Assembly (NCBI GenBank): GCA_023271875.1
Contig: JALPWY010000007.1
Span: 1-55,946 of the forward strand
Source of the DNA: Nitrospinaceae bacterium
Lineage (GTDB): Bacteria; Nitrospinota; Nitrospinia; Nitrospinales; VA-1
Length of the DNA stretch: 55,946 bases
Reading direction: 5' to 3'
The position numbers and the translations under genes were made by a program. Positions 1 to 55,946 of this stretch are shown here, in pieces. The number at the start of each line of letters is the position of its first letter. Position 1 is the first letter of the stretch. Below the pieces are notes generated by a model. The model saw nothing but the letters and a program-made list of their open reading frames with translations, was not told where the DNA came from and ran no database searches.

Positions 1-1131
1 CCCAAATAAAAGAGCAATATACACAAAGTTTCGACTTGCAAGATGCTGGATCAAATCGTAAATCCATGTTCCATGAAAGGTGGAGCCTTTTCCCTCTTTC
101 GGGAAATATATAAAGTAAAAAATTAAGCTTCCCCCAACGCCCAATAAAATAAAAGGTATCAGTGCATGCAAGAACCCACTATTCTTTGCGGCTCCAATCA
201 TGATTCCGGTAAAGGCAAAAACGTTATTTAAATTGTCACAAGTTGTGTCGAGCGTATCACCAAAATCCGACTCCATGAACTTCAGTCTTGCTACATCACC
301 GTCACAACAGTCCCAAATGGCAGTCCCCACAAAAGCCAGTCCTCCTAGTAAACCACCCCAATAGCCACCCTGGGAAAATTGCCAGGCTGACAAAAGACCG
401 ATAACAAGGCCAAATAGGGTTAGTGCATTCGGTGTGATAGAGGTCTTCACTAGTAAGGAGGATATTTTAAGGGAGAAATAGGAGTTAACCCAAAAGTCCA
501 TAAATTGGCTGTAATTGTGCTTATGTAGATTGATAAAAGTTTTCTCAGTTTGGCGGGCGGTTGGTTCGTTCTCTACTAATTTAGCAAAATGCTTGGGGCC
601 ATCTAGAGTGATCACATTGCCCAACGTTTGGGTGTTAGGATTTTTAATGTGGTTTTTAAGTGCTTCCAATTTAGATGAGGGAGCGAGAAAGATATTACCC
701 AGTTTAATTTGGGGACCTTTCAAGCCCACTATTTCATCTTGTTCAAACATCCTTTCTTGGTTTGATTGCTCAATAAAGTCCTGAATAGTAGTTGCCGTGA
801 CAACCATGTTACCGTTCATCAGTAAAAAATTTTGAGACCCAATAAGAGACTGAATATGTTGCCAATTTTTTTGGTCTTTCTTTTCTATTTGTTCATGCCA
901 AATGATTTCCACCTGAAATCTGGAATCGTTGGCCATGTTCTCTTCGGTCTTCTCTCGAATATCGTCCATTGATTCTTGAGAAAGAATGGTAATTTGATTA
1001 AAACCAGCCCGTTGTAGAGTTAAAATCAACCGCTCAAGCATTTTAATGCCAGCAAAACCTCTTTGAAGCAAAGCAGGATATTGTCCGGCACAAGGGGGTA
1101 ATAAAACTATTGCTAGCTTAACAAACTTCAT
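1..1131 (-). CDS. Nucleotidyltransferase-like / CDP-alcohol phosphatidyltransferase fusion (C-terminus outside the window)
   Basis: This is an open reading frame on the minus strand that runs off the left edge; 377 codons are visible from ATG at 1131, which has an AGGA about 11 bases upstream. Residues 1 to about 190 have the layout of a sugar-nucleotidyltransferase domain, but the glycine-rich loop reads LLPPCAGQYPAL and the usual metal-binding Asp segment reads LLMNGNMV, so this half looks degenerate. Residues 230-377 contain membrane segments and the complete CDP-alcohol phosphatidyltransferase signature: D274, D277-G278, A281-R282, G291, D295 and D299. The family joins a CDP-alcohol to a second alcohol in the membrane. 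The same domain order is known in bifunctional inositol-phosphate cytidylyltransferase / di-myo-inositol-phosphate-phosphate synthases. The substrate here is unknown; a phosphodiester-linked lipid or glycan precursor is a guess. Confidence 0.85.
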   Translation of the reverse strand, partial: MKFVKLAIVLLPPCAGQYPALLQRGFAGIKMLERLILTLQRAGFNQITILSQESMDDIREKTEENMANDSRFQVEIIWHEQIEKKDQKNWQHIQSLIGSQNFLLMNGNMVVTATTIQDFIEQSNQERMFEQDEIVGLKGPQIKLGNIFLAPSSKLEALKNHIKNPNTQTLGNVITLDGPKHFAKLVENEPTARQTEKTFINLHKHNYSQFMDFWVNSYFSLKISSLLVKTSITPNALTLFGLVIGLLSAWQFSQGGYWGGLLGGLAFVGTAIWDCCDGDVARLKFMESDFGDTLDTTCDNLNNVFAFTGIMIGAAKNSGFLHALIPFILLGVGGSLIFYFIYFPKEGKGSTFHGTWIYDLIQHLASRNFVYIALLFG

Positions 1132-1446
1132 GACATATTTTTCCTGGGCTAAATTTTTAATCTTGTTGGTATAAAATTTAAAGAACAATCAATAACTTAA
1201 TAGACCTTTTTGGAATTAAGTTTTCGATTTCTCTTAATCTATAGATTGTTTAATTCTTCATTAAGGCTGAATTTTATCAGGTTTTTGTTGGGAGTTAAGC
1301 CAGCCTATTTTTGATAGAGTACCAAATTACAAGGGAGGGGGGACTGCTTTCCAAATGACCGCACGTATAAAATAACACGCCATGCCTCATCCTCGGTTAA
1401 TGTAAGTGGGACAAATTGTACCATAATGTAAGGAGGTGTTTTTTTA

Positions 1447-1492
1447 GGGTAAGGTATTTATATTCTATAGGGTAAAGTATTTATATTCTATA
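1447..1492. repeat. Two tandem 23-bp copies upstream of fliL
   Basis: The unit begins GGGTAAGGTATTTATATTC and occurs at 1447-1469 and again at 1470-1492 with one mismatch (G to A at the seventh base). It lies 130 bases before the fliL start. It could be a duplicated regulator site or a simple slippage product. Confidence 0.8.
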
Positions 1493-1540
1493 ACGATAGA
1501 TGTATATATAAATAATATTTCAAAATAATGTAGTAAGGTA

Positions 1541-1558
1541 TAGCCATTGAAATGGCTA
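1541..1558. promoter_or_regulatory. Small perfect hairpin in the fliL leader
   Basis: TAGCCAT (1541-1547) and ATGGCTA (1552-1558) form a 7-bp perfect stem around a TGAA loop, 64 bases before the fliL start. No T-run follows, so it is not a terminator. It may be a 5' untranslated-region structure or an operator; its function is unknown. Confidence 0.4.
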
Positions 1559-1622
1559 ACCCAAAACCTTTCAACCTGCACTCGAATATATCCACTGAAA
1601 GCGACTGTTAAGGAAAATATCT

Positions 1623-2087
1623 ATGAAAACATATCGTGTAAGATTGCTAGTATTTGCAACTGCGGCAGGGTTGATATTTTTATTGAATCAGGGAAACTTG
1701 GAAGCTCAAGAAGAGGTTACAGAGGAAGAAAAGGTCGAAGAAAAAACATCGAGTGAAGAGCCGAAACCCGCGAAGAAGGTGAAAAAAGATCTTATGTTTC
1801 ACCTAGAGCCGTTCATTGTGAACCTTGCTAAGAGTGGAGGGAACCGGTTCTTGAAGGTGACGGTCTCTTTGGAGATGAGTAGTCCTGAAGTCCGACCTGG
1901 ACTAAAAAAAAATATTCAAAAAGTTACTGATTCCATTCTTTTGCTATTGAGTACAAAAACATTTAAAGATGTTTATTCTGTTCAAGGAAAATTTACTCTT
2001 AAAGGCGAGATCACAACGCGTGTAAATCAATTTTTAACAGAAGGGCAGGTAAAGGGAGCCTACTTCACAGAATTTATTATTCAGTAA
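1623..2087 (+). CDS. fliL: Flagellar basal body-associated protein FliL
   Basis: A 154-residue protein with one N-terminal membrane segment (about residues 5-25), a charged Glu/Lys-rich linker (about 28-55) and the periplasmic FliL domain. Visible FliL hallmarks are LEPFIVNLA, the strand FLKVTVSLEM, and the C-terminal block with ITTRVNQFL ending FTEFIIQ. FliL surrounds the stator units at the flagellar motor and modulates torque. The ATG is preceded by AAGGA with an 8-base spacer, supporting this start. In most genomes fliL sits with fliM/fliN; here no other flagellar gene is next to it and the next gene is convergent, so it appears to be a lone or additional copy. Confidence 0.9.
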   Translation: MKTYRVRLLVFATAAGLIFLLNQGNLEAQEEVTEEEKVEEKTSSEEPKPAKKVKKDLMFHLEPFIVNLAKSGGNRFLKVTVSLEMSSPEVRPGLKKNIQKVTDSILLLLSTKTFKDVYSVQGKFTLKGEITTRVNQFLTEGQVKGAYFTEFIIQ

Positions 2088-2106
2088 TCATATATGTAAA
2101 TATTTG

Positions 2107-3435
2107 TTAATTTGAAGCGCAACGAAATCCATTGCCCGCTGCTTGTAGTTGAAAATGCGATTCCCTGCGGTTGGCTGATCTCATTTCCGAAACTTTTTGG
2201 TTCCAGGCCCCACCCCGATATATTTTATTAGTGATGGATGCTGCCCCGGCGCAGGTGCCAGCGCAGGTGTCTAATTCAGGGCGAGGTCCTAGCGGATCTT
2301 TCTTAGGGCTGATCATGTAGTATTTTTTATCGATATCGAACCAATCTTGAACCCACTCACTCACATTGCCAGACATATCATGTAGACCGAACGGATTAGG
2401 GGGAAATGATCCGACTGGAGCGGTATGCCTGAACCCATCCGAGACACGCGGTTCCCGAATATTCATTTCACATGCGCTATCACAGAAATTTCCCTCTCTC
2501 CCAGTTACTCTGTTACCCCAATAAAACTCTGTTTGCTTCCCTCCGCGGGCTGCATATTCCCATTCGGCCTCACTGGGCAATCGAAGTCCTAATTTTTTGC
2601 AATATCCTCGTGCATCTAACCAACTTACACTGTCTACCGGATGGTCAGCACCTACATTTTCAGAAGGGTTGACTTTCATAACAGCTTGATAATTTTTTTG
2701 CTTCACCTCGTATTTACTTAACTTGAATGAAGATATACAGACCTCGTGCACTGGGAGTTCGTCTGGATCTCCTACCTTACTCCCCATTTGAAAACATCCA
2801 GCTTTTATTGAAACCATTTCTTCTTTCGGTTCGACATTTATTGAAGAAATAATTTTTTTCTTAACCTGGGATTTTAAGACCATAATTTTTTCCCTTGTAG
2901 CCGCAGGAATCCCAAAATATTTGATCCGGTTTTTGCTTTTTGGCAGAAGTTTCATTTTACCTGTTTTCTTAAAGTACACACGGTAATGAGGAACAGGTTC
3001 AGCTGGATCTCCTTTCACAAACTTACTAAACTCATCGTTTTCCTGCCGTGCGGATTTATCTATGATCATTACTGTTTCGTCAACCAATTCTGCACTATGG
3101 GGTTTGGTATCTCCGTCCATATAAACGAGAATGTCGCGGCCTTTTGCAACGGGTAGTTTTAGAAGATCATTTAGAAGGGATAAGGCTTCGTTTAACTTAT
3201 TTAATTTTATCTTTACGGTTGCTAAATTCCGGGTCGCCAAGAAGTTGCCTGACTCAACCTCCAGAACTTTTTCAAAAAAACCTTCAGCAATCTTATATTG
3301 ACCCGTAACTAAAGCCTTATTCCCCAATTTCATTAGCTTCGAGGTTTCGCTTGCTTGGCTTGAATTGAAAATTAGTAAAAAAAATAAAAACTGAGAAAAT
3401 ATGAAAATTACCAATCGTTGGGTCAGTCTTGGCAT
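2107..3435 (-). CDS. Secreted TPR protein with a SUMF1 (formylglycine-generating-enzyme-like) domain
   Basis: The chosen ATG at 3435 (protein starts MPRLTQRLV) is preceded by GGAGGG at 3448-3453; an in-frame TTG at 3462 is less likely. About 442 residues: a signal peptide ending near SSQASE, two TPR-like helical pairs (about residues 30-95), a middle region without a recognised fold, and a C-terminal SUMF1 domain with IKAGCFQMGS, RLPSEAEWEYAARGG, the FGLHDMSGNVSEWVQDW block and a final GNGFRCASN. The two active-site cysteines of true formylglycine-generating enzymes are not present after YRGGAW, so sulfatase activation is unlikely; non-catalytic members often act as binding or structural modules. 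It converges on fliL with a 19-base gap. Its partner is unknown. Confidence 0.85.
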   Translation of the reverse strand: MPRLTQRLVIFIFSQFLFFLLIFNSSQASETSKLMKLGNKALVTGQYKIAEGFFEKVLEVESGNFLATRNLATVKIKLNKLNEALSLLNDLLKLPVAKGRDILVYMDGDTKPHSAELVDETVMIIDKSARQENDEFSKFVKGDPAEPVPHYRVYFKKTGKMKLLPKSKNRIKYFGIPAATREKIMVLKSQVKKKIISSINVEPKEEMVSIKAGCFQMGSKVGDPDELPVHEVCISSFKLSKYEVKQKNYQAVMKVNPSENVGADHPVDSVSWLDARGYCKKLGLRLPSEAEWEYAARGGKQTEFYWGNRVTGREGNFCDSACEMNIREPRVSDGFRHTAPVGSFPPNPFGLHDMSGNVSEWVQDWFDIDKKYYMISPKKDPLGPRPELDTCAGTCAGAASITNKIYRGGAWNQKVSEMRSANRRESHFQLQAAGNGFRCASN

Positions 3436-3785
3436 GGGGCAGTTTTTCCCTCCATAGTGCAATTAAGAGTAGAGCGGAATATAGTGCTAATTAGAATATA
3501 TTTTAGAAACAAAATCAATATTCTGTGCAAACTAAACATATTTCAATTCGGATTTAGCTCTCGAAGCCAAAGTTGTTTTATAGTATAATGGCCAAGAAAT
3601 TAGAGGCAATAATATAGCCTTTCACACACCGATTACTTTAGCACAATGGAATGATTCCGACCTTGCCATTGACTGACCAGTTAGAAACCCGTAATAAACA
3701 AGTGCGATTCAAGTCTCGACCTTTAAAACAGATTTTGGAAGGTGGGCTATCTTGCCTCTAAGAGATTAAATCTAGAGAGTTAAAT
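3436..3785. other. Intergenic region between divergent genes
   Basis: 350 bases with no gene. A TATAAT hexamer lies at about 3582-3587 on the + strand but has no good -35 partner, so it is only a weak promoter candidate for the methyltransferase-aminotransferase pair that follows. Confidence 0.4.
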
Positions 3786-5012
3786 ATGATTTCAAATTGT
3801 CGTGTATGTGAAACCATCATTCAACCATTTATGTCTTTTGGGAAAATGCCGATTGCTAACGGGTTTCTGGATCCTGAAGACTTTACTATGGAATATTTTT
3901 ATGAACTTAAGCCCGTCTTTTGCGAAAACTGCTTAACATTTCAGATTACTGAACAACCAGACCCAAAAAAAATGTTTCACCAAAATTATGCTTTTTTTTC
4001 TCGAACCTCAAAACGCATGGTAAGCCACTTTAAGTCTTATGCTGATTGGATTATGCATGAGTACCTTTCCTCCCCAGACCCTTTTGTTGTTGAAATTGGA
4101 AGCAACGATGGCGCAATGATGGAAAATTTTTCCAAAAATAAAATTCGTCACTTGGGCGTAGAACCTTCTGAGAACGTGGCTAACGAAGCTCGCAAACATG
4201 GCATTAATACATTATGTTCATTTTTTAACTTAACCACCGCTGAAAAAATAACCTCCAAATATGGACTCGCTGACGCTTTGATCGCTGCCAATGTCATGTG
4301 CCATATCCCTGATCTCCATGGAGTTGCTCGAGGAGTCGATCACTTACTTAAACCTAAGGGTATTTTAGTTTTCGAAGAACCTTATTTAGGCGACATGATT
4401 CAAAATACCGCCTATGATCAAATCTATGATGAACATGTATATATATTTTCTGCACGCAGTGTGAAGAATATTTTTAACAAACACGGTTTCGAACTCATTG
4501 ATGTAAAAAAGCAATCAACGCATGGAGGTTCGATGCGTTACATATTGGCTCGAAAAGGGAAACGGCCTGTCTCCCCGAATGTTGATAGACAATTGGCTTA
4601 TGAAGACAATATTAATCTCCACCTTCAAGGCACCTACGACCGGTTTCGCGAAAGATGCGAGCTTTCACGAAAAGATTTAGTCGCCATCCTACAGCAACAA
4701 AAAAATGCCGGAAAGCGAGTTGTTGGTTATGCGGCAACATCCAAAAGTACCACTGTTTTAAATTATTGTGGAATTGGTCCTGATCTAATCGAATTTATTT
4801 CTGATACCACCCCTATTAAGCAAGGGAAATACACCCCCGGGGTACACATACCTGTTCGTCCCTATGAAGATTTGCAAAAATGCTATCCGGATGGGTTACT
4901 ACTTTTTGCTTGGAATCATAAAAAAGAAGTTATGGAAAAGGAATCTAATTTTTTAGACCAAGGTGGAGAGTGGATCACCTATGTTCCCCAAGTCTCCTTA
5001 ATCCGGAAATGA
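3786..5012 (+). CDS. Sugar C-methyltransferase (zinc-binding, SAM-dependent)
   Basis: A 408-residue protein with the three-part layout of NDP-hexose C-methyltransferases such as TylC3 and NovU. Cys5, Cys8, Cys46 and Cys49 form the N-terminal zinc site. A Rossmann SAM-binding domain has VVEIGSNDG near residue 100 and the family blocks DEHVYIFS and STHGGSMRY. The C-terminal domain carries [17 protein letters not shown]. The family transfers a methyl group from SAM to a keto-sugar nucleotide, making a branched carbon. The stop overlaps the start of the next gene by ATGA, so it is translationally coupled to a sugar aminotransferase; the pair suggests a C-methylated amino sugar. The exact carbon position cannot be read from sequence. 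Confidence 0.9.
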
Positions 5013-6109
5013 TCCTTTGCAGTAATCCTAAAGCTCAATACCTGACACATAAAGATGAAATCGATTTTGCTGTCCGGCGAGTCCTTTCAGGGGATCAATT
5101 TGTTTTAGGAAAGAATGTTCGTGAGTTTGAAAAAGAGTTCTCTGAATATATCGGCTCTCGGCATTCGGTAAGCGTTGGTAATGGAACAGATGCCCTTTGT
5201 CTGGTGATGCGTGCTATGGGGTTGGGCCCTGGAGATGAGGTGATAGCACCCTCTCATACTGCCACAGCAACGATTGCAGCTATTACTATGGCAGGAGCCA
5301 TTCCCGTTTTTGCTGATGTGGAGCCGGTCCATTATACACTCGACCCCCTTTCAGTATCTCAAGCGATCACTCCTAAAACCAAAGGGATCATAGTAGTTCA
5401 TCTGTATGGGCAGCCTGCAGATATGGACAGGATCGTAGAGATTGCCCGCCAAAATAATTTAAAGCTTATTGAAGATTGCGCTCAGGCATCTGGGGCAACT
5501 TATAATAATCGCCGAGTGGGGAGTATTGGAGATGCGGGATGCTTCAGTTTTTACCCAACAAAAAATCTGGGAGCATTAGGCGATGGTGGTGCCATTGTTA
5601 CCTCAGACTCATTTCTGGCGGATCAAGTAAGAAGGCTTCGACAATACGGATGGGATGAAAACCGAGTCAGCCAATGTGCAGGCTACAATAGCCGCTTAGA
5701 CGAACTTCAGGCGGCAGTTTTAAGAGTCAAATTAAAGTATTTGGAAGCGGACAACGCAAAACGCGTTTCCCTAGCCCAAAAATATAAAGATGAATTAAAC
5801 CAGTTGTCCTTGGAACCAGTTTCCCTGCGGGCAGGGTGTTCGCATGTTTATCACTTGTACGTCATAGGTGTTGAGCGCAGAGACGCTTTGGTTGCTTACT
5901 TAAAGTCGCGTGGTATTATAGCTGGAATACATTATCCGGTACCAGTTCATCTCATGCCCGCCTACACTCTAGAAACCAGTCTGGAGTCAACTCTGACAAA
6001 TACTAATCGTATTGCAAAAAGAGTGCTCAGCTTGCCAATGTATCCGGAGTTAGTAGAGTCAGACCAAAATCAGGTTGTTGATGCCCTTAAGGAGTTTTTA
6101 AGACCTTGA
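5009..6109 (+). CDS. DegT/DnrJ/EryC1/StrS-family sugar aminotransferase
   Basis: A 366-residue PLP enzyme. I start it at ATG 5009, which overlaps the preceding stop by four bases; an upstream in-frame start at 4970 would lie inside the methyltransferase gene. Family features are GNGTDAL near residue 58, the PLP-contacting ED at 155-156 with CAQASGATY, and the Schiff-base lysine K185 in [14 protein letters not shown]. The family moves an amino group from glutamate onto a keto-sugar nucleotide. With the upstream C-methyltransferase it probably makes a branched amino sugar. A short weak inverted repeat followed by four T lies just after the gene (GCCCT/AGGGC near 6154). Confidence 0.92.
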
Positions 6110-6394
6110 ATTGATGAGCAAAGGAAATTATGCTAGTGTGAACTACTTACCACGCCCTAAGGGCTTTTAAAAATAAATAGTTAAAGAACATTATGATCAA
6201 CGACAAGAGTATCTTGAAAAGCAGAGAAATTCAAGAGGGGGAAATCTAGAAACCTTCTCGGAAATGTTGTGCAGAGCCTAAAGAGTGATCCGTGGGGAAC
6301 TCTGACAACAGAGGGTTTGAGTAGAAGTAGCAGATTTTCTGCCTGATGTCGCCGAAAAAGATGAGATACCGGGATACTTGTATGTAAGTAACCC

Positions 6395-7777
6395 TTAGTA
6401 GACTAACTTCATCTCAGATAAAATTTCTTCAAAATGTTCTTCTACTTGGTCACCTTGACGGAAAGTTAGGCTCGTTAGATAGTTGTTTTCAGAACACAAT
6501 TTTGATGAAGCTTCTGTCAGATCCATCTCAATTAATGCTCTCATCCATCTTTCATCTATATTATACTTTATAAAAAAAGTTCCTAATTTTACAAGATTTC
6601 GCAATTTCCTCTTCGTTTCGGGATCAAATTTTACGGACCCAGTTCCACCATACCAATCGAAATTACACTCTTCTTCTACCTCTATATTTTTTTCCTTACA
6701 CACTCTCCATAATTCAGTTCCTGGATAGAGCATCAAAGGGAAAACAGCTCCAAATGTTCCAGCCCCAACTCGTTGAGTCAACTTTATTGTTTCTAGAGCG
6801 TCCCCTATGGGATCTTCTACTGGAAGACCGATGATTACTTCTAATTTTGTCCGGATCCCAAACGCCCTTAAACGATCCGTCGCTTTTTGCAACATTTCTT
6901 CCGTTTGAAATTGACGGTTAAACAATCTCAAAGATTCGGAACGGGCCGCCTGAACTCCCATAGCTACCGTATCTACCAAACTTCCTAGGGTATCCAAAAC
7001 TTTATCCGATGCGTTGACAATTGTTGGAGGGGTTATGAATCCATAAATGGGCAAATCAATCTCCTGTTTATAAATCTTAGCGAACTCTGGGAAGAAATCA
7101 TCTACATCCTTCCCATATATGAGGTCATCATCGCACATATCAACCTCTAAAGTTGGGTACTTGAGGAAAATTTTAGCCTCCTCAATTATGTTTTCAATCG
7201 GCCTTCTGGTAAGATAATAATCTGCATAGGCCTTTGGACCGTACCTCTTTCTCACTGCGGAAATAGAACAATAAGAACAGTTGTAGGGGCATCCAAAATG
7301 CGACATCAACATTTTTCTATGTCGCTCCCCTATCCTTGGAATGGACGAAAAATACTCATCTCTAGATGGCATAATATCAACCATTGAAATCATATCGCCT
7401 TCAATAACCTCCTTTTTATTGCTAGAAACTATCTTTTCAATCGTTCCATGAACTGGCCCAGTTATAACAAGGTCTACCCCGTCTAATTCAATTACTTCCG
7501 GCATTGCGGCCGGGTGATGGCCTCCGAACACCGACTTAGCTTCAGGTAAACATTCTTTGAGCTGTTTACTTAAACTGACAGCTTGAGTGAAAAAAGTTGT
7601 TAAGGGAGAAAAACATAAAAAATCAGGCTCGTAATCTGTAACGTCTTGAATAACGCTATTCTCAGCACAATCAAACCACCTAAATTCATGGCCTACCTTT
7701 TCTATTTCGGCAGCAACAAACTCCAAACTATACTGCTCATCGTTTCCAATGTGCACTAAAGCAAATTTCCTTGGCAT
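6395..7777 (-). CDS. B12-binding-domain radical SAM enzyme
   Basis: The ATG at 7777 (MPRKFALVHIG) has GGAGG at 7786-7790 with an 8-base spacer, preferred over an upstream in-frame codon at 7831; the protein is about 460 residues. Residues 1-130 have the Rossmann-like layout of cobalamin-binding domains, with VFGGHHPAAMPE around residue 84. The radical SAM motif is C163-x3-C167-x2-C170 (CPYNCSYC) and the TIM-barrel core follows, including the GLPVEDP segment. Family members use a 5'-deoxyadenosyl radical, often for methyl transfer to unreactive carbons or sulfur insertion. It stands alone on the minus strand between glycan genes. The cobalamin domain shows no clear D-x-H-x2-G motif, so actual B12 use is uncertain. 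Confidence 0.88.
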   Translation of the reverse strand: MPRKFALVHIGNDEQYSLEFVAAEIEKVGHEFRWFDCAENSVIQDVTDYEPDFLCFSPLTTFFTQAVSLSKQLKECLPEAKSVFGGHHPAAMPEVIELDGVDLVITGPVHGTIEKIVSSNKKEVIEGDMISMVDIMPSRDEYFSSIPRIGERHRKMLMSHFGCPYNCSYCSISAVRKRYGPKAYADYYLTRRPIENIIEEAKIFLKYPTLEVDMCDDDLIYGKDVDDFFPEFAKIYKQEIDLPIYGFITPPTIVNASDKVLDTLGSLVDTVAMGVQAARSESLRLFNRQFQTEEMLQKATDRLRAFGIRTKLEVIIGLPVEDPIGDALETIKLTQRVGAGTFGAVFPLMLYPGTELWRVCKEKNIEVEEECNFDWYGGTGSVKFDPETKRKLRNLVKLGTFFIKYNIDERWMRALIEMDLTEASSKLCSENNYLTSLTFRQGDQVEEHFEEILSEMKLVY

Positions 7778-7890
7778 TCTCAAAACCTCCAATAAAAATT
7801 GAACTCCCAATAATCTGGTTTTAAGCCTCAATAGAAACCAAAAAACCTGTGTTCAAATTCTTAGATAAGATTGCTAAAATATCTTTTTTA

Positions 7891-7907
7891 CCTCCTTTTT
7901 AAGGAGG
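7891..7907. repeat. Perfect hairpin pairing a Shine-Dalgarno-like sequence with its complement
   Basis: CCTCCTT (7891-7897), TTT loop, AAGGAGG (7901-7907). The 7-bp stem is the core Shine-Dalgarno sequence paired with its own complement, on whichever strand is transcribed. It lies 114 bases upstream of the leftward radical SAM gene. No start codon sits at normal distance from either arm, so its role is unclear. Confidence 0.45.
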
Positions 7908-8298
7908 CTCTATTTCAGTTTCTTAAGGGGTATACCAACCCCCTATCGTCAGTTATCGCAGCGCCCTTGAATCAGATAATGATTTTTATGATGTGCACCA
8001 ACCATATGGTCTAAAATTCTATTACATTTTTTCCCTGACATCCATCTTTAATTTAGGTTTTCTCAACTTTTCACAAATGCCTTGGGAGAGAATAAGAAGA
8101 GCCCGATTGGTTCAAAGGGGAGATAATTTAGAAAGTCGGTTAATCCTCGCAATATTCAAGATATCCTCTGGGATTATTAGTGAATAAAAGTTTTTTATCA
8201 AGTTTACTATCGATTCGAAACCGGTTATCCTCTGACAAAAACTGGCGTAACGCTGTTTTTGGGTTATTCCCAGTTCCCTAAGATCTAGGTCTGTGTGT

Positions 8299-8327
8299 TT
8301 GACAGATTTGTTTTCTTAATGTTAAAA
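8299..8327 (+). promoter_or_regulatory. Candidate sigma-70-type promoter
   Basis: A consensus -35 hexamer TTGACA (8299-8304), a 17-base spacer and a weak -10 hexamer TTAAAA (8322-8327) lie about 40 bases upstream of the epimerase gene at 8365. The -10 box is poor, so this is tentative. Confidence 0.35.
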
Positions 8328-8364
8328 GCAATGTACTTCTGACATTACCTTCGCTGGAAATTCA

Positions 8365-9351
8365 ATGGAAACAATGAAAGGAAAAAATGTACTAATAACG
8401 GGTGGTTTAGGCTTCATAGGAAGCAACCTAGCGCACGAATGTGTAAAACTAGGGGGCAAGGTAACTATTTTTGATTGCCTGGATCCAAGATCGGGTGGAA
8501 ACCGTTACAACATCAAAGATATTGCTGAATCCATCCAACTTTCCTACCATAGTATCCTTGACTTTGATCAGGTATCGCAGGTTGTGCCAGAAAAAGATAT
8601 TATTTTTAGTTGTGCTTCCTCTACATCGCACTCTTTTTCCATGCGCGAACCATGGATAGATTCTGATGTAAATAGTAAGGGTGTAATCAACCTTTTAGAA
8701 GCGGTAAGAAGATTCAATCCAAAAGCAAAATTCGTTCACTTGGGAACTAGTACTCAACTAGGGAAACTATCTTACCAACCTGCAGATGAAAAACATCCTG
8801 AATTCCCGACTGACATTTATTCGGCCAATAAAAGTGTTTCTGAAAAATACACTCTGATTTATTCCAAAGCATTTAACATACACTCAACGGCTATAAGATT
8901 ATCCAACGTATTTGGTCCGAGAGCGTCTGTTCACAGCCCAGAATTCACCTTTAATAATTATTTTATCGGCCTCGCTCTACAAGGAAAGAATATAACAGTC
9001 TATGGAGAGGGAAAGCAGATAAGAAATGTGTTGTACGTAGACGACGCAGTTTCTGCAATAGTAATGGCAGCCCAATCTGAAAAATCTATAGGTGAAGTAT
9101 TTTTTGCTGTTGGAGACGAACATTTCAGCGTGGCTGAAATTGCCGAGGCCACAGCAAAACATATAGGTAAAGGAAAAGTCGTTTATGTAAATTGGCCGAC
9201 TGGGAAAAAAGCCATTGATATTGGGGACGCCATTCTTTCTAACAAAAAAATAAAAAAATTATTAGGGTGGACTCAAGGAGTTAAATTGAAATCCGGTTTC
9301 GCTAAAACCAAGACGTATTATGAAAATTGTCTAGAAGAATACTTAAGGTGA
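8365..9351 (+). CDS. NAD-dependent sugar-nucleotide epimerase/dehydratase (extended SDR)
   Basis: A 328-residue extended short-chain dehydrogenase. The N-terminal NAD loop is TGGLGFIGS and the catalytic motif is Y-x3-K in IYSANKS, with a Ser/Thr-rich segment (LGTSTQLG) before it. Later family blocks include RLSNVFGPRAS and a YGEGKQIRNVLYVDDAV stretch that forms the sugar-nucleotide pocket. Such enzymes epimerise, dehydrate or reduce NDP-sugars in the cytoplasm. The usual start is ATG 8365; an ATG three codons later is equally possible. A second epimerase gene starts 5 bases after the stop, so the two form an operon. The substrate is not determinable. Confidence 0.9.
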   Translation: METMKGKNVLITGGLGFIGSNLAHECVKLGGKVTIFDCLDPRSGGNRYNIKDIAESIQLSYHSILDFDQVSQVVPEKDIIFSCASSTSHSFSMREPWIDSDVNSKGVINLLEAVRRFNPKAKFVHLGTSTQLGKLSYQPADEKHPEFPTDIYSANKSVSEKYTLIYSKAFNIHSTAIRLSNVFGPRASVHSPEFTFNNYFIGLALQGKNITVYGEGKQIRNVLYVDDAVSAIVMAAQSEKSIGEVFFAVGDEHFSVAEIAEATAKHIGKGKVVYVNWPTGKKAIDIGDAILSNKKIKKLLGWTQGVKLKSGFAKTKTYYENCLEEYLR

Positions 9352-9355
9352 AGTT

Positions 9356-10306
9356 TTGAAAATTATTATTACAGGAGCACTAGGACATATTGGTTCTAGA
9401 GTCGTGAGAGAATTGCCGAAAGTCATTCCCAACCCTGAAATAATAATGATTGATAACCTCCTTACGCAACGATACACCTCCCTGTTTAATTTGCCAGCAA
9501 ACGCGAACTACCGATTTTATGAATCAGATATCCTCTCGACAGAACTGAAATCAATCTTTGAAGGAGCTGATGCGGTTCTCCATCTTGCAGCTATCACAGA
9601 TGCAACGAGTAGTTTTCAAAACCGGAAACAGGTTGAATCTGTAAATTATGACGGGACAGTCAGAGTTGCGGAAACTTGTAAGGAAGTAGGTTGCCCCATG
9701 ATTCACCTTTCATCAACTAGCATCTATGGAACGCAAAATGAATTAGTAGATGAGGATTGCTCTTACGAGGATTTGAACCCCCAAAGTCCTTATGCCGAAA
9801 CAAAACTTAAGGAAGAGGACTTTCTTCGGTCTTTTGGTTCAGATGAGGCATTTCAATTTGTCATTTTTCGTTTTGGAACCATTTGCGGAACTTCTCCTGG
9901 AATGAGATTTCATACAGCGGTCAATAAATTCTGCTGGCAAGCGGTGATGGGCATTCCCCTCACAGTTTGGAAAACTGCCTATGATCAAAAACGTCCCTAT
10001 TTGGATCTGATCGATGCGATCAGAGTAATGGAATTTTTTCTAAAAAGTGACAAATTCGATGGACGGGTTTACAATGTGGTTACTTTAAACGCGACCGTTA
10101 GAGAAGTGATTAACTCGATTAAAACTTTTATTCCTGATTTAAAAGTTGATTTTGTGGATAGTCGAATAATGAACCAGCTTTCTTACGAAGTACTTAATAC
10201 TCGTCTAGATGAACAGGGTTTTATTTTTAAGGGAAATCTTGAGCAAGGTATAAAAGACACCATTTCCTTGCTGCAACAAGCTACTCCTCGAAATTATACC
10301 ATTTAG
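9356..10306 (+). CDS. NAD-dependent epimerase/dehydratase family protein
   Basis: A 316-residue extended SDR that starts with TTG at 9356, since the first codons already lead into the NAD-binding loop (TGALGHIGS) and no earlier in-frame start exists. The active-site motif is Y-x3-K in SPYAETK, preceded by HLSSTSIYG. It begins 5 bases after the previous epimerase stops and is only distantly similar to it, so the two probably catalyse successive steps on one sugar nucleotide. The C-terminal part (about residues 190-316) is the variable substrate-binding domain. The product cannot be named. The next gene is convergent. Confidence 0.88.
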   Translation: MKIIITGALGHIGSRVVRELPKVIPNPEIIMIDNLLTQRYTSLFNLPANANYRFYESDILSTELKSIFEGADAVLHLAAITDATSSFQNRKQVESVNYDGTVRVAETCKEVGCPMIHLSSTSIYGTQNELVDEDCSYEDLNPQSPYAETKLKEEDFLRSFGSDEAFQFVIFRFGTICGTSPGMRFHTAVNKFCWQAVMGIPLTVWKTAYDQKRPYLDLIDAIRVMEFFLKSDKFDGRVYNVVTLNATVREVINSIKTFIPDLKVDFVDSRIMNQLSYEVLNTRLDEQGFIFKGNLEQGIKDTISLLQQATPRNYTI

Positions 10307-10548
10307 ATTTTTAAATAAAGGCACTTTAGAAACTTTCTCGTTGTGAGTTTGCGTCCATTACCATTAACTCACCTTCCTCCATTTAGCGCGAATAAACTTT
10401 CTTAGAAGTATATACTTGTATTATTACGTCTCTCCTGAAAAGAATAGGTTTGAGAAAAGAAAATAAAATGGCTATTGGGAACTAAGTTGGGAGTAAAAAT
10501 AGGGTAGTGATGGTTCCCGCAAAATTAATTGATTCTGTTTTTCCCCCT

Positions 10549-12297
10549 TTATGGTTTTTTGCTCAACAATATTGACGACTTACCCTCCTCAACGATCTTT
10601 CCATTTTCGAATTTGAACAAGTAATCGCAGTGTTCAACAGTAGTTAGTCTGTGAGCAACGATGATCAAAGTTTTATCTCCTTTAAGGGCGCTCACGGCAT
10701 CCATGAAGTCGCCTTCCGTTATTAAGTCAAGCGAGCTTGTAGCCTCATCGAGTACTAGCACCGAAGGGTTATGGTAAAGTGCGCGAGCTATACCAACTCG
10801 CTGACGCTGACCGCCAGAAAGACGGACGCCGCCTTCACCGATCTGTGTATCAAGGCCTTCCGGCAAGCCCTTTACAAATTGTTCTAATTGCGCAGAACTA
10901 AGTGAACTCCAAATAGCAGCGTCTTTTACCTGATTATCGGATAAACCAAAAGCTACATTACGCCGAATAGTATCATCAGCAAGAAAGATTGTCTGCGGAA
11001 CGTAACCTATCCGATCCTGCCAACCCCGCAGATTGGTTTGGATATCTACCCCATCAACCTTTACGACACCACTGACAGGAACAAGCAGGCCAAGAATAAT
11101 GTCAACCAAAGTACTCTTACCTGCACCAGTACTGCCAATAAAACCGATGGATTCTCCCTGCTTGATAGAGATGCAGATCTCCTTTAGCACTAAAGATTCT
11201 GCGGATGGGTATTGAAAACTGACATTTTCAAGAACCAAATCCTTTTTTAAGAGTAATGGTGAATATTCTGTCTGAGGTTTAATGTCCTTTATTAAACCAA
11301 ATTCTTTGCGCAGGTTATGTACGATCGGAAATGAAAAACGCACGCCTTGAATAGCAGCGAGCAAACGGCTGACCGATGGCATAATGCGAAAGGTGGCGGC
11401 AGTAAATAAACCCAATGTTGCCACTAGTGATTCCATAGACTTATCTTGGGTAATCATAAGAAAAACGATTAGAGTAATTCCGATGATCGCTAACAACTCA
11501 AGCCCAAACCGAGGAAAAGTCCTTAAAAGGAGCTCATTTTTAGTAATTCGTGCACTACCTAAATTGTGGACCTGGTATCTGTCAATGAATTCCTTTTCGC
11601 GCCCCAATAATTTAATATCCTTTGCGGCGCCAAGTCCTTCCTGCAAATATTGGATTCTTAACGCCTCATGATGCTGATACTCCTCACCCCAGCGGTTCAT
11701 GCGTTTTTTGGTAAAGTGATAATATCCCAAGCTAGTCAGACCAAAAATGCCTGCAACACTAAAAGTACCCACGGGTTCAACAAAACACATCAAACCAAGA
11801 ATACCTAATAAAACAAGAGATTCTGTTGCTATCATCATACACGATGTAATCGCCCCCACTAGTCCTCCAACTTGACCCATGGCATTACGAATCAACTCTG
11901 CCGAATTTCGCTGCAAATGGAATGCATAAGGTTGCCGCAGGTAGAGAGTGAAAAGGCGTAAAGAAAGATTTGTATTAACTTTGAGGGTGAAATTTGACTG
12001 TTGCCATGTAAGAAAACTAAGAAATAAGACCTTGATCAGAACTACCCCCAAGAAAACTAACATAGCGAAAATAACAAGCTCTCCTTGATCTGGATTTCCC
12101 AGACGGTCTAACCAAGGTTCCAATATCGGGTAGTCTGACGCCAGATTGTCATTAGTGATAAGGGTCAATATAGGGAAGACTAAGCCTAAACCGATAATTT
12201 CCAACACCATACCAATGAGCATAAGGCCCAGCAAAAAAATCACCGCGCGTTGTTGAACAGGAGTGAACATGGACCAAAGTTTCTGCAAAGTTAACAT
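10549..12297 (-). CDS. ABC transporter, fused permease-ATPase (flippase-like)
   Basis: A 582-residue half-transporter. Residues 1 to about 310 hold six membrane helices of the ABC exporter fold. The nucleotide-binding domain has Walker A GSTGAGKST (about residue 385), the Q-loop GYVPQTIFL, the signature LSGGQRQRVGIARAL, Walker B VLVLDEATSSLD and the H-loop VAHRL. All ATPase residues are intact. It resembles PglK and MsbA-type exporters, which flip lipid-linked glycans across the inner membrane. Its place among glycosyltransferase and sugar genes supports export of the glycan assembled here. It follows the glycosyltransferase gene with a 19-base gap and is probably cotranscribed with it. Confidence 0.92.
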   Translation of the reverse strand: MLTLQKLWSMFTPVQQRAVIFLLGLMLIGMVLEIIGLGLVFPILTLITNDNLASDYPILEPWLDRLGNPDQGELVIFAMLVFLGVVLIKVLFLSFLTWQQSNFTLKVNTNLSLRLFTLYLRQPYAFHLQRNSAELIRNAMGQVGGLVGAITSCMMIATESLVLLGILGLMCFVEPVGTFSVAGIFGLTSLGYYHFTKKRMNRWGEEYQHHEALRIQYLQEGLGAAKDIKLLGREKEFIDRYQVHNLGSARITKNELLLRTFPRFGLELLAIIGITLIVFLMITQDKSMESLVATLGLFTAATFRIMPSVSRLLAAIQGVRFSFPIVHNLRKEFGLIKDIKPQTEYSPLLLKKDLVLENVSFQYPSAESLVLKEICISIKQGESIGFIGSTGAGKSTLVDIILGLLVPVSGVVKVDGVDIQTNLRGWQDRIGYVPQTIFLADDTIRRNVAFGLSDNQVKDAAIWSSLSSAQLEQFVKGLPEGLDTQIGEGGVRLSGGQRQRVGIARALYHNPSVLVLDEATSSLDLITEGDFMDAVSALKGDKTLIIVAHRLTTVEHCDYLFKFENGKIVEEGKSSILLSKKP

Positions 12298-12316
12298 GTC
12301 AGTCTGTAAATAATCT

Positions 12317-13423
12317 TTAGAGGTGTTTAATTAACTTGTTAAAAAAAACAGATTTGTTTTTCAACTCAGGATAATTTCTATTAATGTGATTTAGAAGGGG
12401 TTTTAATACAGGCCTACTTATAAGATACCATTGTTTGAGAAAGCCGCGCGTACGGAACAGTGCTTTAGGAAAACACAGCCAAAAATGTGGATAAAACCAT
12501 ATGTCACGCAATATTGTCATGGATGCTTTTATCCGCAGTGAAAAGAAATTCAAAGCAAACACACCTGCCGCCGTTTTTGCATGATCATCTTTAATTTTTT
12601 TTACTACATACTTAGCCGTGTCATCCCCATAAATGCTCCATTTATTTTCCCGGCGCAAATTATTAGATAGCGAAAATACGTCTTTTGTGCCTATCCAACC
12701 TTGAGCTGTTAATGTTTTATTTAGCTGTCCTTCATGCCGTCGCCAATAAAAATACGCAGTTTCATCAAACCCTGTTATACCGAACGGCACAATCCCATAG
12801 AGGTGGTGAAGCTCATAAGCTTTATGGCATCCGCCATACTTCAAAAGAGTATCTCTTTTAAAAGAAAAAATAGGACCAGGATATCCATACATGACACTTG
12901 ATCCTTTTAGGACATCGAGGGCTAAAATATGGCCCGGCATATATCTGGGGCGGTAGTTTGAGGCTCTATAATTCGTACATCCTATGATATCACCTTTCGC
13001 ATCTATTGACAGGACCAGTCCTGATGCAGATGAACAATCAGTATTGCCCTGAAACAAGGTCACCATCTTTTCAATGTAGTCCATTGCGAGAATATCATCG
13101 TCATCTTGAAGCCATATATAATTTCCTGTGGACATTTCAAGAGCTGAGTTATAGCAAACAGAAACTATCTTATGAGGATCCGAAGGGCTGTATTGATTTT
13201 CTTTAAAATGCAAAAGCCTTATCCTTTTATCTTTACTTTCAAGTTCATGCAAAAGCTCCCTTGTTTCCACAGTTGCCCCATTATTTATTAGAATAATTTC
13301 CAGGTTATCGTATGTCTGTTCCAATACGGCGGATGCAGATTGCCTAAGAAACGCAGGGCGATTATATGTGTGTAGGACAACAGTAAATTTTGGTGATCCA
13401 ACAGATTTGATTAACTGTTTCAA
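12317..13423 (-). CDS. Family 2 glycosyltransferase
   Basis: A 368-residue GT-A enzyme. Near the N-terminus are FTVVLHTYNRPAFLRQSASA and LEIILINNGA, typical of the GT2 nucleotide-binding half. The acidic metal site is QDDDDIL around residue 113, and a later FDETAYFYWRR block may contain the catalytic acidic residue. The C-terminal third has hydrophobic segments that could bind the membrane. GT2 enzymes add a sugar from an NDP-donor to a growing glycan. The visible start is TTG at 13423, with no good ribosome site. A 165-bp repeat copy lies immediately upstream and may hold its promoter. Confidence 0.9.
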   Translation of the reverse strand: MKQLIKSVGSPKFTVVLHTYNRPAFLRQSASAVLEQTYDNLEIILINNGATVETRELLHELESKDKRIRLLHFKENQYSPSDPHKIVSVCYNSALEMSTGNYIWLQDDDDILAMDYIEKMVTLFQGNTDCSSASGLVLSIDAKGDIIGCTNYRASNYRPRYMPGHILALDVLKGSSVMYGYPGPIFSFKRDTLLKYGGCHKAYELHHLYGIVPFGITGFDETAYFYWRRHEGQLNKTLTAQGWIGTKDVFSLSNNLRRENKWSIYGDDTAKYVVKKIKDDHAKTAAGVFALNFFSLRIKASMTILRDIWFYPHFWLCFPKALFRTRGFLKQWYLISRPVLKPLLNHINRNYPELKNKSVFFNKLIKHL

Positions 13424-13448
13424 GGGCAGTTCCAGGATATTTTAGCTT

Positions 13449-13610
13449 TTGGGAGTTTGTTAAAATGCTAGTTGAGCTTTATGATAATCTTCTAGATGAA
13501 CAGCAAGAAAGCTATCCTAAAGTTAGTTGAAATTGTAATATGACCTTACCTACGTTTAATGATGTTTTTGAAGACACTAGATACATTATATATTTGAAGA
13601 TACTATTATC
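13449..13610. repeat. Diverged intergenic direct repeat, copy 1
   Basis: About 162 bases closely related to 15781-15945 in the same orientation. Shared blocks include TTGGGAGTTTGTTAAAAT at the start, an AAGAAAGCTA block, AAAGTTAGTTGAAATTGTAA in the middle, and TACATTATATA plus TTGAAGAT at the end. There are no terminal inverted repeats and no intact reading frame. On the minus strand this copy lies directly upstream of the glycosyltransferase start. It may be a duplicated promoter/leader or the scar of an old recombination. Confidence 0.85.
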
Positions 13611-13643
13611 GGTTCTTTTTTAAGGTTCTATTTTTAGATAAAC

Positions 13644-14762
13644 TCAGCAGTTGACACCTATTATTTTTTTAATCCCATTGCAGATCCGGTCCACCTGATT
13701 TTCTTTTAGAATAGCCGAACCTGGTAGATTTATACCTCTAGACGAAATATCATATGCTATTTGATTGATAGATTCGTATTTAGATTTAGCATTTGGGTAG
13801 GCAGGTAGAGATGAAAGCGGGTAAAAAAATGGACGGGATGGTATATCCATTTCCGCCAACTTTTTAATCGCGTCGTCCTTGTTTAATTTGTGCGACCTCC
13901 CAAAAATTAAAGCTGTTATCCACGCGCCATTAACTCCACCGTCTGGTTCGGGATTAAGATAAATATCTTCAACTTCAATTAATCGCTCTCGATACATTTT
14001 TAGCTGATTTCTTTTCAATCCCACGAGCGCATCAATTCTTTGGAACTGAGCATAACCTAATGCGGCTTGGATATTAAAAGGCATATATTTATACGTGACT
14101 TCATAATTATAATACATAGCACCTTTTCGCCCATGATCTCTCAAAAACATACATCTCTCGAAAAGCTGCTCGTCGTCCAATAAGAGCATGCCTCCTTCTC
14201 CTGTAGTGATAGTCTTCGTTGAGTGAAAACTGAAAACGGATCCAACACCAAACTTCCCCGCTCGCGTACCTTTGTAAATTGAGCCAACAGCTTCCGCCGC
14301 ATCCTCTATCAGAGTTATTTTATGGTGGGTGCATAATTCGACCAACTCGTCATAGTTTGGCATATTCCCGTACAGATCCACGGCAATAACGGCTTTGGTT
14401 TTGGAGGTAATTAGTTTTTCAACCGAGTGGTGATCCAGACACCAATTTTCAGAATCAATATCACAAAAAACAGGAGTAGCTCTCAAGTAACTGATTCCCG
14501 CCCCAGTCGCAATCCAAGTACACTCAGGCAGAATAACCTCATCACCTTCCGAAATTCCCAAAGCTGTGAGTAATAAATGAATAGCCGTTGTGCAATTGGG
14601 AGTCATGATCCCGTATTTTCGATCATGATAGGCAGCAAATTCTTTTTGGAATTTCTCGACATAGTCGTACCTATTTTCATACCAACCATTCCGCATTGCG
14701 TCTTCCACAATACTTATTTCATGGTCGGTGATCCAAGGTCCTGCCATATGAATAGATTTCAT
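13644..14762 (-). CDS. DegT/DnrJ/EryC1/StrS-family sugar aminotransferase
   Basis: A 372-residue PLP enzyme. The Schiff-base lysine is K183 in FSFHSTKTITTGEGGM, preceded by the conserved LIEDAAEAVGS at about 151-161 and the phosphate-binding TPNCTTAIHL near residue 54. It overlaps the acetyltransferase gene by four bases (14759-14762), so the two are translationally coupled. The pairing matches the PglE/PglD logic in which a 4-keto sugar is aminated and then N-acetylated, as in bacillosamine-type sugars. The dehydratase step could be supplied by one of the epimerase/dehydratase genes in the window. It is not a close copy of the aminotransferase at 5009. Confidence 0.92.
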   Translation of the reverse strand: MKSIHMAGPWITDHEISIVEDAMRNGWYENRYDYVEKFQKEFAAYHDRKYGIMTPNCTTAIHLLLTALGISEGDEVILPECTWIATGAGISYLRATPVFCDIDSENWCLDHHSVEKLITSKTKAVIAVDLYGNMPNYDELVELCTHHKITLIEDAAEAVGSIYKGTRAGKFGVGSVFSFHSTKTITTGEGGMLLLDDEQLFERCMFLRDHGRKGAMYYNYEVTYKYMPFNIQAALGYAQFQRIDALVGLKRNQLKMYRERLIEVEDIYLNPEPDGGVNGAWITALIFGRSHKLNKDDAIKKLAEMDIPSRPFFYPLSSLPAYPNAKSKYESINQIAYDISSRGINLPGSAILKENQVDRICNGIKKIIGVNC

Positions 14763-15445
14763 CCTGAGGCCTCACTAGCCTTTAAGGGTCTTGCCGGAAT
14801 GCCTACCACCTTTTGACCTCTCTCCACATTATTGATGACAAGAGCCCCTGCGCCAACGGTTGCGTCCGAACCTATTTGCACTCTCGGGAGAACAGTTGCA
14901 CCCGCTCCCACCCATCCATTAATACCGACGTTAACTAGACCGCATAGAGTTGCACCTGGGGAAATTTCGACACCCGATTCTAGAAAACTTTCGTGATCCA
15001 CAGTGGCATTGGTATTGACAATGCAATCTTGACCTATTTCAACCTCAGGGGCAATAACCGATCCGGCCATAATTTGAGAACCGGCTCCTATTTTGGCATT
15101 TTTAGAAATAAAGGCAGTAGGGTGAGCTAAGGTAATAGGAGTTAAGCCTTTTGTTTCCAATTCATGATGCAGTTTAATTCGTACTCTTCCGTGAGGGTTT
15201 CCAATCGTTACACAAAACCCTAACTCTAGCCCTTTTCTGATTTGAATCCATTCATTAAGTTCACTCCCAAGGTATAAAGGGACATCTTGAAATGGTTTTT
15301 TAAGGTTAGGAGAGTCGTCGAAAACAGCGACTAGCTTGGAACCGTAATGTTCAATGATGGGGCGAGCCACTTTGGCCTGACCGGTTCCTCCAAAAAAAAT
15401 TACTTCAGGGGGGAATTGATTGATTTCGCTTTTCATGCGCTGCAT
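14759..15445 (-). CDS. PglD/NeuD-type sugar acetyltransferase
   Basis: A 228-residue protein in two parts. The N-terminal part is a small Rossmann-like domain (FGGTGQAKVARPIIEHYG, about residues 19-36) as in PglD and NeuD. The C-terminal part is a left-handed beta-helix of hexapeptide repeats from about residue 105 on, with repeated I-G-x-x-x-x units, VDHESFLESGVEISPGATLCG around the catalytic His, and a closing GIPARPLK. It should transfer acetyl from acetyl-CoA to an amino sugar nucleotide. It overlaps the aminotransferase that should make its substrate. The start is ATG 15445; ATG three codons later is an alternative. Confidence 0.9.
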   Translation of the reverse strand: MQRMKSEINQFPPEVIFFGGTGQAKVARPIIEHYGSKLVAVFDDSPNLKKPFQDVPLYLGSELNEWIQIRKGLELGFCVTIGNPHGRVRIKLHHELETKGLTPITLAHPTAFISKNAKIGAGSQIMAGSVIAPEVEIGQDCIVNTNATVDHESFLESGVEISPGATLCGLVNVGINGWVGAGATVLPRVQIGSDATVGAGALVINNVERGQKVVGIPARPLKASEASG

Positions 15446-16134
15446 AAAGTTCCGATTTTTATTACCAATTTTTATATCTAACCTGAGTTAAGCGGTTTTT
15501 TTTTATGCACTTAGTCATGCCTGTCTATAGCATCTCAAAAATATGCTTTCTCAAACTTATATAAAAAAACCTAGTACATCCGTTTAAAAACAAGCTGAAA
15601 TAAATGCTCTAGTTGAAATTTTTTATTGAAGTTCTTCATAGGCAGCGGTCTAGCTTTATCGCAAATTGCTGCGTATTACTTGGACTTGAAAATTAAACGA
15701 AACCCAAGTTGTTGGATGATTGAAAAAAGATCTTTAAGGTTTTGAAAACGACTTGGATTGTCTTCTGTTAAATTTTTGATTTGGGAGTTTGTTAAAATAC
15801 TAGTTGAGTTTTGTGTTAATCTTTCAGTTGAATAGGAAGAAAGCTACCCCCTAAAGTTAGTTGAAATTGTAATATACTCTCACTGACGTATAATGGTTTT
15901 CCAAAGACGCGAGTTACATTATATACTTGAAGATGGTATGATTAGCAACGGGAGTTATGATATTCAATGGGAATCCGTTTTTAATCTCATTGGCGAACTT
16001 AAGACCGAGAATACGGACATTTTTATCTCGGTTACCTCCTGTAGCAACAAGGTTTGAACTCCAATAAAAGAATGCGGTTTAATAACTTGCCTGCAGATAG
16101 CGGGAAGCCCGCCCTTATTCAACTTACGATCAAC
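15446..16134. other. Intergenic region with the second copy of the 165-bp repeat
   Basis: Up to 689 bases between divergent genes. The left half (15446-15780) has no recognisable content. The right half holds the repeat copy at 15781-15945. If the radical SAM gene starts at 16054 or 16072 rather than 16135, the region is correspondingly shorter. Confidence 0.5.
15781..15945. repeat. Diverged intergenic direct repeat, copy 2
   Basis: This matches 13449-13610 in the same orientation with scattered substitutions and a few small indels. It ends about 110-190 bases before the radical SAM gene on the + strand and begins 335 bases upstream of the leftward acetyltransferase gene. The two copies bracket the aminotransferase-acetyltransferase pair, a geometry that would allow deletion or exchange of that pair by recombination. 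Confidence 0.85.
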
Positions 16135-17238
16135 ATGCCAGATAAATACGCTATAGATGGTCATAAACTAGCCTATCATCCACAAAGAATTGCCCAGTTG
16201 CTTGATGTTGGGGAGGATTGGGAGAAGGCTAAGAGTGTTTACCCCATTTATATGGAAGTGTCTCCCGTTGGGGCCTGTAACCACCGTTGCACTTTTTGCG
16301 GTGTTGATTATATTGGGTACAAGTCGAGGTCGTTGAGCTTGGAGATGCTTAAAGGCCGTCTCCCCGAAATTGGTAGACTTGGAGTCAAGAGCATTATGTA
16401 TGCTGGGGAAGGTGAACCTCTTTTGCATAAACATATTAATGAAATTGTTCAATGCACCTATGATTCAGGGATTTCCATTTCTTTTACCACTAATGGTACG
16501 GCAATGGATGAATCCTTCATTGAAAAATCACTAGGCAAATTGGAATGGATCAAGGTTTCTTTGAACGCTGGTTCGTCTCAAACTTATGCAGAGGTTCATC
16601 AAACCAAGGAGAAGGATTTTCACTTTGTGGTCGACAATTTAAAGAAAGCTGTAAAATTCAAACAGGACAACGATATTTCTTGCACAATTGGGGTCCAAAC
16701 TTTATTGCTTCCTGAGAACACCGATGAAATGTGCGATCTTGCCAAGCTCTGCCGAGATGAAATTGGCGTAGATTACCTGGTGATCAAACCTTATTCTCAA
16801 CATAGCTTCAGTGAAACACGCCAGTATGAAAACATTGACTACAGCGATAGTCTCTCCTTGGGAGAGAAACTGAGTCTCCTTGGCACGAACGATTTCAGTG
16901 TTGTCTTTCGTGGTCATACTATAAAAAAGTATGCTTTAGCAGATGATGAACGTTATAGCAAGTGCAATTCAACGCCCTTTCTTTGGGGATATGTTATGGC
17001 CGATGGTGCTGTTTATGGGTGCAGTGCTTATCTTTTGGATGAACGTTTTGAATATGGCAATCTCAACGAGCTTACTTTCAAAGACATCTGGCAAGGTGAA
17101 AAACGCAGACAAAACTTTCATTATGTTTTAAAAGAGCTAGACATAAAAGAATGCAGAAAGAATTGTCGCATGGACGAGGCGAATCGATATTTGTTTGCTC
17201 TTAAGGAAAATCAAATTCCTCATGTCAACTTCATTTAA
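16135..17238 (+). CDS. Radical SAM enzyme with a C-terminal SPASM-like cysteine cluster
   Basis: About 367 residues from the ATG at 16135 (MPDKYAIDGHKL); ATG 16072 and TTG 16054 are in-frame alternatives, and none has a good ribosome site. The radical SAM motif is C48-x3-C52-x2-C55 in GACNHRCTFCG, followed by GEGEPLL, the SAM-contacting segment. The C-terminal region has spaced cysteines (CNSTPF, YGCSAY, IKECRKNC) as in SPASM domains that hold extra iron-sulfur clusters. SPASM enzymes oxidise or modify peptides, alcohols or sugars. It opens a long co-directional run of sugar-activation and radical SAM genes, so a glycan precursor substrate is likely but not shown. Confidence 0.88.
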   Translation: MPDKYAIDGHKLAYHPQRIAQLLDVGEDWEKAKSVYPIYMEVSPVGACNHRCTFCGVDYIGYKSRSLSLEMLKGRLPEIGRLGVKSIMYAGEGEPLLHKHINEIVQCTYDSGISISFTTNGTAMDESFIEKSLGKLEWIKVSLNAGSSQTYAEVHQTKEKDFHFVVDNLKKAVKFKQDNDISCTIGVQTLLLPENTDEMCDLAKLCRDEIGVDYLVIKPYSQHSFSETRQYENIDYSDSLSLGEKLSLLGTNDFSVVFRGHTIKKYALADDERYSKCNSTPFLWGYVMADGAVYGCSAYLLDERFEYGNLNELTFKDIWQGEKRRQNFHYVLKELDIKECRKNCRMDEANRYLFALKENQIPHVNFI

Positions 17239-17275
17239 CCTTATTCAACCTCGTCAATTTCATTAGGAATACATC

Positions 17276-18277
17276 ATGAGAGCTCTGGTTACCGGAGGAG
17301 CGGGTTTTATAGGGAGCTATTTGTGCCAGCGGCTGCTCGTCAATGGTCTTGAGGTCGTCGGAGTCGATAATTTGGTTTGCGGTCGATTGAAAAATCTTGA
17401 TGAGTTCAAAAATGAACCGAACTTTAATTTTGTTCAGGCAGATATCAGAGATCGAAAGGCTCTTTTGTCTGCTATGAAAGGTGTGGATTGGGTGTTCCAC
17501 CTGGCGGGGCTTGCTGACATTGTACCTTCAATAGAAAACCCCTCTTTGTATTTCGATATAAACGTTAATGGGACCCTCCACGTCTTGGAGTGTGCCCGGG
17601 AAACAGGAGTCGGCCGGTTTCTTTATGCTGCTTCCTCTTCCAGTTATGGCATTCCGGACAGTTACCCCACCGGGGAAACGGCCCCGATAAATCCGCAATA
17701 CCCTTATGCTCTAACGAAGTACCAAGGTGAAGAGCTTGTTCTACATTGGGCGGAATTGTACAAGCTCCCCGCGCTTTCGTTGCGTCTATTTAATGTATAT
17801 GGTCCTCGCTCTAGAACCACTGGAGCATATGGTGCTGTTTTTGGAGTTTTTTTAGCGCAGAAACTAAATGGAAAACCTTTTACCGTAGTTGGGGATGGTG
17901 CTCAAACAAGGGATTTCACCTATGTTACTGATGTGGTAGATGCTTTTATCTCAGCGGCTGAATCTGATCTTTCTGGCGAAGCTTTTAATGTTGGAAGTGG
18001 AAATCATTATAGTGTAAACCAACTGATAGCCCTGCTGGGAGGGGATGTGGTGAACATACCAAGACGGCCCGGCGAACCAGATTGCACTTTTGCGGATGTT
18101 AGTAAAATAAGCCGCATGCTTGGATGGAAGGCAAAAGTTTCTCTGGAAGAAGGGGTCCAGCAAATGCTTGACAGGTTGGAGGATTGGCGTGATGCCCCTG
18201 TTTGGAACCCTGAAACCATTCAACAGGCAACCTCAAAGTGGTTTCAATATCTCGGAGATAAAGTAACGAATGTCTAA
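17276..18277 (+). CDS. NAD-dependent epimerase (UDP-glucose 4-epimerase-like)
   Basis: A 333-residue extended SDR with AGGA shortly before the ATG. The NAD loop is TGGAGFIGS, the catalytic motif is Y-x3-K in YPYALTKYQGEE, and the sugar-binding blocks RLFNVYGPRS and VVGDGAQTRDFTYVTDVV are typical of GalE/WbpP and related enzymes. It lies 37 bases after the radical SAM gene and overlaps the next gene by 8 bases, so it belongs to the operon. It may make a heptose or hexose epimer in the same pathway as the downstream isomerase and kinase; the substrate is not certain. Confidence 0.92.
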   Translation: MRALVTGGAGFIGSYLCQRLLVNGLEVVGVDNLVCGRLKNLDEFKNEPNFNFVQADIRDRKALLSAMKGVDWVFHLAGLADIVPSIENPSLYFDINVNGTLHVLECARETGVGRFLYAASSSSYGIPDSYPTGETAPINPQYPYALTKYQGEELVLHWAELYKLPALSLRLFNVYGPRSRTTGAYGAVFGVFLAQKLNGKPFTVVGDGAQTRDFTYVTDVVDAFISAAESDLSGEAFNVGSGNHYSVNQLIALLGGDVVNIPRRPGEPDCTFADVSKISRMLGWKAKVSLEEGVQQMLDRLEDWRDAPVWNPETIQQATSKWFQYLGDKVTNV

Positions 18278-18851
18278 AAATGTTACCCTTATGGAACAGG
18301 TGGGGCAGTTTCAGGGTCTTGTAGAAAAAGCAGAATTTTTGGATCATGAGGGAAACTCGTTGGATTGTGAAAAGGGAATCCAGAAAAACCTTGGAATGCT
18401 GGAAAGCTTGAGGGACCGAAGAGGAAATTTATTTCTCGTAGGTAATGGTGGAAGTGCTGGGGTCGTTAGTCATATCCTTACCGATTTTATTAATGTCAAT
18501 AAGCTTAATGCTAGGACTCTGCATGAATCATCACTCCTGTCATGCATGAGCAATGACTATGGATATGAAAATTCATTTTCCGAGCCGCTTTCCACCCTGG
18601 CCCGGGAAAGGGATTTGTTGATCGCGGTGAGTAGTTCAGGACGTTCTCCAAACATCCACAATGCCGTTAAGAGTGTTAAAAAAGCCGGAGGAGAGGCGAT
18701 CACTCTTAGCGGATTTAGTGAGGATAATCCCTTGAGATCAATGGGAGATCTGAATGTCTGGCTCGATTCTACGAATTATGGTTTAGTGGAAATTGGTCAC
18801 CTCTTTTATCTTCATTATCTATCCGGGCATCTCAAATTAAAAGGGCCGTAA
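18270..18851 (+). CDS. SIS-domain phosphosugar isomerase (GmhA-like)
   Basis: A 193-residue single SIS domain, the size of GmhA, the sedoheptulose-7-phosphate isomerase. Visible features are NGGSAGVVSHILTDFI (phosphate-binding loop, about residues 56-71), LLSCMSNDYGYENSF, the second phosphate loop VSSSGRSPN, and a C-terminal helix (EIGHLFYLHYLSGHL) carrying a likely active-site His. GmhA turns sedoheptulose 7-phosphate into D-glycero-D-manno-heptose 7-phosphate. Its start overlaps the epimerase by 8 bases and its stop abuts the kinase/nucleotidylyltransferase gene. That order (isomerase, kinase/transferase, phosphatase) is the heptose activation pathway, although the assignment to heptose is by homology only. 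Confidence 0.88.
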   Translation: MSKNVTLMEQVGQFQGLVEKAEFLDHEGNSLDCEKGIQKNLGMLESLRDRRGNLFLVGNGGSAGVVSHILTDFINVNKLNARTLHESSLLSCMSNDYGYENSFSEPLSTLARERDLLIAVSSSGRSPNIHNAVKSVKKAGGEAITLSGFSEDNPLRSMGDLNVWLDSTNYGLVEIGHLFYLHYLSGHLKLKGP

Positions 18852-20384
18852 ATGCAAGCTACTGACAAGAAAATTCTTACTCTTGACGAATTGTCTGCAA
18901 AGTCAAAAGAATGCAGAGACTCCGGGAAAAAAGTAGTTCTGTGTCATGGTACTTTCGATTTGCTTCATGCAGGGCACATCAGGTACTTGAAAAGTGCTCG
19001 TAATGAAGGAGACGTTCTGTTTGTTACTTTAACCGCAGATGAGTTTGTCAACAAGGGCCCCGGTCGACCTGTGTTTTCACAGGATTTGCGAGTTGAAAAC
19101 TTGGGGTATTTGAGTTTTGTGGATTTCGTTGCCGTGAATAATGCCTCCACCGCTGTTAACGTGCTTTCTAAAGTCAAGCCGCATGCTTATGTCAAAGGTC
19201 CTGATTATAAAAATATGGAAGATGACATAACTGGGAATATCCACGCCGAAAAAAAAGCCGTCGAGGCTCATGGTGGAAAAATAGTTTTCACGGATGATGT
19301 TACTTTCAGTTCCACCAGTCTTTTAAATGAGCATTTTGGGGTTTTCCCCACCGAGACCAAGGACTACCTCCATAGTTTTAGACAAAAGTATAGCCATGAA
19401 GACATCATTGGCATGCTTCAAAGCTTGAGAAATTTGAATGTATTGGTGATCGGTGATGCAATCGTGGATGAGTATCATTATGTAGAACCCCTTGGCCAAT
19501 CTAGCAAAGGGGCGAACCTGGCTGTGAAATTCGGCTCGCAAGAACAATTTGCCGGGGGGGTTTTGGCAGTTGCTAATCATATTGCGAGTTTTGTTAAGAA
19601 CGTCACCATTGTAACGGGGCTGGGGAAGCAAAACAGCCATGAAGAATTTATTCGCTCTAAATTGCAAAAGAATGTGAATTCTGAATTTTTCTTTTTCGAG
19701 GATGCCCCTACGATTGTAAAAAGACGTTATGTAGATGGGGATTTGCTAAAGCTTTTTGAGGTATATTTTTATAACGATGAGCCCTCCTCAGAATATATTG
19801 ACCAAGATGTTTGCGCCTGGCTGGAAAAAAACACGGCAGAGTTCGATGTAGTCATTGTTCCTGATTTTGGCAATGGGTTTATATCTACAAGCATGATTAA
19901 AAAAATTTGCGACCACGCTCGTTTTCTGGCTGTAAATACGCAGGTTAATAGTGGAAACCGTGGCTACCACTCGATTAACCGGTATCCACGTGCAGATTTT
20001 GTTTCATTAAATGGTCCCGAGCTTAGGATGGCCACCCACAATCGGCACGATGCCTATGAAAAATTAGCTACGGAATTAGCTGGGGAAATTGGTGTCGACC
20101 ATTTCGCTGTAACACTTGGAAGTAAGGGTGCCATTCTCTTTGACAGAGACCAGAACACTGTCCACAAATCTCCAATACTGTCCACGAAAGTGCTGGACCG
20201 TATTGGTGCCGGGGACGCATTTTTATCTTTAGCCGGATTATGCCTTGGAAGAGGTTTGAAATCAGAGATTGCCCTATTTATAGGAAGTGCTGCCGCCGCA
20301 TTGGACGTGCAGGTAGTTTGTAATCGGAAGCCCATCATTCCTGTCAATTTATACAAATATATTAACACCCTATTAAAGTCGTGA
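18852..20384 (+). CDS. Bifunctional nucleotidylyltransferase / PfkB sugar kinase (HldE-like with reversed domain order)
   Basis: A 510-residue fusion. Residues about 8-165 are a cytidylyltransferase-type domain with HGTFDLLHAGH (HxGH at 39-42). Residues about 185-510 are a PfkB/ribokinase-type kinase with VIGDAIVDEYH near the start, QEQFAGGVLAVA in the sugar site and the DRIGAGDAF signature with GAGDAF at 452-457. E. coli HldE has the kinase first and the transferase second, so this is the opposite order. Together the activities would phosphorylate heptose 7-phosphate at O1 and, after phosphatase action, attach a nucleotide. The gene starts directly after the isomerase stop and ends overlapping the HAD gene by GTGA. 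A run of seven G lies at 19554-19560. Confidence 0.9.
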   Translation: MQATDKKILTLDELSAKSKECRDSGKKVVLCHGTFDLLHAGHIRYLKSARNEGDVLFVTLTADEFVNKGPGRPVFSQDLRVENLGYLSFVDFVAVNNASTAVNVLSKVKPHAYVKGPDYKNMEDDITGNIHAEKKAVEAHGGKIVFTDDVTFSSTSLLNEHFGVFPTETKDYLHSFRQKYSHEDIIGMLQSLRNLNVLVIGDAIVDEYHYVEPLGQSSKGANLAVKFGSQEQFAGGVLAVANHIASFVKNVTIVTGLGKQNSHEEFIRSKLQKNVNSEFFFFEDAPTIVKRRYVDGDLLKLFEVYFYNDEPSSEYIDQDVCAWLEKNTAEFDVVIVPDFGNGFISTSMIKKICDHARFLAVNTQVNSGNRGYHSINRYPRADFVSLNGPELRMATHNRHDAYEKLATELAGEIGVDHFAVTLGSKGAILFDRDQNTVHKSPILSTKVLDRIGAGDAFLSLAGLCLGRGLKSEIALFIGSAAAALDVQVVCNRKPIIPVNLYKYINTLLKS

Positions 20385-21016
20385 AGTATCAGCATATTAT
20401 TTTTGATTTTGATGGGGTGCTCGTTGAATCAAATGAAATACGGTTTAATGGTTTTAGAAAACTCTTTAAGGATTATCCTCAAGACCAGATTGAAAGATTA
20501 GTGAGCTACGCAAAAGCTAATGGAGGAGTTTCGCGATATAAAAAAATCGAATATTTCTTCAATGAAATACGTCAGGAGCCGGTTTCGGATGGGCAGGTTG
20601 ATCATTGGGCGGTTCAATTTTCCGAATTGGTTGAGCAGGATATTGTAGAAGCCAAATCTGTCGAGGGTTCTTTAGAGTTTTTGCGGGAGTATTTCAATCA
20701 TTTTGATTTCGCAATTGTCTCGGGCTCTGATCAAGCAGAACTGAGAAGAGTTTGTAAAAAACGGAAAATAGATCATTTTTTTAAAGCGATATTGGGTTCC
20801 CCCGCTGAAAAAAAAGATAACATAGCCGCTTTATTATCGGAGCTAAATTGGAGTCATGATAGATCCGTGTATGTGGGGGATTCTAATAATGATCGGGATT
20901 CGGCAAGGGCTAATAACCTAGACTTTGTGGGGCGTTGCTCAGGTTTGGTTGATTGGCAAAACTTCAATGTTATGTTTGTCTTGGACTTGTCTTCGTTGTA
21001 TAAGGTTCTACACTAA
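20381..21016 (+). CDS. HAD-superfamily phosphatase (GmhB/phosphoglycolate-phosphatase-like)
   Basis: A 211-residue HAD hydrolase starting with GTG at 20381, overlapping the previous stop by GTGA. The nucleophile motif I is DFDGVLVES, motif II is in IVSGSDQAEL, a conserved Lys lies in the PAEKKDN stretch, and motif IV is VYVGDSNNDRDSA. An alpha-helical cap is inserted after motif I, as in the beta-phosphoglucomutase/phosphoglycolate phosphatase group rather than classical GmhB. In the heptose pathway a phosphatase removes the 7-phosphate before nucleotide transfer; the position and coupling suggest this role, but the substrate is inferred. Confidence 0.88.
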   Translation: MKYQHIIFDFDGVLVESNEIRFNGFRKLFKDYPQDQIERLVSYAKANGGVSRYKKIEYFFNEIRQEPVSDGQVDHWAVQFSELVEQDIVEAKSVEGSLEFLREYFNHFDFAIVSGSDQAELRRVCKKRKIDHFFKAILGSPAEKKDNIAALLSELNWSHDRSVYVGDSNNDRDSARANNLDFVGRCSGLVDWQNFNVMFVLDLSSLYKVLH

Positions 21017-21065
21017 TCTTTGATTGTCCTAACTTAGGAACAACCATTTCTTTCTTCGGTTATTC

Positions 21066-22169
21066 ATGAAAATAAAAGAAATTCGTGTTCACTTACTTCA
21101 GAAAAAACTAACCTCTTCCATGATAATCTCTAGGGGTGGTTTTGATGTCCGACACCACCTTATTGTTGAGGTTGTTACTGATGAGGGAATTACAGGTCTA
21201 GGGGAAGGGGTCGGGAGTGCTCGTATAATCCAGCAAATCTTGCAGGGCTTTATGATTGAGCAAGCTCTGGGACTGGACCCCATGAGCATAGAAGCGGTTC
21301 GGAGCAAACTGATAGACAGTCAAGTCTATATGGAGCAAAAAGGCTCCGTAATTTGTGCCGCCAGTGCCATTGAAATGGCCTGCTGGGATATTAAAGGAAA
21401 AGCCTTGAATGTGCCTGTATTTCAATTGCTGGGAGGGCATTACCTAGATAAGATAGAGGCTTACGCGAGTGATGTTTATTGGGAGGAAGATCCTGAAAAG
21501 ATGGGAGAAAATGCTTCACGCATAAAAAGCTTGGGGTATGGTGCCATAAAGGCTCACTTGGGTTGTAAGTCTCCCCGCGAAGATATCTCAAGGATTCAAG
21601 CCTTGCGAGACGCGATAGGCCCGGATATTGATTTGATGATTGATTTAAACGGGGGATATAATCGACTGCAGGCATTTCAGGCGGCCAAATTATGGGAGCC
21701 CTTCAACCTTTACTGGTTAGAAGAACCGGTAAACCCCAATCAAATAGATTGTTTGGCAGACTTGCGAAGCAGAACCTCTGTGCCCATAGCGGCAGGAGAA
21801 AATGAATTTCGCGTGCATGGCTTCAAACAACTTTTTGATAAAAATGCAGTAGATGTTGCAATGCCCGATATTGGTCGTGTCGGAGGTATTCAGGAAACCC
21901 GGAATATTTGTGCTTTGGCCGAAGCGTATGGAATTCTGGTTTCGCCTCACAATTATTCCTCCGGAGTTCTGCTGGGGGCCACAATCCAATTGATGGCCAG
22001 CATTCCTAATGCGCATCTTTTGGAGATAGACACCTCTGACAATGCCGTATATCAAGAGTTGTTAGTTGAACCCTTACAGATAAAGGATGGGATTGTCAGA
22101 GTTCCTGAATTCCCTGGGCTGGGTGTAGAGCTTAACGAGGAAGTGTTGAAAAAGTATTCCGTCCATTAA
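21066..22169 (+). CDS. Enolase-superfamily enzyme, mandelate racemase-like
   Basis: A 367-residue member of the mandelate racemase/muconate lactonising group. The metal ligands are visible as D193 (LMIDLNGG), E219 or E220 (WLEEPV) and E245 (AAGENEF). The general-base dyad D268-H295 of the mandelate racemase subgroup is present (MPDIGRVGG and SPHNY). On the other face the usual K-x-K is K162-A-H164, so the second lysine is a histidine. The family abstracts the proton alpha to a carboxylate, most often to dehydrate sugar acids. A sugar-acid substrate is plausible in this cluster, which would be unusual for surface-glycan genes. It starts 49 bases after the HAD gene. Confidence 0.88.
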   Translation: MKIKEIRVHLLQKKLTSSMIISRGGFDVRHHLIVEVVTDEGITGLGEGVGSARIIQQILQGFMIEQALGLDPMSIEAVRSKLIDSQVYMEQKGSVICAASAIEMACWDIKGKALNVPVFQLLGGHYLDKIEAYASDVYWEEDPEKMGENASRIKSLGYGAIKAHLGCKSPREDISRIQALRDAIGPDIDLMIDLNGGYNRLQAFQAAKLWEPFNLYWLEEPVNPNQIDCLADLRSRTSVPIAAGENEFRVHGFKQLFDKNAVDVAMPDIGRVGGIQETRNICALAEAYGILVSPHNYSSGVLLGATIQLMASIPNAHLLEIDTSDNAVYQELLVEPLQIKDGIVRVPEFPGLGVELNEEVLKKYSVH

Positions 22170-22196
22170 TTTTTTAACTATTATCAAGGTAAAGAG

Positions 22197-22709
22197 ATGT
22201 CAAAAAAATGTGTAATTATCACCGCCTCTGGTTTTCAGGATGAGGAGGTTGTCTATCCCTATTACCGGCTTATGGAGGAGGGGCATTCAGTAGAAGTCGC
22301 AACAAAAGGTGGGGCTGTGGTTTATGGAAAATATGGGGTTCCGGCTCGGGCTACCATGGCAACGACCGAATTGAAATCCAGTAACTTCGATTGTGTTGTC
22401 TTGCCTGGAGGATTTGAAGCTCCAGACCGGGTAAGATTGCTTTTGGAAGTGCAGGAATTTGTCCGGGAAATGGACCAACAGAAGAAACTAGTGGCAGCGA
22501 TATGCCATGGCCCGTGGATAATGATTTCCGCTGGAATCTGTAAAGGCCGTAAGATGACCGCCTTTTGGAGTATTGAGGCGGATATGCGGAATTCCGGTGC
22601 TGATTATCAGCATAAAGTTCCTGTGGTAATTGATAATAACTTTATTACATCGCCTCATTACAATAATAATGGGGATTTTATGAAAGCTGTGATCGAATAT
22701 CTCAAATAA
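22197..22709 (+). CDS. DJ-1/PfpI-family protein
   Basis: A 170-residue flavodoxin-like protein. The reactive cysteine is C103 in the nucleophile elbow AAICHGPW, followed by H104. A Glu in FQDEEVVYP (residues 13-21) should contact the cysteine, as in DJ-1 and YhbO. The family includes glyoxalase-type hydrolases, chaperones and some amidases; earlier protease labels are doubtful. It lies 27 bases after the enolase-family gene and is probably cotranscribed. In this pathway it could detoxify a reactive aldehyde or process an intermediate, but nothing in the sequence fixes that. Confidence 0.9.
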   Translation: MSKKCVIITASGFQDEEVVYPYYRLMEEGHSVEVATKGGAVVYGKYGVPARATMATTELKSSNFDCVVLPGGFEAPDRVRLLLEVQEFVREMDQQKKLVAAICHGPWIMISAGICKGRKMTAFWSIEADMRNSGADYQHKVPVVIDNNFITSPHYNNNGDFMKAVIEYLK

Positions 22710-22762
22710 CAGCTTGAATCAAAGAGCTTTCTTTTTTATTCTAAGGATGATCAAAAAAAACC

Positions 22763-24640
22763 ATGTCTGTTTCACTTGCAAATAAGGTGTCTGTCTCTAG
22801 CAAGATAGCTAATCAGAGGTTTTTTGAATATTTAAACCGCATCAAGGCAGAGTTTCCATTTGACAATCGAGTTACCCTGATCCATTGCCCCACTTTTAAT
22901 TTTGATTCATTCAATATCGAAGTAGCCAAAAACAGGGCTTATTACGCCTACCCTCCAACCGGACTGCAATGTCTAAAAGCTGTTCTTTTGGATTTGGGTA
23001 TCCAGGTCGACATCCTTGATTTGAATTTTTTATTGCTGGAGCGGATTTGTCAAGGTGAGCCTGTGGATCCCTTGGATTTGCGTTCTATACTTGATGAATA
23101 TTTTGACTCTCATAGGGTCTCCGTAGTAGGCGTTTCAGCTGGAGTTATCGTTTCCAATATTTTTGGTGTTGCTAATCATCCTTTCCCTCAGACCCTGAGT
23201 TATCTCATGGAGAAAAAAGACTGCATGGTTCTTGCCGGAGGGGTTATTGCCAACAACGAATGGAAAAATCTATTGAAAAGTAACCTTACCCATTTAGTCC
23301 TTGGAGAGGAAGCTGAAAATAAGCTGACTTATGTTTTAAAATATCTGATGGGAAAAGAAACCGGCTCACCCATGCAGGGGATTTATTTTAAATGTGATGG
23401 GGAAATTGGGGAAACTTCCGGTGAAAAAGATATCGTTATTTTCCAGAAGGATCTAATTCCTGCTTATGACCAAATAAAAATTGAAAGTTACAACCAAGTG
23501 GGATGTCTCAGCCCCTTTTCTCGAATGGTTGGCCCCGAACAGATATATGCAACAGTTCAGCTTGTTAGGGGATGTCGAGCTCAATGCACTTTTTGTGGAG
23601 TCACCCCATTCATGGGGTCAGTGCGCCAGTATCCGGTGGATAATGTGATTCGAGAAATCGTTTACTTGGTCCGGGAAAGAGGGGTCAAGCATATTGAGTG
23701 GCTTGACGATGACCTCTTGGCGGATCGAGAGGCTGTTATTGAACTATTTCGAAAAATGATCGATCTCGATCTTGGGCTTACTTGGGCCGCCAATAATGGC
23801 CTAATTGCTTCTTTTCTGGATCAGGAGCTCCTGAAGCATATGGTCGATTCTGGGTGTGTTGGTTTTCGTGTCGGCATAGAGTCTGGGAATGACACAATAT
23901 TGAAAAAAATTAAAAAACCTGCTAGCAAGCAATCTTTGAGACAGGCATCGAAGCTGCTTGCTCAGTCTCCTGAGCTTTTCGTCGTTGGATGCTACATCAT
24001 TGGGTTCGAAAATGAAACCGTGGGCCAGATATTCGACACCTTTAAATTTTCTCTTGAAATGAATCTTTCGTGGGCAGGATTTTCGGAATGTCAAGAGGTT
24101 AGAGATGCGAGCGTTGACGAAGAGTTTGAAGCGGATCATCAGGAAGGATCTTATAAGAGGGTAACGGATTTCGTCCCATCTAAGGAAACCGCGGATCGCA
24201 CGATCAATGCCAGAGATGGTGAGCAGGACTCGATTTTTATTCTCCCAAAGGATTCAGTTCCGTCCTCAGAGAATCTGCATGAGATGTGGTACACGTTTAA
24301 CTTGTTGACTAACTATGTTTTTAATAAGAACCTTTTGCCAGGGGGTTCTCCGGAGCGATTTATCAGATGGGTCACAATTCTTCAGCTCAGTTATCCCGAG
24401 AATGCGGTCATGAGATTATTTCATTGCTTGGCTCTTAGGTTGTCCTGCCAAGATGAAAAGGCTGTCGTTCAGTATTCTCGTGCTCGGGAAATATTGCAGC
24501 AATCAGATTACTGGACGCGTCGGTTCAAGCAGTTTTTTCTCGATGAGATCATGGAAAATCCACCCAAGAACAAATTGGAAGCTCAGCAAACCATTAAGCA
24601 GATGAGGGACAGATTTTGGGGTGTGGTGGAAAAATTATAA
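22763..24640 (+). CDS. B12-binding-type radical SAM enzyme, paralogue 1
   Basis: A 625-residue enzyme. Residues about 35-200 are the Rossmann-like N-terminal domain typical of cobalamin-dependent radical SAM proteins (YPPTGLQCLKAVLLDLG near 63-79), without a clear D-x-H-x2-G motif. The cluster motif is C271-x3-C275-x2-C278 in RGCRAQCTFCG. Core blocks include HIEWLDDDLL, GFRVGIESGND and IIGFENETV. A C-terminal helical extension of about 150 residues follows. It is a full-length homologue of the enzyme at 25513, including the extension. The family often performs C-methylation or other difficult carbon chemistry. It may act on the sugar or lipid intermediate of this cluster. Confidence 0.88.
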   Translation: MSVSLANKVSVSSKIANQRFFEYLNRIKAEFPFDNRVTLIHCPTFNFDSFNIEVAKNRAYYAYPPTGLQCLKAVLLDLGIQVDILDLNFLLLERICQGEPVDPLDLRSILDEYFDSHRVSVVGVSAGVIVSNIFGVANHPFPQTLSYLMEKKDCMVLAGGVIANNEWKNLLKSNLTHLVLGEEAENKLTYVLKYLMGKETGSPMQGIYFKCDGEIGETSGEKDIVIFQKDLIPAYDQIKIESYNQVGCLSPFSRMVGPEQIYATVQLVRGCRAQCTFCGVTPFMGSVRQYPVDNVIREIVYLVRERGVKHIEWLDDDLLADREAVIELFRKMIDLDLGLTWAANNGLIASFLDQELLKHMVDSGCVGFRVGIESGNDTILKKIKKPASKQSLRQASKLLAQSPELFVVGCYIIGFENETVGQIFDTFKFSLEMNLSWAGFSECQEVRDASVDEEFEADHQEGSYKRVTDFVPSKETADRTINARDGEQDSIFILPKDSVPSSENLHEMWYTFNLLTNYVFNKNLLPGGSPERFIRWVTILQLSYPENAVMRLFHCLALRLSCQDEKAVVQYSRAREILQQSDYWTRRFKQFFLDEIMENPPKNKLEAQQTIKQMRDRFWGVVEKL

Positions 24641-24674
24641 GCTATCCCAGTGATTTTGGGAAATAAGGACAAGC

Positions 24675-25445
24675 GTGGAGGGGAAAATTAACAATAAGAG
24701 AGTTCTCATCACAGGTGCCTCCAAGGGGTTGGGGTCAGTTTGTGCCAAAGAATTCGCTGATCGGGGTGCTCGGCTAATGATTTCTGGAAGAAATGTCAAG
24801 AAGCTGGAGGAGTTGCGGCAAACTTTTCCCGATCCCGACAGTCATCGGGTCTTCGCCGGTGACTTGACCTGTCCTGAGATTTGCAAGGATTTGGTGGGCC
24901 AGGCTATGAATTTTTTAGGCGGGGTTGATGTCATTGTTCATGTTGCTGGTGGCGGATATGGGTTTAGAGACCCTCTGTTAACTTGGGATCAAATGAATAC
25001 TCTGTTTAAGGTAAATATTGCTTCTGCTGCAGAAATTAATCGTCTGGCTATCCCAGAGATGGTGAAAAAACAGTCGGGGTATGTAATTCACGTGGGATCC
25101 ATTGCATCGCAGGAGGCCACCGGCTCAGTTGGGTATAATACGGTTAAATCTGCCTTGGCTGCTTACGTGAGAGGTTTGGGGAGGGATTTGGCTTCTTCTG
25201 GCGTTATTATCACTGGTATTTTACCAGGAGCATTTTATGCACCGAATAACGCATGGCGACGCTTGGAGGCTAATGAGCCCGAAGTGGTTCAGGATTTCAT
25301 TCAAAAAAACCTCCCACGCAAAAAAATAGCCGAGGCAGAAGAAATAGTCCCACTGATTTTGTTTCTTTCCAGTGATTCGGCTTCCATGATGTCAGGAAGC
25401 TGTGTTCCAATTGATGCTGGCGAGGGAAAGGCTTATGCGGTTTAA
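24675..25445 (+). CDS. Classical short-chain dehydrogenase/reductase
   Basis: A 256-residue SDR starting with GTG at 24675, with AAGGA (24665-24669) just upstream. It has the cofactor loop GASKGLGS, HVAGGGYG, the catalytic Ser in HVGSIAS and Y-x3-K in VGYNTVKSALAAYVRG. The Arg-rich turn after the second strand (SGRNVKK) suggests NADP preference. The C-terminus has the usual LSSDSASMMSGSCVPIDAG. It lies between the two paralogous radical SAM genes with gaps of 34 and 67 bases, so it probably oxidises or reduces their shared intermediate. Confidence 0.92.
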   Translation: MEGKINNKRVLITGASKGLGSVCAKEFADRGARLMISGRNVKKLEELRQTFPDPDSHRVFAGDLTCPEICKDLVGQAMNFLGGVDVIVHVAGGGYGFRDPLLTWDQMNTLFKVNIASAAEINRLAIPEMVKKQSGYVIHVGSIASQEATGSVGYNTVKSALAAYVRGLGRDLASSGVIITGILPGAFYAPNNAWRRLEANEPEVVQDFIQKNLPRKKIAEAEEIVPLILFLSSDSASMMSGSCVPIDAGEGKAYAV

Positions 25446-25512
25446 ATTGAAAGTTCCCCCGGAGTGCTGTAAAATGATCTGCTCTGTTAATTAGAATATA
25501 CCTAATATACCT

Positions 25513-27447
25513 ATGAAAACCAAAGCTTTGTCGAAAGAAGATTTAGACATCGAAGCCCAATTCATCCAAGCTAAAATTGAATTGAATGGGCTTTTTGATG
25601 GGCGGTCGATTAAGAAAATCTTGCTTGTTGCTCCTCCAGATATTGATGTTAATCTGTTCGATTACGATCTAACTAAAAGAGGCCGAAGTAATAACTATCC
25701 CCCTTATGGACTTGCCGTTTTGGGCCGTCATTTGCTTAACCATGGGCTGGAAGTGCGGATTTGTAATTTGAATCATGAAATTTTGAAGCGTTGCCAGCAA
25801 TCTGCTGGTCCCTCCGAATTCGATTTTGAGGATACTTGGGAATCTCAGTTAGAGCAGGACATAGGCAGATTTAAGCCCGATTTAATTGGAGCCACTTGCT
25901 TATTTACCGTCACTCATCCTTCTCTGGTTCGAGTGTGTCAGAAGATTAACCAGATCCCTGCCTCTTGGCTTGGAGAGAAGGCTAGAATTCCCTTGGCCAT
26001 CGGTGGGGTTCATGTGACTCATGATGTTGAAAATATATTAGATAGTATGCCTGAAGCAGATTTTGCTTTTTTGAACGAAGCCGAACGTTCTTTTGTGCAT
26101 TTTGTTGAGATTGTAAATCAAAAACGCCCATTAGAGGACTTAAGTCAGCTCATAATCAATGCCTCTAAAAAGCGATTATACTTTAGTTCCCAATCGCTCC
26201 CCCAAGAGGAAGATTTAAACATAATTCCGGCATTTGAATTGATGAGCATAGAGGAAAATTCTCGGGTTGGGGTGTTGGGTTCTTGGTATGGGTTTGTTGG
26301 TCAGGAAACCCCAATTGCAACCGTCTTGTCGAATCGAGGGTGTAGAGCTGCCTGTACATTTTGTAACGTGCGCAATTTTAATGGTATAGGGGTTCGCCAC
26401 CGATCTGTGGATTCAGTTGTTGAAGAACTAGAGATTCTTAAAAACGAGTACGGTGTTGGTCACATTATTTGGTTAGACGATGACCTATTGCACGATGAAA
26501 AGCGAGCTACTGCTTTGTTTAACGAGATAGTTCGCCGTAACTTAGGGATGACCTGGGATGCTAGTAATGGGATTATTGCTCACTCCTGTAAGGATGAGGT
26601 GATTTCTGCCGCTGCAGAAAGTGGTTGCATTGGAATGTACTTTGGGATTGAGTCTGGAAACCCTAAAATCCTCAAAGACATTAAAAAACCAGGGACCGTG
26701 GAAACATTTCTGCGTGCGGCTGAAGTCTTACAGAACTATGAGCAGATCAATACGAAGGGTTTTTTGATGTTTGGTTTTCCGGGTGAAACTTTGCGTATGA
26801 TGTTTGAAACGATTTCTCTAGCAGAAAAAATGAATTTGGATTGGTACAATGTGGCTGTTTTGCAGCCTTGGAAAGCGACCCCTATTTACGAAACAATGCT
26901 GGAGCAAGGGTTATTGGGGGAGGAAGGGAAGCTCAAAACCAAAGACAATAAATATGCGCCCTATAATTTGGGCCCCTATTCTCGTCAACGGGCAATCGAA
27001 AAGGGGGTCATTGTTGATGATAGTGATTACTTTAATACATTAAATCATCTGAGCTTGGATAAGGTCCCTTCTCCTGAGACATTGGACGACATTTGGTTCT
27101 ATATGAATTATCGGATTAACTTTTTCCGGCTGAGGGGAGAAAGCCGACCTCTCAAGTTAGAGCAAGGGCTCAAATGGATGACGTATCTTCATACTCTTTC
27201 TGCTCCTGATAATGGGTTCATTATGTACTATTTGGGTTTGTTGCAGTATCGAGTGGAAGGGGTAGTGGATCCTACCTTAATTGAAAAGTTGGATATGCGT
27301 TTGAAGGTCTCAGTCTATTGGCGTGAGCGATTTGATTTGTTCAATTTGTCTGTAGATCATTTGAGGCGAGGAGAGTTTCTCTTTAACTTTGATGAGGAAA
27401 GAATTCGGTGGAATCTTCCAGAACATTTTATCCCTGCTTTTAAATGA
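25513..27447 (+). CDS. B12-binding-type radical SAM enzyme, paralogue 2
   Basis: A 644-residue enzyme. The N-terminal Rossmann-like domain (about residues 35-210) has YPPYGLAVLGRHLLNHG and AIGGVHVTHDVE. The cluster motif is C277-x3-C281-x2-C284 in RGCRAACTFCN. It shares IIWLDDDLL, GMYFGIESGNPKIL and GFLMFGFPGETL with the radical SAM core. The C-terminal extension (about 500-644) matches that of the gene at 22763, including a VPSPETLDDIWFY block that corresponds to VPSSENLHEMWYT there. The two are diverged duplicates on either side of the SDR, so they probably act on related substrates or successive carbons. Confidence 0.88.
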   Translation: MKTKALSKEDLDIEAQFIQAKIELNGLFDGRSIKKILLVAPPDIDVNLFDYDLTKRGRSNNYPPYGLAVLGRHLLNHGLEVRICNLNHEILKRCQQSAGPSEFDFEDTWESQLEQDIGRFKPDLIGATCLFTVTHPSLVRVCQKINQIPASWLGEKARIPLAIGGVHVTHDVENILDSMPEADFAFLNEAERSFVHFVEIVNQKRPLEDLSQLIINASKKRLYFSSQSLPQEEDLNIIPAFELMSIEENSRVGVLGSWYGFVGQETPIATVLSNRGCRAACTFCNVRNFNGIGVRHRSVDSVVEELEILKNEYGVGHIIWLDDDLLHDEKRATALFNEIVRRNLGMTWDASNGIIAHSCKDEVISAAAESGCIGMYFGIESGNPKILKDIKKPGTVETFLRAAEVLQNYEQINTKGFLMFGFPGETLRMMFETISLAEKMNLDWYNVAVLQPWKATPIYETMLEQGLLGEEGKLKTKDNKYAPYNLGPYSRQRAIEKGVIVDDSDYFNTLNHLSLDKVPSPETLDDIWFYMNYRINFFRLRGESRPLKLEQGLKWMTYLHTLSAPDNGFIMYYLGLLQYRVEGVVDPTLIEKLDMRLKVSVYWRERFDLFNLSVDHLRRGEFLFNFDEERIRWNLPEHFIPAFK

Positions 27448-27596
27448 TAGGTGTAAAGGATTGCCATAAAATATCTAAAAATCAGTGAAAATATGAAGCA
27501 AGTGGATATTTCTGTCGGGCTTAGTAAATGGCTATTGACCGAAAACTGGCTTGCCTAGAATTGGTTTTTTAATCTTAATGATACAGGAGTAGCTTA

Positions 27597-29006
27597 ATGG
27601 AAAATGCCCTCAATTTGAATGCGCAGGTAATAGAAAAATATGAGGCTATAAAGGGATCATTCTATACTTTTTACCCGCATACCGGCATATGGGGTGAAGA
27701 AATTAATGCGGATGATTATAGAAAAGCTTTTACATCACTGAGTCTAAACAACCCTAGTGCACCCACAGCCATTTATTTTCATTTTCCCTATTGCCCCAAG
27801 CAGTGTTTCTTTTGCCAATGTTATACCGTTATTTCCGGCGACTATTCAAAAACGCAGAAGGTCGTGAGTTATGTTTTGCGAGAAATGGATTTGCTGTTCG
27901 ATTTTTTTCGAAAAATTTCTTTCAAGCCTAACATTCGAGAGGTCCATTTTGGCGGTGGCTCTCCTTCCCATTTGCGGGAGCCGGAAATCAATATGGTGGT
28001 TGAAAAGCTAAAGGAAATGGTTGACATTAAATCTCTTGATGAGTTCTCAATTGAGATTGATCCACGCTTTGACATGACCCAGGAAAAAATCCGATTTTAT
28101 TCCACGTTGGGTATCAATAGGGTTTCTATTGGCATACAAGATTTTGATCCCGTTGTTCAGAAGTCGCTGAACAGAATCCATTCTCCGGAGCAGGTTGAGG
28201 GATTATTCCCTCCGAAGATCAAGAGCCTTTTCAAGAGCGTTAATGTTGACCTGATATATGGCCTTCCTTTTCAGACTCGCGAGACTTTCCAGAAAACCAT
28301 GGAAACTGTTAAAAAGATTTCCCCTGACAGGATAGCTCTCTGTGTTTTAGGTTACCGTCCTGATGTTTTTAAGTTTCAGAGTGTAATCAAGGAGAAAGAC
28401 CTCCCGAGCTTGCAGGAAAGGACTCTAATTAATGAGGACGCGAAACAATTCCTGTTTAGCGAGGGTTATGAGCGAATAGGAATTGATCACTTCTCCAAAC
28501 CTACCGATGATCTCGCTAAGGCCAAAGTGAAAAAGTCCATGCTGAGAAATGCTATGGGCTACACCCCGGGGCGATATACTGAGATGATATCGTTTGGGCC
28601 TTCGGCTATGGGGGCAGTAAATGAGTATTATTTTCAAAATACTTACGAGCTTGACAAGTATTACGATGCAATAGACGATGACGAGCTGCCCATTTTTCGC
28701 GGCCACAAGGCTAGTCAGGATGACCTTATTCGTCGTCATGTTATCAACTCTATCATCCTTTATGGCGAAGTCAGCTTTGTGGAACTTGAAGAAAAGTTTG
28801 GGGTTCAATTTGAGAGTTACTTTGGTCCTGAGTTGGCGTTGTTGGAGAAAGGGCCGGTCGAGGATGGATTGTTAGTCATTGATAAAGATAAAATTACTCT
28901 TACTAAGTTGGGAGTGCGTTTTCAAAGGCAGGTTTGCATGAATTTCGATACATCCTCCTTGTATAAACACTCCCGAGAGTTTGAAATGGTCGGCGAAGAT
29001 TCATAG
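27597..29006 (+). CDS. HemN-like radical SAM enzyme
   Basis: A 469-residue protein of the coproporphyrinogen III oxidase-like group. The cysteine motif is C66-x3-C70-x2-C73-x-C75 (CPKQCFFCQC), the same spacing including the fourth cysteine as in HemN. FGGGSPSHL and SIEIDPRFD follow, then RVSIGIQDFDPVVQKSLNRI, all HemN-type blocks, and a C-terminal helical domain of about 100 residues. HemN decarboxylates propionate side chains; relatives methylate or cyclopropanate other molecules with two SAM molecules. No other haem gene is nearby. The cluster context favours an anabolic role on a non-haem substrate, but a true HemN paralogue cannot be excluded. Confidence 0.88.
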   Translation: MENALNLNAQVIEKYEAIKGSFYTFYPHTGIWGEEINADDYRKAFTSLSLNNPSAPTAIYFHFPYCPKQCFFCQCYTVISGDYSKTQKVVSYVLREMDLLFDFFRKISFKPNIREVHFGGGSPSHLREPEINMVVEKLKEMVDIKSLDEFSIEIDPRFDMTQEKIRFYSTLGINRVSIGIQDFDPVVQKSLNRIHSPEQVEGLFPPKIKSLFKSVNVDLIYGLPFQTRETFQKTMETVKKISPDRIALCVLGYRPDVFKFQSVIKEKDLPSLQERTLINEDAKQFLFSEGYERIGIDHFSKPTDDLAKAKVKKSMLRNAMGYTPGRYTEMISFGPSAMGAVNEYYFQNTYELDKYYDAIDDDELPIFRGHKASQDDLIRRHVINSIILYGEVSFVELEEKFGVQFESYFGPELALLEKGPVEDGLLVIDKDKITLTKLGVRFQRQVCMNFDTSSLYKHSREFEMVGEDS

Positions 29007-29298
29007 CTCATTTCAATGAGTAGCTATATGATTAGGTGCGAGTGATTGGTCGGTAGGTAATCTAGTTTTTTAAAGAGATTTTATTTTTAGTCTGTCGATA
29101 AATTGCATTATATTGGTAGACTTGAATGAGTTGTTGGTCACTTTTCATAATGCCGATGGTCTCGTCGACACGACAGATCAATCGAAGCCGAAATTTATAA
29201 TGTTGTTAAGGTAGGCCGAGACTAGCCAGTCAGCTTTGGTTTTTGAATCCCTTGGGATTCACTGTTCCAATGTCTCCTTTGAAAAAAATGAGAAAATT

Positions 29299-30363
29299 AT
29301 GAAAGCTGTTTATTCCAATCTAAAATTTCTCCGGTTCAAAGAGCAATTAGATGCTCTGGAGAACGGTCATATGGCGTCTCCAGTTCATATAAGAATCAAA
29401 CCTATCAATGCCTGCAATCACGATTGCTGGTATTGCGCGTATCATGTGGATGATTTGCAGTTGGGCAAGTTGATGGAAATGAAGGACGTTATCCCCCGAG
29501 ACAAAATGATGGAGATCATCGACGATCTGGCAGATATGGGGGTCAAGGCCGTTACTTTTTCTGGAGGAGGAGAGCCGACCATCTACCCTCATTTGGAAGA
29601 ATCCATTAACAGGCTGGGCGAGAAGGGAATTAAGGTAGCCTCCCTCACCAATGGATCGGGTTTGAAGGGAGCCGTGGCTGAGGCTTTTGCGAGGTACGGC
29701 ACATGGGTTCGGATCTCCATTGATGGATGGGACTCGGAAAGTTACGCCAAATTAAGAAACGTCAAGTTGGGTGAGTTCGATAGGGTGATCCAGAATATGC
29801 GGGATTTCGCCAGCTTAAAGTCAGACTGTGTTTTGGGAATCAGTTATATTGTGGATCAAAAAAACTATAAGCATGTTTTTGACTTTGTTTCCCTCATGAA
29901 AGATGTAGGTGTCAACCATGTGAAAATCATGGGGGTGATCGTAAGCAATGATGGACTGGAAAGTAACCAGTATCACGATGGAATACGCGAAGAGGTTCGG
30001 GAACAGATTGATCGTGCAAAATTGTTGGAAGATGATACCTTGAAGATCGTCGACCACTACCATGAAATGGCCGAAAGATTTGATAAGGAATATACGACTT
30101 GCCCGAGCCAGCAGTTTTTGATTGTGATTGGCGCTGACAGCAAGGTTTACTCTTGCCAGGACAAAGCTTATACGAATGAGGGGCTGCTTGGTTCTATAGA
30201 GAATAAACGGTTTAAAGAGTTTTGGTTTTCAGAAGAAAATTATAATCGGATCAAGAGCATTAACCCCAGTGTTGATTGTATTCACCATTGTGTCGAACAT
30301 CAGAAAAATCTTTTATTACATGAGTATTTGGCGGCCGACGAGAAGCACGTTGAGTTTGTCTAA
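29299..30363 (+). CDS. Radical SAM enzyme with a SPASM-like C-terminus
   Basis: About 354 residues from ATG 29299 (MKAVYSNLKFLRF); a TTG at 29236 would add 21 residues and is less likely. The cluster motif is C39-x3-C43-x2-C46 in NACNHDCWYCAY, followed by FSGGGEPTIYPHL. The C-terminal cysteines (TTCPSQQF, YSCQDK, DCIHHC) fit a SPASM domain with auxiliary iron-sulfur clusters. It is similar in design to the enzyme at 16135 but not a close duplicate. The 292-base gap before it is longer than most in the run, so it may have its own promoter. The substrate is unknown. Confidence 0.87.
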   Translation: MKAVYSNLKFLRFKEQLDALENGHMASPVHIRIKPINACNHDCWYCAYHVDDLQLGKLMEMKDVIPRDKMMEIIDDLADMGVKAVTFSGGGEPTIYPHLEESINRLGEKGIKVASLTNGSGLKGAVAEAFARYGTWVRISIDGWDSESYAKLRNVKLGEFDRVIQNMRDFASLKSDCVLGISYIVDQKNYKHVFDFVSLMKDVGVNHVKIMGVIVSNDGLESNQYHDGIREEVREQIDRAKLLEDDTLKIVDHYHEMAERFDKEYTTCPSQQFLIVIGADSKVYSCQDKAYTNEGLLGSIENKRFKEFWFSEENYNRIKSINPSVDCIHHCVEHQKNLLLHEYLAADEKHVEFV

Positions 30364-30417
30364 TACAAATACCTACTTTTTAAGAGTTATTCCCAAGTCT
30401 CGATTTTAACCATAAAT

Positions 30418-30427
30418 CCCCCCCCCC
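30418..30427. repeat. Run of ten C
   Basis: A homopolymer of ten C in the intergenic region 30364-30498, followed by TTGAAA at 30433-30438. Such tracts can slip during replication, and one next to a promoter may change the expression of the methyltransferase gene at 30499. No direct evidence of variation is available from one sequence. Confidence 0.6.
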
Positions 30428-30498
30428 TCCTCTTGAAAAAAACCAGAATTATATACATTTTCTTTATACTGAAGCAGCTAGGGAAAGGATGAATTATT

Positions 30499-31173
30499 AT
30501 GAGAGAGTTTGATATTGGATATCCCCATTCTCAAACGCCCCGCGTATTGCTTGCGGGGGCAAGGACTATACAGAACAAAATTGCGGCGTGGGAGCTCGAT
30601 CAGGAATATTATGATGGGGCTCGGGGCAATGGATATGGAGGTTTTAGTTACGATGGCCGGTGGGCTAAAATTATACCTAGCGTGATAAAGGAATATGGAC
30701 TCAATGCTCAATCCTCGGTTCTGGATGTTGGTTGTAAAAAAGGTTTTTTTATGCATGATTTAAAGGCAGCTCTTCCTCGAATCAACTTGAAAGGCGTAGA
30801 GAACCATCCCTATCCCATAGGGCAAGCCATGGAATCTGTTAAAGAGGACATGATATTATGCCCCTATGAAAAACTACCTTTTGAAGATAAAAGCTTTGAT
30901 TTTGTGATGGCGTTTGCTGCCATTTATATGCTGAATTTTGGAGATGTTCTCAGCGCTCTCCGTGAAATTCAAAGGGTTGGCAAGGGGAAGAGTTATGTTA
31001 CGCTCGGAGCTTATCAAACCAAAGAGGAAAAAGAATTATTTCTTGAATGGACATTACTTGGAACAACCGTCTTGCATGAAGACGAATGGCTGGAAGTGTT
31101 TAAGGAAACTGGTTACACGGGCGACTATTTTTTTACCTCTGCTAAATCGCTTCATTTAGTGAGAGGTTATTGA
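30499..31173 (+). CDS. Class I SAM-dependent methyltransferase
   Basis: A 224-residue protein with the class I Rossmann fold. The SAM-binding loop is VLDVGCKKGFFMHDL (about residues 76-90), and the motif with KSFDFVMAFAAIYML lies downstream. The N-terminal 60 residues have no known domain. It is about 135 bases after the SPASM radical SAM gene and 58 before the Nudix gene. The methyl acceptor may be the sugar or lipid product of the island. Neither the substrate nor the methylation type (N, O or C) can be read from sequence. Confidence 0.85.
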   Translation: MREFDIGYPHSQTPRVLLAGARTIQNKIAAWELDQEYYDGARGNGYGGFSYDGRWAKIIPSVIKEYGLNAQSSVLDVGCKKGFFMHDLKAALPRINLKGVENHPYPIGQAMESVKEDMILCPYEKLPFEDKSFDFVMAFAAIYMLNFGDVLSALREIQRVGKGKSYVTLGAYQTKEEKELFLEWTLLGTTVLHEDEWLEVFKETGYTGDYFFTSAKSLHLVRGY

Positions 31174-31231
31174 ATTCCTTTCTCACCAGTGGTTTCTTGA
31201 TAGAAGACAAGAGTAAAAAGACTTCCAAATT

Positions 31232-31720
31232 ATGACCAAAAACGCATACAAGAAAGCGGTGATTGTTTTTCTCCATAACAACTTTGATTCATACCTCTTA
31301 CAGTTAAGAGATTTTAAATCGTCTATAATATACCCAGGCCATTGGGGCGCTTTTGGAGGAGAGGTGGAAGAAGGTGAGTCTCCGGAAATTGCTGTTGGTC
31401 GCGAACTAATAGAGGAAATAGGGTATTCGCCAAAATCGTTTAGTTTCTTTCGAGAGGTTTGTATAGATGACCACAATCTAAATCTTCATATATTTTATTG
31501 CAATATGAACGTTTCACTTGCCAAACTCAATTTAATGGAAGGGGTAGAAATGGGCCTGTTTTCTGTTGAACAAATACTATCCAAAAACCTGTATTCCAAA
31601 AAGTTAGGGAAAGTTTTCCCCATAGTGCCCCCTTTATTAGGATTTTTTGGCGAGTTCTTTGAAAATGTTAAAAAAAAATATCAAAGTCCTTTGAGTCTTG
31701 CAAGTAAGAAAGAACTTTAA
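31232..31720 (+). CDS. Nudix hydrolase
   Basis: A 162-residue protein with a complete Nudix box, GGEVEEGESPEIAVGRELIE followed by EIGY (G-x5-E-x7-REL-x-EE-x-G-Y), at about residues 45-68. Nudix enzymes cleave nucleoside diphosphates linked to another group, including NDP-sugars. In this context it could remove or recycle an activated sugar nucleotide, or repair a damaged one. It ends 15 bases before the cupin-ThDP gene, so the two are probably coupled. Confidence 0.92.
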   Translation: MTKNAYKKAVIVFLHNNFDSYLLQLRDFKSSIIYPGHWGAFGGEVEEGESPEIAVGRELIEEIGYSPKSFSFFREVCIDDHNLNLHIFYCNMNVSLAKLNLMEGVEMGLFSVEQILSKNLYSKKLGKVFPIVPPLLGFFGEFFENVKKKYQSPLSLASKKEL

Positions 31721-31735
31721 ATTTGGCTATCCTGA

Positions 31736-34324
31736 ATGATTAAAAGCTTTAAAATTAAAGGGTCCGATGAAAAACTGATCTCTGATAGTAGGACAACTAA
31801 ACTTGAGTCAGAAATACGGGCAAAGCAGGATCCTTTTGACTATTCAAAGGTTATTGTCAAGAAACCCTGGGGCTACGAATATCTGGTCTTTGAAAATGAG
31901 TTTGTCGCGATCTGGATGTTGCACATAGTTCGCAAGCGTAAAACATCGATGCATAGCCACCCAAAAAAGAGAACCTCATTAATTCTACTTGCTGGAAACG
32001 CTACTTGTTCTCACTTGGAGGGTTCGGAAAAATTAAATCCTATGGAGGGAATTGTCATTGAAGAGGGAGTTTTTCATATGACAGAAGCCTCAAACGAACT
32101 GCCGATTGATCCCCAGTCTGAAAACGGAATTTGGGTGATGGAGATTGAGTCACCGCCAAATAAAGCTGATCTTATACGTATGAAAGATGAGTATGGGCGT
32201 TCTGGGAAAGCATACGAAGGCACGGAGAATATGGTCTTTGATCCCTCTAACTGCATCAAGTTTCAAGAACCAGAACCAGGGAAAATCATTCATGAAAGGT
32301 TTAATGATTGCATATTTTCTCTTGCTAGAGCATCTGCTCTTGACTTGACATCCTTATCTCAAGATGCGCTGGTGTCTGTGATAAGGCAAAAAGGTGGGGA
32401 AGTATCGACCAACCCCTACCTCAAAATAGGGGGGCTTGCGACGTTCAAGGATTTTTGTGAAAATACCGAAAATGAAAACTTGGATAACTATAATGTGTTA
32501 ACCATTGAGAAGACATCTGTGACCATGAAAGTTTCCGATTATATTTTTTCAGAGTTGGCTGCATTAGGGATTAAAGATGTGTTTACCGTTTCAGGAGGAG
32601 CCGCAATGCATTTGTTGGATTCCCTAGGGACCAATAAAGACATGAATTATATTAGCACTCATCATGAACAGGCTGCAGCCATGGCTGCAGAAGGGAACGC
32701 CCGTATTACTGGAAAACCAGGAGTTGCATTGGTCACCTCTGGACCTGGTGCAACCAATACTCTGACGGGAGTCTGTGGGGCTTGGATTGATTCCATACCG
32801 GCGATATTTATATCTGGTCAGGTAACATCCAATACCCTTATTGAGGGTACCGGGCTAAGACAATTTGGGGTTCAGGAATCAGACATAGTCAGTATGGTCA
32901 AAAGCGTAACAAAATATGCCGTCACTATTAAAGATCCAAACCAGGTGAAGTACCATTTGCAAAAAGCAATTTATCTCGCAACTTCAGGCAGACCCGGTCC
33001 CGTCTGGTTGGATATCCCTCTGGACATCCAAAGTAAACGGATTACCCCAGATAAATGTTCTTTATTTAAACCTGAAGAACGAAAAATAACTGGAAACGAT
33101 TTATTAAAAAAGCAAGTCAGTAATTGTGTCGAATTGCTGAAAAAATCCGAGCGGCCTGTTCTGATAAGTGGTTATGGAATCCGTCTAGCAAAAGGTGAGA
33201 AGGAGTTTTTGCAGCTGGTTCAAAAACTGGGGATCCCAGTCATTTCTTCCTGGACTACCAGCGACCTGATTTCCAGCTTCCATGAACTTTATATTGGGCG
33301 AAGTGGAAATTTTGGTGATCGGGCCGGAAATTTCACGGTACAAAATTCTGACTTGCTGTTGAGCATCGGATCTAGATTGTCCGTGCCACAGGTGGGTTAT
33401 AATTTTTCTCTATTTGCGAGAGCAGCAAAGAAAATAATTGTAGATATTGATCCTGCCGAATTAAAAAAACCTTCGCTAGATCCTGATCTTCCCATTAAAG
33501 CCGATGCCAAAGAGTTTATGCTTGAATTGCTGTCTCAGTTAAAAGATTTAAAGCCTTTTGAAGTTAGTAACTGGCTTCAAAGGTGTCAGGGATGGAAGCT
33601 GAATTACCCTGTTGTTCTTCCAGAATATAAAGAGTGTAAGGATGTAGTGAACTCATTTTATTTTATTCAGGTCTTATCCGAGAAGCTGGACGAAAAAGCA
33701 GTGATTATTACAGATATGGGAACCAGCTTTACTTGTACTATGCAGACGTTTAAAACAAAACTAGGACAAAGACTTTCTACATCTAGCGGACATGCATCAA
33801 TGGGTTTTGGTCTTCCAGGGGCTATTGGTGCCTGTGTAGGTAACAACCGAAAAGACACAATTTGCATCAGTGGTGATGGTGGATTGCAAATGAATATCCA
33901 GGAGCTGCAAACCATTGTACATTACAACCTGCCCATCAAACTATTTGTCTTAAACAACAATGGTTATTTGACAATTAAAGCCACCCAACAGAATCATTTT
34001 GGCAGGTTTGTCGGCGCTGAGGAGAGTTCTGGGGTGACTTGTCCTGATATAATTAAAATTGCTACGGCCTATGGGCTCCCAAGTATCCGAATCTCTAATA
34101 CGGAAGAATTGAATTTAAAAATCGATTCCGTCTTAGAAGCTCTGGGACCTATGGTTTGTGAAATTATCATGGGGGAAAATCAGCCTCTAATTCCAAGGGT
34201 TTCCTCACTTAAAAAGCCAGATGGAACCATAATTTCGAAACCGATTGAAGACCTCTATCCCTTCTTGAGTCGAGAAGAGTTTCTGGAGAACATGATTGTT
34301 GACCCAACAGAAATCTTAAAATAA
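31736..34324 (+). CDS. Fusion of an N-terminal cupin domain with an acetolactate-synthase-like ThDP enzyme
   Basis: An 862-residue protein, about 300 longer than an ordinary acetolactate synthase. Residues 38-245 form a cupin-type sugar-binding region with KKPWGYEYL (42-50), HSHP (73-76) and H114. Residues 265-862 are a complete ThDP enzyme: the catalytic Glu E311 in STHHEQAAAMAAEGNA, the GRPGPVWLDIPLD block, and the cofactor motif from GDGG at 713 to NNNGY at 740-744. ThDP enzymes of this type join two-carbon or larger keto units; YerE of Yersinia adds an acetyl branch to a keto sugar. I infer a branched-chain sugar synthase with an attached sugar-recognition domain. No frameshift separates the parts. 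Confidence 0.9.
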   Translation: MIKSFKIKGSDEKLISDSRTTKLESEIRAKQDPFDYSKVIVKKPWGYEYLVFENEFVAIWMLHIVRKRKTSMHSHPKKRTSLILLAGNATCSHLEGSEKLNPMEGIVIEEGVFHMTEASNELPIDPQSENGIWVMEIESPPNKADLIRMKDEYGRSGKAYEGTENMVFDPSNCIKFQEPEPGKIIHERFNDCIFSLARASALDLTSLSQDALVSVIRQKGGEVSTNPYLKIGGLATFKDFCENTENENLDNYNVLTIEKTSVTMKVSDYIFSELAALGIKDVFTVSGGAAMHLLDSLGTNKDMNYISTHHEQAAAMAAEGNARITGKPGVALVTSGPGATNTLTGVCGAWIDSIPAIFISGQVTSNTLIEGTGLRQFGVQESDIVSMVKSVTKYAVTIKDPNQVKYHLQKAIYLATSGRPGPVWLDIPLDIQSKRITPDKCSLFKPEERKITGNDLLKKQVSNCVELLKKSERPVLISGYGIRLAKGEKEFLQLVQKLGIPVISSWTTSDLISSFHELYIGRSGNFGDRAGNFTVQNSDLLLSIGSRLSVPQVGYNFSLFARAAKKIIVDIDPAELKKPSLDPDLPIKADAKEFMLELLSQLKDLKPFEVSNWLQRCQGWKLNYPVVLPEYKECKDVVNSFYFIQVLSEKLDEKAVIITDMGTSFTCTMQTFKTKLGQRLSTSSGHASMGFGLPGAIGACVGNNRKDTICISGDGGLQMNIQELQTIVHYNLPIKLFVLNNNGYLTIKATQQNHFGRFVGAEESSGVTCPDIIKIATAYGLPSIRISNTEELNLKIDSVLEALGPMVCEIIMGENQPLIPRVSSLKKPDGTIISKPIEDLYPFLSREEFLENMIVDPTEILK

Positions 34325-34357
34325 AGAGAAGAAGTTTGAACCAGTTTGGGAGGGCCA

Positions 34358-35203
34358 ATGAAGGCAAAAAAAAAAGACACCATTAGTCACGATAAATATA
34401 AATGGACATCCACTGACTCTCAATTTATTGAGTCCTTTGTGGAATTCGGTTTTGTTATAGTTAAGAGCGTGTTCCCCTCTGACTTTATCGAGAGGATGTA
34501 TGAATTTGTTTCTTCTCGGTATTGTGAATATAAAGAAGAGTTTATTAAGGCGAGTCCCAACTACCAAGTCCCATATATAGGGATAACCAAAAAGCTTATT
34601 AGGGAGCTTGAAGGCAGTTCTTTGTACTCTGAATTGACGCATACGCCAGCATTGCTGGAAGCTTTGGAAAGAATTCTCGGTCCTGATCTGTCAAAAATTT
34701 GTGCGACCGGATTTTTTCCGGTAGACCCTGATGACAATTCATCACCCATTTTCAAATCGTTGCATCAGGAAGTGTGGACGGGTGTCGGCCCAGACGATGT
34801 GGTTTCCTGGACCCCCCTGCATAACACCCGCCCAGAAGATACTCTTTTGGTTGTCCCAGGTTCCCATCTTTTTGGGATGCTTCCCAATAGAAATCGCAAA
34901 CTATTACCTGTTGAAGGTTTTGAAATACCTGAAGCCATTCCATTACAAATACAGAAAGGGGATATTGTTTTTTTTCACTCCCTATTGTTACATGGCACCA
35001 GTGGGAGAGGTGAGCATATTAGATATGCAGTCCAGATCAATTATAGAAATACTTTTGCTCCTCTGACAATGCAGCAAAAGGGATATGGATTTGAGAATTT
35101 GAAGCAGGGGCCAATGACACGAATTAGGCAGACTTTAGGGAACGATTATTTAACTCCCCTAAGAACCTATGGGGGTAAAGCAACGCACTATGAAGAATAT
35201 TAA
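34358..35203 (+). CDS. Phytanoyl-CoA dioxygenase (PhyH)-family Fe(II)/2-oxoglutarate enzyme
   Basis: 281 residues from ATG 34358, which follows a GGGAGGG ribosome site at 34348-34354. The probable iron ligands are H136 and E138 in SLHQEVW (H-x-E instead of the common H-x-D) and H212 in LLHGTSGRG, with the 2-oxoglutarate-binding arginine near R222. VVPGSHLFGML is a family hallmark. Members hydroxylate aliphatic chains, sugars or small acids. It lies 33 bases after the ThDP enzyme gene and probably acts on the same product. Ten A in a row occur at codons 3-6, a possible slippage site. Confidence 0.9.
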   Translation: MKAKKKDTISHDKYKWTSTDSQFIESFVEFGFVIVKSVFPSDFIERMYEFVSSRYCEYKEEFIKASPNYQVPYIGITKKLIRELEGSSLYSELTHTPALLEALERILGPDLSKICATGFFPVDPDDNSSPIFKSLHQEVWTGVGPDDVVSWTPLHNTRPEDTLLVVPGSHLFGMLPNRNRKLLPVEGFEIPEAIPLQIQKGDIVFFHSLLLHGTSGRGEHIRYAVQINYRNTFAPLTMQQKGYGFENLKQGPMTRIRQTLGNDYLTPLRTYGGKATHYEEY

Positions 35204-35250
35204 TGAAATTTCAATTGATTCAAATTTTCCAAGCTTAAGGGGACATAATA

Positions 35251-35904
35251 ATGAGCGATGAAAATACCTTGAGATTGATGAAAGCTTCTAAGAGACGGTA
35301 TTTAGGTCCTCATACCTCATCTGCATTTTCTTTGGATCCAAAGCATTTAGTATTTACCCTTTCAAGGTATAAGTTTGTTGCAAAAATGTTAAGCGGAAGA
35401 GAGTCCGCCTTGGAAGTAGGATGTGGAGATGGTTTTGGTGCGGCAATTGTTGCTCAGGAAGTGCAACGGCTTGTGGGCATTGATAATGAGCCGTATGTTA
35501 TTGAAAACAGTGAGAATGTTGGGTTATCAGAAAAAATAGTTGTTCATGATATTCTGTCTTCTCCTTACCCGGAAAAATTTGAGGCTGTTTACTCTCTTGA
35601 CGTTATCGAACATATCCCCCTTGAGGAGGAGCATCTTTTTTTTAGTAATATTGTGAGCTCCACTAAGGAGAATGGGGTTTTAATTATTGGGACCCCAAAC
35701 ATGTCTGCTAGCTCTTATGCTTCAGAAGTTAGTCGAGTTGGTCATATCAACTTAAAATCTTTTAGCTCATTGAAAGAATCCCTTAGTCGATACTATCGCA
35801 ATGTATTTATGTTTGGAATGAACGACGAGGTGTTGCATACTGGGTTTGGATCTATGTGTCATTATCTGATGGCACTCGCTGTGCAACCTATCAACTGTGA
35901 TTAG
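35251..35904 (+). CDS. Class I SAM-dependent methyltransferase
   Basis: A 217-residue class I methyltransferase. The SAM loop is ALEVGCGDGFGAAIV (about residues 51-65) and motif VYSLDVIEHIPLEEE follows near residue 112. The GTPNMSASSYASE block is frequent in sugar O-methyltransferases of glycan clusters. It is the last gene of the rightward run, 47 bases after the PhyH gene. The decayed transposase begins at its stop codon, which suggests that the island's end was rearranged there. Confidence 0.88.
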   Translation: MSDENTLRLMKASKRRYLGPHTSSAFSLDPKHLVFTLSRYKFVAKMLSGRESALEVGCGDGFGAAIVAQEVQRLVGIDNEPYVIENSENVGLSEKIVVHDILSSPYPEKFEAVYSLDVIEHIPLEEEHLFFSNIVSSTKENGVLIIGTPNMSASSYASEVSRVGHINLKSFSSLKESLSRYYRNVFMFGMNDEVLHTGFGSMCHYLMALAVQPINCD

Positions 35905-36090
35905 TTTTTAAGGTGGGACCGGATGTGATGTTCATTATCTGACCAGACACTCATTAAGGCCAATAGAACTTCTTGATCTTTCTCAAGGAGCTGGGTGGCT
36001 TTGGGATATTTTAAGTTGGTAGGTTTTTAGGAACAGGTCAAAAGCTCGCTCTACTGTTTGGACCGCTTTTGTTGTGAAAACAATTTTATA
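35901..36090 (-). pseudogene. Remnant of an IS256 (Mutator)-family transposase
   Basis: On the minus strand, 36090-36010 reads RAFDLFLKTYQLK, then a +1 frameshift continues as YPKATQLLEKDQEVLLAL and HHIRS up to a stop at 35901-35903. These match the conserved C-terminal part of IS256-type transposases, where a segment like AFDLF-x-TY-x-KYPKA-x-x-L-x-KD-x-x-LLA is followed by H-x-x-IRT. About 60 codons survive; both ends are missing and no terminal inverted repeats are visible. It marks an old insertion at the edge of the sugar/radical SAM gene run, after which the region was truncated. Confidence 0.82.
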
Positions 36091-36172
36091 ACAAAGATTA
36101 TACTATCTTCTCAATCAACTTATACGCCAGAAATATTCATACCTCGATTCAATTTTAAGTACAAAAATTGAG

Positions 36173-37417
36173 CTAGAAATATAAATCCTGATTTTTTTTT
36201 AGCCAAGCAATTCCTATAGGTGTTTTGCTTGGGCTCCCAATAGTGCCTGATCTGGCCCAAAGTTTGTGATAAGCTTGGATTAGCCTTTCTGAATCAGGAG
36301 AATATCTGAACCTGCCCTCCAACCGGGCTAACATTTCCTGTGTGGCTTCAAGTATATCCTGCGGGCTATTTTCTTCTACTTCAAGACCCAAATCGGTTGG
36401 GTTATGCCAAGTGTGTCCAAATTTTAGAGCATCTTCAAAATGAATGTAGCTATTCGAGTTGCTATATTTATATTTTTTGGGGACATATAGGCAATTTTTT
36501 CCAATAGGGGTGAAAGTGTAGCATTCAGATGCATTAACCTCCAGAACGGGTCTGTCCAAAATATTAGCAACACCAAGAAGCCCCGAAACCCCAGATGCTA
36601 TTGTAAATTTACAGTGTGCGAGAAGAAAAATATCCAGGAAATCATTTTGGTGGCCAGAATAGGGGTAATCTATCATTTTTTCATGAAAGAAATTAATAGG
36701 TTTTTTTACAATTGAGCCTATTCGGATTACGGTGAAGCCTTTTTCTATAAGATACTTCGCCGTTTCGATGAGGCTGTCTATGTCCGAATTACGCCAGTTA
36801 TGGTAATCCCAGTTATTATGAGAGATAAATTGCTTCAGGTAGGCATCGTCTCTGGCAAAAATACAAACAAATTCATCTTTGTCAAGGTCCACGTTCATCT
36901 GGTTGAGGAGTTTGCGGCCTTTTTCGGTTTCATCAGCTTTGAAATAAAGTGATGATTTAGCATTGTTAAATTCATAATACTCGTTAGAATTCAGGGGTAA
37001 ATCCTGATAGAAGGGTGTCCTTTTTAGTATCGGGAGCATGCCGTAATACAGCCAACTTAAAACTCTGTTTTCGTATATAGGTATAACCCTTTTAAACATA
37101 TTTAACAGTTGGCGATTTGCAAGATTATTAGGGTTACTTATAAAACAATAATAGGGGCCATCGGGGTGGATACCCAATTGACGTCGTCTTAGAAATAAGT
37201 CGGTATTCATTGCCAAGTGACCTATTCTTCCATAAATCAAGCCACCCACTTTTATCCATAAAATTGGTTTTAAAATCCATAATATGAGGATTACTGGTAC
37301 AGCAAAAATTAGACCCAGAAAGTGAAACCCCGCATATAAAAAAGCCGTAGTTACGCTGGAGTAATCCCTGTTCTTAAGGATAAGTCGGAGTCTGTCCAAA
37401 ACATTTTTATTAAACAT
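36173..37417 (-). CDS. TIGR04372-like putative glycosyltransferase
   Basis: A 414-residue protein. Residues about 25-60 form hydrophobic helices. Then come GRIGHLAMNTDLFLRRR, a pattern of the TIGR04372 family, and a central domain with VCIFARDDAYL, HNWRNSDIDSLIETAKYLIE and IASGVSGLLGVANI that resembles the donor-binding half of a GT-B glycosyltransferase. The family is found in glycan clusters and is predicted, not proven, to transfer sugars. It is read leftward, separated from the rightward island by the transposase remnant. The C-terminus is short of known motifs. It probably uses an activated sugar from the island. Confidence 0.75.
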   Translation of the reverse strand: MFNKNVLDRLRLILKNRDYSSVTTAFLYAGFHFLGLIFAVPVILILWILKPILWIKVGGLIYGRIGHLAMNTDLFLRRRQLGIHPDGPYYCFISNPNNLANRQLLNMFKRVIPIYENRVLSWLYYGMLPILKRTPFYQDLPLNSNEYYEFNNAKSSLYFKADETEKGRKLLNQMNVDLDKDEFVCIFARDDAYLKQFISHNNWDYHNWRNSDIDSLIETAKYLIEKGFTVIRIGSIVKKPINFFHEKMIDYPYSGHQNDFLDIFLLAHCKFTIASGVSGLLGVANILDRPVLEVNASECYTFTPIGKNCLYVPKKYKYSNSNSYIHFEDALKFGHTWHNPTDLGLEVEENSPQDILEATQEMLARLEGRFRYSPDSERLIQAYHKLWARSGTIGSPSKTPIGIAWLKKNQDLYF

Positions 37418-38570
37418 AGTTAGTTTACTTCATTAATCTCGAATAAGATGTCGAAGGCGGATAAGCTCTTCATTTTTCAGCGACAGATTCGTAGAGAACC
37501 TTGGGGACCAGGCAAGCTTTGGTTTTATCATCAGTTGCCCCGTTAAATAGCCAAGGTTTTAAAATTTTCTGAATCTTAAAAGGTCATCTAAAAAGAGCCT
37601 AAAAAGGTGATGAATAAATCAGAATATGGATTATAGCATTATGATTCGACCTTTCACCCGCATTCTCTGGATTTAATTGGTCAGCTACCTGTATAGCCCT
37701 ATGCATCGTGATCCATGAACCCCTCACTCAAATCCGGAGAGTTTTTTTTAAGTTATTTTATAATTATCTAAGATACTGAGGGGGATGGGTGGAAAGTTTA
37801 CTGAGGATTATTTGTTTGAAAAGAGTTTTTTTGCGTCCAGTCCGAATTTTTTGAGCTTGATAACTGTTATGACAATGTTGAAAATTAAATAATAAAGGGT
37901 GGAAGGATAAAAATTTATTGAAAAACAATATACTTTTCCTCTGGTTCGCACCGGTTATGCCAAAAGCTGGTAGCACATTAATAAATCTTAACACAATATT
38001 AACGGGTTTTTAATTTTCAACGGTTAGAATCAATAGCCTTAGATTATACTAGAGGTTGAGATCAATGCATGTAGTTTTATATACCTTTGATTTATTTGTT
38101 ATTTCATAGTTTTGCTTAGGTCTTGATCAGTGTTTAATATATTAAAATGAGGTATTAAATAGAGATGCTTCACCCTGTTAAAGTTTACGATCCATCTGGA
38201 AAATTAAAAAAAGTTATTTCCCAAAAGATTCTAAATAGAAGGTCAGATGAAATATGTCTTAACCCTACTCTTTTTAGTAAGCAAACCAAAGGGAGAAAAA
38301 AAAAGGTCCAACCAATCTAGAAGAGATAATTTCCACTGGGAAAAGTAAAACTCTAGCCACTTCGCCGTATTCGCCTTCTCTCGCCTATTGATGTGAATCT
38401 TTAGTTTCTGTTATGCCCTTCATGTTTCGCTATGTTGAAACTGAGAGAATTTTGCTCGTCAGATGAATCCTTTAACATCAACGGGCGTATCCAGGTGGGA
38501 ATTGTGTTTCAAGTGAGATACTGAAAGCCTTATCCCTCAATAGTAGTTTTTTTAAAATTAAAAGCCTTAG
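37418..38570. other. Long A+T-rich intergenic region
   Basis: 1153 bases with little recognisable coding content. The only candidate gene is a 51-residue frame at 38165-38320, listed separately. A short frame at 37449-37550 has no ribosome site. I see no repeat family, hairpin with T-run or RNA gene. Confidence 0.5.
38165..38320 (+). CDS. Small basic protein, unrecognised
   Basis: A 51-residue open frame from ATG 38165 to TAG 38318-38320. The product, beginning MLHPVKVYDPSGKLKKVIS, is basic, with a lysine/arginine-rich tail. GAGG at 38149-38152 is 12 bases before the start, a rather distant ribosome site. The KVYDPSGKLKKVIS segment looks like a folded two-strand unit rather than random translation. 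No family is recognised. It stands alone in the long intergenic region, so it may be a free small protein or a chance frame. Confidence 0.4.
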   Translation: MLHPVKVYDPSGKLKKVISQKILNRRSDEICLNPTLFSKQTKGRKKKVQPI

Positions 38571-39665
38571 CTAGTCAAACTCGTGAGCCATTCGAATGGC
38601 TTTAATATGGGCATATATGTTTTGTCCTGATTGAAGGTTGAGGTGGAATAACGATTTTTTGGTAATTGATGCCAAAAGATGGCAACCGATATCAAGTTTG
38701 ACATCAACCTTACACTCATCTTCGACGCTGGGTCGTGTTTCAATTACCTGGGCAGGTAAAACGTTGAGCACGCTAGTTTGTTCTTCGATTGGTGCGACTG
38801 CTAAGGTCACGTCTTCTGCTCGGATATGAATACGCAAGCGGTCCCCGGGGGAAACATCACGGCGAGGTACGTAGAGGGTATGAGCATTAAACTTAAGTAC
38901 GGTTAGTTGGAACTCTTTATCTTGCCGGACTACAGTGGTATCCAAAACGGTGCCGACCAATGTGTGCCCAAGATGTCTTCCGAGGTCGTGACGAGAGAGC
39001 ACGTCTTCTACTGATCCTGCAGCAACTATTTTTCCTTGGTCCATCAGCAGCATAGTATCAATGAGCTGTAGAACTTCATTTAGGGAGTGGGTGACGTAGA
39101 AGATTGGGATGTTAAGCTCGTATTGCATCCGTTGGAAGTAAGGAAGAATTTCTTGTTTGCGTTTTGTATCCAATGCTGCTAATGGTTCGTCCATTAGGAG
39201 TAGGCGTGGACGAGTCAGAAGTGCTCGTGCCAATGCTACGCGTTGTTTCTCCCCACCAGAAAGACTACGTGAACCACGACTTAGAAAGGACCCCAAACCC
39301 ATGATATCAACGATCTGGCTAAAAAGGGCATCACCGTTTTGTGGAGTGTGGCGCTTAAGCCCATAACGGAGATTTTCTTCAACGTTCAAATGAGGGAACA
39401 GGCGCATTTCCTGAAAAACATAACCAATTTTTCTTTCGTGGGCCGGAATAAAAATCCCCTTCTTTTCATCCTGCCACGTTTCGCTTTCGATCTGTAAAAA
39501 TCCTTCAGGCGCACGCTCCAAACCAGATATGCAACGCAAAAATGAAGTTTTCCCGCTACCCGACGGCCCAAACAGCACAGTGAATCCATGAATTGGGATC
39601 TCGATTTCAACTTTAAGCGTGAATTCACCCAACACTAGCTTGAACTTGGCAGATAAGAGGTTCAT
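38571..39665 (-). CDS. modC: Molybdate ABC transporter ATP-binding protein ModC
   Basis: A 364-residue ABC ATPase. The Walker A is GPSGSGKTSFLRC (about residues 33-45), the signature is LSGGEKQRVALARAL and Walker B is LLLMDEPLAALD, with the H-loop in THSLNEV. The extra C-terminal part (about 290-360) is the TOBE/Mop domain that ModC proteins use to sense or bind molybdate. It energises molybdate uptake for molybdenum cofactor synthesis. The gene overlaps modB by four bases (39662-39665) and ends the leftward modABC operon. The ModE-like palindrome before modA is the likely control site. Confidence 0.92.
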   Translation of the reverse strand: MNLLSAKFKLVLGEFTLKVEIEIPIHGFTVLFGPSGSGKTSFLRCISGLERAPEGFLQIESETWQDEKKGIFIPAHERKIGYVFQEMRLFPHLNVEENLRYGLKRHTPQNGDALFSQIVDIMGLGSFLSRGSRSLSGGEKQRVALARALLTRPRLLLMDEPLAALDTKRKQEILPYFQRMQYELNIPIFYVTHSLNEVLQLIDTMLLMDQGKIVAAGSVEDVLSRHDLGRHLGHTLVGTVLDTTVVRQDKEFQLTVLKFNAHTLYVPRRDVSPGDRLRIHIRAEDVTLAVAPIEEQTSVLNVLPAQVIETRPSVEDECKVDVKLDIGCHLLASITKKSLFHLNLQSGQNIYAHIKAIRMAHEFD

Positions 39666-40345
39666 GATACGTGAATAGGTAATTTTCGGTTGATATAATA
39701 GACGATGAGTAAAATCAGAAAAGTAAACGACAGTAAGCCTGCAGATAATAGGTGAGCTTGGCTGTAGTCTAGAGTTTCCACCCTGTCATAGATTTCAATA
39801 GATAGTACTTTTGTTCTTCCCGGAATGCTGCCACCAACCATGAGGACAACTCCAAATTCACCTAGTGTGTGGGCAAATCCCAATACGATAGCAGTAATGT
39901 ACCCGCGTAAAGCCATCGGACTTGCGACGGTCCAGAATGCATCCCATTTCGAAGCACCCAGAGTCCAGGCTGCTTCAAGGGGATCTTTCCCAATTGCTTC
40001 GAATGCGTTGTAAAGCGGTTGGACTACAAAGGGTAAGGAGTAAAAGGTAGAGGCGATCACAAGGCCCGTAAAGGTGAACGAAAGAGGGGAGCCAAATATT
40101 TCTTCAACAGGTTTCCCGATCCATCCATGGGGACCAAGAATGATAAGTAAATAAAACCCAAGCACCGTAGGAGGTAAAACTAGGGGTAATGCAACGATAG
40201 CTTCAAAAACTGGACGAAACCTCGTGCGAGTATGGGCAAGCCACCAGGAAATTGGAATACCAATTACTAGTAACACTAGAACTGTAACAGCGGCAAGCTG
40301 TAATGTTAAAATAATGGGCTGATAGTCTAAGCTTGGAATGTCCAT
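39662..40345 (-). CDS. modB: Molybdate ABC transporter permease ModB
   Basis: A 227-residue inner-membrane permease with five to six helices. The EAA-type cytoplasmic loop that docks onto ModC is seen around DPLEAAWTLGASKWDAF. LPPTVLGFYLL, HTLGEFGVVLMVGGSIPG and TKVLSIEIYDRVE are typical ModB segments. It lies 37 bases after modA and overlaps modC by four bases. With ModA and ModC it forms the high-affinity molybdate importer. The product length and pattern are normal for the family. Confidence 0.93.
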   Translation of the reverse strand: MDIPSLDYQPIILTLQLAAVTVLVLLVIGIPISWWLAHTRTRFRPVFEAIVALPLVLPPTVLGFYLLIILGPHGWIGKPVEEIFGSPLSFTFTGLVIASTFYSLPFVVQPLYNAFEAIGKDPLEAAWTLGASKWDAFWTVASPMALRGYITAIVLGFAHTLGEFGVVLMVGGSIPGRTKVLSIEIYDRVETLDYSQAHLLSAGLLSFTFLILLIVYYINRKLPIHVS

Positions 40346-40382
40346 GTTATTTTAGAAATCAAGGCGGTTGTTAGGTAAGTTG

Positions 40383-41162
40383 CTATGATAATTCGTAGCC
40401 ATATTTTTTAATGATTTGTTTGGCTTGATCGCTCTTCAAAAAGCGCCACAGCGACATCACCCCGGTATTGTTTTTTCCTCTTGTTAAAATCACGATGTCT
40501 TGTCTGATGGGGTCGTAATAGTCACTGGGGATTTCCACTCGTTTTCCTTTTTGATTATTTTTTGGATCCAGAACCTGTGATAAAGCAACAAACCCTAATT
40601 CAGCATTTTTGGAAAAGACAAATTGGAATGTTTGGCCAATGTTTTCTCCTTGTACTACGAGTGGTTTGAGTCGATCCCACTGGCCAATCTTTTCTAGAGT
40701 CTGGAGGGCAGCTTTGCCATAAGGAGCAGTGATCGGGTTAGCTATTGCTATGTGAGAAAATTTATTTTTAAGTAATGTTGATTTCACACTTTCTGATATT
40801 AAACTCGGAATAGGGCTCCAAAGTGTGATTTTCCCAAATGCGTAGCTATATTGAGTTCCAGAAACAGCTCTCCCTTCTTGCATCAGCAACTTAGGTCTAA
40901 GGCTGTCTGCTGAAAGAAAAATATCAAAAGGCGCGCCGTTAACTATTTGGGCATAAAGTTTTCCAGTCGATCCAGTAATAATTATTACTTTATGGCTGGT
41001 TGTCTTTTCAAATTGTTTTACAACTGCCTTGAAGGGGTTGTGAAAATTTGTTGCTACAGCGGCCTGGATTTCATCGGCCCAGGCTATGGGATAGGAGACT
41101 GGATTAATAAAATTCCAGAGAAATAAAATAATATAAAATAGGGGATTAAATTTTTTAGACAT
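40383..41162 (-). CDS. modA: Molybdate-binding periplasmic protein ModA
   Basis: A 259-residue periplasmic binding protein. A signal peptide ends at about residue 30 (PIAWA-DEIQ). The mature part has AAVATNFHNPFKAVVKQFEK, TGSTGKLYAQIVNGAPFDIF (the oxyanion-binding loop with Ser and Gly), FLSADSLRPKLL, NPITAPYGKAA and a C-terminal LKSDQAKQIIKKYGYE, all as in ModA. It captures molybdate or tungstate for ModB/ModC. The divergent upstream region contains a 40-bp palindrome that matches the ModE operator, so repression by molybdate-loaded ModE is likely. Confidence 0.93.
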   Translation of the reverse strand: MSKKFNPLFYIILFLWNFINPVSYPIAWADEIQAAVATNFHNPFKAVVKQFEKTTSHKVIIITGSTGKLYAQIVNGAPFDIFLSADSLRPKLLMQEGRAVSGTQYSYAFGKITLWSPIPSLISESVKSTLLKNKFSHIAIANPITAPYGKAALQTLEKIGQWDRLKPLVVQGENIGQTFQFVFSKNAELGFVALSQVLDPKNNQKGKRVEIPSDYYDPIRQDIVILTRGKNNTGVMSLWRFLKSDQAKQIIKKYGYELS

Positions 41163-41215
41163 AGGATTTTTCCCGAAAAAAAAATCAGTGAAACAATGGC
41201 GTATTACAATAAATG

Positions 41216-41255
41216 GATTAATTCGTTATATATATCAGTATATAACGAATTAATC
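41216..41255. promoter_or_regulatory. ModE-type operator palindrome
   Basis: A perfect inverted repeat with 17-base arms: GATTAATTCGTTATATA (41216-41232), a 6-base spacer TATCAG and TATATAACGAATTAATC (41239-41255). The inner part reads CG-n-TATATA-n6-TATATA-n-CG, the known ModE binding pattern. It lies 54 bases before the modA start and 128 before the start of the rightward cytochrome gene, so one site could control both units. Molybdate-bound ModE usually represses mod operons and sometimes activates molybdoenzyme genes. No modE gene is seen in this window. Confidence 0.88.
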
Positions 41256-41382
41256 AAGCTATTTTTGCTTGGATGGCAATAAATGGGGTCGTTGCATGAA
41301 ATTTTCAGGTAATACTGGTTATTTATTGCTGCAGATAGCAACGCAGTGTTAACATTTTTTTGCTCAATGAAGCTAATCTTTT

Positions 41383-42948
41383 ATGGGTAATCCGATGAGC
41401 AATTCAACAGTTTGTTTCCTGCCGTCAACGAAATATCTCCATGTAATGCTTGTGTTCACTTTTTTGTTTTGTCCTCAAATTTCTCAGGCTATTGAAAGCA
41501 GAAAAATAGAAAAATTAATTGAGGGTGCGCAATCGCCTATAGAAAATAAACTACGAATTCAAGAAAAAGAATCAATTCTAATGCAGGGCAAAGAATATTA
41601 TTTTAAATTTTGCGTTCATTGTCATGGCAAAGAAGGGAAAGGCGATGGGAGAGCTTCTAACCACATCTTTCCGCAACCAAGGGAACTAAGCCAGGGAGTA
41701 TTCAAATTTCATGCTACGCAGACTAACACGCTCCCTCTGGATGAGGACATAATTCGGACTATTAAACAAGGAATTCCTGGGACTGCTATGCCACCTTGGG
41801 ATGGTATTTTGAATGATGAGATTATTAACTCGATAGTGAAATTTATAAAAACATTTTCCACTAGATTTGGGATGGAAGTTCCAGGACGAAAAATTGCCAT
41901 TAGCATGGAGCCACCCTTTGATAGTTTGTCCATAGCATATGGAAAAAAAATATATAAAGAATTGCGTTGTGAGAAATGCCACGGAGAGAATGGTGATAAA
42001 GAGGGAAAAATTTCGAAAACATTAAAAACTTTTCGAGATACAACCTGGTTTGTTTATGATTTGCGTCGCAAAAACTTTTATAAAGCAGGATCGTCCGGAA
42101 TCGATATCTATCGGACACTTGCAACAGGATTAGATGGTTCCCCAATGAATGCATACGATTATATTAGTGATTTCGAGCGTTGGCATTTAGTTCATTTTTT
42201 GCAATCTTTACATAGCATCAAAAGAGGTGAAACTTTTCTCGCTATAAATAAAATAACATCAAAAAGAATTGATAGACCAATAACGTTGGATTTAGAGGAA
42301 TCTATTTGGGAAAAGGCACTCGAAACCTCGATAGGTATAAGGCCATTGAGGGCACGCAGGAATCCAGTTTCCCGTTTGACAATTCGATCTGTGCATAACA
42401 AAAACAAAATAGCAATTAAAATAAAATGGGAAGATCCCACTCCAGATAGTATTCTAAATAATAATTATGTAGACCAAAGCGCAATTCAATTTGCTGTCGA
42501 TGACTCAGATATTGAAGATAGTCCATTTTATGGGATGGGAGAGAAAGGAAAGATGGTTAACATCTGGCATTGGAAAGCCGATGTTCGCCAGAAGATAATT
42601 AAAAGTGGCAAATCAATACAAAAACAAATAGCAAAAAATGCCAAATCGCGTGCTGGGATGTTTGTGAATCCATTCACAGAATCTTCCGTGGAAGAAATGA
42701 ATTCAAGGGGGATCGGTGCGTTAACTGTTCAACCGCTTGGGGATCAAAAGTTAGAGGGAAGAGGATATTGGTATAATGGGCATTGGAATGTAGTTTTCAT
42801 TAGAAATTTAGAGGCTACAAGCAAATGGGATATTGATTTTAGTGATGAGAATCAAGTTGTTCTAGCTTTTGCTTTGTGGGATGGAAGTAAAAAAGAGATG
42901 AATTCAAATAAAATGGTTAGCTTTTGGCAGACTTTGGTTTTCCGGTAG
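41383..42948 (+). CDS. Dihaem cytochrome c with a C-terminal ethylbenzene-dehydrogenase-like haem-binding domain
   Basis: A 521-residue secreted protein. After a signal peptide (cleavage near residue 36) come two cytochrome c domains: C77-x2-C80-H81 (CVHCHGKEGKGDG, Met ligand in GTAMPPWD) and C196-x2-C199-H200 (CEKCHGENGDKEGK). Residues about 285-520 resemble the EB_dh domain that binds haem b in the gamma subunits of type II DMSO-reductase-family enzymes, including nitrite oxidoreductase. Here it is joined directly to cytochromes. It is followed by a SUMF1 protein and an MsrP-type molybdoenzyme, so it probably exchanges electrons with the latter. The first ATG is used; a second at 41395 is possible. 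Confidence 0.88.
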   Translation: MGNPMSNSTVCFLPSTKYLHVMLVFTFLFCPQISQAIESRKIEKLIEGAQSPIENKLRIQEKESILMQGKEYYFKFCVHCHGKEGKGDGRASNHIFPQPRELSQGVFKFHATQTNTLPLDEDIIRTIKQGIPGTAMPPWDGILNDEIINSIVKFIKTFSTRFGMEVPGRKIAISMEPPFDSLSIAYGKKIYKELRCEKCHGENGDKEGKISKTLKTFRDTTWFVYDLRRKNFYKAGSSGIDIYRTLATGLDGSPMNAYDYISDFERWHLVHFLQSLHSIKRGETFLAINKITSKRIDRPITLDLEESIWEKALETSIGIRPLRARRNPVSRLTIRSVHNKNKIAIKIKWEDPTPDSILNNNYVDQSAIQFAVDDSDIEDSPFYGMGEKGKMVNIWHWKADVRQKIIKSGKSIQKQIAKNAKSRAGMFVNPFTESSVEEMNSRGIGALTVQPLGDQKLEGRGYWYNGHWNVVFIRNLEATSKWDIDFSDENQVVLAFALWDGSKKEMNSNKMVSFWQTLVFR

Positions 42949-42975
42949 CACAACCTCAAAGCATTTTATTGGGTT

Positions 42976-43698
42976 ATGAGAAAAACAAAAACATTCTTTT
43001 TAGTTTTTTTTATACTTTTGTTTATTCAAGTTCATTTAGCGAATTCTTTGCAGATACATGAGAATACTTCTCTGATCCCAGCGGGAGAATTTTTAATGGG
43101 TACAGAAGAGGGGACGAAAATCGAACGCCCTGTTCATAAAGTCTATTTGGGGGAATTTAGAATTAGCCGGTTCGAAGTGAGCAACATCGAATTCGAAATA
43201 TTTCAGCCGAGCCATACACGAAGTGTAAGTTCTCCTTGCGATCAATGTCCTGTAACAATGATCAACTGGTTTGAGGCTAGTTCTTACTGCAAGAACAAAA
43301 ATGGACGTTTGCCATCTGAAGCAGAATGGGAAAAGGCAGCAAGAGGACCTGCTGGGTACCGTTATTCCTTTGGAGAAAACCCAGATCAGTCTAAAAGTAA
43401 TTTTGGACATGAGTTTCAGGTTGGGGTACAAGCTGTAAACTCATTCCAACCTAATGGATTTGGTTTATATAATATGAGCGGAAACGTTTGGGAGTGGGTC
43501 GACGACTGGTTTTCTTTTTATGCCAAAGCCAAAAAAAAAACACGGAAAGAAGGAATGGTGTTTACTGAAAAAATACTTCGGGGTGGAAGCTGGTATAATA
43601 CAGCTTATTATATAAATGTGAGCATGCGTTTTAAGATTAACCCAGATATTAAATTAAATTCTATTGGTTTTCGTTGTGCATGGGATGTTCAGCAATGA
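42976..43698 (+). CDS. Secreted SUMF1 (formylglycine-generating-enzyme-like) domain protein
   Basis: A 240-residue protein with a signal peptide (about residues 1-24) and a SUMF1 domain: IPAGEFLMGTEEGT, FRISRFEVSNIEF, GRLPSEAEWEKAARGP, GFGLYNMSGNVWEWVDDW and GFRCAWDV. The active-site cysteines of FGE are absent (RGGSWYNTAYY), so it is not a formylglycine-generating enzyme. Similar non-catalytic proteins, such as NirV beside nitrite reductases, accompany periplasmic metalloenzymes. It lies 27 bases after the cytochrome gene and 48 before msrP, which suggests a helper or assembly role for one of them. The precise role is unknown. Confidence 0.87.
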   Translation: MRKTKTFFLVFFILLFIQVHLANSLQIHENTSLIPAGEFLMGTEEGTKIERPVHKVYLGEFRISRFEVSNIEFEIFQPSHTRSVSSPCDQCPVTMINWFEASSYCKNKNGRLPSEAEWEKAARGPAGYRYSFGENPDQSKSNFGHEFQVGVQAVNSFQPNGFGLYNMSGNVWEWVDDWFSFYAKAKKKTRKEGMVFTEKILRGGSWYNTAYYINVSMRFKINPDIKLNSIGFRCAWDVQQ

Positions 43699-43746
43699 AT
43701 GAGAGGTTAAATTCGTTATTCTGCTTACTGAGATTAGGGCTTCGAA

Positions 43747-44709
43747 ATGTTTGGAATTAAAATTTCCACAGACTGGGATATTTCAGAAAATGATACTACG
43801 CCTGAGGAAATATACTTAAATCGCAGAAAATTTCTTGGGAGTGTCGGGAAATTAGGGGGTAATATTCTGGCACTTAGTACACTCACTAATCTATTAAACT
43901 CTAAAGAAGTTTTTTCTGCAAACTCATCTTCCAATGAATCTATATCACAGAATGAAAATAACCTTACTGATTTTCGCGATAAAATCACTTCAGAGGTCCT
44001 TACTTCCAGTTACAACAATTTTTATGAATTTGGAACCAATAAAAGCGATATATCCTTTCTCGCGAAAAAATTACCAGTGGAAAACTGGAAAATTAAGATA
44101 GAGGGGTTGGTTCATGAACCACGAATATTGGATGTTGATAAAATTATTCAGGTAATGCCTCTAGAACAAAGGGTGTATAGGTTAAGGTGCGTTGAAACTT
44201 GGTCGGCAATTATTCCCTGGTCAGGTTTTCCCTTGCGGGAGTTAATCAAGATGTCGAGTCCTTTATCAACAGCACGATATATCAAGTTCAAGACATTTGT
44301 CGATCCAAACATAGCACCCGGGCAAAAAAACCGTTTTTGGGAGCCGTGGCCCTATGTTGAAGGTTTGAGTATGCCTGAAGCCATGCATAATCTGGCGTTT
44401 GTAGCAGTCGGTATGTACGGACATCAATTGAACCCACAAAATGGCGCACCGATACGCCTAGTTGTTCCGTGGAAATATGGCTTTAAAAGTATTAAGTCTA
44501 TCGATGTTATTGAATTCGTCAAGGATCGACCAAACACTTTCTGGCAAACAGTTTCTCCATTAGAGTATGACTTCTGGGCAAATGTGGAACCCGATGTTCC
44601 ATATGCGAAATGGGATCAACGCTTTGAAGTGCTTCTGGGAAAAACAAAAAAAGAAAAGACTATGCTCTATAACGGTTACGCCGCGCAAGTCGCAAAATTA
44701 TATTCTTGA
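43747..44709 (+). CDS. msrP: Protein-methionine-sulfoxide reductase catalytic subunit MsrP-like (YedY) molybdoenzyme
   Basis: A 320-residue sulfite-oxidase-fold enzyme. A twin-arginine signal, NRRKFLGSVG, puts the folded protein and its cofactor in the periplasm. The molybdenum ligand is C148 in RLRCVETWSA; SYNNFYEFGTNK, WPYVEGLSMPEAMHNL, NGAPIRLVVPWKYGFKSIKS and the C-terminal NGYAAQVAKLY are all closely like E. coli MsrP. MsrP repairs oxidised methionines in envelope proteins, taking electrons from the quinol-linked haem protein MsrQ. No msrQ is seen here; the dihaem cytochrome two genes upstream may replace it. The ModE-type site upstream suggests control by molybdate supply. Confidence 0.92.
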   Translation: MFGIKISTDWDISENDTTPEEIYLNRRKFLGSVGKLGGNILALSTLTNLLNSKEVFSANSSSNESISQNENNLTDFRDKITSEVLTSSYNNFYEFGTNKSDISFLAKKLPVENWKIKIEGLVHEPRILDVDKIIQVMPLEQRVYRLRCVETWSAIIPWSGFPLRELIKMSSPLSTARYIKFKTFVDPNIAPGQKNRFWEPWPYVEGLSMPEAMHNLAFVAVGMYGHQLNPQNGAPIRLVVPWKYGFKSIKSIDVIEFVKDRPNTFWQTVSPLEYDFWANVEPDVPYAKWDQRFEVLLGKTKKEKTMLYNGYAAQVAKLYS

Positions 44710-44781
44710 AATAGACTTTTTGGACAAATCTCCACTTGTATTAAGAGTGAATTTATAGAAAACAGAAAATAACTAGTAATG

Positions 44782-45486
44782 TTAGTCTGGGGTGCGTTTG
44801 GTTATAGGAGGCTTGCAAAAGCTTTTTATTTCCTGGGGCATTGTTTTGACAACTCGTACTTCCCACTTTACGGCAACTCGATTCATCTTAATCCAAGAGT
44901 CAGCTAGTCGCCCCATGTCCCAATTTGAAATACGTAGTGGACCCCAAAAATTTTTTAGTCCCTCGAAGAGCTGATCGTTGTAGAAATTGATCATTGTTTT
45001 CTTTTTCACAATTCCATCTAAAAGAGGGTAGAAATCGCGTCCATGAATGGCAAGGCCCCTTTTCTTAACTAAATTTAAAATATTCAGACCGGAGCCGTCC
45101 GTTACCTTAAGGCGTAATGCTCCGTTTTTTGTAAAACTTTTAACCGGCCATTTTTCATCAGGAAAAGGGGGTACGACATTATAGTTGCCTTCTGGTGCTC
45201 CTCCACTTGATATTAACCTTATGAAATCTTTGTCTATTTTTCCTTTCGCATCGACTCCGAGAAAACAAACTTTTCTAAGTTTAATGGTTTCGCCAAGAAC
45301 TGACAAATCCCCAGGATAATTTATATCTTCAGACAGTCGGATTATGATTTCTGAACCTTGGCATATGCTCGGGGCTATTAAAAATATTTGGATGATAAAT
45401 ACCAGCAAACCTGGAACGCGATAAATCCATAAAACTGTAAATGCTTTAGTTGAGAAAAAGCAGGCCAAAGTACGATTGATTACCAT
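44782..45486 (-). CDS. Secreted protein of unknown function
   Basis: A 234-residue protein with an N-terminal signal or anchor (hydrophobic from about residue 25 to 40, with IAPSICQGSE after it). The mature part has NYPGDLSVLGETIKLRKVCF, APEGNYNVVPPFPDEKWPV, GLAIHGRDFYPLLDG and a late GPLRISNWDMGRLADSW. The IHGRD and late GPLRISNWD blocks recall the two motifs of L,D-transpeptidases, but the catalytic S-x-G-C-R segment has no cysteine, so such activity is unlikely. It lies 12 bases after a TPR pseudo-protease gene and is probably cotranscribed with it. No function can be assigned. Confidence 0.75.
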   Translation of the reverse strand: MVINRTLACFFSTKAFTVLWIYRVPGLLVFIIQIFLIAPSICQGSEIIIRLSEDINYPGDLSVLGETIKLRKVCFLGVDAKGKIDKDFIRLISSGGAPEGNYNVVPPFPDEKWPVKSFTKNGALRLKVTDGSGLNILNLVKKRGLAIHGRDFYPLLDGIVKKKTMINFYNDQLFEGLKNFWGPLRISNWDMGRLADSWIKMNRVAVKWEVRVVKTMPQEIKSFCKPPITKRTPD

Positions 45487-45498
45487 TAGGGAAAGGCT

Positions 45499-46635
45499 CT
45501 ATTTAAAAATTTCCAAAACAACAAAATTATTAATGGCTTCGCTAGAAACACTTTTTATATTTACTCCAGAATTCAAGTCTGAGCTAGTCACAACACCTTT
45601 ATTTTGATTTTTTTTATCAGTCGATATTGGAATGATTCGTTTAAGATAAGAAGATTTAATGGCAAAATTCACGTGTTCAGGTGCATCCTTTAAATAAGTA
45701 AATGATTTTTGAGCCATAGATTTCCCAAATATCAATCCAATTACATTCCCGAGTTCATTAAATAGAGGGCCTCCGTCTTGGCCCTCTTTAACCGCAAGGT
45801 CCAGTTGGACTATCTTGTTGCTATTCTCAAGAGCATTTTCTTTAAGAATTTTTCCTTTTGACATAGAAGGGTTGAGGGAATGTAGTTTTGAAAAATCCAT
45901 TGCATAAACAGTTTCACCTTCTTCGAAATGAGGGTTGTTTTCAAATTCTAATGAATTAAGTAAGTATTTTTCAGGATTAGATAGTTGTAAAATAGCAATT
46001 TTATATACAATAAATTCCCGAATTAATATCACAGGTTCTGTTTGATTATTTGGGAATCTCACTCGAATTTTATCAGCCCCCGCTATCGATGAAGCGGTGG
46101 TCAATAAGTTCCCTTGTTTTCCAATGAAAAAACCAACGCCAGAAGATTTCCACCCATGCTCAACCGGTATTAACACATCAGTTCTAAAATCCTCTGGATT
46201 TAGCCCAAGTTTTTCATAGGCCATTTTGAGATTATTTCTAATTACATCCAAATTAAACTTTGAATTTTTGTCTTTACGCTTTTTATAGAATGACTCAGCT
46301 TGTTTGAAATGGTTAATTGCTTTAGCACCACTGCCAATTTGAAAATAAAGCACGCCCAAATAATGGTGAGTTTCTGCGGAATCAGGTTTGAGTTTTAGGG
46401 TCTGGAGGTATGTTTGGATTGCTTCATTTGTTTTTCCTTTAATGAAAAAATTAAATGCCTTATCGTGAAAACCCAGTTGTTGATTCGCTTCATTGGTACT
46501 GTGAAAAAAAATACCCGTTAATAGTATTGTGGTGTATAAAAATATTTTTAGGTTAACTTGTTTCACAATTAAATTTAAATGGATCAATGCATAAAGATAG
46601 TTTTTTCTATAGTTTAGGCTTCTGGTCTCAGACAC
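45499..46635 (-). CDS. TPR protein with an inactive trypsin-like (DegP/S1C-type) domain
   Basis: A 378-residue protein starting with GTG at 46635. Residues about 28-48 are a membrane anchor or signal, residues about 55-118 hold TPR units (AFNFFIKGKTNEAIQTYLQT, HYLGVLYFQIGSGAKAINHF), and residues about 155-345 have the trypsin/DegP fold. The three catalytic positions are all replaced: TTASSIAG (179-186) lacks the His, VYKIAILQL (210-218) has Lys for Asp, and EGQDGGPLFN (284-293) has Asp for Ser. It therefore is a pseudo-protease, probably a peptide-binding scaffold in the periplasm. The next gene starts 12 bases after its stop. Confidence 0.85.
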   Translation of the reverse strand: MSETRSLNYRKNYLYALIHLNLIVKQVNLKIFLYTTILLTGIFFHSTNEANQQLGFHDKAFNFFIKGKTNEAIQTYLQTLKLKPDSAETHHYLGVLYFQIGSGAKAINHFKQAESFYKKRKDKNSKFNLDVIRNNLKMAYEKLGLNPEDFRTDVLIPVEHGWKSSGVGFFIGKQGNLLTTASSIAGADKIRVRFPNNQTEPVILIREFIVYKIAILQLSNPEKYLLNSLEFENNPHFEEGETVYAMDFSKLHSLNPSMSKGKILKENALENSNKIVQLDLAVKEGQDGGPLFNELGNVIGLIFGKSMAQKSFTYLKDAPEHVNFAIKSSYLKRIIPISTDKKNQNKGVVTSSDLNSGVNIKSVSSEAINNFVVLEIFK

Positions 46636-46695
46636 TTAAATATGTTTTTAGGTTAGGTAAGTATTTTGGATAAAGGGGAAATGTTGATGTTTATT

Positions 46696-47469
46696 TTAAC
46701 TTCCCGTTTCCAGTTCTATTGTTTGTTTGAGTTTTCCTGATGCGACAAGATTTTTTACTTTAATTATGGCTTTGGGGTTGAAGTCCTTAATTTGATAAAG
46801 ATTACCCTTATTTTTTAGTTTTCCGTTTACCGCTAAATTAGTTTTGGTATCTTTTATAGCTTCAATCATAAGTTTGGTTCCTAAAATAATTGGTTTGGTC
46901 ATTAAAACAAATTCAGAATCATTTTTGTCTAGAGCAATTGTGTTTTGAATCACAATGTTGCCGTCATCAATTCCTTTCCCTACAAAGTGCACAGTTGCTC
47001 CCAAGAATTGAGGTTTCAAATCATAGATGGGCCAAAAATTACAGGAAGAACCTCGATAATATTGTGATAAGCCAACATGAAGGTTCCAAATTTGATCTGG
47101 ATATAATTTTAGGTATTTTGAATCCAGCAGACTGGTTCCAAAAATAATTATTTTGGTTGGGTTGAGTTTTTGAATAAGTTGTAAGGTTTTGTCGCTATTT
47201 AGACAGCCTTTTTCAATGTTAAATATTTTCGGATTTTCTTGAAAAAGATTATTTTCATAAACTTGCAACAAGGATTTTTCGGTTTTATCACGAATTAAGA
47301 AAAACTCATCCCACGTTTTTCTTTCTTCGTCTGAGTTAAAAGGTGGGTCTGGGTATTGAGTATTTTCAATAAAAACTGCAGACAACTCAAACTGAGAACC
47401 CAATTGGTTTAGAAAATACTTATGTGTCAACTGGTTTCCTGTTATCACTAATAACTTTTGAGAGGTCAT
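46696..47469 (-). CDS. Formyltransferase-fold protein (methionyl-tRNA formyltransferase-like)
   Basis: A 257-residue protein with the formyltransferase N-terminal Rossmann fold. Catalytic N129, H131 and D168 or D169 are visible in IWNLHVGLSQYYRG and GATVHFVGKGIDDGNIV. The tRNA-binding OB domain of Fmt is absent, so it is not the housekeeping enzyme; similar short proteins formylate amino-sugar nucleotides. Its length and architecture fit a small-molecule formyltransferase. It is flanked by secreted and redox proteins with which it has no obvious link. The substrate is open. Confidence 0.83.
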   Translation of the reverse strand: MTSQKLLVITGNQLTHKYFLNQLGSQFELSAVFIENTQYPDPPFNSDEERKTWDEFFLIRDKTEKSLLQVYENNLFQENPKIFNIEKGCLNSDKTLQLIQKLNPTKIIIFGTSLLDSKYLKLYPDQIWNLHVGLSQYYRGSSCNFWPIYDLKPQFLGATVHFVGKGIDDGNIVIQNTIALDKNDSEFVLMTKPIILGTKLMIEAIKDTKTNLAVNGKLKNKGNLYQIKDFNPKAIIKVKNLVASGKLKQTIELETGS

Positions 47470-47663
47470 GGGGTTTAGATATACTTAAAAAAAATAAAAA
47501 AACTTCGGACAGGCCATAACTTAAGATCCACCTGTAAAATTGAATTTATTAAAAATTCTAGTTAGTGAATGGTGTATGATTAGTTCGATCTTAAAACCTT
47601 AAAGTTTCTAAATCTCGAACAATTTTAATAGAAAAAATAGGAGAGTGGTATTAAACTTGGTTT

Positions 47664-48269
47664 TTATTTATCGAGGTATAGAACTTTATAGGCTGCCATG
47701 GCTTTGTAAACACCGATTTTTATGGCTCTTACGGATAAGGTTGCTCCGCTAATCGAGAGAATTTCATTTGGGTTAGAAGAGGTGTCTTTCCCATAAAACT
47801 GGCTACGAAAAGATTTGTATCTGACCTCCCACCCTTGGGGTTCCCTGTAGACCATGATCTCTACATCGCGAACCGTTCCATCTGTATTGAGAACTGTCAT
47901 GAAAGTAATGGGGAATGATTTCCCAATAATGTTATCAATTAACATGGATCCCATAGGTTTCCCATTTTTTATTCCGGTATAAAAGGTGAATCGCGTTTCA
48001 TAGATTTTATACATATAAATTTCTTCGATTGCACGAATTTCCTCTTTAGTTAGCCAGAGTCTTTCTTTTTTTATTTCGTCTGCTCCAGGAAAAGCTATTT
48101 CAAATGCCTGTTTTTTGGTAAGGTATACTTGAAGTTGAAATTTCTTTTCTTCTTCGGCGAAGGCAAAAGTAGATAAAAATACAAAGGAAACCAGACTAAA
48201 GGAAAATGTCAGGTAAAAGTTACGGGACCGGAAAGGGATAAACATATTGTTCAATAGGTTGACCATCAA
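47664..48269 (-). CDS. Secreted FMN-binding-domain protein
   Basis: A 201-residue protein with a signal peptide ending near TFAFA-EEE. The C-terminal domain carries the flavin-attachment motif SGAT in SISGATLSVRAIKIGV (about residues 174-189), where the Thr is covalently linked to FMN in RnfG and NqrC. GKPMGSMLIDNIIGKSFPIT and WEVRYKSFRSQF are typical of the FMN-binding domain. Small secreted forms act as electron carriers, in some systems delivering electrons to periplasmic reductases. It is 59 bases from the PepSY-type gene of the iron-uptake operon and is a likely redox partner in ferric reduction. Confidence 0.88.
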   Translation of the reverse strand: MMVNLLNNMFIPFRSRNFYLTFSFSLVSFVFLSTFAFAEEEKKFQLQVYLTKKQAFEIAFPGADEIKKERLWLTKEEIRAIEEIYMYKIYETRFTFYTGIKNGKPMGSMLIDNIIGKSFPITFMTVLNTDGTVRDVEIMVYREPQGWEVRYKSFRSQFYGKDTSSNPNEILSISGATLSVRAIKIGVYKAMAAYKVLYLDK

Positions 48270-48328
48270 ATTTATGGCTTAGTTTTCAAAATTAAGGGGA
48301 AATTAAATATTGTATGTTTATGTGTCGA

Positions 48329-49975
48329 TTAATTTTCTAGTTTTTTGTTTCGATTGTCCGAATGACTTGTCTTAGTAGGAAAAGGCTGATTCGATGCGAT
48401 GTCTTGTGACATTGTAGAAAAATTCTTTATTTGTTCTGCTAGAAGTTGGATTTTTGTATCAAGCATTGAGATATGTTTGTCGATTGTACTGGTGTCATCT
48501 TTTGTTTTTGGGTTTTTGTATATAGTTTTACATTTTTCAAGATGTATATTTATATGATTGACCATGTCATTGATATCTTCATTATCAAAGGATTCTGACA
48601 TATCGATTATCCGATCAATTTCTGTTTCTTCATCTAAAGTTTTATTTATAGAAAGTTTATTTTTTTTAATTTTTTTGCGATAAGAAATAATCATTAATCC
48701 AGAAATAGCTAAGCCGATCATTCCAATAGTAGCTATGTCTACCAACCAGTAAAAGTATGTTCCAAAAAATCTTCCCGTATGAATTTCGGTAACTAACTTA
48801 CCAAGATCCATTTTAAAATCTTTTTTTGGCACTGTATTGCCTGATTCTCCTAAATTGACAAAACTCCAAAGAGCTCCATTGTTTCTTGAGATAAATAATC
48901 CTGTCTCCGACCCGGCAAGAAGAAGCGAAGCCCGGTTATTGGAAGCAGTAATAGATAAAATTTTATTAATTTGACTTATTTCTAATTTGCCTTGTTTCGC
49001 TAGGTTTTTTTTGTGCGGTGTGATTTTCAACCACGTATCGCCGCTGTTATTTGAATAAAATAGTCCTTTAGTAGAAGTTAGAAAGATACCAGTGTTGTCC
49101 TTTGTGTCTATAGCCAGAGAAAAAATATTTTTTGTGTTTTTATTTTTATCTTTGATCCAATTTCGCCCTCCATTGAATGATTTGTAAAAACCATTTTTCG
49201 TCCCAACAAAAATAAACTCTGGATCTGTATTAAAGGTTATGACGCTAGATATGTTATTAGGGAGTTCGGTCCATTTTTTTTCCCACTCTCCACCATCATT
49301 GTTGCTTCTAAAAACACTATTTTTTGTGCTTATTATGAGTTGATCTGGGTGGGCAGCAGAAAATTGAACAGTTTGAATATTTTTATTTTTTAGAGTTCCA
49401 TTACCTGCAAGTTCCCAAAGATCCCCTCCTTCATGTGAGACGAATAGACCACCTTGGGTGGCAGCGTAAATAGTTTCCGCTTGGTTAGGGTCAATCAGAA
49501 GATCGTTAATAAAGACACTTGTTAAACCACTGGCTTGGTCGAACCACTCATTCCAGTTTTCACCTTGATCTTCTGATTTAAAAATGCCTTTAGGAGTGCC
49601 CGCATATACTTGCTGGGGATCTTTTGGATCTACTGCTAGCGCACGAATATCCTGACTGAATAATCCTTGTTTTGATTCTGTCCAGTTTTCACCTGAGTCA
49701 ATAGAACGAAATAAGCCATGATCTGTCCCTGCAAAAAGCACGGGTTGTTTCTCATTAGGAATATAAGTAAGAGATTGAATAGACCGATTTATTCCAGCTA
49801 TATGAAAATATTTTTCGGGAAGAAATTGGCCTCCTACCATTCGTTTGCTGAGCTCTAATGAGTCTGTATGCATCAACAGGATACCGGAGACCGACAGAAC
49901 AATCACAAAAAGAAAACAGGCCAAACCCAACCACCTGTGGAGAGTTCGGGTTGGTTTAAAATAGAAGGTGCTCAA
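48329..49975 (-). CDS. PepSY-type membrane protein with an inserted periplasmic beta-propeller and a cytosolic H-x3-H-x3-C helix
   Basis: A 548-residue protein. Residues 10-36 form the first membrane helix ([20 protein letters not shown]), as in PepSY-associated proteins that bind haem or reduce iron. Residues about 60-385 hold seven Asp-box repeats ([56 protein letters not shown]), so a seven-bladed propeller faces the periplasm. A second helix pair ([14 protein letters not shown] to GLMII, about 397-430) ends the PepSY pattern. The cytosolic tail has H474-x3-H478-x3-C482, also found in the FTR1 gene that it overlaps by four bases (49972-49975). It may reduce iron for the permease. Confidence 0.85.
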
Positions 49976-52128
49976 GGAGATTCTTGTCCTTTTTTCTTCG
50001 GCATAATCGCGAAGCCCAATCGTTCATATCCATCAATTAGTTTTTCCTCTAGAGAACGAACGTGATCCGATAATTCATGAACTTGCGTATCTATTTCCTT
50101 TAGGTGACCAGAAAGTTCTTTCAGGTCTTTATCTTTTGTATCTTTAAGAAATGTTTCACAGCGTTGCGCGTGACCGGAAATATGCTCTGCTAAATCATGA
50201 ACAAAACTAATATCATTTTGAATATGGTTGGTTTCTTCTAACAGATCTTTGGAGTCGACTTCAGGTTTGATTACGAAAGTATAAAGAACCCCGGCAACAA
50301 ATATTACTAAAAGAATAGCCTGCCCAATAAATGTTTCCCATGTAGGGTACATTCCCAACCAGGGAATCTCAGGAGCAAACTCTGCTGCCGTCAAGGAAAG
50401 GGCCTCTCCCATTTGTAGTTCATGGAGGCCTTTACCCATAAAGGTAAATGCCATGAAATAAAGTAAGACACTGGTAAATCCAAAAAACCATTTAATGGGA
50501 ACTTTAACCCCGATTTTGTTGATTAAAAAGAACATAATTGCTAGAAAGACACAACCCACTAAAAAACCAGGAACGATGCCGTTACTAACTTCTCCTGAAT
50601 ATAAATATAGAGCTTTATAGAACAAAACGGTTTCAAACCCTTCACGATAGACTGCAAGAAAGGCAACCATACCTAAGGCAAAAACGTTTCCCGTTGTTAT
50701 GGCTTGAGTCATCTTCCCAGTGATATAACTTTGCCATTTTTGGGTTTCGATTTTTGTAAGTAACCAATAACTGACCCAGAATAAGACGACCACAGCAACA
50801 AGCATGATCCAACCCTCCAGAAGTTCTTGCTTAGCCATGCTAATATTAAGAACCTCATGGATGATATAAGCGGTAAGAAAGCTCGCACCAATTCCAACAA
50901 TCACTCCTTGATAAATTATTTTAACCTTTTCTTTGTTTTTCGATTTAACAAGAAAAGCAATTAATGCAGCAACTATTAATATTGCCTCAAAGCCTTCGCG
51001 AACAATTATTGAAAAAGATTGCAAAAATAAGCCCGTGAAACCAACTTTTTGCTCGAGAATGGTTTGAGCTTCTTGCAAATCACTTTGAATATTCTGATTA
51101 ATTTTTTCTACATGGCTTAAGTCGGCACCTCTTTTGATTTCAGCACGCAAACGACCAAAAGAAGACTCAAGTCGGAGCCCTAATTCTTTATTTTTTGTTA
51201 CTAAGGTTGTCTCAATGCCTTCAAAGTTTAGATAAGCATCGAATGCCAGTTCAGCTGATTGTTCAACCTCACCCGCTTTAAAGGCTTTTATACTCTGATT
51301 TAAAACACTGATTACATCAGCGACCGCTTGTTTTATAAAACCTGAAGCGCCAGATGTGTCTACAGCTGTTGCTACAATTGGAAGCTCCAAATTTTTATTT
51401 GAAAATGTTCGAATATAGTAGGTAACGTCCCACAAGTCTTCTTCTGGAAGAATTTCTGACCAAGCCATCATTAAAGTATTAGCTATTCCTACAGAAATTA
51501 CTTGAAAGTTATCATATGCAGTACTCTGGTCATTACCTGTTATCTCAGGGTTAGAAAGAACGGCAGGTGCTGGCTCGATCTTTGAGGCAAGAGGCCCATC
51601 TCCATCTCCCGTCAAACCATGACATACAGCACAATTAGCCTTAAAGATCGTTTTACCATTCTGAATATTGATTGGTCGTGGGGGAGATTTACTTATTTCA
51701 ATCCCTAATTCCTTCAATAATTGAGAGCTGATTGCGTTAGCAGAAATTTTTATTTCACTTGGGTCATTTTTATTTTCTATACTTGCCCGAAGGTCTGTAA
51801 ACTTTGTTTTTAGCGCCTCAGCATTTTTTGAATTTGGCATATAGCCAATAATGGTTTGATATCTCCCAAAAGATTGTTTCAAAAATATTCGGCTTTCTTC
51901 ATATTCTGCGGCATTAATAACCGTTCCATTTTTAATGGCGATTTCGTATTCTTTTGGCAAAATATCAAGCATCATGACAACTTTCTTGACTTTATTGACT
52001 ACTACTTCGGGGGTTGTTTTAGCTATTACCGATGAAGGTAAGGTGGTTAGAAAAAATAAAAATAAAAGAAAAAATATAAAGGTTTGTTTGATTAAATCTA
52101 ACCTTAAGAAACTGGTTTTGGTTTTCAT
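49972..52128 (-). CDS. FTR1-family iron permease fused to cytochrome c
   Basis: A 718-residue protein. A signal (residues about 15-36) leads to a helical periplasmic part and a cytochrome c domain with C166-x2-C169-H170 ([13 protein letters not shown]). From about residue 365 there are seven membrane helices of the FTR1 family with two REGFE motifs (377-381 and 495-499) that bind iron during transport. The cytoplasmic tail (about 635-718) has H649-x3-H653-x3-C657 and a coiled coil, shared with the adjacent PepSY-propeller protein. The cytochrome probably oxidises Fe(II) at the permease mouth. The downstream gene overlaps it by four bases. A Fur box lies upstream of the BFD gene, 551 bases before this start, so a shared leftward transcript is likely. 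Confidence 0.92.
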
Positions 52129-52338
52129 GTTAAGTTTATTCAGTTGTTAGAAGGTTGCTAGGTCGATATTGTTTGAAGCATTAGTAGGGTAATATTCTGG
52201 ATAAAATAATTGTGTTTCATAATGAGTCAGAGTTAACTCCAATAAAAACTTTACAAAAACCGCACTAAAAGCCGTTTATTAATGAACTTTGACAGTTTAG
52301 GGGGGGTGTTTTTTTGGGTTTCAGCGTACTTTGATTAA

Positions 52339-52644
52339 TCATGAGCTCGGCAACAACTTTTTCCAAAAACTTCTGTTATGGTTTTTTGGTTTTGATACAG
52401 GCTGTTCAAGCACTTGCTCCAATTTTTTTTGGTGTTTATTTTGATCAATGAACAGTTGAATGAGAATATGACATGAACCACAATTCCCTCCAGCCTCACA
52501 AGCTGAAGTTACGTCTTCTACTTGGTTAATATCATTTTTTAAAATATGATATCGAATCGTATTTTCAGTAATCTGAAAGCAATTACATATAATCTCATCC
52601 TCTTCAATTTCAATGGGGGGCTCTGTTTTCATTTTTTGATCCAC
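52339..52644 (-). CDS. BFD-like [2Fe-2S] protein
   Basis: A 101-residue protein. Residues 18-62 form a BFD-type domain with C20, C22, C55 and C58 (IICNCFQITE and GGNCGSCH), the spacing of bacterioferritin-associated ferredoxin, and another Cys at 49. The Lys/Arg-rich C-terminus has no known fold. BFD helps release iron from bacterioferritin when iron is scarce. A Fur box lies 35 bases upstream of the start. The downstream FTR1 gene begins 210 bases beyond the stop in the same direction, so it may share control or have its own promoter. Confidence 0.88.
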   Translation of the reverse strand: MDQKMKTEPPIEIEEDEIICNCFQITENTIRYHILKNDINQVEDVTSACEAGGNCGSCHILIQLFIDQNKHQKKLEQVLEQPVSKPKNHNRSFWKKLLPSS

Positions 52645-52678
52645 AAAATGAGAGGAAAAATATACAAAAGGTATTATT

Positions 52679-52697
52679 GATAATAATACTCATTATC
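52679..52697. promoter_or_regulatory. Fur box
   Basis: GATAATAATACTCATTATC matches the classical 19-bp E. coli Fur consensus at 17 positions, differing only at the seventh and eleventh bases. It lies 35 bases before the BFD start and can control the divergent 52805 frame as well. Iron-loaded Fur would repress the iron-uptake operon when iron is plentiful. Confidence 0.85.
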
Positions 52698-52714
52698 TAA
52701 ATTATTGTCAATGA

Positions 52715-52740
52715 ATATCAATATCAATATCAATATCAAT
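52715..52740. repeat. Hexanucleotide repeat, four copies of ATATCA
   Basis: ATATCA is repeated four times without a mismatch (52715-52738), followed by AT. It lies between the Fur box and the small rightward frame at 52805. It could be a slippage-prone spacer that changes promoter geometry, or part of an extended regulator site. Confidence 0.85.
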
Positions 52741-52804
52741 TATGGGTATTAAATCCTAATTAATAAAGGGTTATCAGATTACGACTGATCCGTCTCAAGC
52801 ATTT

Positions 52805-52957
52805 ATGAGTAAAAGTTGGGTAAAGAATTGGGAAAAATACAGTTCTGTCTTGGGTGGCATGAGTGCTATTTTAGTAGTTTTATTCCATTTGGATCGGGAC
52901 TTAAATCAAACCAACGAAGAAGACATTTCAAAATATAAAGATCCTAATCTGTCTTAG
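52805..52957 (+). CDS. Small membrane protein, unrecognised
   Basis: A 50-residue open frame from ATG 52805 to TAG 52955-52957, product beginning MSKSWVKNWEKYSSVLGG. There is one hydrophobic segment (about residues 15-28, VLGGMSAILVVLFHL), preceded by positive charges and followed by an acidic, hydrophilic tail. It is divergent from the BFD gene across the Fur box, so it may be an iron-responsive small membrane protein. No ribosome-binding sequence is convincing, and its 3' end overlaps the end of the convergent gene by 14 bases. Moderately likely to be real. Confidence 0.4.
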   Translation: MSKSWVKNWEKYSSVLGGMSAILVVLFHLDRDLNQTNEEDISKYKDPNLS

Positions 52958-54248
52958 GCGGTGCATTTTTTGGGATTTGATAGAGGGTATTTGTTTCCAC
53001 GGCAATTTTATCATGCAGATATAAGTAAAGCCAACGCTTACACCCTTCTCCAGCGAGAGTAAACGCGAAATCTCTAAAAAGGAGTGCCGGATGTTTTTTT
53101 TGTATTATCTTAAATAACAGTAAAGAATATTTAAAGATATGTCCGAGTTTATGTTTTCTAACCCAAGACAGTACTTGGTTGTTCGTCAAAAAACCAGAAG
53201 CATCTCTAGTCATTAATGCGTGTGAAACCCTGAGATCGAGAATTTTGTTTACAAAAGGATAGGTTTGAATGGTAGCAATTTGTTCTGACAAATGCAGTCC
53301 GATTGCTAATAGCCCAGAAAGTCTTACCTCATAAATCGGCTGCTCTGAATTTGGATGATGCTCACGTGCAATACTATTTATAAGGTTGATGTATATTTCT
53401 TTCACTTTTATCCACTCAACGCTCCAGGTGTGATAAAGGATTTCATTGCGCGAAGCCTCTGAGATCTTCTTGATTTTTTTTGGAAGATTATTCTTTGATT
53501 GGTTTTCAGGTTCGGGTATTGCACCAAGGTTATCAAGAATCGACTCGATTTGTATTTCAGGGTTTTCCACTTTATCGCTGTATACTTGAGTAGCTAGTTC
53601 CCCTATAACAAGATACCATCTCACCAAAAATATTTTGAGTACGATATCCTGAAGTATATAAGTGGCCATTTTCATTGCCCAGAATGTCAAATCAAGACAA
53701 CGAATAATAAAGAAAAGCCACCTAAATAAAGGATAAAGTCCGTGATCATTTAAAAAAATAAAAAATTTCCATTGTTGCCATGATTTCCTTGCTTTTCCTG
53801 CGTGAGATAAATTAAGAATATGGCGTATGCGAAACTGGGTAATGGCGCGAATTCCTTTAAAAGTGGTTAGTTCAAAGAGGTGGTTTCTTAATTCCATAAA
53901 AGCATTCAATACACATCGAATCCGCGCATCCTCCAGTGGTGTCTTAGAGTTGGGGTGGTAAGCGCGCGCAATTTTTTTTACCAACTGGTATGTGTTGTTT
54001 GAGAAGTGGAGATCAGATTCATCGAGTATCCACTTTGAATTTAGACTCTGGCAATAATTTATGATGGTTGTCAGAGCCTCCTTTTTTTTAAGGTCATCGG
54101 CACCTTGCATCGATTGTTTAAATTTGTATAGCCACTTGAAATTGAGGTAGCGTAGCTTTATTACTCCAAAACATTTGATCGAGATAAGAATCAAGACGCC
54201 GAGGATGACTCCTAGAATGAAAATTTCTAAAACGCTATTGTCAAACAT
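52944..54248 (-). CDS. Membrane protein of unknown family with an internal duplication
   Basis: A 434-residue protein. One N-terminal membrane helix (about residues 8-28) and a hydrophobic central region (about 165-225) suggest inner-membrane anchoring. Two similar units flank the centre: LVKKIARAYHPNSKTPLEDA with RIRHIL later, and LINSIAREHHPNSEQPIYEV with RVSHAL later. Each has I-A-R-x-H-P-N-S-x-P within a helical stretch. The repeated block is about 60 residues long. I do not recognise the family. It is A+T-rich like its neighbours and shows no damage; the convergent small frame overlaps its stop. Confidence 0.8.
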   Translation of the reverse strand: MFDNSVLEIFILGVILGVLILISIKCFGVIKLRYLNFKWLYKFKQSMQGADDLKKKEALTTIINYCQSLNSKWILDESDLHFSNNTYQLVKKIARAYHPNSKTPLEDARIRCVLNAFMELRNHLFELTTFKGIRAITQFRIRHILNLSHAGKARKSWQQWKFFIFLNDHGLYPLFRWLFFIIRCLDLTFWAMKMATYILQDIVLKIFLVRWYLVIGELATQVYSDKVENPEIQIESILDNLGAIPEPENQSKNNLPKKIKKISEASRNEILYHTWSVEWIKVKEIYINLINSIAREHHPNSEQPIYEVRLSGLLAIGLHLSEQIATIQTYPFVNKILDLRVSHALMTRDASGFLTNNQVLSWVRKHKLGHIFKYSLLLFKIIQKKHPALLFRDFAFTLAGEGCKRWLYLYLHDKIAVETNTLYQIPKNAPPKTD

Positions 54249-54517
54249 TGAATGATTGCGTCACTTTTTTAAAAATTCTAAGTCAAGTTATGAATTAAGG
54301 GAGCTTAAACCGCGATCGACATGCTGAAATTTATTGAGAAATAAAAGAATTACGTAAACAATACTCGAACGAAAGAAATATTGATTTTATTTTCTTGGCT
54401 AAACTTGAGAGCGACCCAATTTTTAAGATAATGTAATCTGTTTTTCTGGCAAGAATTTGTAAGGTGTGAGAGGATGTGTGGGAAACTGATAAAAACACTA
54501 GTTTTCCTATGAAAAAT

Positions 54518-54538
54518 AATAGCGGGAGCTATTTTTTT
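54518..54538. terminator. Hairpin with T-runs, terminator candidate
   Basis: AATAGC (54518-54523), GGGA loop, GCTATT (54528-54533), then T to 54538. On the minus strand the same stem is followed by ATTTTT, so it could end transcription of the gene at 54529-55443, whose stop codon lies inside the stem. A 6-bp stem is modest. Confidence 0.5.
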
Positions 54539-55443
54539 AGCACGCTGGACATACCTTCCATTGTAGATTCAGCGTCCTCTTTTTTTCTCCACACCCAGAC
54601 TTTAAGAGTTGACCCTAAATAATAAGCTTGGTCTAGAAGAGATTCCCCTTCGACGGCTCCCCAACTGCCATCTTCTCTTTCAGTTAGGTATTCGTATATT
54701 GGGTTTTCCGCAGAGGTATAAAATAGTTCCATATTCTCTTTGCTGATTTCTTTATTTTGCAAAAAATTTGTGCAAGCATCGTCAATATCATGTTTTTCCT
54801 TAACTACTTGTAGAGCTTCCTCAAATGACTTTCCAGTGTCCACTTCTTTAGTAATATTCTCTTCGATCGCTTTGTTTCTTTTTGCAAAGGGATACTGCGA
54901 GCCCTCTACGTTTTTTCCTAAATGAAAATCTAGATCAGGGAAAAAAAGATGGGTCCAGTCATCAAAGTCAACCTCTATTCCTTTAGAAACTTTGAACTCT
55001 TCGGCTTTCTCTGGGTTTTTCTGGATGATTGTATTGTAAAAAGCCGTAAAACATTTTATGCAATCGTAGACCAGTGCATGATAATAAGCATTCATCTTAT
55101 ACCAATTATTAGATGAATTATGTCCGTTGATAAGTTTACGAAGCATAAAGATGATTGTGTCGGCACTTTTAAGAGGTTTGTAGGAGATAGGGAAATTATT
55201 TTTTAGATAATCCTCCAGTTTTTCCTGCTTACCTTGAAGTTTAGTTATGCTATTTTGCAGTTCTGTTTTCGAATAATCCAGAGCATGGTAGATAAGACGT
55301 TCGTGATCCAAGGCCCGTTGGTAGTCCATGTATTCCTTCAATTCCGAGTTTTTTCCTTCCTCGGGATGGTTTGGTTCCTTCATACTGATATCTTTGGCAA
55401 AAGCTAACATTCGTTTACTCAAGTTTATGTTTGGATTGCTCAT
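54529..55443 (-). CDS. Helical protein of unknown function
   Basis: A protein of about 304 residues starting at ATG 55443; an in-frame TTG at 55470 is a less likely start. It has no signal peptide and appears cytoplasmic. It is largely helical, with a coiled-coil-like region around residues 55-85 (YSKTELQNSITKLQGKQEKL), then WYKMNAYYHALVYDCIKCF and DFDDWTHLFFPDLDFHLGK. A C-terminal VEGESLLDQAYYLGSTLKV and WVWRKKEDAES close it. I do not recognise the family. It has its own candidate terminator and a 220-base gap from the next, divergent gene. Confidence 0.75.
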   Translation of the reverse strand: MSNPNINLSKRMLAFAKDISMKEPNHPEEGKNSELKEYMDYQRALDHERLIYHALDYSKTELQNSITKLQGKQEKLEDYLKNNFPISYKPLKSADTIIFMLRKLINGHNSSNNWYKMNAYYHALVYDCIKCFTAFYNTIIQKNPEKAEEFKVSKGIEVDFDDWTHLFFPDLDFHLGKNVEGSQYPFAKRNKAIEENITKEVDTGKSFEEALQVVKEKHDIDDACTNFLQNKEISKENMELFYTSAENPIYEYLTEREDGSWGAVEGESLLDQAYYLGSTLKVWVWRKKEDAESTMEGMSSVLKK

Positions 55444-55663
55444 TCTGACTTGAATGGAGCCTAATTTCAACCTTATTTATGCGTGTAAATTTAACAAATC
55501 TTACAAAATTTAGACTAACTTGAGCATTAATTAACCTGTTGCGTGCGAAATGCTTTATTATTGTATGGTAGTCTACCACGTGTATTCAAAGAATTAAGAT
55601 TTGCAGGTGAAATAGCTCTTCATATTTTTTTCGATCAAATATAGCATTTGAAAGATAGATGTT

Positions 55664-55946
55664 ATGAACATTATTTTAAACAGTTATTGTAATTTAAAAT
55701 GCAACTACTGCTTTGCCGATGAATATATGGAAGAGACGGTCAAAACCCCTGGGAAGTCTATGGATTTTGATTTTTTTACGGGAGATGTTTTGCCGCGAGT
55801 TAAGACAGCGTCTCTAATAAACTTTATGGGTGGGGAGCCTACTCTTCACCCGCGTTTCAACGACATACTTTCTAGTGCTCTTGATAATATGCAGCCCTTC
55901 AGCTTTCTCGGGATTTTTACCAATGGATTAATGCCAGACAAAGTAC
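55664..55946 (+). CDS. Radical SAM enzyme (N-terminal part; runs off the window)
   Basis: 94 codons are visible from ATG 55664 to the right edge. The radical SAM motif is at the very start, C9-x3-C13-x2-C16 in SYCNLKCNYCF, followed by the GGEP SAM-contact segment in NFMGGEPTLHP. It has no N-terminal extension. The remaining part, which would reveal a SPASM or other accessory domain, is outside the window. It is the seventh radical SAM gene of the window. The start has no strong ribosome site. Confidence 0.85.
   Translation, partial: MNIILNSYCNLKCNYCFADEYMEETVKTPGKSMDFDFFTGDVLPRVKTASLINFMGGEPTLHPRFNDILSSALDNMQPFSFLGIFTNGLMPDKV

Follow-up and report, generated by a model that had tools for sequence, protein, structure and literature searches.

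A block of about 20 kb (positions 16135-35904) in the genome of an uncultured marine Nitrospinota bacterium probably encodes a modular pathway, spread by horizontal transfer, for a heptose-like surface sugar that is activated with a nucleotide, C-branched and modified by radical chemistry. This reading is based on gene content, conservation across phyla, paralogy and the YerE-like placement of one of the enzymes. The window, that is the whole stretch of DNA analysed, is 55,946 nucleotides long.

Organization of the island

The block consists of 17 open reading frames (g1 to g17), all on the + strand. As described in the initial annotation, most gaps are short: 13 of 16 are at most 67 bp or are overlaps, and the other three measure 149, 229 and 135 bp. 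Scans for promoters and terminators gave no signal above the shuffled expectation. Domains were assigned by Pfam and NCBIfam profile searches. Predicted products of the island and of three flanking genes are listed below; percentages are identities to homologs in the compared genomes (G) and loci (L).

g1, 16135..17238, +, radical SAM enzyme, SPASM-type, four C-terminal Cys (PF04055, PF13186); 66% in G001, 70% in G068, 67% in L067
g2, 17276..18277, +, extended SDR, NDP-sugar epimerase/dehydratase type (Pfam GDP_Man_Dehyd/Epimerase); 70-72% in G001 and G068
g3, 18270..18851, +, SIS/GmhA-like isomerase (TIGR00441, under cut-off); 52% in L067, 87% in L208
g4, 18852..20384, +, nucleotidylyltransferase-PfkB kinase fusion (Pfam/NCBIfam)
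g5, 20381..21016, +, HAD phosphatase (PF13419); 57% in L067, 80% in L073
g6, 21066..22169, +, enolase-superfamily enzyme, sugar-acid dehydratase-like (Pfam/NCBIfam)
g7, 22197..22709, +, DJ-1/PfpI protein (TIGR01382 146 bits, over cut-off); 82-93% in L067, L073 and L089
g8, 22763..24640, +, radical SAM enzyme, weak B12-binding domain (PF04055; B12 1.6e-4)
g9, 24675..25445, +, classical SDR (PF13561); 65-68% in L067 and L073
g10, 25513..27447, +, B12-dependent radical SAM enzyme, RGCRAxCTF-motif family (PF04055, PF02310)
g11, 27597..29006, +, HemN-like radical SAM enzyme, glycan-locus clade (TIGR00538 382 bits)
g12, 29236..30363, +, radical SAM enzyme, four C-terminal Cys (PF04055); 69-70% in L067 and L073
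g13, 30499..31173, +, class I SAM methyltransferase (PF08241); 70-81% in L067, L073 and L089
g14, 31232..31720, +, Nudix hydrolase (PF00293), complete Nudix box
g15, 31736..34324, +, predicted metal cupin (~1-255) fused to a YerE/JanthE-like ThDP carboligase (~262-862)
g16, 34346..35203, +, PhyH-type 2OG oxygenase (PF05721; TIGR04324 under cut-off)
g17, 35251..35904, +, class I SAM methyltransferase (PF08241); 62% in L092, beside a PhyH
Right boundary, 36173..37417, -, TIGR04372 glycosyltransferase (168.7 bits, cut-off 45)
Left of the core, 12317..13423, -, GT2 glycosyltransferase (PF00535)
Left flank, 10549..12297, -, ABC exporter/flippase-type transporter (PF00005, PF00664)

The start of g1 lies at Met28 of a longer ORF beginning at 16054, the position from which its homologs align, and the first ~20 residues of the g12 ORF are not conserved. 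For g6, alignment predicts an intact active site, with the metal ligands and the His-Asp pair kept.

Profile matches back the GmhA-like, kinase/nucleotidylyltransferase, HAD, enolase-superfamily, DJ-1, SDR, PhyH and two methyltransferase genes named initially; that list had no Nudix hydrolase and only one SDR, and g14 and a second SDR, g2, have to be added to it. The five radical SAM enzymes claimed (g1, g8, g10, g11, g12) all carry the CxxxCxxC motif. Given 43 radical SAM matches in the 1.87 Mb genome, the Poisson probability of finding at least five in 19.8 kb is about 1e-4 per stretch of that size.

Conservation and modularity

Presence of the same gene set in unrelated genomes had been named as support for the proposal, and the set was found there, in part collinear. 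A Rhodospirillaceae contig (L067) holds 13 island genes in the same order, with 42-82% identity. A contig labelled Nitrosomonadaceae (L073/L207/L208) holds g3-g15 with 41-93% identity, with insertions in L073 and with the same glycosyltransferase boundary; in L207 this gene matches the island end and its orientation (65% identity). Neither the L067 nor the L073 contig yielded g16 or g17. Incomplete versions of the set turned up in Phycisphaerae (L088), Omnitrophota (L105, L141), SAR324 (L089), Rhodospirillaceae (L094) and others. The number of radical SAM enzymes per locus reaches eight, in L073. Because much of the gene set, part of it in order, recurs in unrelated phyla, the island looks like an exchangeable cassette.

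It does not behave as the single fixed 17-gene pathway first envisaged, and is better described as a set of interchangeable modules. The same-genus relative G001, which also shares the left GT2 glycosyltransferase (81% identical over the portion present in L043), retains only g1-g4 of the island, the remainder being replaced; the same core block is kept in G081:C11. Identities between L073 and the island are uneven (DJ-1 93%, g10 49%, HemN-like 41%), which means that not every gene has had the same history. Of the 13 loci with a cupin, 12 also have DJ-1 (Fisher 3.7e-10), although counts of this kind are biased and not independent, since nearly all compared loci are from MAGs and most were found via g8 or g10. 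Scattering of the genes to unrelated loci had been named as evidence against the proposal: some genes do scatter between relatives, yet they do so among glycan loci.

Several independent glycan-modification cassettes, lying side by side in a variable region and making different sugars, would also produce such a pattern. DJ-1, cupin and enolase genes form a separate unit in L118 and L100, G001 combines the core with a transketolase, and several loci have g10 and a HemN-like gene without the core. We regard this explanation as unlikely, though it deserves to be kept in mind, in view of the 13 collinear genes of L067, the persistence of g3-g15 in L073 despite insertions, and the cupin-ThDP fusion, which is present in five genomes of several phyla and forms one clade (support 100/99).

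A cupin-fused carboligase with a proposed role in sugar branching

The N-terminal part of g15 had no Pfam match at 1e-3, but its HxH...H motif is invariant in a 14-sequence alignment and its AlphaFold model (pLDDT 82) matches cupins in a fold search. Alignment and model thus confirm the fusion noted initially, with a metal-type cupin as the predicted N-terminal part. The fold search returned many cupins with similar scores and singled out no specific function.

Among solved proteins, the ThDP domain is closest to 8rph (473 bits, versus 288 for acetolactate synthase II), which is JanthE (PMC12188165), a YerE-like carboligase coupling keto acids to ketones. In a tree that did not include true YerE and ErwE sequences, it is split from acetohydroxyacid synthases (AHAS) with 99/99 support. 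JanthE active-site positions V121, P293 and Y297 are kept, whereas Y268F and K567R are changed. By sequence, the domain is therefore classed as YerE/JanthE-like, nearer to these enzymes than to AHAS. A plain acetolactate synthase was rejected on the proximity of JanthE, the tree split and the TIGR00118 score (411 bits, cut-off 538). A first ThDP search in relatives returned mostly ordinary AHAS at ~34% and was uninformative alone.

Of 29 other g4-type loci, 22 have a ThDP gene of one of three kinds, YerE-like, split transketolase or split E1-type; all three kinds have been connected with the branching of sugars (PMC12247030). ThDP genes are also present in 33 of 62 loci without g4, so that the association is with glycan loci generally and not with g4 itself. 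The branched-sugar idea of the initial annotation is much strengthened, because the g15 domain is YerE/JanthE-like and comparable loci use the other ThDP types connected with branching.

Antibiotic clusters contain two of these ThDP classes, and the radical SAM, ThDP branching and PhyH chemistry resembles antibiotic sugar pathways. The product could then be a secreted, heptose-derived small molecule, comparable to branched-sugar antibiotics, instead of a surface glycan. This is improbable: no NRPS, PKS or aglycone genes were found among the window proteins scanned, the flanks consist of glycosyltransferases, a PglD-like acyltransferase, DegT aminotransferases and an ABC transporter, and TIGR04372 glycosyltransferase, DegT and ABC genes recur in related loci.

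Radical SAM enzymes and the HemN-like clade

Of the two B12-type enzymes initially annotated, g10 has a clear N-terminal cobalamin domain besides its CxxxCxxC motif, whereas that of g8, a paralog of g10 by alignment, is weak. Both score at most 114 bits against curated B12 radical SAM families, with cut-offs of ~250-775. Members of the g10 family were found at 79 loci among 84,980 species genomes; related loci with cultured carriers, such as Paramagnetospirillum or Jiella (L083, L104, L082), were detected through this family alone. Methyl transfer is not universal among B12 radical SAM enzymes (PMC9692996). The SPASM-type assignment holds for g1, which matches PF13186, but g12 has no Pfam SPASM match. 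The four C-terminal Cys in each of the two suggest one auxiliary cluster instead of a full SPASM domain. Their nearest solved proteins, BlsE and DesII, are radical SAM enzymes of sugar metabolism.

The HemN-type label of g11 agrees with its TIGR00538 score, which exceeds the equivalog cut-off of 325, and with the retention of the [4Fe-4S] Cys and several radical SAM-core positions, as would be expected if a regular heme gene, encoding oxygen-independent coproporphyrinogen oxidase, sat in the island by chance. Such a housekeeping role is very unlikely. In the tree, g11 belongs to a clade distinct from E. coli HemN and the genomic HemNs (100/100). Positions F310, Q311 and I329 of HemN, which we take to have a role in binding the second SAM, are A, M and M in g11 and are not conserved across the clade, although Q311 also varies in some genomic HemNs. 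Among 77 Nitrospinota genomes, no other one has a TIGR00538 match over the cut-off, and the genomes of L072, L089 and L094 own an additional, separate HemN with a higher score. All members of the clade detected here lie in glycan loci, often next to a B12 radical SAM gene (12 times adjoining the g10 family). TIGR00538 thus labels a probably non-heme clade as HemN, which calls for caution in annotation.

Probable heptose-type activation

In g4, the nucleotidylyltransferase precedes the kinase, the reverse of HldE, and scores are low (NF008454 176 bits, cut-off 521; TIGR02198 115 bits). A canonical HldE is located elsewhere in the genome (G000:C26, TIGR02198 390 bits). Judged from these comparisons, g4 is a second, divergent and dedicated paralog. 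Likewise, g3 scores 68.9 bits against the GmhA equivalog TIGR00441 (cut-off 209). A standard LPS inner-core heptose locus to which further genes were added, suggested by the parallel of the SIS, kinase/nucleotidylyltransferase, HAD and SDR genes with GmhA, HldE, GmhB and HldD, is most improbable, as all heptose-like genes fall far below equivalog cut-offs and canonical HldE sits elsewhere here and in most Nitrospinota.

Proposed pathway

We infer the following reactions, order and product. A ketose phosphate would be isomerised by g3, phosphorylated by the g4 kinase and probably dephosphorylated by g5; the N-terminal half of g4 would then nucleotidylate it, giving an NDP-heptose-like sugar by analogy with the ADP-heptose route. 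The SDRs g2 and g9 and the radical SAM enzymes g1 and g12 may produce keto, deoxy or epimerised forms. To a keto sugar, the ThDP domain of g15 would add a carbon branch derived from an alpha-keto acid, possibly acetyl, leaving a tertiary alcohol. Enzymes g8, g10 and g11 would modify carbons, methyl (C-methylation) or methylene transfer being the likeliest class, and PhyH and the methyltransferases would complete the tailoring. The cupin, DJ-1 and enolase-family sub-module, putatively tied to sugar nucleotides, may take either this sugar or the donor of the branch as its substrate. Assembly of the glycan, presumably at the surface, would fall to the flanking glycosyltransferases and the ABC transporter.

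More tentatively, the product may represent an undescribed class of surface sugar, NDP-heptose-derived, YerE-type branched and carbon-modified by cooperating class B and HemN-like radical SAM enzymes, possibly including methylene or cyclopropane transfer.

Comparison with known systems

Branched and C-modified sugars are known chiefly from a restricted set of O-antigens and from antibiotics. If our reading is true, a transferable multi-enzyme version of this chemistry exists in bacteria of the sea and of groundwater that have not been cultured, Nitrospinota among them. On the more tentative reading above, the HemN-like clade would be a new glycan-dedicated functional family passed across phyla with the cassette. 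Concrete targets are the cupin-fused YerE-like carboligase, this glycan-specific family and the orphan B12 radical SAM family. The initial annotation knew of no described cluster with this set, and we found none in the open papers searched; a computational survey of YerE-like clusters by Krug et al. 2024 (cited in PMC12247030) may overlap with it.

The island resembles the ADP-heptose pathway (GmhA, HldE, GmhB, HldD) in its SIS isomerase, PfkB kinase and nucleotidylyltransferase, HAD and SDR genes, but differs by the reversed fusion, the scores far under cut-offs, the HldE elsewhere and the many extra enzymes. A weak PhyH match of g16 and the boundary glycosyltransferase recall sporadic carbohydrate cluster (TIGR04324) and TIGR04372 loci; however, g16 reaches only 30.7 bits against TIGR04324 (cut-off 150), and the island enzyme set is far larger. 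Enzymes g8 and g10 share with class B radical SAM methylases an N-terminal B12-binding domain, weak in g8. Like the HemN-like class C methylases and cyclopropanases (C10P/C10Q, NosN, Jaw5), g11 probably lies outside heme synthesis, with a methyltransferase gene in the locus, but its setting is a glycan locus and its usual neighbour a B12 radical SAM enzyme. YerE is associated with yersiniose A and ErwE with erwiniose. With these and JanthE, g15 shares its ThDP domain, nearest JanthE among solved proteins, and NDP-sugar-type neighbours. In contrast, it has a fused N-terminal metal cupin, a canonical GDG where JanthE has CDG, and a heptose-like activation setting in place of CDP-3,6-dideoxy-4-keto-hexose.

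Gene content of the island

The 17 genes (g1-g17) that the initial annotation had read in a single direction are present in the window, and the enzyme classes it named were supported by domain searches; the CxxxCxxC motif is kept in all five of the radical SAM enzymes it had counted. Domain searches also added two genes to its list, and 16135 is the preferred start of g1, because the alignment of homologs begins at Met28 of a longer ORF.

16135, + strand: preferred start of g1, SPASM-type/4-Cys radical SAM enzyme
17276-18277, + strand: second SDR, epimerase-type
31232-31720, + strand: Nudix hydrolase, Nudix box full

The genome of the window (1.87 Mb, 61% complete) gave 43 radical SAM hits. 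Finding five of them within 19.8 kb has a Poisson tail probability near 1e-4 per window. The cluster is therefore unusual, though density alone is not decisive; conservation is the stronger evidence.

Conservation within and beyond Nitrospinota

In a genome of the same genus, g1-g4 stay together (59-70% identity) and adjoin the GT2 gene also found in the window (81%), with a split transketolase and other genes in place of g5-g17. In a second relative (G068), g1, g2 and g4 are followed by an E1-type pair, a g8-like enzyme, a g13-like methyltransferase and a Nudix gene. In the rest of the 77 Nitrospinota genomes searched, no strong match to g6 and no protein over the g11 cut-off was present, and g10 had a single close match (44%). 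These comparisons mark the island as a glycan locus of variable content around a semi-conserved core.

When 84,980 species genomes were scanned with the g8/g10 family (B12-type radical SAM enzymes), 79 loci were recovered. A Rhodospirillaceae-labelled locus (L067) carries g1, g3-g10 and g12-g15 in the order of the window, at 42-82% identity. The full contig of a Nitrosomonadaceae-labelled locus (L073) carries g3-g15, additional radical SAM genes that bring their total to eight, and next a TIGR04372 glycosyltransferase in the reverse orientation, which is also the right boundary of the island. A Phycisphaerae locus (L088) has g4, g3, g1, g5, g15, g12, g9, g8, g10 and g11, and partial sets were found in L094, L089, L105, L141, L086 and L081. 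Spread across phyla is supported by L067 and also by L073; single MAG contigs may be mis-binned. Identity between the window and L073 is uneven, 68-93% for most genes and 41-57% for g8, g10 and g11, which suggests exchange of the radical tailoring enzymes on a retained backbone.

Together with L207 and L208, L073 places about eight radical SAM genes on one 27-kb contig (G081:C6); its extra B12-type enzymes (531, 581, 677 and 686 aa) are without counterpart in the island.

Predicted sugar activation and branching

The SIS-type g3 and the fusion gene g4 score far under the respective GmhA and HldE cut-offs, and the domain order of g4 is reversed relative to HldE. A canonical HldE kinase (390 bits) lies elsewhere in the genome, and HldE is over its cut-off in 65 of 77 Nitrospinota genomes. 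Because g3 and g4 are divergent and canonical HldE is encoded elsewhere, the island has a dedicated activation set. The nearest solved relatives of g1 and g12 are BlsE and DesII, both sugar-acting radical SAM enzymes, and g6, aligned to galactonate dehydratase, has the metal ligands and His-Asp pair in place.

Genome G081 (2.0 Mb) holds three separate g4-type loci, with different companions at each:

C1:110606-112132: g4-type gene, 78% identity
C6:25121-26650: g4-type gene, 81% identity
C11:176209-177726: g4-type gene, 58% identity

Several genomes, including that of L067, encode upstream of g4-type fusions a free-standing nucleotidylyltransferase and a 325-aa protein whose Rossmann-type hit is weak (L048:13663-14640 and relatives).

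Against solved proteins, the best match of the 600-residue ThDP domain of g15 was 8rph (473 bits), followed by acetolactate synthase II (288). The former is JanthE, a YerE-like enzyme that joins alpha-keto acids to ketones (PMC12188165; PMC12247030). A 40-row tree placed g15 on the JanthE side, split from Nitrospinota AHAS (99/99); V121, P293 and Y297 of JanthE are kept, and two positions are changed (Y268F, K567R). Sugar branching is tied to three ThDP classes, the YerE-like decarboxylases, the alpha-keto-acid dehydrogenases 2 and, as a proposal only, the split transketolases (PMC12247030). At least one of these types occurs in 22 of 29 other g4-type loci (8 transketolase only, 7 YerE-like only, 5 E1 only, 2 two types), and also in 33 of 62 loci without g4. 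This placement and co-occurrence are the best evidence for the predicted branching, and are genetic in kind.

Of 13 cupin loci, 12 also hold DJ-1 (Fisher 3.7e-10, P values being only indicative because the loci are related and come from one anchor), and DJ-1 accompanies the enolase-family gene in 5 of 5. As a separate protein the cupin occurs in L118, L100, L120, L086 and L106. In L119 and L133 it follows an SDR in one fused protein, and in five loci (the window, L067, L073, L088 and L105) it is joined to the ThDP enzyme; these five ThDP fusions form one clade (100/99) spanning several phyla. The DJ-1/cupin locus of a Thermodesulfobacteriota MAG also contains a 2270-aa ORF, part of which is radical SAM/SPASM-like (L120:14170-20982).

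A glycan-linked HemN-like clade

All 19 island-type HemN-like proteins fall in one clade (100/100), separate from E. coli HemN and genomic HemNs. Its sole other member comes from L067's own genome, adjoining a g13-like methyltransferase and a TIGR04372 glycosyltransferase. Positions equivalent to E. coli F310, Q311 and I329, which have a role in second-SAM binding, are not conserved in the clade. The genomes of L072, L089 and L094 encode a separate, higher-scoring HemN, and in 12 cases among 80 loci the HemN-like gene adjoins a g10-type gene of the same orientation. Since some HemN-like enzymes are known to transfer methylene groups, either alone or together with a methyltransferase partner (PMC6050322), methylene chemistry is a reasonable guess for the glycan protein. 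The g11 protein scores over the cut-off of the NCBIfam HemN model TIGR00538, as do many clade members (matches in L066-L144), and automatic annotation will therefore label these proteins coproporphyrinogen oxidase.

Other regions of the window

A second surface-sugar block lies left of the island (3786-15445), with a C-methyltransferase, two DegT aminotransferases, two SDRs, a PglD-like acyltransferase, a GT2, an ABC transporter and the following gene:

6395-7831: B12 radical SAM enzyme

The left end (1-2087) encodes FliL and, as judged by eye, a CDP-alcohol-phosphatidyltransferase-like protein. Molybdate-type ABC genes, then cytochrome c/ethylbenzene-dehydrogenase-like, FGE-sulfatase-like and molybdopterin oxidoreductase genes (38571-44709), look like a respiratory module, and at 48329-52128 a BNR/PepSY protein adjoins an FTR1 iron permease-cytochrome c fusion.

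Proposed pathway and comparison with known systems

The comparisons establish gene content, conservation and paralogy, whereas we infer every reaction, the order of the steps and the product. The likeliest interpretation is that the island encodes a modular route to a heptose-like sugar activated with a nucleotide. This sugar would undergo oxidation, g15 would add a branch and radical enzymes would tailor it, and the flanking glycosyltransferases would then use it. The main rival is a set of adjacent cassettes making several sugars.

Searches of the open literature turned up neither the enzyme combination nor the cupin-ThDP fusion, the glycan-linked HemN-like clade or the cross-phylum cassette. 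Every enzyme class is already known, and so is this kind of locus, that of a branched-sugar surface glycan.

Follow-up and report, generated by a model that had tools for sequence, protein, structure and literature searches.

An FTR1-family permease and its PepSY-propeller neighbour share a His-rich helical hairpin that recurs at bacterial iron-transport loci

The Nitrospinota include marine nitrite oxidisers, and the window analysed here is a 55,946-nucleotide stretch of DNA from one member of this phylum, a Nitrospinaceae bacterium. On its minus strand, positions 49972..52128 encode a 718-aa protein of the FTR1 iron permease family, which consists of a signal peptide, a helical N-domain, a cytochrome c domain (CAVCH), a second helical domain, a seven-TM FTR1 core with two REGFE motifs and a tail predicted to be cytosolic. 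The protein gave Pfam matches to FTR1 (3.1e-27) and Cytochrom_C (6.9e-11), and scored 96.1 bits against PF03239, for which the gathering score is 25.3. Arg377, Glu378 and Glu381 as well as Arg495, Glu496 and Glu499 are invariant in its orthologues (alignment A7). An AlphaFold model calculated with 35 orthologues as input places seven TM-length helices within residues 364–618; searched with Foldseek, the model did not match a solved FTR1 and returned only cytochrome c and noise. By family match, two REGxE motifs and seven TM helices, the product is an FTR1-type permease, with iron transport as its putative function. It resembles the FTR1/EfeU/FetM permeases (PF03239; TIGR00145) in its seven-TM core and REGFE motifs but, unlike them, is fused to a cytochrome c.

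The adjoining gene (48329..49975, minus strand) encodes a 548-aa PepSY-TM protein with a β-propeller inserted between its two TM helices. As the first-pass annotation of this DNA had stated, the two genes overlap by four bases, TTGA, which supply the start codon TTG and the stop codon TGA, and the same overlap is seen in many relatives (for example loci L031, L034 and L036–L042). Pfam matches were obtained to PepSY_TM (9.5e-10), PepSY_TM_like_2 (6.4e-9) and Sortilin-Vps10 (2.1e-18), with scores of 39.2 and 36.5 bits against PF03929 and PF16357 (gathering scores 28.8 and 27, respectively), and Foldseek related the model of the protein to the propellers of GH74, YCF48 and sortilin. Residues His13, His36 and His399 are invariant in its orthologues (alignment A8). 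The pair is flanked by an exported, RnfG-like FMN-binding protein with an SGAT flavinylation-type motif (47664..48269, minus strand; FMN_bind 3.3e-9) and, upstream of FTR1, by a BFD-like [2Fe-2S] protein (52339..52644, minus strand; Fer2_BFD 1.9e-11). Among the loci read, orthologues of the FMN-binding protein adjoin the PepSY/FTR1 pair only in the genus of the window (L031, L034 and L035), where BFD-like orthologues also lie upstream of FTR1 (L031, L032 and L033). PepSY/flavin systems have been linked to iron (PMC8238504), and the invariant TM His, the FMN_bind neighbour and the iron link recall the PepSY-TM electron-transfer proteins with flavinylated FMN partners (PF03929/PF16357; PMC8238504; VciB), from which the window protein differs in its inserted propeller and in an added hairpin, predicted to be cytosolic. 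The PepSY-propeller protein is a probable electron-transfer partner of the permease, and the FMN-binding protein is another probable electron-transfer partner.

When the whole FTR1 and PepSY-propeller proteins were compared by BLASTP, the single significant stretch was found in their tails (E=2e-6, 52 residues), and the homologous portion comprises about 70 C-terminal residues. The tail alignment scores 88, a value reached by none of 5000 shuffles (maximum 72), so that the resemblance exceeds chance. The motif H-x3-H-x3-C occurs in only these two proteins among the window ORFs of at least 120 aa (16,312 aa); the first-pass annotation had drawn attention to this identical spacing and gave the residues correctly for both proteins (His474, His478 and Cys482 in the 548-aa protein, His649, His653 and Cys657 in the 718-aa protein), but the KTKDD/KDKDL resemblance that it also reported does not persist in orthologues. 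With a profile (A2) constructed solely from FTR1 tails, a six-frame scan of 77 genomes from the phylum recovered, besides the FTR1 tail itself, the tail of the neighbour (best 1.6e-12) nearly everywhere that protein exists; the other matches were limited to short PepSY proteins (family f9). Compared profile against profile, the FTR1 and PepSY tails matched with 97% probability. On these sequence comparisons, the two tails have a common ancestry.

Searches of Pfam and NCBIfam with the tails gave only coiled-coil noise below the cut-offs, those of the PDB gave weak matches to coiled coils, and the stand-alone version described below has no Pfam match; matches to UvrB, SbcC-like, SMC and chemoreceptor proteins (E 1e-4 to 1e-2) were read and discarded as coiled-coil noise. 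A known domain was rejected on these grounds, and searches of the literature on FTR1 in Nitrospina, on FetM tails and on small Feo proteins yielded no description of the module, in line with the earlier view that it was undescribed.

The shared tail, about 65 residues long, is predicted to form an antiparallel helical hairpin, with moderate to low AlphaFold confidence. In FTR1 (50014..50238, minus strand; residues 631–705) the model contains a helix, residues 597–661, that is continuous with TM7, a turn (residues 662–666) and a second helix (residues 667–708), with pLDDT of about 66–78. In the PepSY-propeller protein (48407..48589, minus strand; residues 463–523) helices 466–486 and 492–528, modeled with low confidence, follow a disordered linker (residues 440–467). 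Both hairpins are expected to be cytosolic, that of FTR1 because a signal peptide is followed by seven TM helices and that of the PepSY-propeller protein because an inside N-terminus is followed by two.

The H-x3-H-x3-C triad of FTR1 proved to be only part of a wider pattern. Helix 1 bears H-x3-E-H-x3-H-(x3-C) and helix 2 bears H-x4-D-x3-H, and nearly every one of the 46 FTR1 and 34 PepSY-propeller tails retains this arrangement. Numbered along the tail, the conserved residues are His14, Glu18, His19, His23, (Cys27), His45, Asp50 and His54, and in the window FTR1 they correspond to His644, Glu648, His649, His653 and Cys657 of helix 1 and His675, Asp680 and His684 of helix 2. Conservation was measured over 83 distinct sequences from three protein classes, of which 45 are FTR1 and 34 PepSY-propeller tails. 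All five His and Asp50 rank among the top eight columns, Glu18 is ninth, and His23 and His45 are 100% conserved. Cys27, the least general residue of the pattern, is present in 43 of the 45 FTR1 and 33 of the 34 PepSY-propeller tails and is replaced by Ser or Ala in two FTR1 proteins, by Phe in one PepSY-propeller protein, by Lys or Arg in the short PepSY proteins and by Ala in the Feo version. The expectation that both His and Cys would be conserved in orthologues thus held strongly for the His, while the Cys is, as judged from these alignments, dispensable. The window PepSY tail retains His474, His478, Cys482, His501 and Asp506 and carries Asn469, Asn473 and Gln510 in place of the family His, Glu and His, respectively, as do its closest relatives (L031 and L035), the second of which has lost the Cys too. 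These losses suggest that full binding is not required in that tail, and the His474/His478/Cys482 triad belongs to its best-kept half. In a crude ideal two-helix model, His19, His23, Cys27 and His45 occupy one side, with Cβ distances of about 9 Å (His23–His45) and 8 Å (Cys27–His45). On the other side, His14 and Glu18 are about 12 Å from Asp50 and His54, hence a metal would be shared on that side only across a dimer.

Co-occurrence of the FTR1 tail and the PepSY-propeller partner was scored on a tree of 52 FTR1 proteins, one of which was unscored. Tail and partner occur together in 37, the tail without the partner in eight, neither in six and the partner without the tail in none. The proposal that the tails co-occur only when both proteins are neighbours therefore fails, since eight of the 45 scorable tailed FTR1 proteins are without the partner and the tail is also found on other FTR1 proteins, on short PepSY proteins and in Feo operons. 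An intact PepSY-propeller gene was not found beside any of the six tail-less FTR1 proteins of the tree, nor in one further genome with neither (G040). Thus, the partner seems to need the FTR1 tail, and the tail can do without the partner. Fisher's test, with the seventh genome counted, gave p=4.8e-5, a value that ignores relatedness; the tree requires four or more changes of the tail (at least four losses), and the three to four phylogenetically independent tail/partner pairs, none in the opposite direction, are too few for significance. The tail occupies the 3' end of FTR1 and directly adjoins the partner gene, so that a single deletion could take both, and their co-loss may be one such event. 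Partner-tail remnants follow FTR1 in G020 and G062, which indicates that the partner losses there are recent; in L061 and L116 the PepSY-propeller tail remnants lie just past the FTR1 stop, for example MHRLMQNLEKLEQMD. In G002 a tailed FTR1 stands beside a decayed, tail-less partner gene (L032:605-1939), which also lacks the His equivalent to His36, starts 296 bases past FTR1 and is apparently decaying. Genus g10 contains tail-less FTR1 relatives with a duplicated or split N-terminal domain (L068:4484-6970 in G050; L069 in G037).

Within the phylum, a tail without the Cys also ends the short PepSY-TM proteins of family f9 (209–212 aa), which adjoin an FMN-binding protein; an FTR1 match was not found in the short-PepSY genomes G072, G073 and G076. 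A distant member of the class, G056 (L070), has an FTR1 with a tail that lacks the Cys. The search profile was enlarged stepwise with new members (A2, A5, A6, A10 and A11), and the first matches beyond the phylum came from profiles from which the sequences found were still absent: A5 led to G245, and A6 to G438 and G544. In G245 and G438 a tailed FTR1, with Asp at the His19 position, adjoins P19 (PF10634) and a Fer4_5 membrane protein, a FetM-P19-type context, and in G711 the gene preceding a tailed FTR1 encodes a Fur-like regulator, as judged by eye. Family f305 (G544, G636 and G637) has the hairpin, in each of its three genomes, as a stand-alone protein of 81–85 aa (L234:4980-5223; L238:3026-3283, 85 aa; L239:4980-5234), encoded after a DtxR-type regulator, feoA and feoB and preceded by GGAG in 3/3 genes. 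G721 has a similar, weaker stand-alone reading frame (1.6e-6) after feoA, feoB and a porin-like gene. This frame (L246:6977-7228) has a good AGGAGG and no in-frame ATG, GTG or TTG start; an ATA start is possible. Porin-like genes of the outer-membrane type adjoin three tail-bearing loci (L111:4530-5852, L070:7960-8955 and L246:5823-6938). Beyond the phylum, seven genomes gave a match at E≤1e-4, and in each of them the module lies in an iron-transport locus; the sole false match of the last profile scan was an SMC coiled coil (6.7e-5). Neither the short PepSY nor the Feo version of the hairpin, used as query, matched anything in plasmid sequences. From outside the phylum, 29 further reading frames of the FTR1 family were sampled. 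None matched the tail, and most end 2–60 residues past the last TM helix; the hairpin is therefore an added module, and the idea that it is a general FTR1 feature was rejected.

Since related pieces accompany other iron-uptake proteins of distant bacteria, either fused to them or encoded alongside, the hairpin is probably an unrecognised iron-handling domain. The earlier proposal of a duplicated metal-binding or pairing module stands as to duplication, conserved His and a cytosolic location by topology, and falls as to specificity to this pair. The reading we favour, with somewhat better than even confidence, is that the hairpin is a cytosolic iron-binding domain of iron importers that was copied onto the redox partner, and that it possibly docks the two proteins there. 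The hairpin, with its conserved His/Glu/Asp and often Cys set, would accompany iron-import machinery and bind iron at the inner face of the membrane, where it would take ions leaving the permease or sense cytosolic iron. In Nitrospinales a second copy, arising by duplication, would sit on the PepSY-type transmembrane electron carrier and probably position this carrier on the permease, with both hairpins packed together. A broader version, in which the family accepts or senses iron for unrelated import systems (FTR1, Feo and PepSY/FMN) and the Nitrospinales copies form a shared metal site across both proteins, is offered only tentatively. The Cys/His region at the cytosolic C-terminus of E. coli FeoB, which binds Fe(II), is a comparable tail on an iron importer, but it is a short, unrelated Cys-rich peptide rather than a helical hairpin (PMC10647171). 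Little is known of the way in which FTR1- and Feo-type importers receive, sense or gate iron at their cytosolic face, and a compact soluble domain found on unrelated importers, with an 85-residue stand-alone form in Feo operons, makes the iron-reception step directly testable; the arrangement also suggests that the permease and the transmembrane electron carrier of Nitrospinota work as one unit.

Rather than receiving cargo, the hairpin could act as an iron-gated regulator, in which cytosolic iron bound to the TM7-continuous hairpin closes the permease by feedback. The predicted helix 597–661, which extends without a break from TM7 into the hairpin, and the role of hemerythrin-type sites as iron sensors elsewhere (PMC12022348) are consistent with such gating, but the free-standing version of the Feo operons would require a separate contact with FeoB, and we consider it possible rather than probable. 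Pure docking, whereby the hairpins join permease and redox partner, or homodimerise, and the His are structural, seems to us unlikely. It would account for the duplication of the hairpin in two neighbouring proteins, for the tailed FTR1 beside each intact partner and for the flexible linker ahead of the PepSY hairpin, and it has a precedent in yeast, where interaction of Fet3 and Ftr1, likewise a permease with a redox partner, requires the cytoplasmic C-termini of both (PMC11817551). The yeast tails differ in relying on the short stretches RRGH and YGMM, with a His-rich hairpin not reported (PMC11817551). Moreover, the best-conserved residues of the hairpin are His, Asp and Glu rather than core hydrophobics, the loci with the stand-alone Feo version or the P19-type FTR1 contain no further tailed protein, and six Nitrospinales genomes carry the FTR1 tail without the partner, all of which speaks against docking as the sole role.

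The hairpin might also be half of a hemerythrin, two copies of which would combine into a bundle of four helices that holds di-iron sites of the hemerythrin type. Its five His, one Glu and one Asp equal the ligand set of hemerythrins, its HxxxE, HxxxH and HxxxxD motifs (H14xxxE18-H19xxxH23 ... H45xxxxD50 and His54) recur in the hemerythrin pattern H-HxxxE-HxxxH-HxxxxD, and a hemerythrin-like domain is borne by a metal transporter, the P1B-5 ATPase (PMC9388753). However, each chain has two helices instead of four, HxxxE and HxxxH lie on one helix and face different sides, and no hemerythrin match was found in Pfam (E≤1 for the tails, E≤0.1 for the stand-alone protein) or among PDB chains (E≤10). 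Membership of the hemerythrin family was rejected accordingly, and the half-hemerythrin arrangement is improbable. That two His-rich coiled-coil tails converged by chance is scarcely credible: both tails are amphipathic helices, their weak library matches are coiled coils and an SMC coiled coil intruded as noise, but the BLASTP and shuffle results, the profile–profile match and the specific recovery, down to 1e-12, in the 77-genome scan argue against it, as does conservation across the order and beyond the phylum, solely in iron loci.
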